Shown here in pieces: positions 1 to 64,000 of a stretch of 64,000 bases of DNA (position 1 is its first letter; each line of letters begins with the position of its first letter). This DNA comes from Paguma larvata. Its lineage: Eukaryota > Chordata > Mammalia > Carnivora > Viverridae. The notes under the pieces were generated by a model that saw only the letters and a program-made list of their open reading frames with translations, had not been told where the DNA came from and made no database searches. The position numbers were made by a program, and so were the translations under genes. The stretch is from the NCBI GenBank assembly GCA_030068075.1, contig JAINVK010001249.1, forward strand, positions 154,001 to 218,000, in the 5' to 3' direction.

Positions 1-99
1 GTGGGATGCCCAACCCGGTGAGCCCCCGGGCGCCTCCCACTGCCCTCCTGCCACCTGTCTCCTAGGGCCGGCGTTAGGGTGTTATGGAGATCCTCTCAG

Positions 100-345
100 G
101 ATACCCGGGTGGCTCAGTCGGTAAAGCGTCGACTTCGGCTCGGGTCATGATCTCACGGTCTGTGATTTCGAGCCCCGCGTCGGGCTCTGTGCTAACAGCT
201 CAGAGCCTGGAGCCTGCTTCGGATTCTGTGTCTCCCTCTCTCTCTGCCCTTCCCCTGCTCATACTCTGTCTCTATGTCTCTCAAAAATAAATAAACGTAA
301 GAAAAAAATTTATAAATAAGTAAACTTTAAAAAATTAAAAAAAAA
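100..345 (+). repeat. Carnivore tRNA-Lys SINE (SINEC, felid type)
   Basis: Starts CCCGGGTGGCTCAGTCGG, has the B-box-like GTGATTTCGAGCCC, the GTGCTAACAGCTCAGAGCC body, a CT-rich segment and an AAATAAATAAA tail followed by A-rich sequence. Confidence 0.93.
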
Positions 346-599
346 CCATACGTCCGCCTGCCACAGCCATCACGAAGGAAGACCTTACCTGCAAAGTCCG
401 ACGTTCCTAAAGCGTTAAGGGTGCTTCCTGCCAAGCATAGTTTGTGCCACGTTCTTCTTTACTTCCACGTAAGCCTGCTACCCCAAGAAACGGTAATTAA
501 CTTCAGAATAACGTTCGTGCATAAAACGCCCTAAGGAAAGTTCTCAGTTTTTCTTTAAGACCCAGGAGGAGGGAGTGTGCAGGAGTCAGGAGAGGCCTG

Positions 600-800
600 C
601 GGCGCCCGGGTGGCTCAGTCGGTGAAGCGTGTGGCTCCGTTTCGGCTCGGGTCACGACCTCAGGGTTCATGAGTTCAGGCCTCACATGGGGCTTCCCGCG
701 TTCAGCACAGAGCCTTCCTGGGGTTCTCCCTCTCCCTCTCTCTGCCCCACCCTCGCTCGCTCGCTGTCTCTCTCTCAAAATAAATAAACATTTTAAAAAC
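600..800 (+). repeat. Carnivore SINE (SINEC), diverged
   Basis: GCGCCCGGGTGGCTCAGTCG head, TCATGAGTTCAGGCCTCAC box B region, CT-rich segment and AAATAAATAAACATTTTAAA tail. Many CpG-context changes. Confidence 0.88.
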
Positions 801-1229
801 GAGTCACGTGAGGCTCGACCCGTGGACAGGCGGCCAGGTCTTGAGCTGTGCACGTGAGCCCAGGACTCTGCCGTCCAGAGTCCCTCCGGCAGGTCCTACG
901 TGCGACCTGGTTCTAGCCGGGAGCAGATCCCACCCGGGAGCAGGCCCAGCAGGCGTCCCTTCCCTCCCTGGGGGAGTGGTTCAGCCGTGACTGGGCACGT
1001 GGCTGGGCCCACAGCCTTGGTATTGAGTGAAGGGTTCTACGTGTCCATCCCGCCCTGGTTTTGCCCCACGCGCGCCCCACCCTTCCCTCCATCCCTCCCC
1101 ACACACCCCTGCGCTGCGGGGCTCGCCCTGGCCGATCCGGCCTCTCTGGTCACCCTGCAGGCCTCTCCGTGGCTGTCACCGAGAGCCTCCCCCAGGCTTG
1201 TGATTCCCGCAGCTGCCCTGACAGAGACC

Positions 1230-1565
1230 ACCGAGCTGCCCAAGACCACGGGAGTCGGTCCTCCCAGCTCCCGAGGCCAGAAGTCTGAGACCCAGGCGGG
1301 GCAGGAGCACACCTCCCGAGGCTCCGGGAGACGGTCCTTCCTCCTCTTCCAGCTTCTGGGGCTCCAGTGTCCCTGGGCTCGTGGCCACGTCCTCCCCATC
1401 TGTGTGAGCCCGCGTCTTCACGTGGCTTCTCCTCTGTGTCTGTGTCTCTGTTGTCTCTCTTACAAGGACCCTGGTCGCTCCTTCCAGCGCCACCCTGGTC
1501 CGGATGAGCTCACCTAGACGACAGACTTAATCACCTGTGCGAACACCCTATTCCCAAATAAGGCC
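1230..1565 (-). repeat. MLT1-type LTR remnant (ERVL-MaLR)
   Basis: Complement of the MaLR segment that runs from the Y-rich 'CAAATAAGG' end through 'GTCCTTATAAG', 'GTGAAGACG' and 'CTGGAAGAGG' to 'TGGATCTCAGACTTC'. Here it reads TCTTCACGTGGCTTCTCC, TCTTACAAGGACC, CCCAAATAAGG in + orientation. Confidence 0.7.
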
Positions 1566-1989
1566 CCCTCCCAAGGCGCTCCCCGCCCCTCACGGCTTGG
1601 GGACACTGCGTGCAGGTGTCGCGGACGGGCGCTCGCGTGCCCTCGGGCGGGGACCACCCGACGGGCAGACCCTAACTCAGGCCCTTCCGGAAGCCGCGGC
1701 AGACCCGGCGGACGAGCGAGCGCTTTCTCGTCTGCCCCGCGCGTGTGCGGGCGCTCGCTCTCCGCGTGCTTCCGCACCGGGCGTCCCGCGGTTTTACTGC
1801 GGCCACTGCGTGTGACTCAGGGTTGTGTTCGCGCTGTTATCTGTGGTTCCACTGCCTGCTCTCCGCCTTCGCGGAGCCTCAGTCCAGTCTCGTCTCCGCT
1901 TTCAAACGTGTGGAGTTGGAAGGGCTCTTTGTGTAACACCTGCGCGCACGGCCTTCGGAACGTAGGTGTTTGCAGGGAGCGAGGTGCAG

Positions 1990-2235
1990 GTGCTCGGTGA
2001 GGACGTGGGGGCGGGGCTCCGGGGGGTGGGGAGGGGCTCCACAGAGGTGGGGGCAGGGCGCCCAAGAGGAGGTGGGGGCGGGGCTCCACAGAGGCGGGGC
2101 AGGGTGCCTATGAGGAGATGGGGGTGATGGGGGCGGTGGGGGCGGAGCTCCACGGAGGTGGGGGCGGGGCGCCCGTGAGGTGGTGGGGGCGGCGCTCCTT
2201 GGGGCTGTGGGCGGGGCTCCACAGAGGCGGGCCAC
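1990..2235. repeat. GC-rich minisatellite
   Basis: Repeats of about 35 bases built on GTGGGGGCGGGGCTCCACAG. No gene. Confidence 0.8.
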
Positions 2236-3194
2236 CGTTCCCGAGACTCCCGGACGGCACCCGCAGGCCCTGGTGCTGCCCAGGCTGACGCCCCGGCCCG
2301 GATGCGTGTCGGACCGTGTGACTGGGTGCCTGGGCTTCCTCCGCGTCCGGAGAAGCTGGCGTGCGCGTGCATTCTGGGAGCTCGTCCCCTGCGGCTCGCA
2401 CGTCGTCGTGCGCACGTCGTCGTCGGCAGGGGGTCCGCCCACCTCACTGCCCTTGCGGGGTGCTGCTGCAGGAGCGGCTCCCCGGCGCGCGGGGACCTGG
2501 TGCCGGCCCGGGAACCTTCCGTGGCTTAGCTCTTCAGCAGGCGGTGCCGGCCCGCGGAGGACGCCCAGAGCTCTCGTCCCCTGCGGAGACCCCCACTCGG
2601 CTCCCCGCCGCGGCCAGGGTGTTAGCAACACCTGTGTCCCTGCAGAGCCACGTCCTGTCGTGCAGACGCCGGGTGCAGGCCACGTCCGGGGAAGCTCCCC
2701 TGTGTCGCCTGCCCAGCTGTCCTGCCTTTTTGCTCCGCTCTGCGGAGGCCCCACAGCTTGTCCCTCCGTGACTTCCCAGTGCCCAGCCGTCACCATCAAC
2801 TGTGCTGGGGACACGTGCAAACACGTCTTCATGTGGACACAGGTTTGCTTCCGTTTCTCTCGGGGACGCCTAACGTGGACATCCGGGGTTCGTGGTGGGT
2901 GTCCACCTGACGTTGGAACAGACTGACGCTTTTTCAAAGCGGCGCTTCTGTTCCCGCGAGGGTGCGAGGCTCTGGCTCCTGCACTGGCTCAGCGGCCCTG
3001 GTAACCCGCGTTCCGGGAACGGCTGTTGTGTCTCACTGCTTGGTTGTCGGGGTGGGTGTGTTCAGGAGGCTGTGCGCCCTGCCTGGAGCCTGGCACGGTG
3101 TGGAACCACCACCCTGAGGTCAAAACCTGAGCTGAGAGCCGGAGGCAGGCACGCCAACCCCCCCCCCCCCGGGGCCACCCAGGCGCCTCCCCGT

Positions 3195-3368
3195 GGCTTT
3201 CGTTCTGTTGTTTGTTTTGAGCGAGAGCGAGCGCGCGCAGTAGCCAGAGACGGACACAGTGAAAGAAAGTCCTGAGCAGGCTCGAGGTCCAGTGCAGGGC
3301 GCGGCGTTGTGATCCTCCCACAGCCCCCGAGGTCGTGACCCGAGTAGAAATCAAGAGTCAGACACTTG
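3195..3368 (-). repeat. Diverged carnivore SINE, reverse orientation
   Basis: Ends with TGACCCGAGTAGAAATCAAG, AGTCAGACACTT, the reverse complement of a SINE head. Directly abuts the next SINE. Confidence 0.55.
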
Positions 3369-3598
3369 GGCCGCCTGGGGGGCTCAGTCGGTTCAGCGGC
3401 CGACTTTGGCTCAGGTCATGATCTCACGGTCTGTGAGTTCGAGCCTTGCGTCGGGCTCTGTGCTGACGGCTCGGAGCCTGGAGCCTGCTTCCGATTCTGT
3501 GTCTCCCTCTCTCTCCGCCCTTTCCTTGTTCACGCTTTGTTTCTATGTCTCTCAAAAATAAATAAACGTTAAAAAAAAGAAATCTTAAAAAAAAAAGA
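3369..3598 (+). repeat. Carnivore SINE (SINEC, felid type)
   Basis: Full-length element from GGGGGGCTCAGTCGGTTC to the AAATAAATAAACG tail, with the intact GTGAGTTCGAGCC box B. Confidence 0.95.
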
Positions 3599-3660
3599 CA
3601 CTTAACTGATTGAGCCCCCAGGATGCCCACCGTGGTTTTCATCCGTGCTGCCTAAAAAGT

Positions 3661-3872
3661 AGGGGCGCCTGGGTGGCTCAGCTGATTGAGCATCTGACTT
3701 TGGCTCAGGTCATGATCTCATAGCTCGTGGGTTTGAGCCACGTGTCGGGCTCCGTGCTAACAGCTCAGAGCCTGGACCTGCTTCGGATTCTGTATCTCCC
3801 TCTCCCTCTCTGTGCCCCTCCCCTGCTCATATTCTGTCTCTCAAAAATAAATAAACATTTGAAAAAAAAAAA
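3661..3872 (+). repeat. Carnivore SINE (SINEC, felid type)
   Basis: GGGGCGCCTGGGTGGCTCAG head to AAATAAATAAACATTTG tail with poly(A). Only about 60 bases separate it from the preceding element. Confidence 0.95.
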
Positions 3873-4267
3873 ACAACTAAGGGTGTTGACCGTCTCCCTG
3901 TGGGCCTTTTTCTTCTTGGCCTGAGTATCTTCCGTGAAGTGTTGATTCCGGTCCTTTACCTGTTTTCCCTTCGTTACGTTATCGGTCGTGTTGCCGACTT
4001 GTCCGCGTTCTCCGTGTGCTCTGCACAGCTTCGGTGAGAGACACGGGATTGGTGGAACCTGCGGCCCCGCGACCTCCTTTCTGTTCGTGCAGGTGTGTTT
4101 TGAAGCAGAAGAGTTTTTAACGTTGGTGAAGTTCTATGTATTGATTATTTTATTTTTGTCCCCGAGAGAGCGTATCATAACTTAACCCGTCTTTGCGAGA
4201 CTCGAGGTCAAAAAGATTTGTCTCGTTTGTGTTGGAAGTTTTATAAATTTTGCTCTTGTTTTTATTT

Positions 4268-4345
4268 TTTACTGTTTGCTTATTTATTTTGAGACGGCGA
4301 GCGTGTAAGCAGGGGAGGGGCCGAGCGCGAGCGTCCCGAGCAGGG
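4268..4345 (-). repeat. Truncated SINE 3' end, reverse orientation
   Basis: TTATTTATTTTGAGACGG, AGCAGGGGAGGGGC resembles a reversed SINE tail and CT-rich segment. The remainder is missing. Confidence 0.4.
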
Positions 4346-4778
4346 GTGTCCCAGGGAAGGGAAAGGCAGGGCGCCCCCGTGCGCTGTGCGGCAGTGACGT
4401 GTGGCCGCCACACGAGCCCAGAGCACAGGGTGGGACGTGAAGTCTGCCTCCTCGTGGCTCCCGTCACCGGGGGATGTGGGGTCGGCAGGGGAGGGCGTGC
4501 CCGTTTGTCCCAGCTACACAGGGAGTGTCTCTCCCGAAGGTGTGCAGGGGAAGAGGGAGGCAGAGCGGAGTCAGCAGGTGCGGCCGTGGGTGGCCGGAAC
4601 CGCAGGGACCTCAAGGGGGCTGAGGCGGCGCGGCCCCTGTCGCTCTGATCTGTGTCTCCTCCTGGGTCTGGTCGTCCTGGGGGCGTGGTGCTGGGTCTGG
4701 GTGTGGCTGGAACTGCTGAAGCCCTGCCCTGCGGCCTCACACGCCTCTCCCAGGGCACCCTGCCCGTGTTCTTCTCAC

Positions 4779-5665
4779 CTGGTGGTTTGCACACGGTGCC
4801 GTGGTCTCTCCAGGGACCTGGTGGTTTGCACACGGTGCCGTGGTCTCTCCGGGGAGCTGGTGGTTTGCACACGGTGCCGTGGTCTCTCTGGGGACCTGGC
4901 GGTTTGCACACAGTGCCGTGGTCTCTCCGGGGAGCTGGTGGTTTGCACACGGTGCCGTGGTCTCTCTGGGGACCTCACGGTTTGCACACGATACTGTGGA
5001 TGATCCGGGGACCTGGTGGTTTGCACACGGTGCCGTGGTCTGTCTGGGGACCTGGTGGTTTGCACACGGTACTGTGGATTCTCCGGGGACCTGGTGGTTT
5101 GCACATGGTGCCGTGGTCTCTCCGGGGACCTGGTGGTTTGCACACGGTGCCGTGGTCTGTCTGGGGACCTGGTGGTTTGCACACGGTGCCCTGGTGGTTT
5201 GCACACGGTGCCCTGGTGGTTTGCACACGGTGCCCTGGTGGTTTGCACACGGTGCCCTGGTCTCCGGGGACCTGGCGGTTTGCACACGGTGCCGTGGTGT
5301 CTCTGGGGACCTGGTGGTTTGCACACAGTGCCGTGGTCTCTTTGGGGACCTGGCGGTTTGCACACGGTGCCGTGGTGTCTCTGGGGACCTGGTGGTTTGC
5401 ACACAGTGCCATGGTCTCTTTGGGGACCTGGCGGTTTGCACACGGTGCCGTGGTCTCTCTGGGGACCTGGTGGTTTGCACACGGTACTGTGGGTTCTCTG
5501 GGGACCTGGCGGTTTGCACACGGTGCCGTGGTGTCTCTGGGGACCTGACGGTTTGCACATGGTACTGTGGATTCTCCGGGGACCTGGCGGTTTGCACACA
5601 GTGCCGTGGTCTCTCTGGGGACCTGGCGGTTTGCACACGGTGCGGTGGACTCTCTGGGGACCTCA
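4779..5665. repeat. 39-bp minisatellite, about 22 copies
   Basis: Unit of 39 bases built on ACCTGGTGGTTTGCACACGG followed by TGCCGTGGTCTCTCTGGGG. Between about 5170 and 5265 it switches to a 22-base short form (TGGTGGTTTGCACACGGTGC plus CC). Because 39 is a multiple of three, several frames stay open on both strands, producing spurious ORFs of nearly 300 codons. Confidence 0.97.
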
Positions 5666-6029
5666 GAGCACTCAGATCTGTAGTCCTAGGGGACTTTCAG
5701 GAAGTGGGACGCCGGGTGCCCACTTTCAGGGCAGCGTGGGGGGGGGCGCAGAAGAGGAACGAGCGAGAGGGGACTCACCTCCCAGCAGGAGTGTGAACCA
5801 GGAGTGGGGCAGGGGCGATTGGGGAGACGGTCTAGGAGTGTGAGCCCCCTGTGGCCCTGATGGCGTGACCCGCTACCCAGGGCACAAGTAGGGAGGCCGT
5901 GGAGGGGCAGCGCTGGTGGGGTGAGGCGGGGCGGGGGTGGGGGCAAGAGATCCAGGGCGAAACCCTGCCCAGCTCGGTGCTGTGATGGCTGAGTGACGTC
6001 CTCGTCACCGTGTGTAAACCCAGCGATGC

Positions 6030-6145
6030 CGTGTGGAGCACAGGGCGGGGAGCACGGATGGGGAGACGGGACGGGGAGCACGGACAGGTAGATGGGACGC
6101 GGAGACGGGACGGGGGGGGGGGTGGAGCACAGACGGGGAGCACCA
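6030..6145. repeat. Short G-rich tandem repeat
   Basis: Imperfect copies of GGGGAGCACGGA and GGGGAGACGGGAC. Confidence 0.7.
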
Positions 6146-6589
6146 GCATGAGCCAGCCCGCCCCGGGGGGGCCCACTCAGTAACACCGCAGCGACGTCAT
6201 CAGCCCACCTCTTGTGACAGACGTACTGCAGGTAGGGCGTGTCCAGGGTCCTGGGGACGGGGCGGTTGGGGACTTGGGGCCGTCCCGGGGACTCTGCATT
6301 CTCTGCTCCCTGTTTCCCCAAGCCTGAAGCTGCGCTGAGGAGCATGGAGCCATCGAGGAGGGGGAAGGGGGAGGTGGTGCCCGTGCGCCCGGTCAGAGCC
6401 GCGAGACCAGGCCGTTCCTCGGACGTCTCTGTCCCAGCGCAGGACGACGGGCTGCGACCCCGCCGGGAGCTCCCGTGGCGGCGTCCGCGGGGTCCTGCAC
6501 TGGGTCAGGGGCCGAGCGGTCGACGGGCTGCGGGGAAGGGCCTGCCCAGCCCCAGGTGGGCCCGGCGCAGAGAGGGGCGTGTCCGGGAC

Positions 6590-6840
6590 CCGACAGTGTG
6601 GCCTCGGCGTGCTCGGGGCCGCGCGTGTCCCTGACCGTGCCCGTGTCCTTGTGCTCGAGGCCGCGCGTGTCCCTGACCGTGCCCGTGTCCTTGTGCTCGA
6701 GGCCATGCGTGTCCCCGACTGTCCCCGCGGCCTCGGCATGTTTGGGGCCGCATGCATGTCCCTGACTGTCCCCACGTCTTGGGACCCGACGCCCCCCCCC
6801 CCCGTGTGCTCGGGGCCGCGCGTGTCCCTGACAGTTCTCG
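6590..6840. repeat. Minisatellite, about 47-bp unit
   Basis: Copies of CTCGGGGCCGCGCGTGTCCC followed by TGACCGTGCCCGTGTCCTTG; about five imperfect units, two of them identical in tandem. Confidence 0.85.
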
Positions 6841-7164
6841 TGGAAATGAGCGGCGAGTGTGCTATGCTCTGTGCTCCACGGGGACTGTGTGTGGCAGGGG
6901 GGAGACACCGGTCACCTCGAGGAGGGGGAGGCAGAGGTGATCGTGGGGAGGAGAGTCCCCTCGTCCCGTGTGCTGAGGTGGACGGGACTGGGGACGGGGC
7001 AGGCCCCTCGGATGCCCTCAGGTCCGGAAGAACTCGTCCGGGTGACCACCGGGGGCCTCGGGGTGAGAGATTCCACACAGAGTCTCAGGCCGTGGGCCAC
7101 GGGGAGCAGCTGGTGACCCGCACGCCTCCTCGCAGAAATAGGGCCAGCTCATGGGTGTCCGGGC

Positions 7165-7695
7165 TTCCCCCGTGGGCCCCGTGTGACTCTCCAGGGGTCC
7201 CCGCCGTGGGCCCCGTGTAGGTATCCGTGGGCCACGTGTGGGTGTCCGGGGTCCCCGCTGTGGGCCCTGTGTGGCTCTCGGTGGGTCTCCACCGTGGTCC
7301 CCGTGTTGGTGTCTGAGGTCCCTGCTGTGGGCCCCGTGTTGGTGTCCAGGGCCCCTGTGTTGGTGTCTGGGGTCCCCGCCGTGGGCCCCATGTGGGTGTC
7401 CGGGGTCCCCGCGTGGGTGTCCGGGGTCCCCGCCTTGGGCTCCGTGTGGCTGTCCGGGGTCCCCGCTGTGGGCTCTGTGTGGCTGTCTGCTCTGTGTGGC
7501 TGTCTGGGGTCCCCGCCATGGGCCCCGTGTGGCTGTCCGGGGTCCCCGCTGTGGGCCCCGTGTGGCTCTCTGGGGGTCCCTGCCATGGGCCCCGTGTGGG
7601 TGTCCAGAGTCCCCGCCGTGGGCCCCGTGTGGCTGTCCGGGGTCCCCGCCGTGGGCCCCGTGTGGCTGTCCGGGGTCCCCGCCGTGGGCCTGTCT
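7165..7695. repeat. Minisatellite, about 36-bp unit, roughly 14 copies
   Basis: Copies of GTGGCTGTCCGGGGTCCCCG followed by CCGTGGGCCCC. Open frames through it on both strands are by-products of the unit length. Confidence 0.95.
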
Positions 7696-8278
7696 CCCGC
7701 CGTCCGTACCCACAGCACCACCTCCCTCTCTGTCGCAGGGCCGCCTCCAGGTCAGGTTCTGGGGCCGAGCGGGAGGACCTCAGAGCCCGCCGTGTGCGTG
7801 GCCCCGTTCACATTGTCCGGGGTGGTCGGTCCACGTCAGGACTGACGGCTGGGCGGGAACCTCCTGCCGCGTGTGCGGTCACGTCCGTGTCCCGTCCGGG
7901 GCGTTCACCCCCAGCCATCGCGGCTCCGCAGGCAGGGCCTCTCCCACGCCGCGTCCCGGCTGCACACGATGCAGCAGCGTGGTCAGCTCCCATGGCCCCC
8001 TTCCCCTGTGGGGCCGCTCACTGCAGGACGGTCCCGGGACCCCGTGCGCCACGTGGGGAGGCCCCGTCCACAGCGTCCGCACAGCCTGGCGCTCCCGTCG
8101 CGTACGCGGTGTTCTGCGAGGCCTTCGTTGTCTGGGGGACGGTCCGTTAGTTTCTACCCCCGCTATTTCCACGTTTGGAGGCCATGCCACATTACGCACT
8201 TGTTACTGTCCCGCCCGTGACGTTGTCCTGGGCTGCGTTACGTTCCGCGTCCCGTGCGGTACGTTCCCGTGTGTGTTC

Positions 8279-8500
8279 GGGGCGCCTGGGCGCTCGGGTC
8301 ATGGTCTCACGGTGCGGGTTCGAGTCCTGCGTCGGGCTCCGTGCTGACGGCTCAGAGCCTGGAGCTGCTTCGGATTCTGTGTCTCCCTCTCTCTGCCCCT
8401 CCCCTGAGTGTGCACTCGCTGGCGAGTCCGCCTCTCCCCTGCCCCCCCCCCACACTCTCTCACACTCTCTCTGTCAAAATAAACTTCAGAAAACCTTTGA
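8279..8500 (+). repeat. Carnivore SINE with internal deletion
   Basis: GGGGCGCCTGGGCGCTCGGG head lacks the usual TCAGTCGGTTGAGC stretch, then continues GTCATGGTCTCACGG, GGGCTCCGTGCTGACGG and a CT-rich tail ending in AAAATAAAC. Confidence 0.85.
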
Positions 8501-8559
8501 AAAAGTTTCGCCGTCCTACACAATCCGTGTTACGTCCTGCGGGATTTACCTCGCGGAGG

Positions 8560-9420
8560 GCGGCGGGGAAGTGTGACATCCTGGGCGCTTCCCTTCCCCA
8601 TTCGCGAGAAGGCAGCGCCCGGGACCCTCCCCCTGAGTTTCCTCAGCTGGGGGGAGGCAGACCCGGGCGTGGGCACGATGTCACTGTCACCTTCACCAAG
8701 GCCTGCCGCCGTGGCTGCATCACGGCTCCAGCTCGGCTCCCGGGACCAGCAGGGCTCCAGTCGGACGGGAGCTGCCCCGCCCGCCCTCCTTCCCCGCCTC
8801 CGCTCGCCAGCAGGCGCTCCCCGTCCCTGCGGCTCTGCCCCGGGGCTCTGTGCACCCACCGCTCCGGGAACGCCCGGTCTCCGCTTCCCGACCTGTCAAG
8901 GCTGCTCGCTGGCCTCTCAGCAGGCAGCTCCCGGCCGCCGCGGTCACGGTCGCCAGCGGCCCGCGGGGAGGAGCGCCTCGGCCCCCCTCCCTCCCCTCCC
9001 CTCCCCTCCTCCCCTCCTCCCCTCCCCTCCCCGGGCCATGTGCCCTTCGCAGCCTGTGGAATGCGCCCGGCCCAGGCCCGGCCCCCAGAGCGCCGGCCGG
9101 CCACGCATGGAGCGCGCCGAGCCCGGCCGCCCAGACTGTCCCGCCGCCGGCCGCAGCCGCCACCCCAAGCCCACCGGCCCCGGCCCGGCCCAGCCCCGCG
9201 AGCGCGAGCGCGGCGTGCGGCCCGGCCCCCGGCGGCCCATGCGGGCCGACATGCGGGTCCGCGAGCTGTCCCTGCGCGGGGACCCCGACCTGCGGCAGGA
9301 GCTGGCGGCGCTGGCCCGCGGCTGCGACTTCGTGCTGCCCTCCCGCTTCAAGAAGAGGCTGAAGGCCTTCCAGCAGGTGCAGGCGGCGGGCGGGTGGGTG
9401 CTCTGGTCCCCGCGGACCCG
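8560..9420 (+). promoter_or_regulatory. PPP2R3B: CpG island / promoter region of PPP2R3B
   Basis: The stretch is dense in CpG and GC boxes, with a pyrimidine run (CCCTCC repeats, about 8985-9032) just upstream of the first exon and no TATA box. It spans the PR72-type first exon, so it is the likely promoter of that isoform. The rest of the window is also CpG-rich, so the island edges are approximate. Confidence 0.6.
9251..9376 (+). CDS. PPP2R3B: PPP2R3B coding exon 1 (PR72-type first exon)
   Basis: The exon encodes 42 residues containing [19 protein letters not shown] and [14 protein letters not shown], which match the short first exon of the PR72 isoform of the paralogue PPP2R3A. The ATG at 9251 (G at -3) gives exactly the PR72 register. 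In-frame ATGs at 9239, 9107 and 9038 could extend the protein with low-complexity, proline- and arginine-rich sequence. The donor is CAG|GTGCAG at 9377, phase 0. The exon sits inside a CpG island. Confidence 0.85.
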
Positions 9421-12400
9421 GGCCGGGGGGCTGCTCGGACTGGGGGGGGCACCCGCCGTCCCTGCTTGTCTCTCCCGGAGCGGCCGGAGGCTCAGCCGGC
9501 CACAGGGACCTGCTTCCCAAGGAAGCCCCACTGGCTCGCCCGCGGCTCTGGCCGCTCGGGGCAGGGGTGCACGCAGGAGGGAGCAGCGAGGGGGCTAAGT
9601 CGGCTCGCGTAGACACGCGCTCGCTCCAGCGGCCGGCTGGAACCGCTCAGGAGAACGGGAGACCTAGTGAGGAGACGGAGCTCTGCCCACATTGTCCCCA
9701 GGACCGGCCCGTCGGCTGCAGCCTGTTTACCGCGGGGCATGGGGGGGGGGTCCTCGCGTCCCCGTGTCCGCCGTACGGCTTGGGGGAGGTCCTCAGGTCC
9801 CCGTGTCCGCCGTGGGGCTTGGGGACGGTCCTGGTGACCCGCTCCAGCCAGAGCAGGCACCGGGCGGGTGTGAGGGACCGGGCTTGTCAGCTGCAGACTC
9901 CCGCGAACTCACGCACGCTGTGCGGTGACCGTCCGGACGGTGGGACAGGAACACCTGTGTCTGTGTGTCTGTGTGTGTGTCTGTGTATGCACGAGAACCC
10001 CCTGAGGCTGCATGGAGTTCCCAGGCCCGGGCTCGTTCTGAACTTCTGTCTTCTGTCACGCGAGATGTCTGTGGCCTCTGGCCCCTGGCGTGGGGGGGCC
10101 ACGGGGACCCGCGGGGCTCTGCTCAGCCTGCGTCCCCCACGCGCCTCGCCCTGGCCGACCGGCCCCCGCTGAGCACTTGCGTTTTCCCGCGAGCGACGAC
10201 TCCGTGCCGAGGGGCGAGGGGTGTCGGGGACAGACTCACGCCGAGTCGCTCGGCGCCGCTGGGGACGGGGCCTGCTCTCCGCAGGCTCGTCACTGGAGCG
10301 TTTTTAGGGTCCCGACCTCACTGTTACAAACTCCCGGGTTCCTATCTCGGGCCTGTGATCGCAGCTTCCCACATCTTGTCTCACGGGCTTCACGGCTGTG
10401 CGTCCGTCCCTTCCTCGTCGCGAAGGGGCCGTGTTTGGAATCTTGGGGACCGGGGACGCGGTTTCCTTCCACCAGGAGGGGACGGAGACGCAGGCTCGGG
10501 CGTGACCGCGTCTCACGCGTGGCTCACCGGAGCGTCTGGTGGGTCGGAAGGCGTCACGGCTGCGTGGCAGGGGCTGGCCGGGAAGGGTCAGGGGACGCGG
10601 CGTGGTCCGGAGCCGCTGCTGTCGCACGGGTCGCCGCCGGGCACACAGTCTGTGACTTCCTGTGCCGGCAGAGTGCCCCCCGCTCCAGGAGACGTGCCTC
10701 GGAGCTGGTTTGCAGGGGTGGCCGTGAGCACCGGGTACAGGGGTGTGGGGCTTACGGGGTGTTCCTTGTGGGGGAGAGTTTGGGGTTCTCCTGGCCTCCT
10801 TCTGCCCGGGGCGTCTCGGGGTGGCTGTGGACGTGGCCCCGGGCAGGTCGGCACGCGTCCAGGGTGGACGGGGGCCACGGGCCTGGTGCAGCGCTGGTGG
10901 TGGTCTCGGGGTGATGATGAGGGGAGGGGGCACGGGGGAGGGGCGGGGCGCACGGGGCCTGGGGTGGGAGTGCCTGTGGGGAGGGTCAGGCAGCCAGGAG
11001 GGAGAGGGGCTTTGGGGGGGTGGGGGGTGGGGAAGTGAGGGGATGAGAATGGGGTAGGGGTCGGCCTCCGGGGCGATGGGATAGGGCAGCCTGTGGGGAA
11101 GGGAGGGGGTGGACAGGGTAGTGGGGGGGAGAGGCTGGGGGAGGGGTGGAAAATGGGACTAGGAGAGAGAGGGGTGCGGGAGGAGGGGGAAGACGGGGAC
11201 AGCAGATGAGATTGGGGACCCACGGGGGAGGGGAGGCAGGGAGGGGAGGGCGTGGGGGAAGGGGAGGGTGGGGGAGGGGTGGAGGGATGAGATTAAGGTT
11301 GGGGGAGGCGGAGCCGCGGGTGGGGAGAGGAGATTAAGGGGGAGGGGGGGTGGGGGGGGCGGCAGATCGGGAACTTGGGGAGAAATCAGGCCACAGAGAG
11401 GAGAGTTTGGGGGGAGGGGAGAGGAGAGGAGGTGGGGGAGGGGTGGGGGAGGGGAGAGGAGAGGAGGTGGGGGAGGAGTGGGGGGAGGGGAGAGGAGGTG
11501 GGGGAGGGGTGGGGGAGGGGAGAGGAGGTGGCAGATAGGAGGGGGAGGGGAGAGGAGGAGGAGGGGAGAGGAGGTGGCAGAGGTAGGGGAGGGGAGAGGC
11601 GGTGAAGAGGGGAGGGAGGAGGTCGCAGGGGAGGGAGGGGAGGGAGGGCAGAGGTGGGGCACAGGGAAAGACGGGGTGCGTGCAGACGGTGGAGACTGTG
11701 GCTCCGAGGTGACCCCGTGTGCCCCCTGCACCCAGGACCGGGGGCCGTGTGGACCGTGGCCACGTGTCCGTTGGCCACGAGCTCACCGTGGACCCTCAGC
11801 GCACACACGTGCCCGCCCCCACACCCGTCCTGGATTCCGTGGGCCTCACGCACACAGAGGGAGACTTGAGCCGCTGTCCCTCGTGTCCCCCAGACGCCGT
11901 CCCCAGCCTGGGGGGCGGGTGTCCCTGCCCAGCTGCGACCGGAACTGTCGCCCCCAACAGGGGTCTCCCCCCGCCCGTCCTGTCCAGGTCCCCACGGGGC
12001 CCTCACGTGGACACACGGGCCCCGCAGAGCACCGGGGGGAGGCCCCTGGAGACGCCGTCCCCGGTGACCCCCGGAGGCGAGCTGGCCTCTCCTCCCCCCG
12101 CCGACAGCCCGGCCTCTTCGTCTGCGACCCGGGCGGGGCCACGGGCTGGACAGGCCACGGGCTGGGCTCGCCACGGGCCACACCGCCTCGCACCCTTGAC
12201 ACTGCTCGCAGGGCCGGGAGGCGCACGGGACCCTCAGGGAGCGAGGCCTGGGCACAGGGGGCCGTCCCACCGCGCCCCGCCCCCACCCGTGGTGGCGCAG
12301 CCTTGTCCACGGTCTCCTGCCCTGCCTTCCAGGCGTGGTGGACGCTGTGGCCTCCAGGCCTTGCCGCCCGTGGGCGCGGAGCTCGGCACACATCCCGGCC

Positions 12401-15400
12401 ACTGGTCCCCCGGGTCCCGCCGTCCAGCTGGCCCCACTGGCGCCCTCACTGGGACAGCCACCTCCCAACGTGGGGACAGCGTCCTGCGCACACAGTCCCC
12501 TCTCTGGGTTGTGTCCGGTCCCACTTAAGCTCCGCCCCGTGACTCCCGCGTGTGCACCGGGTATGCGTGGACCGGGTACGTGGTCGCAGGCGGCAGCTGG
12601 CGGGCGGGGGCCCGGGGCCAGAGGTGAGCTCTCGGCCTGCGGGGCCGCCATCCCTGGCCACGCCATCCAGGTGGCCACCGGCTCCTGTGGAATTACTGCC
12701 CCCCCCTCCTCCCCCTCCCCCGCGTTCCCCAGTCCCGTCCCAGCCCGGCCCTCGAGCCCTGCCCGGCGGGGTCGCCCACGCCCACGCCCACCCTCCTCTC
12801 CTGTGACACCGCCGTCCCCGCCCTCGACCTCTGATCCCGGACGCCCGTGGTCAGACCGTGTGGGTCCACAGAGACAGCGTGGACGCCTCCCGTGGGGGAC
12901 GCCGTCGTCCCCCAGAGGGGCTGCAGGCGCCTACAGGGGTCGGCACGAGGCCCCACGTGGTTGGGTCAGCGGGACTGTGCGCGTGCCGGGCGGGCGGCCG
13001 TCTGCGCCCGGGCCTCGCGATGAGTCAGGGTCCCGGACGCACGTGGCTGCAAGGGGAGGCGTCCTCTTTCCCTCCCCCCCCCCCCCCCCCCCGATGGCGG
13101 GCACGCCGCAGGCCCTGGGCACATCGGGGGACTCTGCGGCTCCCTCGAGGGTCCGTCCTTATTGCCGGCGGCCGGGGAGGGGCCTCGGCCCGGGCGGTGG
13201 CTGGCTCCCAAGGACGCGCTGTGGGCTGGGCAGGAATGTGTCCTGCAGCTGTGCCGGCCGCCGGGCTATTTATGTCGGGAGATTACACTGGTGAGTCTCG
13301 TGTGTCCGCACTCGCCCGGCTGTCTCCGGCCCGGCTGCCCTGCTGGTCTGCGGCGCCTGGGGTCGTGGGGCTCAGCCGGCGTCCGCGGGGTGGGCGTCCA
13401 CGGGGTGGGCTTCCAAGGGGTGGGCTTCCTCGGGGTGGGCGTCCGTGTACCCTCGCGGCATTTCACGAGACTGCCGAAGCTCCGTGTCCCAGGCGCTCCG
13501 TGTCCTGGGGCTCCGTGTCCCGAGGGCTCCGTGTCCCGGGGGCTCCGTGTCCTGGGGCTCTGTGTCCTGAGGGCTCCGTGTCCTGGGGCTCCGTGATGGG
13601 GCCGTGCCCACAGTGTGTCACGTCCCGAGGGGCGGTGGTGAGCTCAGTGACGCGGCCACACCCTTCTGAGGGCCGCCGTGGGCTGTGTTTCTGCACCTCG
13701 AGGGATGTCCGGTCTCTGCCTTTACGTCGTGTGTGCGTCTGTTTCAGGCGAACGTTCGGTTATTTCAGAGAGGGCAGGGAGAGGGAGACACGGGACAGGA
13801 AGCGGCTCCAGGCTCCGAGCTGTCAGCACAGAGCTCACGCGGGGCTCGAACCCACGAACCAAGAGATCGTGACCTGAGCCGAGGTCGGACGCTGAACCGG
13901 GCACCCCTAACGTGCATCTCTCGTAAATCAGTATGTCCCTTAGGTGCCCGGGGTGGCTCATCCTGCTGCGCGTCCGACTCCCGGTGTTCGGGTCAGGTCG
14001 TGACCTCGGAGCTCGTGACTCTGCACCTCTGCTCGCTCTCTCTCTCTCTCTCTCTCTCCCCGCCCTCCCCTGCTCACCTGAGCTCTCTCTCTCAAGATAA
14101 GTAAACTGTGCGGCACCTGGGTGGCTCAGTTGGTTGAGCGGCCGAGTTCGGCTCAGGTCATGATCTCATGGGCTGTGAGTTCGAGCCCCGTGTCGGGCTC
14201 TGTGCTGACAGCCCGGAGCCTGGAGCTGCTTCAGATTCTGCGTCTCCCTCTCTCTCTGCCCCTCCCCTGCTCCTGCTCTGTGTCTTTCTTAAATAAACAT
14301 TAAACAAAATTTAAAAATTTAAAATAAAATAAAATAAAACTCGGGACACCTGGTTGGGTCAGTCGGTTGAGCGTCCAACTCTTCACTTCGGCTCAGGTCA
14401 TGATCTCACAGTCTGTGAGTTCGAGGCCCGCGTTGGGCTCTGTGCTGACGGCTCAGAGCCTGGAGCCTGCTTCACGTTCTGTGTCTCCCTCTCTCTCTGC
14501 CCCTCCCCTGCTCTCTTTCTCTTTCAAAAATTAACGTTAAAAATAAATTTTCTGTAAGAACTAAGTGAGTTTTAAGTGAGTAAATACTTTCCTTGGTTCA
14601 CCATCACTGCATCTTCGTGTTTCTTCCTGTCCTCGCCCTTCTGTCTGCCGTCTGTGTCCGCCGTGGACCCTCCTCCACCCGGGCCGCAGCGTCACTGCCT
14701 CCATTCTCCAGCCGCGGAGTTGGCGGAAGGCCCGCTGCCCCGTTTGCACGTGTTTCTGGTTCCTGCTCCTTTGCGCTTTGGGAAGTTTGGAGTCCCGACC
14801 CGACAATGCGTCTCCCCGGGGAAGACGGTGCCGCCTTCCGGGGCTGCCAGCCGGGCACAACCTTACGTGTTCCACGTGAGGGTTTGGAGGCGGTGCCGCC
14901 GGCGGAGCGCAAGATCCCAGGGAGGGTCCCCTGGGGCGGGTCAGCAGCGGGGTCTCCGGCTTCTCGCAGGACGGAAACGAGACGTGAGCCACAGGACTGG
15001 AGGTGGAGTTTGTCGATCGGCGTGCGTGTCACAGAAGAGGGACCGGGGCTCCCGGGAAAGTCGGGAACGCGACACGGCGTCTCGCCGTCGCTTGGGGCGG
15101 GGGTCGGCCCGGGACCGGGTCTCGCGTAGGCACGCGCGGCACCAGGAGCGCGGGCCAGGGTCCGTGTCGGGCAAGCGAGGGCCGTCACTCCGCGATCGTG
15201 GCCGGGGTGTCGGTGTCCGGAGCCGCCGTCCCGGCACGTGTCTGGGGGCCGGGTCTCCGGTGCGCGCGGGCGTCGGGGCCGAGGACAGAAGGGCCGGCGG
15301 TGCCCGTCCTGCTCGCCCCGCGGAGGGAGCGGCTCGTCTGCTGGAGCGCGCGCCGGGGTCGGGCCCTGCGTGCAGAGGGCCAGCTGGAGGACGCGCACGA

Positions 15401-18400
15401 GCCCACGAACGGACGCCCCGCGGCCTCCCCGCGTGCGCGGACGGCAGTGCGGTGCGCAGACTCGAGCGAGGCCGTGCCCCTGGCCCCCGCGGCCCCCGCC
15501 CCCGGCTCCCTGATGCGGCGGCTTCGGGGCGCACGCTCCCCTGGGGCCCGGCGACACGGCGATGTGCTTCTAGCTCATCCTTCTCCCGAAAGGGCGGCTC
15601 TCCGGGACCCCTGCTCGGACAGCCCCGCGGGGACGCCGCGTTCTGCCCGTGTGGTGCCGACCCGCGCTCGGCCGTGCGGATGCAGGCGTTCCATCCGTGC
15701 GGGCTGCGCGGCTGCCGGGCTCCCCTGCCAGGGCCGTGAGCTGAGGGCACCGTATGAGGACACGTCCTGAGCCCGTGAGCCGAGGACGCCTTGCGAGGAC
15801 ACGTCCTGGGCCCGTGGCCCGAGGACACCGTGCGTTCCGGCTCCTATGGGTGCTCGTGGGAAGCACATGCAAACTGTCGTGTTCCGTGTGTTAGTTACTC
15901 TGCGCACAGGGGTCAGCCGGTCCCGGGGCGCCCCCATCGCACAGACCCGAACGAGCTCGGGCTTGTCACCCCCCTCGGCACCCCCCAGGTGGAGTCTAAC
16001 TTTCCTAACCTCGGAGACCGTGACGTCTGGTCAACTTTCTTCCCCCAATGGGGTGCTAGTGACGGTGAGGGCCCCGAGTGTGTGAGCTTGGGAGATCGGA
16101 AGGTTCCAGATGCTAGTGTCGGTGAGGGCCCCGCATGTGTGAGCTCGGGAGACCAGAAGGTTCCGGGTACTAGTGTCAGTGAGGCCCCGCGTGCGTGAGC
16201 TCGGGAGACCAGAAGGTTCCGGGTACTAGTGTCGGTGAGGCCCTGCGTGCGTGAGCTCGGGACACGGGAAGGTTCCGGGTGCTAGTGTCGGTGAGGCCCC
16301 GCGTGCGTGAGCTCGGGAGACGGGAAGGTTCCGGGTGCTAGTGTCGGTGAGGGCCCCGTGTGCGTGAGCTCGGGAGACGGGAAGGTTCTGGGTGCTAGTG
16401 TCGGTGAGGGCCCCGTGTGCGTGAGCTCGGGAGACCGGAAGGTTCCGGGTGGCACAGGGTGCAGTGTGCACAGAGGGACAGACGACCGGGACAGAAACCA
16501 CCGGAAGGATTTTCCTCGTAGCAGGCCCGCTCTGCCCTTGTGCTGGGACCTGCTCGTGCCACACCGTGGAGGGGCGCCGGGCGGGCCAGGGGCGGGCGGG
16601 GTGGGTTCTGTGTGCTGCATGACCTGTGACCCAGGGTGAAGGGGGCTGGAGGAGCTGCGGGGTGGGGGGGAGGGATGTTTTTATTGGTCAGGGTGCCCTT
16701 TAACCTCGGAGCAGGCTCTCGGGGGGGGGGTGTAAGATGGGTGTGCTGGGTTTGGGGTCTGGGATGGAGGGAGTCAGGGCCTGTGGGGGTGTCTGCAGCC
16801 TGCGGCGGCCAGTTACGGTGTGAGCCAGGTCCCCCGTGCACCTGCCATTTCCCGGGAGCCCTGGAGGGAGGTTCTCAGACGCCCAGGGCAAGGAACCCTG
16901 CTCCCAAGCAGCCTCTTGACAGAGGGGGCCTGGCCGGGATGAAGGCAGGGGTGTGGTGGAGGGGGACGTGGGGGGGCGGGGCGGAGGGGAGCTGGGGGGA
17001 AGGCGGAGATGTGGTGGAGGGGGACGTATAAGGGGGGTGCATGGGGGCGGGGCGGGGAAGGCAGGGGCGGGGCAGTGGACTGTGGTTCAGGAGGGACGTG
17101 GGGGGGCCTTGGTGGAGCCCTGGGAGGGGGGCTTCGCCCTCACCCCCCACCCCAGGCGCGGCTTTGCAGAGCGCAGCACAGAGCACGGGGCAGTGGACTC
17201 CGGAGCCCGGCTCGCCCCGCCCCCGGCTCGCCCTGCCCCCACACAGTTCTCCCTCTTGTCTTCGCCTGTCTCCTTCCGCCCAGTTCTCCTCCTTCCCTCC
17301 CCCTCCCTTCGCCCTCCCGCCCTCTCCACCCTCCTCCCTGCACCGCACTCCCCCGTGTCGGCCCCCCCACGCCTGCTTCATCCCTGCAGGTGTGCGTGCA
17401 CAGGTGCAGGCTCCAGGGAGCACGGACCTGTCCTGTCGCGCCGTGCCGGCCCCTATGGTCCCGGCGGTCCCCACAGTCCTCACGGCCCCCACGGTCCCCC
17501 CGGCCCCCGCAGTGGCCGAACGGAGAACAAATGTCAGGAATACGTGTCTGTGTCTTGGACGTGAGGCCTCTGAGCACGGAGGACTGGACACCAGGGCCCG
17601 ATGACAGGGACGGTCCTGACGTGTGACTGAGGGGACACAGGACTGTCCCTGTCATGTGACTGGGGACGGGCACCGTCCTGACGTGTGACCGAAGAGGACA
17701 CAGACCGTCCCTGATGCGTGACAGGATGACAGGCGCTGTCCTGACACGTGAGCGAGGACAGAGAGCCGTCCCCGACGCGTCAGACGACTCAGGACCAGCT
17801 GCGAGTGACGAGGACAGAAACCGTCCCAGGGGTGTCACTGCAGACGGCCGGGGGGGACAGGGACCGTGCTGAGGGCTAACCGGGGAGGGGGGGGCCATCC
17901 TGAAAGGGAGGGTGGGAGGAGGGGACCGTCCTGAAGGGGAGAGTGGGGACGAGGGGACCGTCCTGAACCGTGACCCAGGAGGACGGACACCCTCGGCGAG
18001 GCGGTCCTGAGTCGGGAAGATGCCCACCCCCCCGCGTGGCTTCCTGCCCGCCCCCTCCCCCTCCCCCTCCCCCTCTAAGCCTCGCCTCCCCACGTGGTTT
18101 CCTGCCCTCCCCCTCGCCCGTCTAAGCCCCGCCTCCCCACATGCCACGCTGGGACCCTGGGCTGGACAGACGCGCCGCGGCCTCAGGTGCTGCGGAAACC
18201 GTCGGGCTGGCTCCGTGGTGACCCTGTGCCATGCGTCCCCTTCTGGTGCCCGGGTCATGGGGTGACCTGTGCGTGGGGGACCGCGCGTCGGGTGGGGGCG
18301 GGTCCCCGTGAGGAGGCATACGTGCGGGTCGATGGAGGACACACGCGAGCTCGCCCTTTCCCGCACGCAGCCGTCCGCTCCCGGGGCCACCGGGCTCGTC

Positions 18401-21400
18401 CTGTCGCCCACCCTGGGGACCGCGGGGCAGGTCCCGACATCCCCAGACGGCGGGCTGGTCCCGAACCCCCGGGGACGGGCCTTCGAGGCTGGCGCCAACC
18501 CCACCACGGGCCCGGGCACGGTCTTCCCGGCGTCTGTGCCCGTCGGCCCGACCTCCCCGGTGCCCGTCCCGGGGTACTGAGGGGTCACCGGGAGGCGGCT
18601 CCGCGCGGCGGGCGCGTGGGGGACCGTGGTGCTCTCGCCCGGGCCTGCGAGCCCCGCGGGGACTGCGTGCGGTCCTCCGTGCTCGTCGGGCCTGGGACGC
18701 GTCCGTTAGAGCCTCTGGCTCGGCCCGTCGCGGCGGCGTGGGGACACGCGCGTCCCCAGTTCTCACGGGCGCGGCGTCCGCTCTGTGCCGCAGGTCCAGA
18801 CGCAGAAGGAGGAGCCCCGGCCGCCCGCCAGCAGCGCCAGCATCCCGGCCTTCTACTTCCCGCGCGGCCGCCCCCAGGACACGGTGAGCGTGGACGCCAT
18901 CATCGCCAGGATCGAGGGGACGTTCGCCCAGTTCCCGCACGAGAGGGCCACCGCGGAGGACATGGGCCGCGTGGCCAAGGTGGGTGCCCCACCCCCGCCC
19001 CCCGCGTGAGCGAGCGGACGCGCTTCCTCGCACGCCCGCAGGCCCGCGGCTGGGGTGCCCGCTGCACACGCCGGGGCGTCGTCGGGACGCGAGCCCCGGA
19101 CGCCGACGGACGCGCGCCCCTGTGCGGAGCCCCTCGCGGGTCGCCGGTGTGGACACGTGTGGAGCCACGAGACCCCGCCCAGCCCTCCCGCCCGTCTCGT
19201 GGGGCCAGCGTGCGCGAGGAGCCCGCGTCTTCACTGCCGTGCCACCCTGTCCTCCCCATCACAGACGCGTGTGTCCCGGCGTCTTCTCGAGGGTGTGGTC
19301 CGCGCGGCCCTGAGGACGCGTGGCCGCGAGCGCATTTCCCCGTATGTGTGGGCCGCGTGCGCGTCTCGACGACACTCGTGTGTCCGCGGCCTTCGTCCCT
19401 GTTCCAGTGGGTGTGGTTTCGCCGGGAGCAGGGAGAGCTGCAGGTGCGTCCTGGCCGCGTCGGCGGTCACGCACACACCCACCGCTCCCCCCCCCCGTCC
19501 CCACGGCGTGCGCCCCTCGGGTCGTGTCCGGAGCCGCACAGAAAGCCTTTCGTCCCCACGAGCCGCGTTTCCTCGACTACTTGCCCGGCCGTGGTTCTCG
19601 ATCCAGGAAACTGTCGCCAAACCTCGGTCACAAAGGTCCTTTCTTTTCATTTGTCTGAGTGTAGAAGTCTCACCTCCCACACCTGCGTCCGATCCGGCTC
19701 GCGGTTTGCGTGTGGCCGTATCGCGGCCAACTTCATGTCCCTTTTTTTTAAACATTTTGTGTTTAAGTCACGCGGGGGCTCTGACGTGCATGCCGCGGCG
19801 GCCGAGCCAGCCGGGTGCCCCCGGCGTCCTCTGTCTGCGTGTCCCGCCGTGGCCGCTGCCGGAGGACAGCCTCCCTTCCCTGTGGACGGGTCTCGTGTCC
19901 CCCGTGGGACCAGTACCTCGTCAGGCGCGGGGCTCTCCGCGGGCGCCAACCCTGCCCCGCAGCCCCGGGCGTGTGTCTGTGCTGGAACCGCCGTCTGCAG
20001 TACTTGCTTCGCAGCGGGGTTCCGGACGGGGCGGCGTGACGCGTCCACGGACTTCCTGTGTGAGACGCTCCGGGCTCCATGAGCCTCCACGTGGATTGTA
20101 GGGTCGGCATCATCTCGGTTCCGTGGAGACGCCGGCCGGCGTTCCCACGAGGCTCACCAGGAATCTGCACACTCGTGGGCGTCGCGTACGTGTGTGCGCT
20201 CGCCTCGCCGGGAGTGCGCGTGCCGACGTGCGGCTCCGCGTGTCACCTACCAAGGGTCCGCGCCACGCGGTTTCCACGCGACTGCCCCATTTTGCACGCG
20301 CGGCCCCGCAGCCAGGCACACGTCGGGCGGCCGCTGTCGGCGCTGTTCACAACCGGCATCCGTGCTGTCTTCTCGAGCAGCGAGGGGCGCAGGCTACCCG
20401 AGTTCCTGGTCTCAGGACCCCGTTCCGTGCGAGCAGCCGCAGCCCGTGACATGACGCCAGCCCGAGGGCCCCCCGCCCGACCCTGGGGCTCACGCCCCCA
20501 CGTGGGCATCGGGGGGACACACAGTCCTGTTGGGAGGGGCGCGGGTGCAGGGCTCAGCGTCGTCCCGACGTTTCCCCTCAGCTGACAGCAGCGAGCGTCT
20601 TCCTTCTGTTCCTCTGTCACCGTGCGTCTCCGGTGACGGGCCTGCTTGTGTCATCGTGCGTCTGAAAACGGGATCCTTCTCTTCCTGTTAGCCACACGGT
20701 GTGGTAGACGGTGTGGACAGGGTTCTGCGGACTGGGTGATTCTGTCCTGTTAGCCACACGGTGTGGTACACGGCGTGGACAGGGTGCTGGGGACTGGGTG
20801 GTTCTGCTCTGTTAGCCTCACGGTGCTGTAGACGGCCTGCACAGGGTGCTGGGGACTGGGTGATTCTGTCCTGTTAGTCACACGGCACCGTAGACGGCGT
20901 GCACAGGGTGGTGGAGACTGGGTGGTTCTCTCCTGTAGAACCACACGGTGCCGTAGACGGCGTGGACAGGGTGGTGGGTACTGGGTGATTCTGCCCTGTT
21001 AGCCACACGGTGCCGTAGATGGCGTGCACAGGGTGCTGGGGACTGGGCGGTTCTCTCCTGTAGAACCACACGGTGTGGTGGACGGCGTGCACAGGGTGCT
21101 GGGGACTGGGTTGTCTCCCCGTCGAGTCACACGGCCTTGTAAACACCGCATGTCCTGGCTCACAGGCGGGCGGTGTGTGGGGGCAGCGAGCACCAGTCCC
21201 CTGGGCGCATTGGGGCCGTGGTCCGTCTGAAGCAGCTGCTGGGGCGGCTCTCCCGCAGACCCCACCCCGTCACGCGGACCCGTCCACCCCACGTGCCCTC
21301 AGCTCTGTCCCCGGGACAGCCTGACGCGGGCTGACATTTGGGCCACCGTGTCCCGCGCTGCCGGGCTGCTCCGTGCGTGTGGTAGCTGGACTTGCAGAGC

Positions 21401-24400
21401 ACCCGGCCGTCCCCCTAGGGGTTCGCCCGGCCCCTTCCTGGGGGGACGGGGGTGCAGGGACGGAGGGAGAGGCCCGCAGGGGCAGGGCCGGGACGGCCGG
21501 GTGCGGGAGCGCCACCCAGAGCGCCTCCAGACCTCACCTGGCTTCCGCGGAGGCTTCGCCGCGTGGGCGTGACGCATCGTCACCCGGCCTGCAGGCGTGC
21601 CCCTGCCCGGAGGTCGGCGTGGGGCCTCCCAGAGCCCGCGGCCCCCCGTTTACAGCGGACGCCCCCCAGCCGGCCCCGGGGCACTCAGGGGCCTGTGTCC
21701 AGGACCGGGGCCCAGCACCCAGCGCTGGCGCACGCGGCGTCCCAGCACCCTGTCCTGCGGGGACCGACCAGGTGGGGGACGCACCAAGGGGGACCCGTCC
21801 TCACGCCGTCTCTTCCCACGCGACGGCACAGCCGAGTCTCAGCGTGGTGCTGACCCAGAGCCAGGCTGGAAGGCCCCAGGCGGCACGGTGCCACTTCTAG
21901 AACATTCCAGCCGAGGGAGCAGAGGGGCTCGCTGGGCGCGGTGACGGGACACTCAGAAACTGGCCGAGACCCGGCTCTCCTGACTGCGGAGCCGGGGTCT
22001 TCCGTGCACCCCTTCCTGAGCACACGGCGGTCCCGGGGCACCCGGCCGGCTCGGTCCGTGGTGTGTGTGACTCTTCGTCTCCGGGCTGGAGTTCAACCCC
22101 GCACTGGGTGTAGACGTTACCAGAAAAAAGAGAGAGAGAAGCCGTGTCTCCTCTGTTCCTCTGTCCGTTGTTTATTTTTTTTTTTTTAAAGATGACACAT
22201 TTATTTTATTTTATATGTTTTTAACGTTTATTTATTTTTGAGAGACAGAGAGACCGAGCTTGACTAGGGGAGGGGCAGAGAGAGGGAGACACAGAATCCG
22301 AAGCAGCTCCAGCCTCGAAGCCATCAGCACAGAGCCCGACGCGGGACTCAAACTCACAAACCGCGAGATCATGACCTGAGCCGAAGTCAGACGCTGAACC
22401 GACTGAGCCACCCAGGCGCCTCCCCCCCCTCCCCCCCACCGTCTGTTGTTTCTTAACTACTTTTTTTAGCGGCCGAATTCTGCTCGCCGACGTGCATTTT
22501 CTGCAGGATTTCGGCATCTCCGTTCACGGTTGGTGACCGGCCCCTCATTGTCCTTGCGTCTGTGACAGATTCCAGCGCACGTGCGGCCCTCATAGAGAGA
22601 ATTAGGAAACGCCGCTTCCGTTTGGTCTCCGGAAGAGTCCGTGGGTGGTCGGCGTGATTTCTCCCTTAAACACCTGACCGCGGTCGGCAGCGGGCTCGCA
22701 GGGTCTGCAGTTTTCTTCGTGGGACAGTTCTCAGGGACGGCTTGTCTCCCTCAGACGCGTGGGACGGGCGGGAGTTCCGCCGTGTCCCGAGGTTACTGCC
22801 TCCATCCAGTATGCCGGTGTCCACGCAGCCGTGGCACGCGCTGGCAGGACGTCCTCTGCACCCCGTGCCTCTGTGTGTCCGTCGCCCGCGGGAACTGTGG
22901 TGACGGTGGATGTGCCTGTCTTGCGTTTTCTTTCGTTCTTGACAAGTTTCGGTCTTCAGAGAGCTGACTTTCGACTTTGCTGGATCGAATCTTCGCTTTC
23001 TTTCGTCTTCGTGTCCGTCCTGCTTTGCGGTAGGAGCTCAGCTCGCTGCTTTCCGGCCGGCCATGCTGCCTCGCGGCCTGGACGCCCCGCTGGTGCTCCT
23101 CCGGGGAAGCCGCCAGGCCGAGTTCTCGCCGCGTTGGGTTCCAGAGCCTTCCTAATTTGCGGGGTCCCTTCTGTCATTCCCGTTTCTCCTGCGCTGTGTC
23201 CGGGCGTGCGGACTTCGGGGACCTGCCGGTCATGGTGGCCCGTTCCCTGCCCGTGAGCTGCTCTCCCGTCGCCCGATGACACGGTTGGGACGCACGTCCC
23301 TCGCTCTCCACGGCTCACGGGAACGGGTGCGCGTCGTGTGACGGGCAGGGCCGCCTGAGACCGTCCGCCCGCGGGTCCGACGGGCCTGCCGGCGTCTGTC
23401 CGCGGCGGGAGTGCGCTGTGGCGGGCCCCAGAGGCACTGACCGCGTCCCGTCCCGCCCCGTCCCGCCCCGCAGGCCTGCGGCTGCCCGCTCTACTGGAAG
23501 GGGCCGCTGTTCTGCAGCGCGGGCGGGGAGCGCACCGGCTCCGTCTCCGTGCACAAGTTCGTCGCCATGTGGAGGAAGTGAGTCCCGGCCGCAGCCCCAG
23601 GGGCCGGCGTCGGGAGGGAGGCGCGGCCCCGTCCACGTGGCGCCCACGGCAGCAGCCGCGCCCCGGGCTCCCGGCCCCGTGGCCCAGATGGCGGGGGAAG
23701 GGAGCCAAGCCCCAGGGTGCTGCCCTCGGCCGTGCCCCAGCGTGGCCCCGTGTCGGGGAGGCCCCGTGGGCGCGGCGCGTGGGGACGGCGGCCTGCTCCC
23801 TCCTTGCAGGGTGCTCCAGAACTGCCACGACGACGCGGCCAAGTTCGTCCACCTGCTCGTGAGTCCCGGCTGCAACTACCTGGTGCAGGACGACTTCGTT
23901 CCCTTCCTGCAGGTGCGCCCCCGTTCCCTTCCTGCAGGTGCGCCCCCGTCCACACCGCAGGCACCCGGCCCCTCCTGTGCTCCGCCCCCGCGTCCACACC
24001 GCAGGCACCCTGGCCCCTCCTGTGCTCCGCCCCCCCCGCGTCCACACCGCAGGCACCCTGGCCCCTCCTGTGCTCCGACTCCCAGAGTCCACACCGCAGG
24101 CACCGTCCCCGAGTCCACACCGCAGGCACCGTCCCCCGCGTCTACACCGCACACACCGTCTCCCAGCGTCCACACCGCATGTACCGTCTTCTAGCGTCCA
24201 CACCGCATGTATTTTGTTTCCTCCTCATGATCCACCCCAACGTCTACACCACATGCCCCGTCTCTCAGCGTCTACACTGCATGCACCTGGTTCCCTCCTA
24301 CGGTCCGCCACTGCGTCTACACCGCATGCACTTTCTCCCCTCATGGGTCCACCCCAGCGTCTACACTGCATGCACTTTCTCCCCTCCTCATGGGTCCGCC

Positions 24401-27400
24401 CCCGCGTCTACACCACATGCACCTGGTCCCCTCCTCACAGGTCCGCCCCAGCGTCTACACCGCACACACCTGGTCCCCTTCACAGGGTCCTCCCCTGCGT
24501 CTACACTGCATGCACTTTCTTTCCTCATGGGTCCACCCCAATGTCTACACCACATGTACTGTCTCCCCACGTCTACACCGCATGCACCTGGTCCCCTCCT
24601 CATGGGTCCACCCCAGCGTCTACACTGCATGCACTTTCTCCCCGCCTCATGGGTCCACCCCAATGTCTACACCACATGTACTGTCTCCCCACATCTACAC
24701 CGCATGCACTTTCTCCCCCCCTCACGCGTCCGCCCCCACCCCCGCGTGTACACTGCATGCTGGCTGTGAGATGGGGCTCCCTTTCCTCAGGGTACCGCTT
24801 CCCACAGACCTGACTCGGGGACCAGCCCCTTCAGGCCAGCGTGGCCGTGGCGGGACCACGTGTGGCCCGCGTGGTGCAAGCGTGGGTGGGGGGGGCCATG
24901 GAGGTCACCTGCTGTGTGGGAACAGGCCGTGGTGTTCCAGAACATTCTCTGCAGATAGGACTCCGCTTGGCCCCGGACCCGCTCGGGGCGTCCTCGAGCG
25001 TGAACGGTGGTCAGGCTGTCGGGTCTCCGGGGTCTTCCCGAGACTCCCGAGTCCCGGCCCACGGGACCTAAGGGCTCACGGGACGCGGCCCAGAAACCAG
25101 GGTGTTTCACGGTCCACGTGCGCCCGTCGGAGCCGTTGTCTGTGTGTGTGCGCGCTGGGTCACAGCTGGCGGCGGGAGGTGCGCGTGGCGGCTCTCGGGA
25201 CCCTGCCGTGGTCCCCCTCGCGGGCCGAGGGAGGGCCCCGCGCACGGCGCTCCCGTGTGCACGCAGCGGGGCGGCGGCGAGCTCTGTGCGCGGCACCCCG
25301 TCCGGGGCGGAAGCGGCAGGGGCGCGGCCGGCGGGCGCAGGTGCTCGGCGGCAGGGTCCGCGTCCCCAGGCGCCCTGTCTCCCGCGCAGGACGTGGTGAA
25401 CACGCACCCGGGGCTGGCCTTCCTGAAGGAGGCGTCGGAATTCCACTCTCGCTACATCACCACCGTGAGTAGGCGGGCGCGGCCGGCGGCCCCGGACCTG
25501 GTGTCAGGGCCCCTGCGCACGCGCGCGCCCGGGAGGGCCGGCTCCTCCCTGCCAATAGGGCGTCCGCGGCCTCTCCCCAGCGGGGCCTGCGCGAGGGGGC
25601 GGGCCCTGAGAGGCGGGGGGGTGGGGGGGGCCGTGTCGGGGCGTGACGCGCAGTGAGCTCGTGCAGAGCCTGAGGGGACGTCCCCGAGACCCGCGGGCGC
25701 TCCCTCCCCCGAGAGCGCCCCTCGCCCCAGCGCCAGAGCCCGGCGTGCGGGCCCCAGGCCGCCCCCTATGCCTCAGGGGGTCCGGGGGCGGGTGATGGAG
25801 GTTTGGGGACGGGAACAGGTGACAGGTGGGGTGTCTTAGGACCAGGACAGGAGAGACAGGTGAGGGAGGTCCAGGATGGGGACAGGCGAGGACAGGTGAG
25901 GACGAGTGACGGAGGTCCCGGGGATGGGGACAGGTGAGGACAGGTGAGGGAGGTCCCGGGGCGGGGACAGGTGACAGGAGAGGGGTGTCCTACAATGGGG
26001 ACAGGTGAGGACAGGTGAGGGGTGTCCGGGGACGAGGACAGGAGAGACAGGGGAGGGAGGTCCGGGGGCGGGGACAGGCAAGGGACGTCCCGGGGCGGGG
26101 ACAGGTGATGGAGGTTTGGGGACGGGAACCGGTGACAGGTGAGGGGTGTCCTAGGATGGGTACAGGTGAGGACAGGTGAGGACAAGTGACGGAGGTCCCG
26201 GGGCGGGGACAGGCGAGCACAGGCCGTCCCCATCTGGGATTCAGAGCTGAGCCTGGCGTGCAGCCCTCTCGGGCCTCAGGCTGGTGCTGCCGACCCGGCG
26301 CCGAGGGACGGGTTCGTGGCCGCGTCGGGAGGGTTCTCACCGGGACGCGCGCCAGGCCCTCCGGCCGCTCAGGCACTCCCGTCCTCGGCCCGTGCAGCTC
26401 AGCCTGTCGGCTCCGGGCGGGCAGACACACGGCGTGGGGCCTGGCCGCGGCCCCGAGCGCTCGTCCCTAGCCCGGCGGCTGGGCACGTGCGGGGCGGGCG
26501 CCTTGGCCGGCGACACGGGTCCCGCAGCCCCGGTCCGGGCGCCCCGCTGATGGCCCTCCTCCCGCAGGTCATACAGAGGATCTTCTACACGGTCAACCGG
26601 TCCTGGTCCGGGAGGATCACCTGCGCCGAGCTGCGCAGGAGCACCTTCCTGCAGGTGGGGGCCGGCCCGTGGGGGGGGGATCCTGCAGGTGGGGGCCGGC
26701 CCGTGGGGGGGGGGGATCCCGCCCGCCCGCCCGCCTGCCCGCCTCCACTCTCCACGCACCATTAGCGTTAGCCCTCCGCCCCGCCCTCCGCCCCCTCCGC
26801 CCCGCCCTCCACTCCGCCCTCGGTCCCCTCCGCCCCACCCTCCGTCCCATCCGTCCCGCCCTCCGCCCCGCCCTCCGTCCCATCCGTCCCGCCCTCCGCT
26901 CCGCCCTCCGCCCGCCCTCCGTCCCGCACCCTCCTCCATCCTGCAGTTTCTGTGCCCCGCTGGTTCCGTGTCAGGGCCGGCCACTCCCTTCGTCAGTCCC
27001 TGCTCCCCCATCCTCCTCCTCCCTCCTCGCCTTCCTCCCCCCTCCCCCTCCCCTCCTCTTTCCCTCCCCCTCCCCTCCTCCTTCCCTCCCCTCCTCCCTC
27101 CCTCCCCTCCTCCCTCCCCCTTCCCCCTCCTCCCTCCCCTTCTCCCTCCCCCTTCCCCCTCCTCCCTCCTCCCTCCTCTCCTCCCTCCCCCTTCCCCCTC
27201 CTCCCTCCTCCCTCCTCCCTCCCCTCCTCCCTCCCCCTTCCGCCTCTTCCCTCCCCCTTCCCCCTCCTCCCTCCTCTCCTCCCTCCCCCTTCCCCCTCCT
27301 CCCTCCTCCCTCCTCCCTCCCCTCCTCCCTCCCCCTTCCGCCTCTTCCCTCCCCCTTCTGCCTCTTCCCTCCCCTCCTCCCTCCCCTTCCCCCTCCTCCC

Positions 27401-30400
27401 TCCCCTTCCCCCTCCTCCCTCCCCTTCCCCATCCCCCTCCCCCACCCATCTTCCAGCTTTCCGCTCTCTGTCCCTTGTTCTTCCCTCGTTCTGTTCTGTT
27501 CTCCACTCCACCCTCACTTACCCACCCACAGACCACCCAGCACACATCCCGGACCCGTGGGAAGCGGGGGGCGGGGCGTCCTCACTGGGATCTCCGGACA
27601 CGCGGCGTTAATGAGGAGGGGCTGACCCGCCCACGTAGGAGGCCCCGCCCCTGAGAACATAGCCGCTCAGGGGCCGCCCCACGCGGCCGGCAGCAGCCAC
27701 GCGGGGTCTTGGGCCGACCGGACCTGGGTGCGCTCCCAGCCCCGGGCGCGGTGCTCCCGAGCCTCGGGCCTGCCTTGCCGTCAGACTCCGGGGGGTCCCG
27801 CTCCGGGGCGGGGGCCGTGCCGGGAGAAGGGCGCAGGCTGTGGGTCTGCTCTGGCAGAACGTGGCGCTCCTGGAGAAGGAGGCGGACATCAACCAGCTGA
27901 CCGAGTATTTCTCGTACGAGCACTTCTACGTGATCTACTGCAAGTTCTGGGAGCTGGACGCGGACCACGACCTGCTCATCGACTCCCAGGACCTGGCCCG
28001 GCACGGCGACCACGGTGAGCGCCGCCCCGCCCGCGGGACCAGGGCTCCCGCAGGCTCCGGCCGGCACCCCGGGCCGCGGTCGCCTCCCCGGGGCCTGCGG
28101 CCGAAGTCTGCCGCTCTCTCTCCTTCACCTGTGCCGCGTCCAGGGGCGCGCTGTGCGTGCAGGACGCACGCGGGAGACGGGAACAGACGTAGGGCGTGCG
28201 GGGCATTCGTGAGAGGGGGAGGGACCTGAGGGCACTCGGGACATGCAGGACACAACACACGAGACGGGGACCCACGTACAACAAGCAGAGCACACCCGGG
28301 ATAGACGTGGGACGTGCAGGACACACAGGATATGGAGACACGTGCGACGCCCAGGACACGAGAGAGGGGGACACGGGGGACGTGGTGCACAGGGAAGACG
28401 TGAAGTCGTGGACGCGCAGGGGGCGCCCTGCCCCTATGAGCAGGCCCACCTGCGAGAGCCTCGGTGCCCCCAGTGTTGTGTCCCGTGGGCGGCCGCCGCC
28501 AGGCAGAGGGGGTCGGAGCGGGCCCTGTCCTCGGCAGCCACGGACGCAGGTTCCTTTGACGCTCCTTGTTTTCAGTCTTCGGATCTATGCGTCCGAGCGG
28601 GCGGCCCTCGTTCCCTGGGGCCGCTGTACCAGACGGCCTGCGACCGTAGGAAAGGGCCTGTCTCTGTCTGAAGGCCAGACGTGCAAAGTCCAGGAGTGGA
28701 CGAAGGACCCTCACCTGGGATGGCTGTGCAGAGGTTTGCACGCACACCGGGGCCTTCCCACAGCAGGAAGTCCTCCCCCAGCTCTGGAGACCAGAGTCTG
28801 AGATCCAGGCGGGGCAGGGCCGTGCTCCCTCCAGGGGCTCCAGGGAAGGCTCCTTCCTGCCTCTTGCAGCTTCCGGGGCTCCAGGCGTCCCTGCCCTGTG
28901 GCCGCGTCCCTCCCATCTCTGCCTCCGTCTTCACGTGGCTTCTCCTCTGTGCCTGTGTCTTTTCTGCGTCTTGCAAGGACACTCGTTGGACTCAGGGCCG
29001 CCCTGGTCCTTCAGCTCTTTCACTTGTCACGGCTGCAAACACCTATTTCCCATTACGGGCCCGCGTCCAGGTGCCAGGGATCAGGATGCCCACGTGTTTC
29101 TTCGGGAGACACAGTTTAGCCTCTTGTAGCTCCCGTCGTTCTGTAGCCGGGTGACCTTCCTCAGTGGAGGCCGAGTTGGGAGACGTGGAAAGAGACTTGG
29201 TCTTCGTTCCCCTGTCTTGTGAGCAGGGTGCTTGCTGTGGGCTGAGCTGTGGCCCCCCCCCCAACTTCATTTATTGGAGCCACGTCGCCCAGGACCCCAG
29301 AATGCTAGTAAGCAGAGGGGGGGTTTTAAGGAGGGGATTAAGCTTAGTGAGGCCAGTAGAGCGGGCGCTGATCCCACGGGGCTGGTGTCCCTGTGAGAAG
29401 ACGGGACGAGGACACAGACACGCACAGAGGGACGACCGCATGAGGACACGGGGAGGAGAGGCGTCTACAGGCCCAGGAGATGAGCCCTGTCCCGCCTGGA
29501 TCTCAGACTCCGCCCGCGGCCCTGGGAGCGGGCGAGTGTGTGTTGTAGAAGCTGCCAGGGCAGGGCCGTGTGGTTCCAGGTGCCCGAGCCGGCGGGCGCG
29601 GTCACCTCTCCTCCGTCAGAGCCCCCCGGGTCAGCCCTCCGCTCTTGGGGCTGTGATGCGGGCTCCGTCCTTGGGACAGGCGGGCTGTGGGCCGCGCCCT
29701 GGGGGGACACGTGCAGGAGAGTCGGGGCCTCCGGTTACGCCCCCGCCCGGCCAGCCCTCAGCGTTCCTGCTCGCGCGAGGCCAGGCCGTGACCACGGGTG
29801 TGCGCTCGCGGCTCACGGCCAATTCCGTCTCCGCAGCCATATCCACCAGGATGATCGAGAGGATATTCTCGGGGGCGGTGACCAGGTACGTGTCCCAGCG
29901 CCGGCACGCGGGTTCTCTGGCGATTTGGGCCGTGTCCTGGGCCGTGTCCGGTTGGCCCGCTCGCCGCCGGATGCGAACTTGTCCCGTGTTGGGTGCCGTG
30001 GTCACGGGAGGTCACAAGGAGGACACACGTGCCGTCGTCACACACGGTCATAGATAAGGGGGGTACGTTCTGTTGTCACGTGAGGTTAAGGGGGGGACAA
30101 ACGCAGCGGTCACACCAGCTCATGGGAAAGGGAGACGGAGGTCTGTCACGTGTCAGGGGCGTACACGCTTGTGTCACAACGAGATCGTAAACGCGGGGAC
30201 GCACGTTTGTCACGTGAGGTCAGAAGTAAGGGAGCAAATGCTGCTGTCCCAGGAGGTCGTCAGAAGGGCTGGTTGAGGACAGGACCTGGGTGGGTGGGTC
30301 ACGTCAGGCCCGGGGCGTCTGGGGCCACGCGGTGGCCGTGACCAAGGCCGCTCGGTCCCCCCGCCCCACCTGCGCTCGCAGGACAACCTCCTGTGGGCGT

Positions 30401-33400
30401 GGCCTCGGGCCTCCCGCAGCGGGAGCCGAGTGCAGGTCGGGGCCCCACCGAGGCCGCTCCCCCAGGGGGGGGCCGGGCAGGGACGCCCCACCTCCCGCTG
30501 CCCCTCCCTGACCCCGTTCTGTCTGCTGCTTCCGGCCGGCACCAGGGGCAGGAAAGTGCAGAAGGAAGGGAAGATCAGCTATGCCGACTTCGTCTGGTTT
30601 CTGATCTCCGAGGAGGACAAAAAGACCCCAACCAGGCAGGCGTGTCCGCGGCTCTCGCGCGGTTCTCCGGGGACGCCGGTGGGAAGCCCCGGGTGGGCGG
30701 CCGTCCCCGGGCGGGGTGCTCGCGGGGCGTGCGCGGTCAGCCCCCAGCAGGGTCGGCCCCAGACGTCCAGGCTGACCGCGGCCCCTGCCCTCCCCCCCCA
30801 CCCCCTCCACCGCCGGGCCCACAGCATCGAGTACTGGTTCCGCTGCATGGATCTGGACGGGGACGGCGCCCTGTCACTCTTCGAGCTGGAGTACTTCTAC
30901 GAGGAGCAGTGCCGCCGGCTGGACAGCATGGCCATCGAGGCCCTGCCCTTCGAGGACTGCCTGTGCCAGATGCTGGACCTGGTGAAGCCGCAGAGCGAAG
31001 GTGAGCGCCCGCGCAGGTGCTTGCTCCGCCCCTCGGGAGACGCCCCGCCCCCGAGGAGTTGGCCCACCCCCCGCGCAGGTGCCTGCTCCGCCCCCCCGGA
31101 GGACACGCCCCACCCCCCCCACAGTGAGGAGACACCCCGTGTGGCCTGGGATGCTCCCCCACGTGAAGGAGACGTGTGTCTCGTGAGGCGGGACGTCCCT
31201 GTCCTGAGCTGTCCTGTCCCCTGCGGTGAGGGCAGGCCCGTGCAGGGAGACGCGTCCCCGCGAGGAGACATCCCCGTGGCGAGGCCGCCGTGGGAGGAGC
31301 TGCCCTCTCGGGTGACAGGACGCCCCACGTGTGGGCACGCTGCGCTTGAGGGCGGGGACCCCGTGTGGGGAGATGGCCCCCCGCGAGTTGTGACGGCCCC
31401 CGTGTGAGTGACGCTCGTGGAAGAAGATGGGCCCTCTTGTGGGAGGGGCGCCCACTCGGCTCTCGGCCGTCCCCACTCGGAGTTGGTGACCAGGGTGACC
31501 GGGGCCTTGGGGGCGTTGGCACCGCCCACGCGTCACCAGAGCCCGCCAGGGCGGGGGAGTCGGCGGCGTCCCTTGTTCGGCGGCTTGTCCTCCGTGCCCC
31601 CTCGGGTCCCAGCGTCCCCGCAGTCGTCGCCTGTGGGGACTGCCCGTGCCGTCGGGGAGCAGGAGGTGGTGTCCCCGACCCTACTTGTCCCCGCCCGTGC
31701 CCCCCGGCGTCCCACCTGGCAGGACGGAGCCCCAGCTCCTGGTGCGGGACGGCGCAGAGGACAGGGCCCTGTCCCCCCCACACGGCTCCTCTGCCCCCTC
31801 CCGGGGCCCATACCCGGGGTCGGCCACCGAGTCGGGGTCCCGTCTGGGGTCCTCCCGACACCCCTCAGCTAAGAAACGTGACGGGGGGGGGGCCACAAGG
31901 GCACAAGGGGGGACTCCCGGGCGCCCTCAGAGGGATGGGGGGAGACTTTCCCCAGACCGTGTCATTAGTGCCGGGTTCCCGTGCGGCGGCGGCGGCGGAA
32001 ACGGGGTCTCGGGGTGACGAGGCGTTTTTTGCCCGTTGCCCTGGGGTCCTGGGCTGCGGTGTCGAGTCCTCCTGTCCCCGTGTCACGCCCCATGACGTGT
32101 GCGGGGGGCGCCCCCTGGCGACCGCAGTTCTCCCTGTGCCTGGACCCCTCGCGCACGTCGGTCGCCCTCCCGTTCCGGGGCGCACGGACCCCTCCAGTCC
32201 CCAGGCCCCTGCCCCCCGCCTGCACGGGGACCCTCGGGCTCGGTAGCCCCGTCATGTCCCAGAGCGCGGCGCCTGCCGTGTTTCCAAGGCGAGTGAGCAC
32301 GGCGGCCGCCACACCGCCTCCGGGAAGGCCCCCGGCCTCCGCCGTTCACGCGCCCCGCGCCCCGCAGGCAGGATCACGCTCCGCGACCTGAAGCGCTGCA
32401 AGCTCGCTGACGTCTTCTTCGACACCTTCTTCAACATCGAGAAGTACCTGGGCCACGAGCAGAAGGAGCAGCTGTCCCTGCTCAGGGTGAGTGCGACGGG
32501 CAGCACGCGGGGCGTTGCCGCGTCCGCGCCGCGTGACACGCGTGTCCCCTCCAGGAGAGCGACAGCGAGGGCCCCGAGCTCTCCGACTGGGAGAAGTACG
32601 CCGCGGAGGAGTACGACGTGCTGGTGGCCGAGGAGGCGGCGGGCGACCCGTGGGAGGACGCGTGAGTGCGCGGGGACAGACGCGGGGATGCGCGGGGACG
32701 CACGGGGGCCGAGCGGGCGGACCCCGGAAGCGCTCAGGCCGGACACGGAGATTCACGGGCGCCGCCGGCTTCGGGGGGCCCGTGACGTCCCAGGGACGAA
32801 CGTCGGCAGCTGCGGGGGCGGACTGGGTGGCCGCGGGTGTCCCGGCCCCGAGACGCCCGCCCGCCCGACACGCGCGGCCCCAGCACAGGGGGGTGGGGGG
32901 GGAGGGGAGTCCCCGTCCCCGTCCCCAGGCTCTGCAGCCCCGCCCCTGCCTCTCCCACGACCACCCCACTGCGCCGCGTGCCCCCATCCCGCAGCTCCCC
33001 GGCCGGCTCCCTCCCGCCTCGATCTCTGCGTCACCCAGAAACCGGGGATGTGCCCTCCCGAGTCCTCCCCCGTCCCCGCCACGCCAAGGAGGGCCCCGCC
33101 AGGGTTAGGGTTGGGGTCCGGGCGCCGAGCCCGGAAGGGAGGACCCGACGCGCCCTCCCGGAGCCCCCGCAGCCGGGGTCCCTCCTTCGGGGTTTGCACA
33201 CGAGGCCTATCCGCGGACGCCGGCCTCTGCCCCGGGGCTGACCGCGTGTGGGGTGGGCGGGGCCCGCGGGGGCACGGGTGGGCGCGGGGCTCCAGCGGCA
33301 CCGCGCTCTCTGGGCCCGCCACGGGTGTTCGCGCGCCCTGCTCGGTGGCCCCGGGGCAGCCCGGCTCCTGACCCCCACTCCCGAGTCCGAGGTCTGGGGG

Positions 33401-34577
33401 TGCGCCCAGCACCCCCAGATCCCGCCGCGCTCCGGCCCCCGGCAGGTGCTGCTCTTCGTCCAGCAGCCGTGCATGTCCGGGAGTCGCGCGGAAGGGGAAC
33501 ACCGGCCTCTGCGGGCCCGAGGGGTCGGGAGGGCCGCGCACGTCACCGGGCTCGGCGGGGCGCCTTCCGTGCCGTGGCGATGGCCCGCCAGGCGGCAGAC
33601 GGTGGCGGCCGCTGGGTTCCGGGCAGACAGGGACGGCGCCGCCGCAAACCCTTCCCACGCCGGTGTCGCGTGCGCGCCCTTCTCTGGGCTCAGCGCGGAA
33701 GCCGAGGTCACGCGGGGACGGCCGTGGCCCTTCGCCACACGCGGCGCAGCTGGGCCCAGAGCCGCTCCTCCGCCTGCGTCCCCGGTCCCGGCCGACGCGG
33801 GCCTGCCTGGGGCGCCGACCGCTCCTCCGCCTCAGGCGGGCCACCAGGCAGGTCCCCTCGGCCTCGCGGAGGCCACGCCTGTGCCCAGCGTCCACTCCAG
33901 GTCGTTCGCGCTGTCACCGAGGCCTGACGGGTCTCTGTAGGGTGGCGCTGCGAGTCCCGTCCTCGAGACGCCACGTCTCCTATTCCATAGACGCGCGCTT
34001 TCTGCGAACGGGGGTCTCTGACCCTTGTGCCAACACCGGAGTCCGACACCCGGCGGACCGAGGCGCCGAGGCGGTTTTCACCTCGCCTGCTGTGCGCCGC
34101 TGGCGCCGATCCCGCGGTTTCCCTCGCGTCGGATGTACCGGCTGGCTGCGTGCGCGCGCGCGCTCGTGGGGTCCGTGGGACTCCCTGCACCGACACGCAG
34201 GGTTTGCGAGCAGGACGCTTCCATCCCTCCGCCTGCCCAGGGCTGCCCACGTCGCACAGGCCCCGCCCCGCCCCCAGTGCCGCTACGGCATCCCAACCGC
34301 GAGTCACGGTTTCTGTCCAGACCCAGTGCCCTGGGCGTCTGCGGCCTGTGGCTCCAGGCATCTTCCCAGGGGCCCCCGCGAGCTCAGGGGGGCGCCGGCC
34401 CCGCGCTCACCAGCCCCTCCCTGCAGGTACGAGGCTGAGCTCAGCCCCGTGGAGCAGAAGCTGAGCGCCCTGAGGTCTCCGCTGGCCCAGCGGCCCTTCT
34501 TCGAGGTGCCCTCCGCCCTGGGCACCGTCGACCTGTACGAGTGCGCGTGCGGCGACGACGACCTCCAGCCCTCTTGA
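9251..34577 (+). CDS. PPP2R3B: PPP2R3B, PP2A regulatory subunit B'' beta (13 coding exons, 509 aa)
   Basis: This is a regulatory B'' subunit of protein phosphatase 2A. It binds the A/C core enzyme, directs it to substrates such as Cdc6, and is calcium responsive. Joining exons 9251-9376, 18794-18979, 23474-23577, 23810-23912, 25390-25464, 26568-26654, 27858-28014, 29837-29885, 30546-30635, 30825-31000, 32368-32486, 32555-32661 and 34427-34577 gives 1,530 nt with consistent phases and no stop. Residues 1-42 are a PR72-type N-terminus. A degenerate EF-hand (D261, D263, D265, D269, D272) and a canonical one (D335, D337, D339, S343, E346) follow. Recognisable family blocks include [29 protein letters not shown] and [17 protein letters not shown]. 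The human protein is about 575 aa because of a different N-terminus; that exon was not found here. GC3 is extreme, as expected in PAR1. Confidence 0.97.
9735..9840. repeat. Three-copy tandem repeat
   Basis: About 39-base copies around CCCCGTGTCCGCCGT and GGCTTGGGG. Confidence 0.65.
10900..11665. repeat. Purine-rich (GGGGA/GGAGG) minisatellite block
   Basis: About 750 bases of almost uninterrupted G+A on the + strand, the sense strand of PPP2R3B. The later part is built on GGGGAGAGGAGGTGGGGGAG units. Strong G-quadruplex and triplex potential. Confidence 0.95.
13370..13605. repeat. Two short adjacent minisatellites
   Basis: GGGGTGGGCTTCC-type units (about 13,375-13,450), then CTCCGTGTCCTGGGGCT-type units (about 13,480-13,600). 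Confidence 0.75.
13752..13910 (-). repeat. Carnivore SINE, reverse orientation
   Basis: CAGAGCTCACGCGGGGCTCG, AACCCACGAACC, GATCGTGACCTGAGCC and CGGACGCTGAACCGGG are the reverse complement of the SINE body and head. Confidence 0.85.
13941..14107 (+). repeat. Diverged carnivore SINE with (CT)n
   Basis: GTGCCCGGGGTGGCTCATCC head, shortened body, an uninterrupted CT microsatellite at about 14,035-14,057, and an AAGATAAGTAAAC tail. Confidence 0.8.
14111..14339 (+). repeat. Carnivore SINE (SINEC, felid type)
   Basis: GGCACCTGGGTGGCTCAGTT head, GTGAGTTCGAGCCCCG box B, GTGCTGACAGCCCGGAGCC body and a TTAAATAAACATT tail followed by AAAAT repeats. Confidence 0.95.
14345..14552 (+). repeat. Carnivore SINE (SINEC, felid type)
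   Basis: ACACCTGGTTGGGTCAGTCG head, GTGCTGACGGCTCAGAGCC body. Fourth SINE in an 800-base cluster. Confidence 0.93.
16050..16458. repeat. 57-bp minisatellite, about seven copies
   Basis: Unit includes GCTAGTGTCGGTGAGGGCCC, GTGTGAGCTCGGGAGAC and GGAAGGTTCCGGGT. Copies are highly similar, implying recent amplification. Confidence 0.95.
16930..17115. repeat. G-rich tandem repeat
   Basis: Copies of GGTGGAGGGGGACGT with variable GGGGCGGGG spacers. Confidence 0.7.
17595..18005. repeat. Minisatellite with CCGTCCTGA core
   Basis: Roughly 36-45 base imperfect units around ACAGGGACCGTCCTGACGTG and TGACTGAGGACAC. Confidence 0.8.
18794..18979 (+). CDS. PPP2R3B: PPP2R3B coding exon 2
   Basis: 62 codons with phase 0 at both ends. 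The acceptor is GCCGCAG|GTC and the donor AAG|GTGGGT. It begins VQTQKEEP and includes [11 protein letters not shown] and [13 protein letters not shown], the conserved segment just before the B'' core. It joins exon 1 as ...FQQ|VQTQ, the same junction pattern as PPP2R3A PR72. Confidence 0.97.
20688..21148. repeat. 62-bp minisatellite, about seven copies
   Basis: Unit built on TTAGCCACACGGTGTGGTAG, ACGGCGTGCACAGGGTGCTG and GGGACTGGGTGATTCTGTCC. Contains the small palindrome CCACACGGTGTGG. Confidence 0.95.
22196..22424 (-). repeat. Carnivore SINE (SINEC, felid type), reverse orientation
   Basis: Begins GTTTATTTATTTTTGAGAGA, continues GGAGACACAGAATCCGAAGC, ends CTGAGCCACCCAGGCGCC. Full length. 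Confidence 0.96.
23474..23577 (+). CDS. PPP2R3B: PPP2R3B coding exon 3
   Basis: 104 nt, leaving two bases of a split lysine codon. It encodes [24 protein letters not shown] and VAMWRK, the start of the conserved B'' core. The acceptor is CCCCGCAG and the donor AA|GTGAGT. Confidence 0.97.
23810..23912 (+). CDS. PPP2R3B: PPP2R3B coding exon 4
   Basis: 103 nt encoding [29 protein letters not shown] and PFLQ. The acceptor is CCTTGCAG and the donor CTGCAG|GTGCGC, phase 0. The exon end and its donor (TTCCTGCAGGTG) are copied again 25 bases downstream; see findings. Confidence 0.97.
23935..24765. repeat. Compound minisatellite in PPP2R3B intron 4
   Basis: First half: GCGTCCACACCGCAGGCACC units with CTCCTGTGCTCCGCCCC spacers. 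Second half: GTCTACACCGCATGCAC units with CATGGGTCCACCCC spacers. The unit evolves gradually along the array. Confidence 0.93.
25390..25464 (+). CDS. PPP2R3B: PPP2R3B coding exon 5
   Basis: 75 nt, 25 codons, phase 0/0: [15 protein letters not shown] followed by [10 protein letters not shown], near-identical to the human block. The acceptor is CGCGCAG and the donor ACC|GTGAGT. Confidence 0.97.
25785..26230. repeat. Minisatellite (GGGGACAGGTGAGGACAGG)
   Basis: Imperfect 20-42 base units with GGACAGGTGA and GGAGGTCCCGGGG cores, in intron 5 of PPP2R3B. The units look like repeated GT donor motifs (AGGTGAGG). Confidence 0.9.
26568..26654 (+). CDS. PPP2R3B: PPP2R3B coding exon 6
   Basis: 87 nt, 29 codons, phase 0/0: [13 protein letters not shown] and [16 protein letters not shown]. 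The acceptor is CCCGCAG and the donor CTGCAG|GTGGGG. A tandem duplicate of the exon end and donor follows immediately in the intron. Confidence 0.97.
26740..27435. repeat. Pyrimidine-rich block (CCGCCCTCC then CCCTCCTCC)
   Basis: 26.74-26.94 kb is (CCGCCCTCCGTCCCATCCGT)n-like. 26.99-27.43 kb is almost pure C+T on the sense strand, built on CTCCTCCCTCCCCCTTCCCC. Intron 6 of PPP2R3B. Confidence 0.95.
27858..28014 (+). CDS. PPP2R3B: PPP2R3B coding exon 7 (first, degenerate EF-hand)
   Basis: 157 nt ending one base into an alanine codon. It holds [34 protein letters not shown] and the loop [12 protein letters not shown], an EF-hand-like loop with Asp instead of Glu in position 12. The acceptor is CTGGCAG and the donor G|GTGAGC. 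Confidence 0.97.
28190..28400. repeat. Imperfect GACACACGAGA-type repeat
   Basis: Loose copies of GGGACATGCAGGACACA and ACACGAGACGGGG in PPP2R3B intron 7. Confidence 0.5.
28670..29130 (-). repeat. MLT1-type LTR remnant, reverse orientation
   Basis: GACCAGAGTCTGAGATCCAG, TCTTCACGTGGCTTCTCC and TTGCAAGGACACTCGTTGG are reverse complements of MaLR LTR landmarks. Confidence 0.75.
29250..29530 (+). repeat. MLT1-type LTR remnant
   Basis: GTGTCCCTGTGAGAAGACGG, GGACACAGACACGCACAGAG and CGCCTGGATCTCAGACTCC in the MaLR order. Close to the reverse-oriented copy just upstream. Confidence 0.7.
29837..29885 (+). CDS. PPP2R3B: PPP2R3B coding exon 8
   Basis: A 49-nt exon, [15 protein letters not shown] plus two split codons. 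The acceptor is CTCCGCAG and the donor AG|GTACGT. Matching phases on both sides confirm it despite its small size. Confidence 0.95.
30546..30635 (+). CDS. PPP2R3B: PPP2R3B coding exon 9 (apparent GC donor)
   Basis: 90 nt: [29 protein letters not shown]. To join the conserved SIEYWF of exon 10 in register the exon must stop at 30635, where the intron starts GCAGGC, not GT. A weak GT at 30642 would add two codons (...TRQAIEYW) in frame. The GC donor is preferred because it restores the family sequence exactly. Confidence 0.9.
30825..31000 (+). CDS. PPP2R3B: PPP2R3B coding exon 10 (canonical EF-hand)
   Basis: 176 nt. It holds IEYWFRCM and the calcium loop [12 protein letters not shown] with all expected acidic positions, then [18 protein letters not shown] and CQMLDLVKP. 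The acceptor is CCCACAG and the donor G|GTGAGC. Confidence 0.97.
32368..32486 (+). CDS. PPP2R3B: PPP2R3B coding exon 11
   Basis: 119 nt: [40 protein letters not shown]. The acceptor is CCCGCAG and the donor AGG|GTGAGT, phase 0. The following intron is only 68 nt. Confidence 0.97.
32555..32661 (+). CDS. PPP2R3B: PPP2R3B coding exon 12
   Basis: 107 nt: [35 protein letters not shown]. The acceptor is CTCCAG and the donor GC|GTGAGT; the split codon makes alanine. Confidence 0.97.
34427..34577 (+). CDS. PPP2R3B: PPP2R3B terminal coding exon 13 and stop
   Basis: 151 nt: [43 protein letters not shown], then stop TGA at 34575-34577. The acceptor is CCCTGCAG. The C-terminus has the same length as the human protein. 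Confidence 0.97.
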
Positions 34578-35076
34578 CCCGCACCCGGGGACCGTCCGGC
34601 TGCAGGTCTAGCAGCTTTTGTGGAAACACCGAACCTCTGTTTGATCGTTGAGCTTTTGTAGGAAATGAAGTTATTTGTATGGGATGGTTTTTTTATTCAA
34701 CGCGGAAGCTGGTCACCGGTCACGGAGCTTGTGTCCCCGCCTGGCCGGGAGGAGCTGAGGCCTGTGCAGGAACCCCTGGCGGGCGGCCTCGATGGCCCTC
34801 CAGTTCGGGTGTGCAGAGACTTGCCTAGCACGGCTCCACCGAGGACCTGCCTCGGGCCACGAGCTGTGCGTGGACTTCTGGGCGCTGGGCGGCCCTGTGG
34901 TGTTCTCACGGAGTCGGTCGGGAACATTCCAGAAGCCCCGGGACCTTCCGTCTGCACCCGTGGGTCCGGGCACTGCCCAGGCCACGACCCTCCACACAGG
35001 GTGTGGGGGGGGGGGGTGCGTCCCCTCGAGCGTACTTGCGTTTTCATGTAAATGTACAAAATGTGTAAAGTTAACT

Positions 35077-35082
35077 TTTATT
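35077..35082 (-). promoter_or_regulatory. Candidate poly(A) signal for the convergent STAG-like gene
   Basis: AATAAA on the - strand, lying inside the PPP2R3B 3' UTR. I saw no other - strand AATAAA between here and the last recognisable STAG-like exon at 36675, so this is the nearest canonical signal. Another lies at 34692-34697. Confidence 0.45.
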
Positions 35083-35134
35083 TGCTGTGTATAGCGGTTT
35101 AAAATCGTTTTACGAGATCACGTTTGTATTTTCA

Positions 35135-35140
35135 AATAAA
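35135..35140 (+). promoter_or_regulatory. PPP2R3B: PPP2R3B poly(A) signal AATAAA
   Basis: Canonical hexamer 558 bases past the stop codon, in a locally AT-rich stretch, followed within 40 bases by GT-containing sequence. It is the first + strand AATAAA after the stop. Confidence 0.8.
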
Positions 35141-35160
35141 GAAGTTAAAGGTTTCATGGC

Positions 35161-36045
35161 CGGTCCTGACCAGCCCACAACACAGACACAGCACACGACG
35201 GTCACACGGGGTGTAGATACGAGGGCGTGAACTACTGGGGGCAGAGGGCGGGGTCACCGCGGGAGACTCTGCCTGGTGTGACGGCTCTGGGGCCGGGAAG
35301 CTCAGAGCATCGGGCAGGAAGCCATGTCCCCAAGGCCGGCAGGCGAGCTACTAGGCCCCCACAGTCAGGGGCCGTGCTGACCCATGGGGGGAGGGGACAA
35401 GACGTCCTGCCCAGGCCTGGGTCGACCACAGGGCGCACCCTCGGGCTAGTTCTCCGTGCAGGATGAGCAGGGGGCCCCTCCCCCTCCATAGCGGCCCAGA
35501 AGGATCCGTGGTTTGGCACCAACACGAGGTTTTGAAGGGCCGAGCACGCGACCGTGTGTTGGGGGGAGGCGGCCCCCGCCCCAAGTCAGCGCAGCCGCCC
35601 TGCCCTGACCGGACGCCCAACGACAGGACGCTGGGCTGTGTGAGGAGCAGCTGGCAGCCCACCCAGCCGGCCACACGCAGGACCGCAAGGACGGGGGAGC
35701 CAGCACCATGCTCCGCGGCGGAGAAAGAGGCTGGTTCTGGAACCTTCCAGCCAAGCACAGCGGTTGCCCGGAGAGAAAGCTACAAGCCGGTAGGCACCTG
35801 GGTGGGTGGGGGGGTGGGTACCCCAAGGGCCGAGTCGGCAGTCACGCAGCCCTTTTCCCTCGGGGGGGTTCAGATCCACAGGTCCGGACAGCGGGGGTCC
35901 CCGTCCTCGCCTGGAGACACGGCCCTAGAGAGCCCGGGTCGCTGTACTCGGAGGCGGCTGCTCCCCGGCCCCGGGGATGGGTGGCCACGGGGGACGGGAC
36001 ATGGCAACGGAGAGCAGCTCCTGATGGGACGGGGAGGGGTCCTCT
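35161..36045. other. Region between the two convergent genes
   Basis: No conserved exon seen; presumably 3' UTR of the STAG-like gene. GC-rich, no SINE and no tandem array, and no poly(A) hexamer for the - strand in this stretch. Confidence 0.5.
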
Positions 36046-36060
36046 TCAGTCAGATCCTCC
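36046..36060 (-). CDS. Candidate last coding bases of the STAG-like gene
   Basis: A good acceptor (TCTGTCCCCAG) precedes 36060. Joined in phase 0 after s23 it adds GGSD and a TGA. No family sequence confirms this, since STAG C-termini are variable. The 3' UTR would then run about 1 kb to the - strand AATAAA at 35077. Confidence 0.3.
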   Translation of the reverse strand, partial: GGSD

Positions 36061-36674
36061 CTGGGGACAGACACACGGCCCTCAGGACCCACACGGACAG
36101 ACGGAAAACCGCACACCGTGGTCTGGGCTCTGAACTGTGGGTGGGCGGCCGCACCGGGGCACAGCCAGGGCGCCAGGTCCTGCCAGGAGCCTCCGTGCTG
36201 CCCTGACGGCCGGCCCAGACCCTCGGACACCTGCCCGGCACCGCCCGTCCTGGGCGGACCAGAGATGCCGAGGACGCCCCCAAACCCGCGTGGGCCGAGG
36301 CCCAGGGAGTACGGGCTGCCGGCCTTGGACCCCAAGAACGCTTGGAGTGCACAGTGTGGCCAGAGCCCCTGGGACCGCTCAGGGGGCCTCGGTCCCCAAT
36401 TGGGCAGCCCCCAGGGGGCCATCCGCACGGCAGGCACCCGGCGAGCGGTCAGACCAAGGCCTGAATCTCGGGGAACACCGAGGGACGGGCTCACACCCCC
36501 GTGGGCACGGAGGCCACAGTGTCACCCGGAGACCCCCCTGGACAGGTGGTCCTGCCTCCAGGCGGGGCCGTGGGGGCCGAGGCTGGACGAGGCGCCCCTC
36601 CCCCATCCGGACACCGCCCAGAACCGAAGTCCGCGCCCCACGGGGCCACCTCCCAGAGGCCCTGCCGCACTGAC

Positions 36675-36785
36675 CTCCTGCGCGGAGACGCCCTCCACGT
36701 CCACGTCCTCACCGGAGGAGGTCTCCGAGTCCTCCGACGACAGGAAGTCGACATCAAAGACGTCGCTGCCGGAGGGAAGAGTCCC
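36675..36785 (-). CDS. STAG-like exon s23 (acidic C-terminal tail)
   Basis: 111 nt, phase 0/0: [37 protein letters not shown]. The acidic Ser/Asp/Glu tail is typical of STAG C-termini. The acceptor is TCTCTCCAAG and the donor GAG|GTCAGT. If the donor is not used, the frame stays open to a stop at 36522-36524 with non-acidic sequence. Confidence 0.75.
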
Positions 36786-39700
36786 CTTGGAGAGACCTGC
36801 GCGGCGCCCCCAGGGACTCTGCCCCCATTGAGAGGCGGGACAGGAGGCCTCGTGGGGGAGGGGGACTGTTAGCTGGGGGGGGGGGGGAGGGGGTGCAGGG
36901 GACCCAGTCAGGGGCAGCAGGGCGTGGTGGCCTGACGAGGACGCGGGATGGAGGCCTGCGAGGTTGGGGGGGGACAGGAGCCCTGGAGGCAGTCACTGTG
37001 CGCGGCCGGCGGGGAAACAGGACGCAGACTCCCGTGGGGCGCCCGGCCCCCAGAACGGGGCTCGGCGGCACCGCTAACGCTCTCGCGCCGCCCCCTCGAC
37101 GACGCTGTGGGGAGTTGGGGAGGGGGAGAAGCCCCTGGCCACCCGTCCCTGCCTCCACCCCCGCAGGACCCCGGCGGACCGTTGTCCCTGACGGCCACCC
37201 GTGTCTGCTCACCTCGGGGACTCGCGGCCCCTGGGGGGGTTTCTCGGCTCTTGGTCCCGCCCACTGGAGCTGGGCAGGGTGTCCGGGGTCCAGCTGGAGC
37301 AGGTCGCCGCGGGCAGCTCTGCGGGGCGGGGCGGGGCCGGTCAGCCGGGGGTCCCGGGCCGCCCCACCCCGCCCCTCCCCTCCCCCCCCACCTTGAGGCC
37401 GCTTGCTCTGTTTGCATATGGCATCAAACGGGTTGGCGGCGGGCTCCTCCTCCTCGCTCTGGGCCACTTCGTCCGTCTTCGTCAGGGACTTGCGGTAGGC
37501 GAGCAGCGGGTTCATGTCCCCGTCCCCGAAGCTGGGCACGGCGTCGGGAATGCAGTCCTGGAAGTATGCGAGCCTGCGGGCGGGCGAGAGGGGGCGTGGG
37601 AGGGGGCATGCGGTGTGGGGGGGACGTGGGGGAGAGGGGCGTGGGGGGGGAGAGGGGCGTGAGAGGGGGCATGCGGTGGGGGGGAGAGGGGTGTGGGAGG
37701 AGGGGGAGAGGGGTGTGGGGGAGAGGGGTGTGGGGGAGAGGGGTGTGGGGGGAGGGGGGAGGAGCAAAGACCCCACAGGGTCCCCGGGAACCCCCGGGTC
37801 GCCCTGTGCCCCCGACCCGGTTCAGCCCGGGGTCCTCGGATGGAGCCGGGACACGCGGCGCGAGCTGGACGGTCGCGGAGAACCGCCCCCGGGCCCCGCA
37901 CCCGGCCCCCGGGCCCCGCACCCGGCCCCGCCCCCGGGGCTCCCGCGCACTCACGCGGCCGCGCGCTCGGCCGGCGGGATCTTGCAGGAGAACTCGGCCA
38001 GCAGGAGCAGGAAGCTGAGGTTCGGGAAGCGCTGGCGGCCGCCGTCCTCTCCCGCCACCACCGGAGCCTCGGAGAAGGCGTAGGCCAGCCCGCGCCTGGG
38101 GGGGCGACCAGCGGGGGGGGCCGGGGCGGGAGGGCGTGTGGGGTCAGGTGGGGCCGCGAAGGGAACCCCGATCACCGCTCCGGGCGGGGCTCGCGGCGGG
38201 GTTCACACGGAGGGTGGGCGCCAGGCGGGGGCGGGTCGGAACGGAGGGCGCCGGGGGTCGCGAGGGGGCGGCGTCCCGGGACGCACCTGTGAATCAGGTG
38301 CGCGGCCTCCCGGGCGCGGTCGAAGCCCAGCGTGAGCGCGAAGCGCCGGGCCAGCAGGCGGATGGAGTAGAAGGGGCCGCAGATGAACTCGATGGGGTCG
38401 TAGCTAAGCCCGTACGTGTCCATGTGCTTCTGGAACAGCTGCACCACAGCGGGGGCCCCGTGGGCTCAGGGACCCGTTGATGGGCACGCGCCGGCGACCC
38501 AGGTGTCCGGGTCTGGGGGCCCTGAGCCTGAGCAGGGGGTGGGCGCCCCGTGTCCGGGGTCACCCTGCTTCCTGCAGTCTGGGGGTGGCGGGCCGCCGTG
38601 TCCTGGAGTGGGGGTGGGCACTACGTCTCCGGCGCTGGAGGAACCCCACGTCTAAAGTCCGGGTCCGTCTCTGCATGTTCTCGGTTTCACGAAGAACGGG
38701 GGCAGACCCAGGTGGAGCGGGCAGGGGTGGGGCCACCCGCCCTGCACAGACCCTGCAGTGGCCGCAGGACGGGCCTGTGCACCGCACACCTGTGCCCAAA
38801 GGTGAGCCGCGCTGGCAGACGGGCGGGGACCCGGGAGACCCGACTGGGCCCTCCCCGCGCCCCCAGCGTTTCAGGGAGGCCCCGTCTGGCCCTGGCGGTC
38901 AGCGCATGTGGTAGCGCCCGGCCCAGGGGACGGAGAAGCGTGTCCACGCGGGCATCGGGGTCCCTGCACGCGTCGGGCGATCGCCCCAGTCCAACAACAT
39001 CAGGTCTGCCCGGCCCCCGGGCCTTCCCCGGAGACGACTGGACGGAAGACCACGGAGGGAGGGAAATGAACCCAGCTCACCGACAAAGCACACGCAGGGG
39101 GGACACGTGCGTGTCAGACAGACACAGCTGTGTGGACAGGAGACCGCAGGGCAGTCCGGAGCACCACGTGGGCAGTACACCAGCTGCCACGGGATGGAAC
39201 AGACGCCCGGGCTCGCACACAGAGTCATGACGCAAGGACATGGACAAGACAGAGGGACGCCCAGCCTGCGGGTCGGGGACACCGCCCCATGCAGTCACCA
39301 TCCAGAGGCCCAGCCCCCGGTTCTCCGTGTGAGGACACACGTGCAGCCCCTCGGGGACAATCCGGCTCCACACTGGGGCACGGCCACTCCCTCAGCAGGA
39401 CGACGCGGTGACGTCCCCTCTGCCTAGAAAGCCGTGGGCACCCACATCCACCTGCCGTGTGTCCCCGCCACACCCTGGGACCGTGTCCTCTGTCTTCCTG
39501 TCCCCCAACCGCAGACGAACCCAACACACCGTTCCCAGGACCCCCGCGGTGGAGCCGACCGTGGAAACCGGCCGTGGGGGACTGAGTGTGTCCCCCAAAA
39601 CCAGACGTGCAAGCCTGACCCCCGAGGGGACCCTGGCAGGCGGTGGGGCCCGGAGGCGGTCAGGATGGCGGGGCCCCCACGGCGCATCAGTGTCCTCGGA

Positions 39701-42700
39701 GGCGTCAGACCGCTTCCCGCCCCCTGCCCCCTGCCACGTGGGGACACGGCAGAGTCCCCTGTGTGACCCTCTGGAGGCCCCCCAGAGCCTGACCCTGCGC
39801 CCCCTCCCGCGGGGCCCCCTGGCCTCAGACACGGCCTCCAGAGCCCGGAGGGGACGGTCTGACGTCTTGGCCGCCTGTCCGTCCGGGGGGGCGTGGGACG
39901 GCCTAGCCCCCGCGTGTGTTGTCCCCTCGAGCGCCAGCTCGCAAACCGGCCCCGGGATGCGGGGCTCCTGCGGAGCGGGCAGCGGTGCCCATGACCGGCG
40001 CCCCCGAGGACGCCCGCCTCCCCGGGCCTGGGCGACCGGCGGAGCGCCCCCCACCTCCCGGGGTGGACAGCTCACCTGCTGCAGGCACAGGAGCAGGGAG
40101 AGCGCGTTGCGAAGCCTGTCGTTCTGCCTCGTCCTCGTCATGGTCTCCTTGATGATGTCCCCGAAGTCCTGGTGATGCTGCAGGGGACACGGAGCGCGTT
40201 GGCGCGGGGACACCGTCGGCACAGACCCGGGACCGTGCCGCGTCCCGGATCCGCAAACTCCACAGACGGCCACGCAGCCACGCACCCCGAGGGCCTATGC
40301 AGATGTGGGTCCCACCGACCGCTCGGCACCAGCCAGGCCCCGCGTCAGAGCCGGCGGGCGGGGGCACGTGCACACGGCCCGGAGGGCAGTAGCCGTCAGG
40401 CCTCATGGTCCTGGAACCCCCCGCCCCCCCCCCCCCCGGCGCAGGGACGCTGCTTCTGTGGGGACGGCAGGGCCACGGAGCCAGGCGGCAAGGCCTCTCA
40501 GAGCCACAGTGACAGGCCCGTGCCGGGGCCGCACCAGCCGTGGAGACGCAGCCACCAGAGCCAGCCAGGCGTCAGACAACACGCGACTACCCGGCCCCGG
40601 CCCCAGGATGCACTGAGGCCCAGCGCACAACCGTGTGGGAGGGGAATCCCGGGACAGGGGGCCCCCAACCCACCACACGGGAGGAGGCGGAGAAAAACCG
40701 GAAACACCGTCCTTACGACCCATTCCAGAAAGCTCGGGAGGGTTGGAGATTAAAACAGAGAAACCCCGTCACAAAAATAAAACTCGGAATTAGAAAGTAA
40801 TCGAGGGAAAATATGTCCCCCAAGTAATGAAGGGCCAATGTCTCCAATGTGTTACCGGACACACGAGAGGTTCTTGAAATTATGACATGAGAAACGGCAG
40901 CGACTGACAGGTGTATATGTTCCCCCAGCCGTCATCCAGCCACCCAAGCCTGTATCCATCCATGCATTCACCGTCTGTCCGTCTATCCATCCATCCATCT
41001 GTCCATATATACGTCCACTCACCCACGCATCCATCCATCCATCCACCACCGTCCATCCGTCCATCCATCCTCCCTTGTATCCGTTCATCCATCCACTTAT
41101 TGTCCAACCCTGCATCCATTTTGGTACCCATCCATCCATCCATCCATCAATCCACCCACGTATCCATCCACTCGCCCACCCATCATCCATCCATCCACGT
41201 ATCCCTCCACCCACCGACCCGTCCATCAACACTTTTGGGCTCCTGTCACAATACCAGCTACTGACATCATCACCTGGGATAGTCAATGATCAAAACGGAA
41301 AACAACTTCCCGCGCTCGCGAGACTGACTGCACTCAATCTCAGCAGCGATGAAAGAACGAAATCAGGACGAGTTTTAAAAGACAAAACGTCATGTCCTAA
41401 GTGAAAGAGCCCAGTAGAAGTTAGGTTCGGGAAGAGACGTCGGGGCTGTAAGAATGCACAGGAGACACTAACAGGGACGCGGTCCACGGGGGCCCTCGAG
41501 TGGTCGTCCCCAGGAAGTGGTGAAGGAAGCAGGAGAACGGTGAGTCCGTAAAACTAGGCATGTCCCACTCGCGTTCTCCGTGTGTTTAAGATGTGTTACT
41601 GCGATCCTGTGTCTGGCGCGCGGGGGGGGGCGGGGGGCGCACGGGGATGGGGCGCGAGGAGGGGGAGCGCGGGGAGGCAGGGGCGCGGGGGAGGCGGGGG
41701 TAAGGCGGGGCGCGGGGAGGCAGGGGCGCCCGCACGGAGGCGGGGGGGGGGGGGGGGGGGGCGCGGGGAGGCGGGGCGTACGGGGGAGGGGCCGGGGGGC
41801 GCGCGGGGGTGGGGCGCGGGGAGGTGGGGCGCGCGGGGAGGCGGGGACGCGCGGGGGGGGCGGGGCGCGCGGGGGCGGGCAGCCGTACCTGCAGGTAGAA
41901 CTGGTAGATCTCGGCGGCTGCACGCATGTCTACCACGTTGTAGGCCACGAGCTTACAAAACACGGCCAGCAGGCTCCGCCTCTGGAACAGCTCGTGCGGC
42001 TCGTCCGCGTCCTGCTCCTCGCGAGGCTCGCCGGGACCTGGGCACACAGCACGCCGTCCGCCAAGTCTTCCGGGCCCCCGGGTCGGGGCGCGGCCGTGGG
42101 GCAGGCGGGGGGGGCGCGGCCAGGGCGTCCCACCCGGGGTGTGCTTCGGGGTCCGGGCGTCCCTCCGAGGGACACAGGGACACTGCCAGACGCCGAGGCC
42201 CCGACGGCAGCGACCCCGTGAGCGCCTCGGTCCCCGTGTCCCGACCGCCTGCTCAGCGCTCCCGACCCTTCCGTGGCCACGTGAACCCGGGAGACGGACC
42301 CGTGACACCGCGCACCCCCCAGGCCGCAGAGCCCCCCGCGAGGCCCCTGGCCCGCCCTCCCCCCGGGGCGCCCCCCGCCCCCGCCGCGGGCCCCTGGCGG
42401 CGGACCTGCGGATCCCTCCAGGAACACGTGCTCCCGGACGAAGGCGAGCAGCCGGCCCTGCAGGCCCTGGTCGGGCACGAAGAACAGCAGCCCCAGGCCC
42501 GCGTCCTCCTCGGGGCCCTGGTGGCTCAGAACGAGCAGCAGGTCGCACAGCAGGATGAAGGCCTGAGGGTGACGGGGCGGTCCCAGGGCGCTCGTGCCGC
42601 CGGCCCCCACGCCCCCACGGCTCCAGGGTGGGCGGCCCGGCTGAGTGGGGCCCACGGCGCCGGCAGGGGTGCGACAGCGGCCCCTGGGAACAGCCCCACC

Positions 42701-45700
42701 CTGCCCCACCCTGCCCCGGGACACGGGGTCAGATGCGGACGCGCAGACAGCCGCACACGGTGGCCTGGAAACCCGCCCTCGACGCCAGCGCACGAGGCTG
42801 CCGGCCGAACGGCGTCACGCAGGCGGGAAGCACCGCCCGGGACACGCAGCCCGCGGCGGACAGACGGCCGCAAACACAACGTACGGAGACACACAACCCC
42901 AGACACGCGACACGCGGGAAACACCACACATTGAGGGGGGACGTGCGCCACGTCCAGGCTCACGCCCGGACCCGCGGTGACAAGACGGCCCTGCGACACG
43001 GGGTGACGGAGCGGGGGTCACAGAGCGCGCTCCCGGGAAGGCAGACGCGGGGTCCATGTCCCGCTCGCGGCGCCGGGGAAGGCAGGGGGGCCCCAAGCAC
43101 GCGTGCTGCCCCACGACGCCCTGAGACCCCCTCCCCCGAGCCGTGGGGCCGCCCCGCAGCGTCCCCGTGCAGAACCCGCCACGGACGCGTTTCCAGGGCT
43201 CCGCACCCGGCGTGTCCGCCGCGCGTCAGCGGGGACCGTGCCCCGGGGCTTTCCGCCAACAGGACCGACGCCACGCGAGCTCGCGGCGCGCAGGCGGAGA
43301 CGTCGGCGGACGGGACACGCGGTCGGAAGTGTCCACACCACCACGCGAAACGCCAACGGGCCCCGACTTTCGCGGGCACTTCCAACGTCCCTCGTCTCGC
43401 TCCCCAGCCCGGGGACCCGCTCCCCAGCCCGGGGACCCACCCCCCCCCCCCCCACCCCCGCGAGGCTGCAGGGGACACACCCACCTTCTCGCTCAGCATC
43501 TTGCTCGGATGGCTCAGGTACACGCGGCAGGCCACGCAGAACTTCATCAGCCGCCTCCGCAGGTCCAGCAGCGCCTCCTTCCAGGGGGAGAGGGGGAGAG
43601 GGGGAGAGGGGGCGGGGCTCTATCAGAGGGGAGGGGGCGGGGCTCCACCAGGGGAGGGGGAGGGGCGGGGCTCCACCAGGGGAGCCGGGAGGGGGCGGAG
43701 CTCCGTGGGGGGAGAGAGCGGGGGCTCTGTCAGGGGGGCGGAGCTCTGTCAGGTGAGAGGGCGGGGCTCCCGTAAGGGGGCGGGGCGGGGCTCCCGTCAG
43801 AGGCACCCGAGAGCGAGGGAGCGAAGGGGCCACACACCCGCCCTGTTGCCCTGTCGGGGAGCCCGAGCTGCAGGCGTAGCCGGACTCCGATGAACTCCCG
43901 TCCTCACCCCACATCCCCCGCACCCCTTCCCCATGTCCCGGTGTCCCCTCCCCATCCTCACCCCACGTCCCCCCCACCCCCCACCTCGTCCTCCGCACGT
44001 CCTCCCCCTGGCACCCCCTCCCCCCCACACCCCCGTCCCCCTCCCCCATCCTCACCCCACGTCCCCCACATCTCCCTCCCCCATATCCCCCCTCAACGCC
44101 CAGGTCCCCTCCCCCATCACTGTCCCCTTCCCCCACTCCCCACCCATCACCCCCCGCATCCTCTCTCTCTCTCCCTCTCTCGTGTCCCCATGTCCCCCAC
44201 ATCACATCCGCCCCCCACCGGTCTGTCCCCTGTCATCAGGAACTCGGGCCGCGGATTTCCAGGAAACCGTAAGCCGGGGCCCGAAGCACGGCTGGCTTCA
44301 AACTACCCTCGGTTTGCCCAGCAGCCTCGGTCGAGGTCCTCGCCCAGCGGACGCGGGGGCAGGTGCTCGAGGACACCCGAACTGGACGCTGCCAGGCGGG
44401 TGGACAGGCTGCAGGGCAGGGTCGGCCGTGGCCCAAGGTCAGCCATGTGGTCGAAGCCCAGGAGCCCAGGCCTGACCCCATGGTGACAGACGCCAGCCAG
44501 TGGGGGGGGGGGGACGCCTGTCAACGCAGTGACCGTGCCCCCGACTTGGTGCTTCTACCTCCTCACAGTCCGCTGGGGTCCACGTACCCGCACCGCCCCT
44601 CCCGGCCCCTCACCCGCCCACGCTGGCCCCTGATCGGACCCCTCCCGGCCCCTCACCCGAGGCGGAAGCCGGTCCGTGGCTGCGACGATCTGCCACAGGA
44701 GCGCATAGTAGGTGCACTGCAGCGCACAGTGGATCACCTTGGGGGACACAAGCCCTGTCATGGAGCCGGGAACACGGACGAGACACCACCTGGGGACACT
44801 CCTCCGCATACGACCCTGACACCCTATGCTTGCCCTGCCCCCCGCCCGACCTGAACCCAACCCTCAGGACCTCCCTACCGGGACCCTCCCCCCAGCCAGA
44901 CCCGCCCCCACCAGGACCCTCCCCCACTAGGACCCTGCCCCCACCAGGACCCTCCCCCACCCGAACCCTCCCCCCCCAGGACCCTCCCCCCCCAGGGACC
45001 CTCCGGATCAGGACCCTCCCCCCCAGGACCCTGCCCCACGGAGGACCCTCCCCGCCAGAACCCTCCCCCCCCAGGGCCTTCCCCCCAGGACCCTCCCCCA
45101 CCAGGACCCTGCCCCCACCAGGACCCTCCCTACCAGGACCCTCCCCCCCAGGACTCTCCCCCACGGAGGACCCTCCCCCCCAGAACCCTCCCCCCCCAGG
45201 ACCCTCCCGACCAGGACCCTCCCCACCAGGACCCTGCCCCCACATGGACCTTCCCGACCAGGACCCTCCCTCCAGGACCCTCCCCCACCAGGACCCTCCT
45301 GACAAGGACCCTCCCCCCACCAGGACTCTCCCCCCCAGGACCCGCCCCCACCCGGACCCTCCTGACCAGGACCCTCCCCCCACCAGGACCCTCCCCCCAC
45401 CAGGACCCACCCCCACCCGGACCCTCCTGATCAGGACCCTCCCCCCACCAGGACCCTCCCCCCCAGGACCCTCCCCCGAGCGCGGCCTCACCTCGGTGGG
45501 CAGGCTGCCCCGGTGCCTGCGGAGCGTCAGCAGACTGTCCATCTTCTCATATAGGTTCCAGCTGCTCAGGTCGTGCGTGCTGACCAGAGACGGGAGTCTC
45601 GGGGCCCGTCCCTCCCGGGCGCCACAGCGTCCCCCCCAGTGAGCCGCCAACACCCGGTCCGTGGGTCCTGGAGCTGAAGGGCCACGTCCCGGCGGACGGA

Positions 45701-48700
45701 GGGGCACCCACCCCACATGGCCAGTCGGCCCCTCAGCCCACGGTCCGGCCCGGGCTCGGGGAGGCGGTCCCAGCTCCCGCACATACGGCCCCGGACAGGG
45801 GGACGGGCTCCCAGGGCCCCCGAGGCACCAGGCCCCCCCGTGGGACACCCCCGAAGCTCTGAGCCCGCCTCGCCCCACGGGGGGACGCACGGACGCAGGG
45901 ACACAGGGACGCAGGGGCGTGGCACGTAGCCGGAGGGCTGAGCGTGCCCCCCCCCCGCATGGCCCCGCGTCCCCCTCACCTGTAGAAGGCCACCAGTCTC
46001 CGCAGCGTGGAGCAGATGCGCCCCATCTCGCTGTGCCCCAGGAACTGGCCTCGGTTCTGCGCGGCGGGGAAAGAGCACAGGGGGGGCGACTGCCGACCGG
46101 CGAGCTCTGGGCGGTGCTGTCCCCGCTGCGGGGCCCGGGTTTCCGGCCGGTCAGCCGGCCACCCCGCCTCCTCTCCCCCTGCCCGCAGGAGGCTCTTAAA
46201 TCCTCGGAACGGGACACGGTACCCAGGGCGCTGCGCCTGACGCCCCCGCGGGAAACGGGGGGGCCCGGGACAGCCCCCAAAGACGCATGTGCTGATGGCG
46301 AGAACGGATCCGACCCCAGACCACTTCACCTGCGTCCCCGTGAGGAACCCGCCGCAGGAAACCGACTTCCCGCTCTGCGGCCGGGAGAGCAGACGGGAAA
46401 GCAGGACGCTGACCCCGGCCCCCAGATTCAGGGCAGGCCCTCGGCTGGGGGACGCGAGAGGGACCTGGAGCCCCGCCTGTGGCAACGGCTCCTCACAATG
46501 AAAGTGCCTCAAGGGCGGCCGGAGGTCATGGCCCTCAGCCCATCAGGGTTAATAAAGTTTTATCGGAACACGGTCCCGTCACACGGCATCTTCGGGACCT
46601 TGGTACTACCGCCCAGGACAGAAGGACGCCCAAGACGCTCGTAACGTGACACCTTACAGAAACCCTCTGCCCAGGTGTCCACGAGCCAGAACCTCAGACT
46701 GTGTCCCCTACGGGCTCACAGGGCTCCCCCGGGGGAAAGTGAGCACGTCCCCCCCACGTGTACCCACTCCCGGGGCACAGAAGCCCCCATCACAGACACG
46801 GCACCAACAGCAGAGGCTCAGAGAACCTGCCCTGTCCCCAGAGCTGACCCCTAACAGGGCCACAACCACAAAACTAACAAAGGGCTAACGGTCAGCGTCC
46901 TCGGTCAGCGTCCGGCCCCCTTTTGTAGAATTCTTCACACCCACATCGCACCCCACACACCCGAGTGCGCCCCGATCACACCCCGCACGCCCGCCTCACC
47001 CCAAACACACCCCCCACACGCCCGCGTGCACCCGGATCACACCCCACACGCCCGCGTGCACCTCGATCACACCCCACACGCCCGCGTCACCCCAAACACA
47101 CCCCCCACACGCCCGCGTGCACCCGGATCACACCCCCACACGCCCGCGTGCACCTCGATTACACCCCGCACGCCCGCCTCACCCCAAACACACCCCCCAC
47201 ACGCCCGCGTGCACCCGGATCACACCCCACACGCCCGAGTCACCGCGATCACACCCCACACGCCCGCGTGCACCTCGATCACACCCCACACGCCCGCGTC
47301 ACCCCAAACACACCCCCCACACGCCCGAGTCACCGCGATCACACCCCACACGCCCGCGTCACCCCAAACACACCCCCCACATGCCCGTGTGCACCCCGAT
47401 CACACCCCACACACCCGCCTCACCCCAAACACACCCCCCACATGCCCGTGTGCACCCCAATCACACCCCACACGCCCGCCTCACCCCACACACCCCACAT
47501 GCCCGCGTGCACCCCGATCACACCCATGCCCGCGTGCACCCCACACAACACGCCCCCCACCCCGGCAGCACCCGGCGGCCGGCACCTCCTGCTGGATGAA
47601 CACGTCCAGCAGCGGGGTCAGCGCGTCCACCAGCATGTCCACCAGGCGGCTGCAGGCGGGGGCGGCCTGGCCGTGGGCGGAGCCCCCCTCGCGGCAGTAG
47701 GTGCCGTAGGCGCGGGCGCAGGCCTCCAGGACCGCCACGTCCGAGTGCCGCTGCACCAGGCAGTCCAGCTCCAGCAGGGCCGAGTCCAGGTACTGCGGAC
47801 GCGGGGCGGGGGACACACGAGCGGTCAGGACCGCGACACGGGGCTGATGGGACAGGCAGGGGGCGGGCAGGGGGCATGGCATTAGGGGAACGGTCAGGGG
47901 TCACGGAGTCAAGGAGAGAATGCCAGGCAAAGGTCAGAGGTTGGGGTGGAGGTCAGGGGTCGGGGCGAGGTCAGGGGCTGAGGGCTCAGCGAGGGGGACA
48001 GGGGCCAAGAGGGAGAGGTCAGGCGGGCCGCAGGCCGAGGCATCTGAACCCTCCCGCAGCCCCGGGTGACGGCCGCCCTGCGGTGCGGGCCGTGTGTGAG
48101 CGGCGTGCTCCAGCAGCCGCCTGGGCCCCCGAGGAGGGAGACCCCAGGCCTCAGGGAGACGGCAGGAGACGAGGACACACGCTGTGCCAGCTGCCGGGCC
48201 CCACACCTGAGATGGGGAGGAGGGGCGCGGCCCCGGGGGGCGGCCCTCGGGGCGCAGGGAGGCCCCCGACTCACCGAGCCCAGGCCGTCCCGGCTGTACA
48301 CGTCCAGGTCGCAGTACTGAGGGATCTGCAGGAGGGGCGTCACCTTCTCCTTGTCGGCTGCAAACTGCCCACACGGCACGCGTCAGGGAGGCCTTCCCGG
48401 CCGCCCCTCGCCTCTGCGGCCCCCTGGCCTGCCCGTGAGCTCCCCCAGCCTCCCCGGCTCCCGGCCGCGGGCCCGTCCCTCCTCGGCACCTTGGACAGCA
48501 GCTGGGGCAGCACCTTGACAAAGTGTCGGCTCATGTTGGCATGCTCGCGCCCGCGCGGGTCCCGTCCACCTCCCTGGCGGCCTGCAGGCAGAGCGTGCGT
48601 GGCCTGAGCCCACGCCGACCCGTGTGAGTCTCGCGGTGCCCCCGGGACCTGTCCGCACACGACCGGGTCACACCCGGGCAGAGCAGTCCCCGAGTCAAGG

Positions 48701-51700
48701 GTGAAGCTCCAAATTACCACCCTGGTGTCGTGATTCACCAAAGCACTTCCCCCCACGGAAGCCGTGAAGAGACACTGACTCGTGTTCCCCAAGCACACGG
48801 CTTACAGCACACCCTCATCCAGTAGGACCGGAGTCCTTGTAAAAATGAGATCAGGGTGCAGAGCCAGACACGTGTGCAGCGGAGAATATGACAGGCACGT
48901 GAAAATAGAAAGACAGCATGGACGCGGCCACGAGCCCAGGACTGCTGGAGCCGCAGAACCTGGAAGAGGCAGGAAGGACCCTCCCCTGGAGCCTCTGGAG
49001 GGAGCATGGCCCTGCCCCGCCCGGATCTCAGCGACCCTGCCCTGCCTGGATCTCAGAAGCCCTGCACCCGGATCTCAGTGGTCCTGCCCGCCCCCCCTGG
49101 ATCTCACTAGTCCTGCCCCACCTGGATCTCAGAGTCCGTTCTCCAGGGCTGGAGCAGGTTGTAGAACTGCTATGATTTTATGTCCCCTAAGGTGCCATCT
49201 TCTGTCTCAGCAGCACCAGAGACTCACAGAAGTGATTCGGGGGCTGGCTAACAGACTGCCGTGTCCGGTGCGAACAAGGCACAGTGGGGGGGGTGCGGGG
49301 GGGGGACTGTGGAGTGCCCTCCCCGGGGACGAGTATGGCACACACAGGGAGAGCTGGCAGAGGGCTCGGTAGCCGGCAGGAGGAGTGGGCAGGAGTCACG
49401 AGGCACCAGCCAGCGAGACCTACCTGGGTGGCCGGGAGCCCCCGCCCGCAGAGCTGGCGGCCCCGCGAGCAGCCAGGGTGCCAAGCACAAGGGCGAAGCG
49501 GCAGCAAGCGATCCCGCGGCCAGGAGGGTGGGGGGAGCCTCCCGAGGCCGAGGCGGGAGTGGCACCCAGAGCCCCGGCACCGACAGCAAGGGTGCGGCAG
49601 CCACAGCGGGGCAGTCAGCACAGGGGACGCGGCGCACACCAGGCGGGGGCAGGGGTGGCACTGACTTTCTTGCCCAGTTCGCGGCCGGCCGGTGGGCGAC
49701 CCTCCGCAGCCTGTCGCACGGCGGCCACGAGGATCTCGATGAGCACCCGCTCCTGCTGGCTCGTCAGCGCTGCGAGGAGACGGGTGGTCAGGTCAGTGCG
49801 CTCCGACCCTCACTGGGAGACGCCACGTTCTGGCCGAGGCACTGCTCCCAGGGACCTCGGGGAGCCCGGCGCGTGGGGAGCAGGGCTGGGCTCCCGGGCA
49901 CAGAGCACCCCGACACCGCTCCTGGGCATGGGCGACGAGAGCCCCCAGGGCCAGCCCTTCACTCAAACTGCACACACACACTGAACCACGGTCTCCCGTC
50001 CACCTCCACGCGGACTCAGGGCACAGCCCTGGGCTGGAACAGAGGCTCGTGTCTTCAGGGCAGCTCCTGACGGCACCTCTCACCACAGCCCAGGGTTCGC
50101 TGGGCTTTGTCCCGGCACGCCAGGACTCAGGTCTAAAACCATCCCGCTGAGAGAACATAGTCTGTTTACGAAGCATTCTGGAATAGCTTTTACCTCTCAA
50201 ATTCACACGCACACAGAACCTCAGAATGTGGCCTTGTGGGAAAATCGAATCTCTGCAGATGTGATGAAGCAAAGGGTCTGAGATGAGCCCATCCTGGTCA
50301 GGGCGGCCCTGAACCCAATGACAACTGTCCTCATAAGAGACAGAACAAGAGACACAGACACAGAAGCAGCCACGTGAAGACGGAGGCAGAGACGGGAGGG
50401 ACGCAGATACCAGCCCAGGGATGCCTGGAGCCCCAGAAGCTGGAAGAAGCAGGTAGGACCCTCCCCTGGAGCCTCTGGAGGGAGCACGGCCCTGCCCCGC
50501 CTGGATCTCTGTGGTCCTGCCCTGCCTGGATCTCAGACGTCTGTTTCCAGACCTGAGAGACAAGAGGTTCTTACTTTAAGCCGCTCGGTTTGAGACCGTT
50601 TGCCACAGCTGGCCTGAGAACCTCACACATGGGTCTCCTGTCTAGTCTCTCGCATCCTGGAGCTGCAATCCCTACAAGCCCGGGTATGGCAGGAGCAAGC
50701 CCGCCCTCAAAGTCAAGAAACACAGACCACACGAGTGGGCCCCAGGACTCTGAGTCAGAGGAAAGGAGGCATCCCCTTCAGTGACCCTGAGGGACACGGC
50801 CAGGGCTCTGGGTCCCTCCAGGAATGCGACGGGCCTGGACCATCTGAGAAGTGGCACCAGGACTCCTGGCTGTGGCTGAAGGACACCTTTGTCTGCAGAA
50901 GGGAGTAGGGAGGCACAATGTTGGAGGAGGGGGCCGTCTCCTGGGCCGTGGTCTGGACGGGGTGGGGTCTCAGAGGGCAGGGGGAGGGGCCCCAGCTGCC
51001 TTGGGGGGGCTCCTCCACCAGCGCTCAGCCCACACCGACACTGACTCTGGGGCCCAGGCTTTGGGCGTCAGTGGCCCTGGGCCGATCCTCTTATGGGAGA
51101 CAGTCTCGGCTCTCGTCCTGTGGACCCATCACTAGAGCCCTGTGGCACCCCCCGCCTCGTGGCCTGAGAACCCTCCGCCCCCCTCCCCCGGAACACACGG
51201 CACACGCCCCCTTGAGCAGCCGCTCCAGGAGCAAGTGCAGCACGGGAGGCCTCGACACGGCTGCGTGTGCCACGTGCCACCAGCTGGTGTCACTGCCAGT
51301 ATGGACAGACGCTTGGCATGATGGGGACTGCAGGGACAGCAGGACATGGGAGGAAGAGGACAGTGAGACACAGGAGGGACAGTGAGTCATAGAATAGAAA
51401 TGACAGGACATGCGGACAGTGGGACACGGGACAGGACACAAAAGACAGCGGGACATGGGAGACAGCAGGACACGGGGGATGGTGGGTCACAGAGGAATAA
51501 GGATGACAAGACACAGGGGACGGTGGGACACAGGAGACAACGGGACACGGGGGAACAGCAAGGGCACAGAGGGGACGGCAACACACGGGGGGACGCAGCA
51601 CACGGGGAGACAGCAGGACGCGGGGGGACGGCAGCACGCGGGGGGACGGCAGGACGCGGGCGATGGTGTGCCTGGCGGGGGCGGCAGGGAGGTGCTCGGG

Positions 51701-54700
51701 CTCGCTGGCCCCAGTCCACGACTCAGAGCAGGCCTCCGGCCACGCTCACCTTGGCGCCCGCCACGTGGCTCCAGCAGCAGCGCCGTCATGCATTCCCAGT
51801 TCCGGACCAGGGCGGGCGCCGCGTCCCACAGGCCGTCCACCAGGTAGGGGACATGTCTGTGGAACTAACAGGGACGTGCCACGTGTGTGAGGTCGTGACA
51901 ACATGGAAGAAAATCAGATGATCCTAGAGAGACACCTGACAACGTGGGGCAGGGGGACGCGTGATGACACGGGGCAGGGGGACAGGTGATGACAGGGCAG
52001 GGGGACTCGTGAGGACACGGAGGACATATGACAATGTAGGGGGAGGGAACAAGTGATGACATCAGAAGCACAGACGACACGGAGTAAAAAAGACACGATG
52101 ACACAGAGGGACGCATGATGACAACGAGTACGGTGACAACGACGACACAGGAAAAATGTGACGACACGAGGGGGGCACGTGACACAGGCAGGGGACCATG
52201 TGACATGGGCACGGGGACACGTGATCACAGTGAGGTACAAGGGAAAGTGGCAACATGGGACAAGGGGGGTATGCAATGACACAGGGACACCAGGTGGCCG
52301 GGGGACACGTGACGGGGGACGTGTGATGACAGGGCACAAGCGAGACGTGTGACAACACAGGCAGTACGTATAACGGGCAGGGGAACGCATGACGGCACGG
52401 AAAGAACACATGACATGGGGACCGTGTGATGACACAGGACACGTGACACCACGGGTGGACCACGTGACAGAGCAGACACAGGACAACACACGGAGGCATC
52501 GTGACATGCAGCAGCCACGTCATAAACACGAGGTGTTGGGAACGCGGGGACACGGACGGAGGAAATCCGCGAGGACACGAGGTGTCGGGGGACACGTGGG
52601 GACGTGGGCAGGAACGGTCCCCTTCCCAAGCCCCCCCACGTGGGCGGGCACTGAGGACGAGTGCGGACACCCACCCAGGAACCCGACTGCCACGTGCCCA
52701 CGGCAGTGTTCACAGGAACCCAGCCCCACGTCAGCCCGGCACCGGACACAGGACACGGCGTGGGACGGGGACGCAGGACATGGGACGCGGGTGTAGGCCC
52801 CTCCCGTGTCTCGCACAGCCGTCCCGGGGCCCTGCGCTGCCCCGCCCTCACCTCGCCCTGCAGGTAGAAGTCGATGAGGGTCTTCATGTTCTGGAGATTT
52901 CTGTCAAACTCATCAGGGGGGTTTGGGCCCAACGACTCTTGTTGGGGTGCAGGAGCCAGCAGCCTACGGGGTCGGGGAGAGCGCCAGCGTCAGCCTGGAC
53001 GGGGCCCCCCTGCATGTGCTGGTCCCCAGGTCTGCACACACACTCAGCACGGCGCCCTGGGGACCGGGGGGGACCGTGGAGGAAAGTTCTAGAATGACCC
53101 TTGTTTTGTCTGACCCCACAGCCGGTTCAGGCCAGTACTGGGGAGGGGACGGACAACAGGACTGTCCCCTGTTGCTGCTCCTCGAACCCCCAAAGATCAC
53201 AGACCCTGGCCTGAACGCAGACCCATTTGTGACGGTGTGACAGCCAGAGGGCCCAGGAGGGGACCTCAAGCCCACGGGGACCTTGGGGGATGGGGTCCTT
53301 GGGGCCGGGGGCCCTCAGGGCCATTGGGGGCCCTTGGGGATGGGGGGACATCAGGGAGGACCACACGGACAGAGGGACCTCAGGGGTGAACCTTGGGGGG
53401 GGACCTCAGGGACAGGGGCCTCAGGGACCAGGGGGCCCTCGGGGACAGGGAGCCTTGGGGGGTGGGGGTCTCAAGGCCAGGGGGAATCTCAGGGCTGGGG
53501 TGCCTCGGGGGGATCTCAGGGATGGGGGGCTCTCGGGGACGGGAAGACCTTGGGGGGCCACTACACCTGGTCAGACCAATTCACGCACAGACATGCCTGT
53601 GACACGAATCAAGCCAGTCCGCCCTCAGTCACACGTGTCCCTTCCGCGGTGCCTGTACCCATCCCGTCCTGTCCGTCGGCCACACCCTGCCGTCCTGCGC
53701 AAGCCCCTGGTCAGGGCAGGTCCCTGTGGCCTCCGCCTGCCCCACCCTCCTCCGTCCGGGAGTCTGCACCCGGCGGGGGCCTGGGCCCCACCTGAGACGT
53801 CACAGTGACGTCAGGGCCCTGGAGCCGCGCATCTAGGCGCCGCCCTTACCTCCTGCAGATGAGTTCGCCCGCCGCCGTCGCCATGGGCCTGTAGGCCGCG
53901 TACACGAACTGGAACAGGAACACGTACTCCACGGAGGAGAAGACGCCCACGTACTGCCTGGGGGGAGGCGCGCGTGAGCCCGGGGAGGGGGGGGGGAGGC
54001 GCGCGTGAGCCCGGGGGGGGGGAGAGGCGCGCGTGAGCCCGGGGAGTGGGGGGAGGCGCGCGTGAGCCTGGGGTGGGGGGGGAGGCGCGCGGGAGCTCGG
54101 GGGCCCGCAACCGTGCGACACCGCCAAACACGCCCCTGTCTCCCTGCAGAGCAAAGGGGATCTTTGCTAAATCAACGACCCCAACCTCGGCTTCCCGTAG
54201 ATGTATCCCCCACCTCGGAATTCCTGCCAGACCGAGCTCCCCGGGGACAGCCCTGGTCCTAGGACAGGAGCTGACGCCACGTGAGCAGGACCCTGGGGGA
54301 GGCCTCCCCCTGCAGGGCCTCCCGTGTCTGCATTCCTTCCCCTCCGGCTGCCCGCCAGCCCCAAAGTTAGGGAAAACCACTCTGTGCTCCCCCAAGTGTG
54401 CCCAAGCCACCGGTCACCCGACCCTCCTTCCCAGGAGCAGTGCTCCTGACTCCAAGCAGGCGGCCGAGTGGGGGGGCGCACACGCAGGGGCAGCGGGCGA
54501 CGCTACAGGCGTGCACGTGGAGGGGCGGTGGGCGACCCGGTTGGGGCGCACACGCAGGGGCAACCACGCAGGGCTGACCACCGATGCGCGGCAGGCATCC
54601 ACGCAGGGGTGACCACGGATGGGTGGCAGTGAAGAGAGCGTTTTTAAGCTTCCTGTCCTAAGTGACAGCCCTGCAGTAGTTTGAAGCCAGTTCTCTCTTC

Positions 54701-57700
54701 TGCTAAACATAGAGGGGTGCTGTGTTAGAGACAGTGTGCTCCAGACTTCTGCTGACCGTGAACCTCGTTAAGGGTTATCATTGCTGAGAATTCTGTTTTG
54801 ATTGCTGTTTGCTATGAACACTGTGAAACTTTTCTTGGGGTGCTGTGAGGCCTGTTCGTTTGCTATGTATTAGACTAAGTTGCTGTGTGTTAAATCTGGT
54901 TAGGGTTTAGAGACTTGGGAATGCACTAGACTCCTGACCCATCTGCTGTGATTGCTGTGAACCCTGTTTGCTGTGTTCGAGAATTGCCATGTTGTGCAAC
55001 TATGGTGCTGTTAGGGCTAAGGCCACTCCGTTTTGGTTTAAGTTCCATCTTGGAGTAGTTCTGGGCCCCGAGTTCCAGGAAAACAAGTCACCCTGAACTC
55101 TGCCCCCGGGTTCCAGGAAACAGAGTACCCAAAAGGCCGGACCCAGATTAGCAGACCCCGTCACTACCCCGGGTGGGACTGGACCCTGATTAGCAGACCC
55201 TGCCTCCACCTTGAGTTCCAGGGAAACCACAGGAGGTCAGATTCCTAGAATAGCCCCTAGCAAAACTAATCAGTGTCCAGCCCACACCCCCTGACCCTTT
55301 GAATCAGCGCGGGACCCCCAAACTAAGCCAATCCATAGCTAGCCCGCGCCCGCCAAATATGAAATACTCAATCAGAAACTAGCCCGCGAATATGCCAATC
55401 AGTCAGTTCAAAGGATCCCCATTCCCGCCCAGGAAGTGTACTCGAACCCTGGCTCGGGGCTCTTGCCACCTCACCGCTACGCCGGGAGGTGCAAGAGTCC
55501 GAGCTGGAGCTTCGAATAAAGACCGTTTGCGTTTGCATCAGTCGCAGCTCCCCAGCGGTCTTCTTGGGATCCAGAATTTGGGGGACAACAGACAGATGTC
55601 CACAGGTACCCCCATCCGGGAGGGGTACCCAATCCGGGAGGGGTGCTACCCCCAGGGGACGTCCCCGGTGTGACCCTTTATGCAAACACGTCCGGTGAAC
55701 CCGCGCGAGCACAGCAGAGCGGTGTGCAAACACGGCCACGCGGGCATTCCCGAGCCGGCAGAAACCCGGCCGGTGGCCTACGTGTCCGCGCTCCGGGCTC
55801 TGAATGGAGGCGGGATCCCTCCAACGCCGCGGCACAAGCCCGGGGGTCCCCTGTGCTTGTTCTCAGGATTCTGGGGCTCACGAGGAGCACCCGCAGTGGG
55901 TCCGAGTCAGCCCCGCGCGAGCCTCCGGCCCCAGAGCCGCCTGTTCTGCCCGACATGACGCACGCGGGGGTCCCCCGAGGCCGAGCCAGGCCAGCTGGCG
56001 CCCACCCGGCTCGGAACGAGGCCTGCGGCGCCAGGACCCGGTGCGGCGCCCCGCGCGGCCCCTGAGGCGCCCTCAGGGCAGTGGCCGGAAGGCCCGGGAG
56101 GCGGGATGCCGAGGGCAGGAGGCGGACATCCACGCTGGGGGTCGAGCCGGTAACAGGCTCTGCCTCCCCATCCCGTCGCGCCGGCCCTCCGAGCACCGGA
56201 CGCGGGCCCGCCCACTGGGGAGAAACGGCTTGACGGAGTCTGGGGATTAGCGTGTCAACGTGTGTGGGGAAGTCGTCCCTGCAATCACGTCAGCGGCCCC
56301 CTCCAACCGCCGTCGGCAGTCAGGGTGACGGACGTCATCACGCTGCTTACGCAAGTGCGGCCTCTGACCGCCGACCCAGCACAGACAGTCCGGGGGGCGG
56401 AGCCAGACCCACGGGTGCGCAGGCCAGAGAGCCCACTCCGTGAGCCACCGCCGCGGGGAGGGGGGCGGCTGGGGCAGCGGACGGGGTCCCCTGTCCCTCC
56501 AAAGGTGAACTGCGTACGTGTCAGGAGCCGCACAAGTAAAAGCTTCTCCATGTCGGTATCGGGGGCCCCGCGTCCCGACTGCACTGCGGACGGTGGCGGA
56601 CACCAAGTCCGCGCAGACACGGGTTCGCGCATGCGCACCCGCGCAGCCGCCACCCATACAGCCTGGCAATGCGCTCCGGGTGCAGGATTACGAACGGACA
56701 CAGGGTGGCGCACAGACGTAAGGGCACGCAACACGCATGCCTGGGCACGCAACGCACGCAGGGAGCGGAGCCCGGACGCGGGGGCGGGGCCCGGACGCGG
56801 GGGCGGGACCCGGACGCGGGGGCGGGGCCCGGACATACGGGCGCGCAGGACACAGGGGTACTCACTCGGATATGAGCCTCAGCAGCTGCATGCACTCAGA
56901 CGTGATCTCTGGCTGCCGGTCCTGCGTCATTGACAGAATTCGCTTCTAGGGGAGGCGACAGAACACGATGAGTCCGCTTGGTTCTGGCCCCGGGTGCGCC
57001 TCTACGTGCCCGAGGACGCGAGGGGCCGGGTCCTCCCCTCGGGTGCCCTCCGGCGCACCTTCGGGGCATCAGGCCGCATCCCTGGTCCCCGCACACGCCC
57101 GGTGGTGACAACCACGTGTCTCCAGACTTTGTCCCCAGCTGTCAGCCGCTGGGTGGGACCGACCAAGTGAGGGAATCCCGCGGTCCATAGTCCCCCGAGC
57201 AAGCCGAGTCTCCGGAAGAGGCCATCCACGGGCGTGCCCAGCACTAAGGGCGTGAGCTCCGCGCAGCGTGTGCGCCGCCGGCCACGAGCCTCCTGAGCCT
57301 CTTTCCCACGTAGGCGGCTTTGCACCACCTCTACGAGCAAGGAAGGGCCGTGGCACCCCATCGGTGCACAGGACGGGCATGGCGCTGTCCTTCTAGCGGC
57401 TGACCACCACTTCCGGGAGGCGCTCCGTCCCACCCCCACCCGTGGACACCGACCCGCCTGCACACTTCCAGCCTCCCCCTCGACGCCTCTCTGCGGGTGG
57501 CTTTTACTTTCCCCAAGGGCAGAGGCTACCCCCAGAGGGTTTAGCTTCGGAGGGTTCCCAGCTGGAGGCGCCTGAGAAACAGCGTCCTGTGTGGCAGCGC
57601 CGCCCCCAAACCCACAACAGACTGAGAACAAATCCACCGCGGGCTCCGGCCCCGCAGCGCCCCCTGACTTTGCTTCAGCCGCCCCGACCCGGTGAGCCGC

Positions 57701-60700
57701 TCTGCACGTGTGGCACGGAGCCTGCACACCAGCGGCATGAGCTGCTCCTCGGCCCGGACGGCGGGCGCCGAACCTTCCGGCTCCCACGCCCGCAAACACG
57801 CGTCAGCACCCGACCGACCCGCTGGGTGTGCACAGCTCCGCCCTCAGACCGCGCACACGGAGCGGCCCTGCCACCGGGGACCGTGTCACCTGATGTGCCC
57901 TGAGGCGCGGGCGGCTCGACCCTGGCCTCGGACACCCTGAGAACCTTCTCGTTCCCGTTCACGGGACGGCGACGCCAAGCACGGGGCTGAGACGCGGCCG
58001 GCAGCCTAAGGCCAGCAAGTAGCGGATGGACGCGCCGACGTCTACACGTCCACACGTCCGACCGCGATGCTTCCCGTAAGCGCACCTGGGCGGCCCACGG
58101 AGGGCGGGGGGCAGCCGAATCTCACTCACCTTGAACTTATAGAAGAAGAGGCCCAGCTTCATAGCCGACTCTCTCTTCCCGTAGAGCGCCTTCAGCGCCA
58201 GGATGCATTTCATCCGCACACTTGCGTCCTTGGGACAGAGAAACGGGTCCGGTCACCTCGGAAGGGCAGCCCTCCCGCCCCAGACTCTCGACCAGCCCTC
58301 GGCCTGAAACGCTCTGTGCGGGATGTGTGTGTGCAACCCCCAGGCGGTCTAGGAAGATGCCCGCTGCGTCTGAATGGTGTGGCCCAAAGTCCCGCATTGA
58401 GGCCCGCACCCCCGGGACCTCAGGACACGGCTGTGTGTGCAGGTGGGGTTTTAAATCAGGGGATTAAGGAAAATAAAGTCAGTAGTGTGAGCTACGATCC
58501 TTACAAGACGACGGAATGAGAACACAGACACCCACAGTAGGGTGAGCGCGTGAGGACACAGGGAGGGGACAGCGTCTACACACACGCCCAGGAGACGAGG
58601 CCTCAGGAGCAACCAGCCTCGCCCCCGCCTGGACCTCAGACTCCCAGCCTCAGCCCCGCCTGGTGGACCTCAGACCCCGGGCCTCGGCCCCGCCTGGACC
58701 TCAGACTCCCGGCCTCGGTCCCCCCCGGACCTCAGACTCCCAGCCTCGGCCCCCGCCTGGACCTCAGATTCCCGGCCTCAACCCCCCGGACCTCAGACCC
58801 CAGGCCTCGGTCCCCGCCTGGACCTCAGACTCCCGGCCTCGCCCCGCCTGGTGGACCTCAGACTCCCGGCCTCGGCCCCCGCCTGGACCTCAGACTCCCG
58901 GCCTCAGTCCCCGCCTGGACCTCAGACTCCCGGCCTTGGCCCCCGCCTGGACCTCAGACTCCGGCCTCGGTCCCCGCCTGGACCTCAGACTCCCGGCCTC
59001 GGCCTCCCCCTGGACCTCAGACTCCCAGCATCAGTGCCCCCATGGAGCTCAGACTCCCGGCCTCGAACCCCTGGACCTCAGACTCCCGGCCTTAGCCTCC
59101 CCCTGGACCTCAGACTCCCGGCCTCGACCCCCCTGGACCTCAGACTCCTGGGCCTCCACCACTGGGAGAGAATACGGGTGCTGTTCACGCTGCCTCCATG
59201 TTGGGTATTTGTCATGACTACCAAGCAGACTAATTCCGTGCCCAAAGTTAAAACAGCCTAGTGCGTGTTTAATGTATTTTTTTTAAATAATTTTTAAGGC
59301 TCTGCATCCGACATAAACTCAGGACTCGGAGGCCAACAGTCGCTGGCTCCAGCGACTGAGCCAGGTGCCCCCACAAAGGTTGTCCCTTAAGCAGAGAAAA
59401 TAAACACGGCCCTCGCGCGCATGGATTTAGCCACACAGTACTCTCTGAGAGCCCTCCCTCCAGCATTACTACCGCCCTCCTGTGGGGAGGTGAGAACAGT
59501 CTCCCTGACTTGCAAAAATGCCCCCGGCCACCATACCCCAAGTGCAGGGCAGGCCGGCGACCTCCCCGCACCCCTCGTCACCATACGAAACCAGTCAGCC
59601 CCCGAGGGATGGTTTCTGGACTCGAGCAGCACGTGCAGAGCGCAGAGTCCAAAGCCGCACGCAAGCCCAGGGCCAGCACGTGCCACACAGTGCGGCGAGG
59701 CTTCTCGTGATGAGCGGTGCAGGGGTGCGCCGCGTGGGTCCCTGTAGGCAGAGCCGCCACATTCGAGGGCGCCCCCCCCCCCCGCTGGGGACGTTCTGGC
59801 AGCCACTTCCCGGGGGCCGTGTAGAGCCTCGGGGCGCCCTCTTGAAGTCACCTCACCCCACCGCGGTATGGAGCAGAGCACAGGGGGACGGGCAGAGGGA
59901 CAGAAGCCAAGGCTCTGCACCCCGACTACTCCCCAGGCAACCAGGAAGCATCCTGACGGCCGCCACCTGCTCCTGCTGCTGTCTCCGCCGCCAACGGGAC
60001 CGCTGGAGGCTCCGCAGTGGCCCACGACGGCGTGCCCTGCCCCCTCCCGTACCGCACACAGGGCCCCCTAGGCCGAGGGCAAAGAGCAGCCCCGAGACCC
60101 CAGGGGAGTCGCTGTGGCTTGTTGGGTCTGCACTGCACTCCCGCTTCCACCTCCGCTCTCCGACCGACGTCCACGCCACTGCCACGTCCCCGGCAAAGTC
60201 CACACGCTACGTCCCAACCCCCCAGGGAAATGTACGTGGAGGTGGAGCCTCTGGGAGTGACCTGGTCCTGAGGTGGGGTCCCAATGATGGGATCAGCGTC
60301 CTGGTCCAAGAGACCCCGGGCAGCCCCCTCATCCTGTCTTCTGCCGAGCGGGAAAGACCGCGGGCAGCTCCCTCGCCCTCTCCACCGCCGTGCAGGGGAC
60401 ATGGCCCTCCATGAACCAGGGAAGGGGCGCCTGTCCAGACCCTGCAGCCGTGAGAAGTGAGAGCAACAGCAACGAACGTTAGGGGCCCCTGCAGGGTCCT
60501 GCTGCGGAGCCGTGCACCAGCAGCGGACGACGTGGTTTAGGGGCCCCCGCGGAGTCCTGCCGCGGAGCCGTGCACCAGCAGCGGACAAAGGAACTGCACA
60601 GCGCTCCAGCCCTCCTACCCTTCGCCTCGGAAAACAGCGTGCGTCTTCACTCTGCAACCCAACATCGCCCAACACTCGCGACCGGCCCCCGCCCTGCGGG

Positions 60701-62007
60701 CCACAGCGCACACACGCGGCACGCCACATGCAAACAGGACGTCTGTCCTCCCCACACGACAAACCACCAAGATGTAAAATTGCAGGGAACGTGGAACCTC
60801 ACCTGGCGCCTCGCTTACAACCAGCGCTCAGAGCAGCGAGTGCACCCCACGGTCAGTCCCCTGCTCCCTCCCAGGCAATAGCCCCAGCTCAGGAGTCAGG
60901 GGGGACGGGAGCGGGAGGACGGAGATGGGGATGAGGGGGAGCAGAGGGGAGGAGGGAGGGACAAGACCACCAGCTCCGGAACCAGGAAACGCAGTCGGAC
61001 GGTCCTCACGAGCGATTCTCAGCGCTCTGTCGTGTTGAGTTTTAACGGAAAAGGCGTCTATTCCGAAGAACAGATTTTGCTCATTTCCGTCTGTCACAGG
61101 GATCCAAAACTGTCCAATTTTGGTCGCGGCCGCCGGCCGCCGACCGCCGACTGACTGACAGGCACATGTGCTCTGCTGGGGATCTGAACACGCAGGACCC
61201 AGAGCGACCGCTGGGAGCAGGCTTGTGTCTGAGGCTCCCTGTGCCCGGCGGGCCGAGGACTGTGGACGCGCACCACCCCCCCCTTGAGAGCTGGTGGCAG
61301 GGGGTAGGGCAGACCGCTGCCCGTGTGTGCGGCCGCCGTGCCCCGTCCGTAATCCAAGTGCAGGGCCGGACGCACAATTCTGTGTTGGAGGGCGGACACG
61401 AAGGCACAGCCACGTCCCGCTTCCCCAGGGCACTCGTGACCTCTGCCGCCCAAACCCCCAGCTGCGAAATCGCAACTTCGTGGAAAGACCTCTCTGCACA
61501 TCCGCCTCCCGAGAAACCGTCCTGCAGACGTGAGCTCGCTCGTGAACCGCCAGACAGGAGAGCAGAGCTGGAGGCCTCCTCGGAGGCGGCGGCAAGGTCG
61601 TGGTGCACGCACCTTGTCATAGAGCATCCAGCCGATGTACTTCAGGTAGTTGTTGTCCAGAAACAGGTCTGGGTGGAGCTGCACCCAGCAGCCGAGCTCC
61701 GTGGCACAGATTACTCGGATGTCCGAGCTGACGTCCCTGAGAGGGAAGCCGGAGCGTCACCTGGCGGCCGGCCCGGGCGCATCGTCCACACGGTGGGGTG
61801 TGCGTGTCCACACGGCGCCGACCCAGGCTCGGGCACGGGGACGGGAGACGGGGACGGGGGACGGGAGACGGGGGACGGGGGACCGGGGACGGGGCACGGG
61901 GACCGGGGACGGGCGCGCGGCCCCGAGGTGGACCCTTACCGGTAGCGAGGTACAAACGTCCTCTTAAAGAGCGCGCAGATGATGTTGTCGATGGCCTTCG
62001 GCTCGTT
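36675..62007 (-). CDS. STAG/SA-family (STAG3-like) cohesin subunit gene, 23 exons seen, 5' end outside window
   Basis: STAG/SA proteins are HEAT-repeat cohesin subunits that bind the RAD21/REC8 kleisin and CTCF. Twenty-three - strand exons total 2,628 nt, exactly 876 codons, with every splice phase consistent and no stop. In order they carry the stromalin conservative domain (VPRYR, ELGCW, YLKYIGW, VRMKC), HEAT repeats ([85 protein letters not shown]) and an acidic C-terminal tail. Alignment from memory keeps almost the same spacing as STAG1-3. GCW, YLKYIGW and EKVTPLLQ favour STAG3, but identity looks moderate, so it is a diverged paralogue. The Trp and Arg aligned with the STAG2 surface residues W334 and R370 are kept. 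The N-terminus must lie beyond 64,000. Confidence 0.93.
37213..37316 (-). CDS. STAG-like exon s22
   Basis: 104 nt: [35 protein letters not shown]. The acceptor CGCAGAG is chosen because only this AG keeps frame on both sides; the CAG two bases upstream breaks it. [13 protein letters not shown] resembles the SLQLNSIPPTPTL region of STAG3. The intron to s21 is 75 nt. Confidence 0.72.
37392..37573 (-). CDS. STAG-like exon s21
   Basis: 182 nt: [37 protein letters not shown], then acidic [24 protein letters not shown] aligns with PLMSYRNSL of STAG2. The acceptor is CCCGCAG and the donor G|GTGGGG. Confidence 0.93.
37575..37765. repeat. G-rich repeat in STAG-like intron
   Basis: Copies of GGGAGAGGGGTGTGGG next to the s21 acceptor; on the transcribed strand it forms a long CACCCC pyrimidine tract. 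Confidence 0.8.
37955..38095 (-). CDS. STAG-like exon s20
   Basis: 141 nt: [43 protein letters not shown]. Matches PPNLAFLELLSEFS. The acceptor is CCCCCCAG and the donor GC|GTGAGT. Confidence 0.93.
38287..38438 (-). CDS. STAG-like exon s19
   Basis: 152 nt: [44 protein letters not shown]. The acceptor is GTGGTGCAG and the donor AG|GTGCGT. LARRFAL is invariant in STAG1-3. Confidence 0.95.
39575..39700 (+). repeat. MLT1-type LTR 5' fragment
   Basis: GACTGAGTGTGTCCCCCAAA and CAAGCCTGACCCCC resemble the 5' end of MaLR LTRs. Rest not recognisable. Confidence 0.45.
40076..40177 (-). CDS. STAG-like exon s18
   Basis: 102 nt, phase 0/0: [41 protein letters not shown] plus RTRQ is the best known STAG signature. 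The acceptor is CCCTGCAG and the donor CAG|GTGAGC. Confidence 0.97.
40690..41600. repeat. AT-richer block with (CATC)n microsatellite; possible L1 3' remnant
   Basis: 40,950-41,225 is an imperfect CATCCATCCATC microsatellite. The flanks have lower GC than anything nearby, and CATGTCCTAAGTGAAAGAG near 41,393 resembles an L1 3' region. Microsatellite certain, L1 tentative. Confidence 0.6.
41620..41880. repeat. G-rich tandem repeat beside exon s17
   Basis: Copies of GGGGAGGCGGGGCGCGCGGG, with a run of about 20 G near 41,742-41,760. Adjoins the s17 donor. Confidence 0.85.
41889..42037 (-). CDS. STAG-like exon s17
   Basis: 149 nt: acidic [17 protein letters not shown], then [19 protein letters not shown] and [11 protein letters not shown]. 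Near-diagnostic for the family. The acceptor is GTGCCCAG and the donor CAG|GTACGG. Confidence 0.96.
42406..42562 (-). CDS. STAG-like exon s16
   Basis: 157 nt: [48 protein letters not shown]. Strong STAG match. The acceptor is ACCCTCAG and the donor G|GTCCGC. Confidence 0.95.
43485..43577 (-). CDS. STAG-like exon s15
   Basis: 93 nt, phase 0/0: [31 protein letters not shown]. The acceptor is CTGGAAG and the donor AAG|GTGGGT. Aligns with the FC-xCQ...V segment. Confidence 0.9.
43580..43800. repeat. GGGGCGGGGCTCCACCAGGG minisatellite
   Basis: About eight imperfect copies immediately upstream of exon s15. Confidence 0.85.
43900..44215. repeat. C-rich CCCCACGTCCCCC repeat
   Basis: Imperfect C-rich units in the intron between s14 and s15. 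Confidence 0.75.
44657..44737 (-). CDS. STAG-like exon s14
   Basis: 81 nt, phase 0/0: [27 protein letters not shown]. Matches the VIxxALQCTHYVILW block of STAG2. The acceptor is CCCCCAAG and the donor CGG|GTGAGG. Confidence 0.93.
44865..45480. repeat. Minisatellite (ACCAGGACCCTCCCCC)
   Basis: About 600 bases of 14-24 base units with an AGGACCCTCCCC core, ending right at exon s13. Long GGEGPGG-like translations on the - strand are artefacts. Confidence 0.95.
45492..45579 (-). CDS. STAG-like exon s13
   Basis: 88 nt: [29 protein letters not shown]. Matches NTHDLTRWELYE of STAG3. The acceptor is CTGGTCAG and the donor GAG|GTGAGG. Confidence 0.94.
45980..46056 (-). CDS. STAG-like exon s12
   Basis: 77 nt: [25 protein letters not shown], ending two bases into Ser. 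Matches the ATLKRLSAFYN block. The acceptor is CGCGCAG and the donor AG|GTGAGG. Confidence 0.9.
46546..46620 (-). repeat. Possible MER5A-type DNA transposon fragment
   Basis: TTAATAAAGTTTTATCGGAA followed by CACGG resembles the complement of the common MER5A end. Short and diverged. Confidence 0.35.
46940..47545. repeat. 35-bp class minisatellite (CACACCCCACACGCCCGCGT)
   Basis: Units of about 31-36 bases alternate CACGCCCGCGTGCACC, CGATCACACCCC and CACCCCAAACACACC forms; about 18 copies in the intron between s11 and s12. Confidence 0.95.
47586..47792 (-). CDS. STAG-like exon s11
   Basis: 207 nt, 69 codons: [51 protein letters not shown]. The acceptor is GTCCGCAG and the donor GAG|GTGCCG. 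Aligns across its full length with the VVVKHAEPAVLEA region of STAG3. Confidence 0.95.
48275..48364 (-). CDS. STAG-like exon s10
   Basis: 90 nt, phase 0/0: [38 protein letters not shown] is identical to STAG3 as I recall it. The acceptor is GTGGGCAG and the donor TCG|GTGAGT. The intron to s9 is 125 nt. Confidence 0.95.
48490..48573 (-). CDS. STAG-like exon s9
   Basis: 84 nt, phase 0/0: [28 protein letters not shown]. The acceptor at GCCGCCAG (not the CAG nine bases upstream) is required for frame. The donor is AAG|GTGCCG, rather weak. Confidence 0.85.
48815..49215 (+). repeat. MLT1-type LTR remnant
   Basis: CCAGTAGGACCGGAGTCC, ACCTGGAAGAGGCAGGAAGG, TGGATCTCAG and TTTTATGTCCCC in MaLR order. 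The TGGATCTCAG segment is locally triplicated. Confidence 0.75.
49666..49769 (-). CDS. STAG-like exon s8
   Basis: 104 nt: [35 protein letters not shown]. Matches the QES-LIEI...RQA-E-HPPVGR block. The acceptor is CCTCGCAG and the donor AAA|GTCAGT. Confidence 0.93.
50195..50625 (+). repeat. MLT1-type LTR, nearly complete
   Basis: ACCTCAGAATGTGGCCTTG, CCTCATAAGAGACAGAAC, CACGTGAAGACGGAGGCAG, GAAGCTGGAAGAAGCAGG and ACTTTAAGCCGCTCGGTTTG follow the MaLR consensus order. Confidence 0.85.
51370..51665. repeat. GGGACAnnGGGGGACGG-type tandem repeat
   Basis: Imperfect 20-30 base units with GGGACACGGG and ACGGCAGGACGCGGG cores, ending near exon s7. Confidence 0.8.
51750..51864 (-). CDS. STAG-like exon s7
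   Basis: 115 nt: [38 protein letters not shown]. Strong match to the AAYLVDS-WDCA...DWE block of STAG1-3. The acceptor is CTGTTAG and the donor G|GTGAGC. Confidence 0.94.
51915..52500. repeat. GATGACACGGGGCAGGGGGA-type repeat
   Basis: Long stretch of loosely repeated ACACGTGATGACA and CATGACACAGG motifs between exons s6 and s7. Confidence 0.75.
52852..52963 (-). CDS. STAG-like exon s6
   Basis: 112 nt: [37 protein letters not shown]. Corresponds to the variable linker before the FFLESELHEH region. The acceptor is CCCGTAG and the donor GAG|GTGAGG. Confidence 0.9.
53270..53565. repeat. GGGGACCTCAGGGACAGGGG repeat
   Basis: Imperfect 20-30 base units in the intron between s5 and s6. Confidence 0.8.
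53850..53957 (-). CDS. STAG-like exon s5
   Basis: 108 nt: [35 protein letters not shown]. Two AGs four bases apart sit at the acceptor (CAGGCAG); only the upstream one keeps frame with s4 and gives exactly the STAG spacing. The donor is AG|GTAAGG. Confidence 0.92.
53960..54095. repeat. Minisatellite beside exon s5
   Basis: Five copies of GGAGGCGCGCGTGAGCCCGG starting three bases outside the s5 acceptor. On the transcribed strand each unit carries a CCTCCCCCC tract. Confidence 0.85.
54720..55007 (+). repeat. AT-richer LTR-like sequence
   Basis: Markedly AT-richer than its surroundings with repeated TTGCTGTG / TTTGCTATG motifs, abutting the LTR below. May be the 5' part of the same or an older retroviral LTR. 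No coding sequence. Confidence 0.4.
55008..55591 (+). mobile_element. Solo LTR of an ERV1 (gammaretrovirus-like) element
   Basis: Starts TGTTAGGGCTAAGG and ends near GGGGGACAACA. It has internal direct repeats (AGATTAGCAGACCC and TGATTAGCAGACCC), CCAATC boxes, GGCTCTTGCCACCTCACCGC and a CGAATAAAGACCG poly(A) signal, in the order of a U3-R-U5. No gag, pol or env was found beside it, so it is a solo LTR. Boundaries are approximate and a target duplication was not identified. Confidence 0.75.
56755..56835. repeat. CCCGGACGCGGGGGCGGG tandem repeat
   Basis: Four copies of an 18-base unit near the s4 donor. Confidence 0.85.
56866..56945 (-). CDS. STAG-like exon s4
   Basis: 80 nt: [26 protein letters not shown], ending two bases into a Glu codon. 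Aligned with the VSM-x-DREY...LLILIL segment of STAG3. The acceptor is CCCCTAG and the donor GA|GTGAGT. Confidence 0.9.
58130..58228 (-). CDS. STAG-like exon s3
   Basis: 33 codons, phase 0/0: [33 protein letters not shown]. Arg in VRMKC aligns with STAG2 R370. The acceptor is TCCCAAG and the donor AAG|GTGAGT. Confidence 0.93.
58430..58645 (+). repeat. MLT1-type LTR remnant
   Basis: TACGATCCTTACAAGACG, GAGAACACAGACACCCACAG and GGACACAGGGAGGGGACAGC in MaLR order. Continues into the minisatellite below. Confidence 0.75.
58620..59160. repeat. Minisatellite expanded from an MLT1 LTR segment, about 16 copies
   Basis: Unit of about 33 bases: GCCTGGACCTCAGACTCCCG followed by GCCTCGGTCCCC. This is the MaLR TTGATCTCAGACTTC...GCCTCC segment, amplified in place; it ends with the expected continuation at about 59,160. 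Confidence 0.93.
60200..60480 (+). repeat. MST/MLT1-type MaLR LTR
   Basis: GGTGGAGCCTCTGGGAGTGA, CCAATGATGGGATCAGCG, AGAGACCCCGGGCAGC and CGTGAGAAGTGAGAGCAAC follow the MST-type LTR order. Confidence 0.75.
60478..60592. repeat. 58-bp direct duplication
   Basis: Two tandem near-identical copies containing TAGGGGCCCC and GCGGAGCCGTGCACCAGCAG. Confidence 0.85.
61613..61736 (-). CDS. STAG-like exon s2 (SCD core)
   Basis: 124 nt: [41 protein letters not shown]. Near-diagnostic for STAG proteins; GCW and KYIGW follow STAG3. The Trp aligns with STAG2 W334 of the conserved essential surface. The acceptor is CTCTCAG and the donor AAG|GTGCGT. Confidence 0.95.
61825..61925. repeat. GGGACGGGAGACGG microsatellite-like repeat
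   Basis: Short G-rich units next to the s1 donor. Confidence 0.8.
61940..62007 (-). CDS. STAG-like exon s1 (start of stromalin conservative domain)
   Basis: [18 protein letters not shown] and VPRYR, aligned with the FKG-VFVHRYRD block of STAG proteins. The acceptor is GCAAGCAG at 62008; a second AG three bases upstream would add one Gln. The donor is CG|GTAAGG. First exon seen; upstream exons are outside the window. Confidence 0.88.
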
Positions 62008-62214
62008 CTGCTTGCGGGAGAAGGCACGGGGGCGTCAGGCAGGGGCGGGGGCCGGTCTGCAGGCCTCTGCAGCACTGCGGCTGGCGGGCGGGCGCCAGGC
62101 CCACGCGCGGCCCTCTGGTGGTCACCCTGGCCCGGCATTGGCACCCTGGGCACTGGCGGTTCCGCCCCCACCCCCTGGGGCTGATGGGCTGCTCCGCACG
62201 ATGGCGTCACACAC

Positions 62215-63235
62215 GCTCACACACGGGCGCAGGGTGAGGGGTAGGGGTGGGGGGTGAAGGTGTGAGAGGCAGTGCTGAGGGGCAGGGCTGAGGAGCTGGG
62301 GTTGTAAAGTAGGGGTGAAGGAGGGTGAGGGAGTGAGGGGTGATGGGGGAGGGGGAGCAGGGGTGAAGGGGTGACAGTGCAAGTGATGGGAAGGAGGACA
62401 GGGGGGAAGGGGTGGGTAGGACGGGGGCGAAGGGGTGGGGAGGATGGGGCGAAGGGGTGGGGAGGACGGGGCGAAGGGGTGGGGAGGACAGGTGGGGCTG
62501 AAAGGGCATGAGGTGGGGTAAAGAAGTGCAGGGGAGAGGGAGGGGAAGGGGAGGGGTGAAGTGCGGAGCAGGGGTGGAGCAGGGGTAGCCGAGGGTGAAA
62601 GGGGCGGTGCCGTGAGGGACCGGGCAGATGGGTGAGGCGGTGAGGGCAGGGGTGGGGATCGGGAGCACAGGGGTGCGAGGGGCACAGGGTGACAGGATAA
62701 GGGGCGGGGCGAAGGGGTGAGGTAGTGATGGAGGGAAGGGTGGAGGGGAAGGGGTGAGGGCGGGGGCGAAGGGGTGCGGGAGATAGGGGAGGTGGGGGAA
62801 GTGGGGCAGGGGTGAGGGCAGGGGCAAAGGGGTGACAGGGTAAGAGTGATGGGGTGCAGAGTGGGGGGATGGGCGCAGGGGTTAGGGTGAGGGGCAGGGC
62901 GACGAGGGGCCAGTGAAGGTAGGGGTGTTGGGGGCAGGGGCTGAGAGGTGCGGGACATGGGGCAGGGGCAAAGGGGTGACAGGGTGGGGATGATGGGGCA
63001 GGGCAAGGACAAACGGATAGTGATGACGGATAGTGCAGGGTGGGGTAATGGGGGAGGGGCAAAGGGGGGAGGGGCAAAGGGGGGAGGGTGGGGGTATTGG
63101 GGGCAGCACAAGGGGGTGAGGGATATAAGGCAAGCCTGTGGGGCAGGGGCAAAGGGGTGGGGGACACACTGCACAGGCAAAAGGGTGGGGGCAGGAGCGA
63201 GGGGGCGAGGGGGCGAGGGGCAGAGATGAAGGACG
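62215..63235. repeat. Long G-rich minisatellite (GGGGCAAAGGGGTGA)
   Basis: About 1 kb of degenerate 18-40 base units, G-rich on the + strand and therefore C-rich in the STAG-like transcript. Confidence 0.9.
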
Positions 63236-63699
63236 GAGGGCTGGGGGGGACAGCAGCGGAGTGGACGGTGGTGGAGACCCCAAGCACACACAGCTATCTT
63301 CCCGGAGGGGTTTCTGCGCTCCGTGACTGTGGACACGGCAGCGAAGTGAGCTCCCGGGTGGCAGACGGAAGACGGAGGGGACGGAGGTGGCAGGGACACG
63401 CAGGCCTCGAGAGTGACACAGGGAACGTGGTCTTACAGAGAGTCCCCGGGTAGGGAAACCACGAACGACGCTGAGGAACAGAGACGCTAGGGAGCCCTTA
63501 CGGGAGGGAGCTCCACCTGCGCGTCCCTGGGGCCCAGGGCGCACCCCGCGGGGCCGCAGGCTGGAACCTGGGGCCGGGACGAGGAAGCGGCTGGGGACCA
63601 CCGCTGGGGCTTCTGCACCCCCACTCGCTGCCCTGTTGTGGGGAGACCCCAACCCACGACAACGCGCACAAGCCCTGGGGCCCTCCCTTGCTGCGCCCT

Positions 63700-63850
63700 T
63701 GCAGCCGGTGACGTCCTCACACCTGGGTCCCCTCCCTGCACACGGTGACGTCATTACTTTGGGTCTCCCTCCCTCCCTGCACACGGTGACGTCATCACAC
63801 CTGGGTCCCCTCCTTCCCTCCCTCCCTCCCTCCCTGCACACAGAAACGTC
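63700..63850. repeat. Short minisatellite with TGACGTCA octamers
   Basis: Three to four copies of CCTCCCTGCACACGGTGACG followed by TCATCACACCTGGG. Two copies carry a perfect CRE (63746-63753 and 63787-63794), a third has TGACGTCC (63708-63715). Confidence 0.85.
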
Positions 63851-64000
63851 TGCACACCTGTATGCCCCCATCTGAGGTGGACCCTCCGTTCCACGGTGGC
63901 CCCCACCCCCGCCCCTGGCACCTGCTGCTGGCCCCGCCCTCCCGCTGGCCCTTCCCCTGGTGACTCCTGCTAGCCCCGCCCTCCCGCTGGGCCCTGCCCC

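Follow-up and report, generated by a model that had tools for sequence, protein, structure and literature searches.

According to the accessible text of two studies, mammalian cohesin uses STAG1, STAG2 or STAG3 (PMC11431564), and, zebrafish aside, vertebrate classes have two Stags (PMC10003631). The dN/dS ratio given for STAG3 is 0.225, against 0.013–0.016 for STAG1/2 (excerpt of PMC11431564). Zebrafish stag2a is described, in the available part of the source, as more diverged than stag2b from other vertebrate Stags, as expressed in adults mainly in the ovary, and as a gene for which no mutant was recovered (PMC7750468). A fourth STAG as a separate gene was not reported in the open-access literature found, the subscription literature being largely uncovered. 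The term "Stag4" occurs in a figure legend concerning fetal ovaries in culture (PMC9576165), where, as far as the available portion of that article goes, it is probably a slip.

Here, we describe a minus-strand gene in the window (the whole 64-kb stretch of DNA that was analysed) which, taking our best explanation as a whole, quite probably encodes a fourth cohesin subunit of the STAG/SA family, named STAG4 here, of which the window covers about three quarters from the C-terminus. Its closest counterparts are predicted proteins of carnivores and pangolins called "cohesin subunit SA-2-like", which by sequence are the same gene, and which differ in mostly carrying STAG2-derived database names. 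STAG1/SA1 and STAG2/SA2 share with STAG4 the stromalin conservative domain (SCD), the HEAT_SCC3-SA domain, the predicted fold of an orthologue and most of the conserved essential surface (CES) residues. STAG2 is set apart by an identity of 38.6% (human protein, window part) and by a separate clade, and STAG1/2 rows are without an insert that STAG4 carries (see below). The meiotic STAG3/SA3 has fast evolution in common with STAG4 (judged for STAG4 by branch length, not dN/dS), but it forms a separate clade and lies at another locus, which in human we take to be 7q22. The divergence and ovary expression described for zebrafish stag2a fit a candidate teleost STAG4, and equating the two is a guess.

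Anatomy of the minus-strand gene

Joined across their introns, 23 exons between 62010 and 36675 (Table 1) give 871 codons with no stops, and the borders of exons 1–23 read GT at 23/23 donors and AG at 23/23 acceptors. GC content at codon positions 1, 2 and 3 is 0.65, 0.42 and 0.89, compared with 0.68 in the introns, which is a coding signature. With 421 stops among 22,679 intron triplets, an open run of 871 codons would arise by chance with a probability of about 8e-8. One further, last coding exon encodes GGSD followed by a stop, an ending also present in two felid relatives and a hyena relative, and brings STAG4 to a total of 875 aa plus stop. The original prediction of a diverged, spliced STAG-family gene is borne out by the exon join, by Pfam and by orthologue alignment, and the three STAG signatures that it named are all found on the minus strand inside the span it gave. 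Where it counted 876 continuous codons over 23 exons, our join of 23 exons gives 871, and exon 24 had been missed.

The leopard cat orthologue (P0001, 1196 residues) aligns to the same 23 exons in tblastn. Its residues 1–316 are unmatched anywhere in the 64-kb window, so that the N-terminal quarter of STAG4 presumably lies outside, to the right of base 64000. Searching the last 2 kb of the window with the N-termini of two relatives yielded chance-like matches only, besides the exon already found.

Table 1. Location of STAG4 exons and of the neighbouring PPP2R3B in the window, with the basis of each assignment
Feature	Position	Strand	Basis and remarks
STAG4 exon 1 (first within window)	61940..62010	-	exon join, orthologue tblastn; tandem acceptor also permits start 62007
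STAG4 exon 2, stromalin conservative domain, YLKYIGW	61613..61736	-	signature, exon join, Pfam
STAG4 exon 3, stromalin conservative domain	58130..58228	-	exon join, orthologue tblastn
STAG4 exon 4	56866..56945	-	exon join; 26/26 residues identical in leopard cat
STAG4 exon 5	53850..53957	-	exon join, orthologue tblastn
STAG4 exon 6	52852..52963	-	exon join, orthologue tblastn
STAG4 exon 7, SCC3-SA HEAT domain begins	51750..51864	-	exon join, Pfam, orthologue tblastn
STAG4 exon 8	49666..49769	-	exon join, orthologue tblastn
STAG4 exon 9, open from downstream acceptor only	48490..48573	-	upstream acceptor 48581 leads to stop at 48533
STAG4 exon 10	48275..48364	-	exon join, orthologue tblastn
STAG4 exon 11	47586..47792	-	exon join, orthologue tblastn
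STAG4 exon 12	45980..46056	-	exon join, orthologue tblastn
STAG4 exon 13	45492..45579	-	exon join, orthologue tblastn
STAG4 exon 14	44657..44737	-	exon join, orthologue tblastn
STAG4 exon 15	43485..43577	-	exon join, orthologue tblastn
STAG4 exon 16, weak donor GTCCGC	42406..42562	-	exon join, splice-site inspection
STAG4 exon 17	41889..42037	-	exon join, orthologue tblastn
STAG4 exon 18, one of three STAG signatures	40076..40177	-	signature, exon join
STAG4 exon 19, LARRFAL	38287..38438	-	signature, exon join
STAG4 exon 20	37955..38095	-	exon join, orthologue tblastn
STAG4 exon 21	37392..37573	-	exon join, orthologue tblastn
STAG4 exon 22	37213..37318	-	exon join, orthologue tblastn
STAG4 exon 23, acidic tail	36675..36765	-	exon join, orthologue tblastn
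STAG4 exon 24, last coding, GGSD-stop	36046..36060	-	orthologue tblastn and orthologue C-termini
PPP2R3B core	23823..32641	+	9 tblastn pieces; 3' end faces STAG4

Relatives and placement in the STAG family

The first protein search, drawn from the 7,994 candidates that have the most words in common with the query, is represented by the best 120 of 292 matches. The top 18 rows (P0001–P0018) come from 14 species, all carnivore or pangolin, at 68–86% identity, and are mostly named "SA-2-like"; the named species in the next 102 rows are turtles, birds and squamates (39–46% identity). A further placental orthologue should outrank the turtles, and thus, among the placentals in these best 120 of 292 matches, STAG4 is listed for carnivores and pangolins only, the rows being cluster representatives and annotation-dependent models, only the best candidates being scored, and PAR1 being a region that assembles badly. 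The sauropsid STAG4 proteins are 51–60% identical to human STAG2, while gecko STAG2 reaches 96% over the window part, which indicates that the former belong to a separate gene. A turtle STAG4 query (best 120 of 1,025) placed four marsupials, the echidna, the coelacanth and two sturgeons above the first clear STAG2 row, and a shark (Heptranchias) "SA-2-like" protein among the STAG2 rows. Many bird entries called "STAG2 protein, partial" (P0023–P0119) look like STAG4, with about 56–60% identity to human STAG2, and carry misleading names.

The main tree comprises 41 protein rows and 1212 columns; it is unrooted and covers vertebrates, with STAG3 from mammals, so that where the root lies and in which order the four paralogues split are assumptions. 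STAG1, STAG2 and mammalian STAG3 form clades of their own, with cartilaginous fish within both STAG1 and STAG2, and the split between STAG1/2/3 plus lamprey and the STAG4 rows is supported at 99/97. The window-covered columns alone leave the backbone unchanged (94/88 for this split). Taking STAG1/2/3 as outgroup, STAG4 branches in the order shark, sturgeon, coelacanth, sauropsids, echidna, marsupials, and carnivores plus pangolins, which is the order of the species. Marsupials join carnivores plus pangolins at 99/96; the grouping of the echidna with therians is weak (88/74, and 73/47 on window-covered columns). The stem of carnivores plus pangolins is very long (1.29 changes per column). Judged by its protein sequence, STAG4 is not STAG1, STAG2 or STAG3 and forms a separate clade; its range from shark to carnivores supports the earlier reading of the gene as an old paralogue.

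The other reading offered at that time, a pseudoautosomal copy of STAG3, might draw on the fast evolution of both STAG3 and STAG4. In AU tests, which would share any long-branch pull with the tree, forcing the carnivore/pangolin gene together with STAG3 gave an lnL difference of 119 (p-AU 6e-66), and such a copy is ruled out under the model used. The window gene falls outside the STAG3 clade in the phylogeny with STAG1/2/3 that had been proposed as a check, the insert is absent in 5/5 STAG3 rows, and tiger, dog, hyena and pangolin each have an SA-3 protein besides, so that the probability left to a STAG3 copy is negligible. Most of the database names ("SA-2-like") would rather suit a STAG2 duplicate specific to the carnivore and pangolin lineage. 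Placement with STAG2 is rejected by the same test (lnL difference 147, p-AU 3e-16), and this duplicate, too, is ruled out by AU test and trees under the model used. The marsupial branching given above, the STAG4 insert, and an identity of 38.6% to human STAG2 versus 45.9% to turtle STAG4 also speak against it, and we regard it as highly improbable.

Within the STAG4 clade, the window protein groups with meerkat and leopard cat at 100/99, and with meerkat apart from leopard cat at 97/85 in the main tree, 99/90 on the window columns and 83/34 in another tree. The distance between cheetah and leopard cat is 0.003, compared with about 0.19 from either of them to the window protein, and the hyena protein is 85% identical to it over 551 residues. 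In combination, these observations point to a feliform that is not a felid. A felid origin, as assumed on first reading, does not agree with the distances of the two felids sampled. If that assumption were kept, the locus might be a diverged second copy (e.g. Y-linked or misassembled) in a felid and not the PPP2R3B-linked gene of another feliform. The grouping with meerkat apart from leopard cat, with only the 83/34 of one tree as a lower value, makes this very unlikely.

Domains, the STAG-domain insert and the state of the window copy

Pfam finds the stromalin conservative domain (PF21581; 95.5 bits at a cut-off of 27.5, E 2.4e-27) and HEAT_SCC3-SA (PF24571; 234.6 bits at a cut-off of 25, E 2.4e-69) in the window protein. 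The STAG domain (PF08514) is present in the leopard cat orthologue (74.4 bits) and in five other STAG4 proteins scanned, and tblastn with the orthologue gives no match for its exon in the window. The best PDB matches of the window protein are SA-2 (607 bits) and SA-1 (600). A predicted model of leopard cat STAG4 (mean pLDDT 66, pTM 0.56) best matches human SA2 complexes, with a TM of 0.77 by target length. Of the CES residues named in the available text of PMC10279526, the window protein retains Y297, L329, W334, L366 and F367. R370 of SA2 is replaced by K in 5/5 carnivore STAG4 rows, window included, and remains arginine in the 2 pangolin rows and 34 others; D326 of SA2, a position of our own choice, is N in the window. 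The exchange R370Q in SA2 cuts CTCF binding tenfold, according to an excerpt of PMC11319201; going by the residues involved, R370K is conservative and should be milder than R370Q. On these data, the most likely role of STAG4 is that of an SA subunit in cohesin.

A second mark of the clade is found in the STAG domain, at a site flanked by the counterparts of KMTEEFDEDSG and DYPL in human STAG2. Here, STAG4 carries an insert, 24 residues long (23 in fox), e.g. LQYKKFMAYPWILTVTWPVDM, whose exon is outside the window and which is known from relatives only. It occurs in 22/22 STAG4 tree rows that reach the site and in 0/18 STAG1/2/3 or lamprey rows, all of them chosen before the insert was noticed; since gaps are missing data to the tree, the insert is separate evidence. 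Over 352 proteins, a short insert pattern gave 71 matches, all of them within the STAG4 set of 141 (assigned by list rank), and 0/211 in the others. The pattern is missing in 70 of the 141, of which 60 pass through the site without any extra residues: 58 bird models (nearly all 954–975 residues) together with P0247 and P0252, which resemble STAG2 at this point and are possibly misassigned. The rest consists of the coelacanth, whose insert is a sequence variant, and 9 proteins without a readable site. The bird models skip the insert cleanly, which points to a cassette exon or to gene models based on STAG2. In the predicted leopard cat model, the insert stretch contains beta strands at modest confidence.

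Exon 9 is the one exon of the window copy that calls for comment on its reading frame. When it is read from the upstream acceptor, whose reading matches the orthologues, it runs into a stop, while an acceptor AG 8 bases downstream keeps the frame; the protein models of relatives are open here. An error in the assembly, a newly gained splice site or a young lesion could account for the anomaly, and one-base errors are common in GC-rich assemblies. Together with the poor donor of exon 16 and the long window branch (0.11), it could also mean that the window holds a recent pseudogene, with a frameshift in exon 9, while relatives keep open copies. This appears unlikely, considering that the 22 other exons and the stop exon are open and joined, that the downstream AG preserves the frame, and that the meerkat branch is equally long (0.13). 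Furthermore, changes found only in the window affect 32/601 columns that are invariant in six relatives versus 33/258 variable columns (Fisher p 3.5e-4), i.e. they still avoid the invariant columns. The radicality of changes on the window branch gave P values of 0.02–0.12 and weighs on neither side. The description of the gene as intact, in the original prediction, is to be qualified by the reading of exon 9.

Proposed origin and the PPP2R3B neighbourhood

Once joined, the nine PPP2R3B pieces (PP2A B'' subunit) align with human B'' beta (PPP2R3B) at 594 bits versus 486 with alpha, and the tail to tail arrangement of PPP2R3B with the STAG gene is confirmed. About 3.4 kb separate the last PPP2R3B piece found from the STAG4 stop. 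PPP2R3B is a PAR1 gene in human, and given this status and its adjacency, the STAG4 locus is likely to be pseudoautosomal. The accessible part of PMC12663436 names PPP2R3B among X/Y PAR genes. With an approximate GTPBP6 fragment as tblastn query, the window yielded no match up to an E value of 1, and GTPBP6 may be located outside of it.

Human PPP2R3A and STAG1 are presumably oriented tail to tail as well. They lie about 0.19 Mb apart (chr3:135.97–136.15 Mb and 136.34–136.75 Mb, respectively, in the available text of PMC7187337), and by analogy it seems likely that STAG4 and PPP2R3B arose by the early vertebrate genome duplications. We hypothesize that an ancestral PPP2R3–STAG pair was duplicated into PPP2R3A–STAG1 and PPP2R3B–STAG4, and that STAG4 would then have been lost in most placental mammals, humans included, whereas carnivores and pangolins would have kept it beside PPP2R3B in the pseudoautosomal region. 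The protein likely serves cohesin as an alternative subunit with HEAT repeats, which would bind the kleisin. Its use would perhaps be mainly in germ cells, a suggestion based on fast evolution as in STAG3 and on the ovary enrichment of zebrafish stag2a. The full scenario, with four ancestral STAGs in jawed vertebrates, a germline STAG4 of which zebrafish stag2a is the teleost form, loss in most placentals including humans and mice, and retention in the PAR of carnivores and pangolins, is put forward tentatively and with more doubt than confidence.

A fourth subunit that ranges from sharks through to marsupials and carnivores would revise the inventory of vertebrate cohesin subunits, and a STAG4 clade would explain many "SA-2-like" database entries. 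If the full scenario holds true, carnivores and pangolins possess an X/Y-shared cohesin subunit inside the very segment that is obliged to pair in male meiosis. A fourth subunit would also raise the questions of which cohesin complexes use it, how most placentals were able to do without it, and whether the ancestral germline is modelled better by dogs and cats than by mice.

With regard to other features, an Rfam scan of the window returned nothing at gathering scores. ARAGORN calls a tRNA-Arg (TCG) at 22332–22417 on the minus strand, for which Rfam gives no tRNA at gathering score; the call is probably a relic or false. The window has a GC content of 68% and is rich in minisatellites. Large GC-rich arrays are located at 4777–5663, 20677–21135, 44865–45477, 46938–47575 and 58616–59156, the last three of which sit within STAG4 introns.
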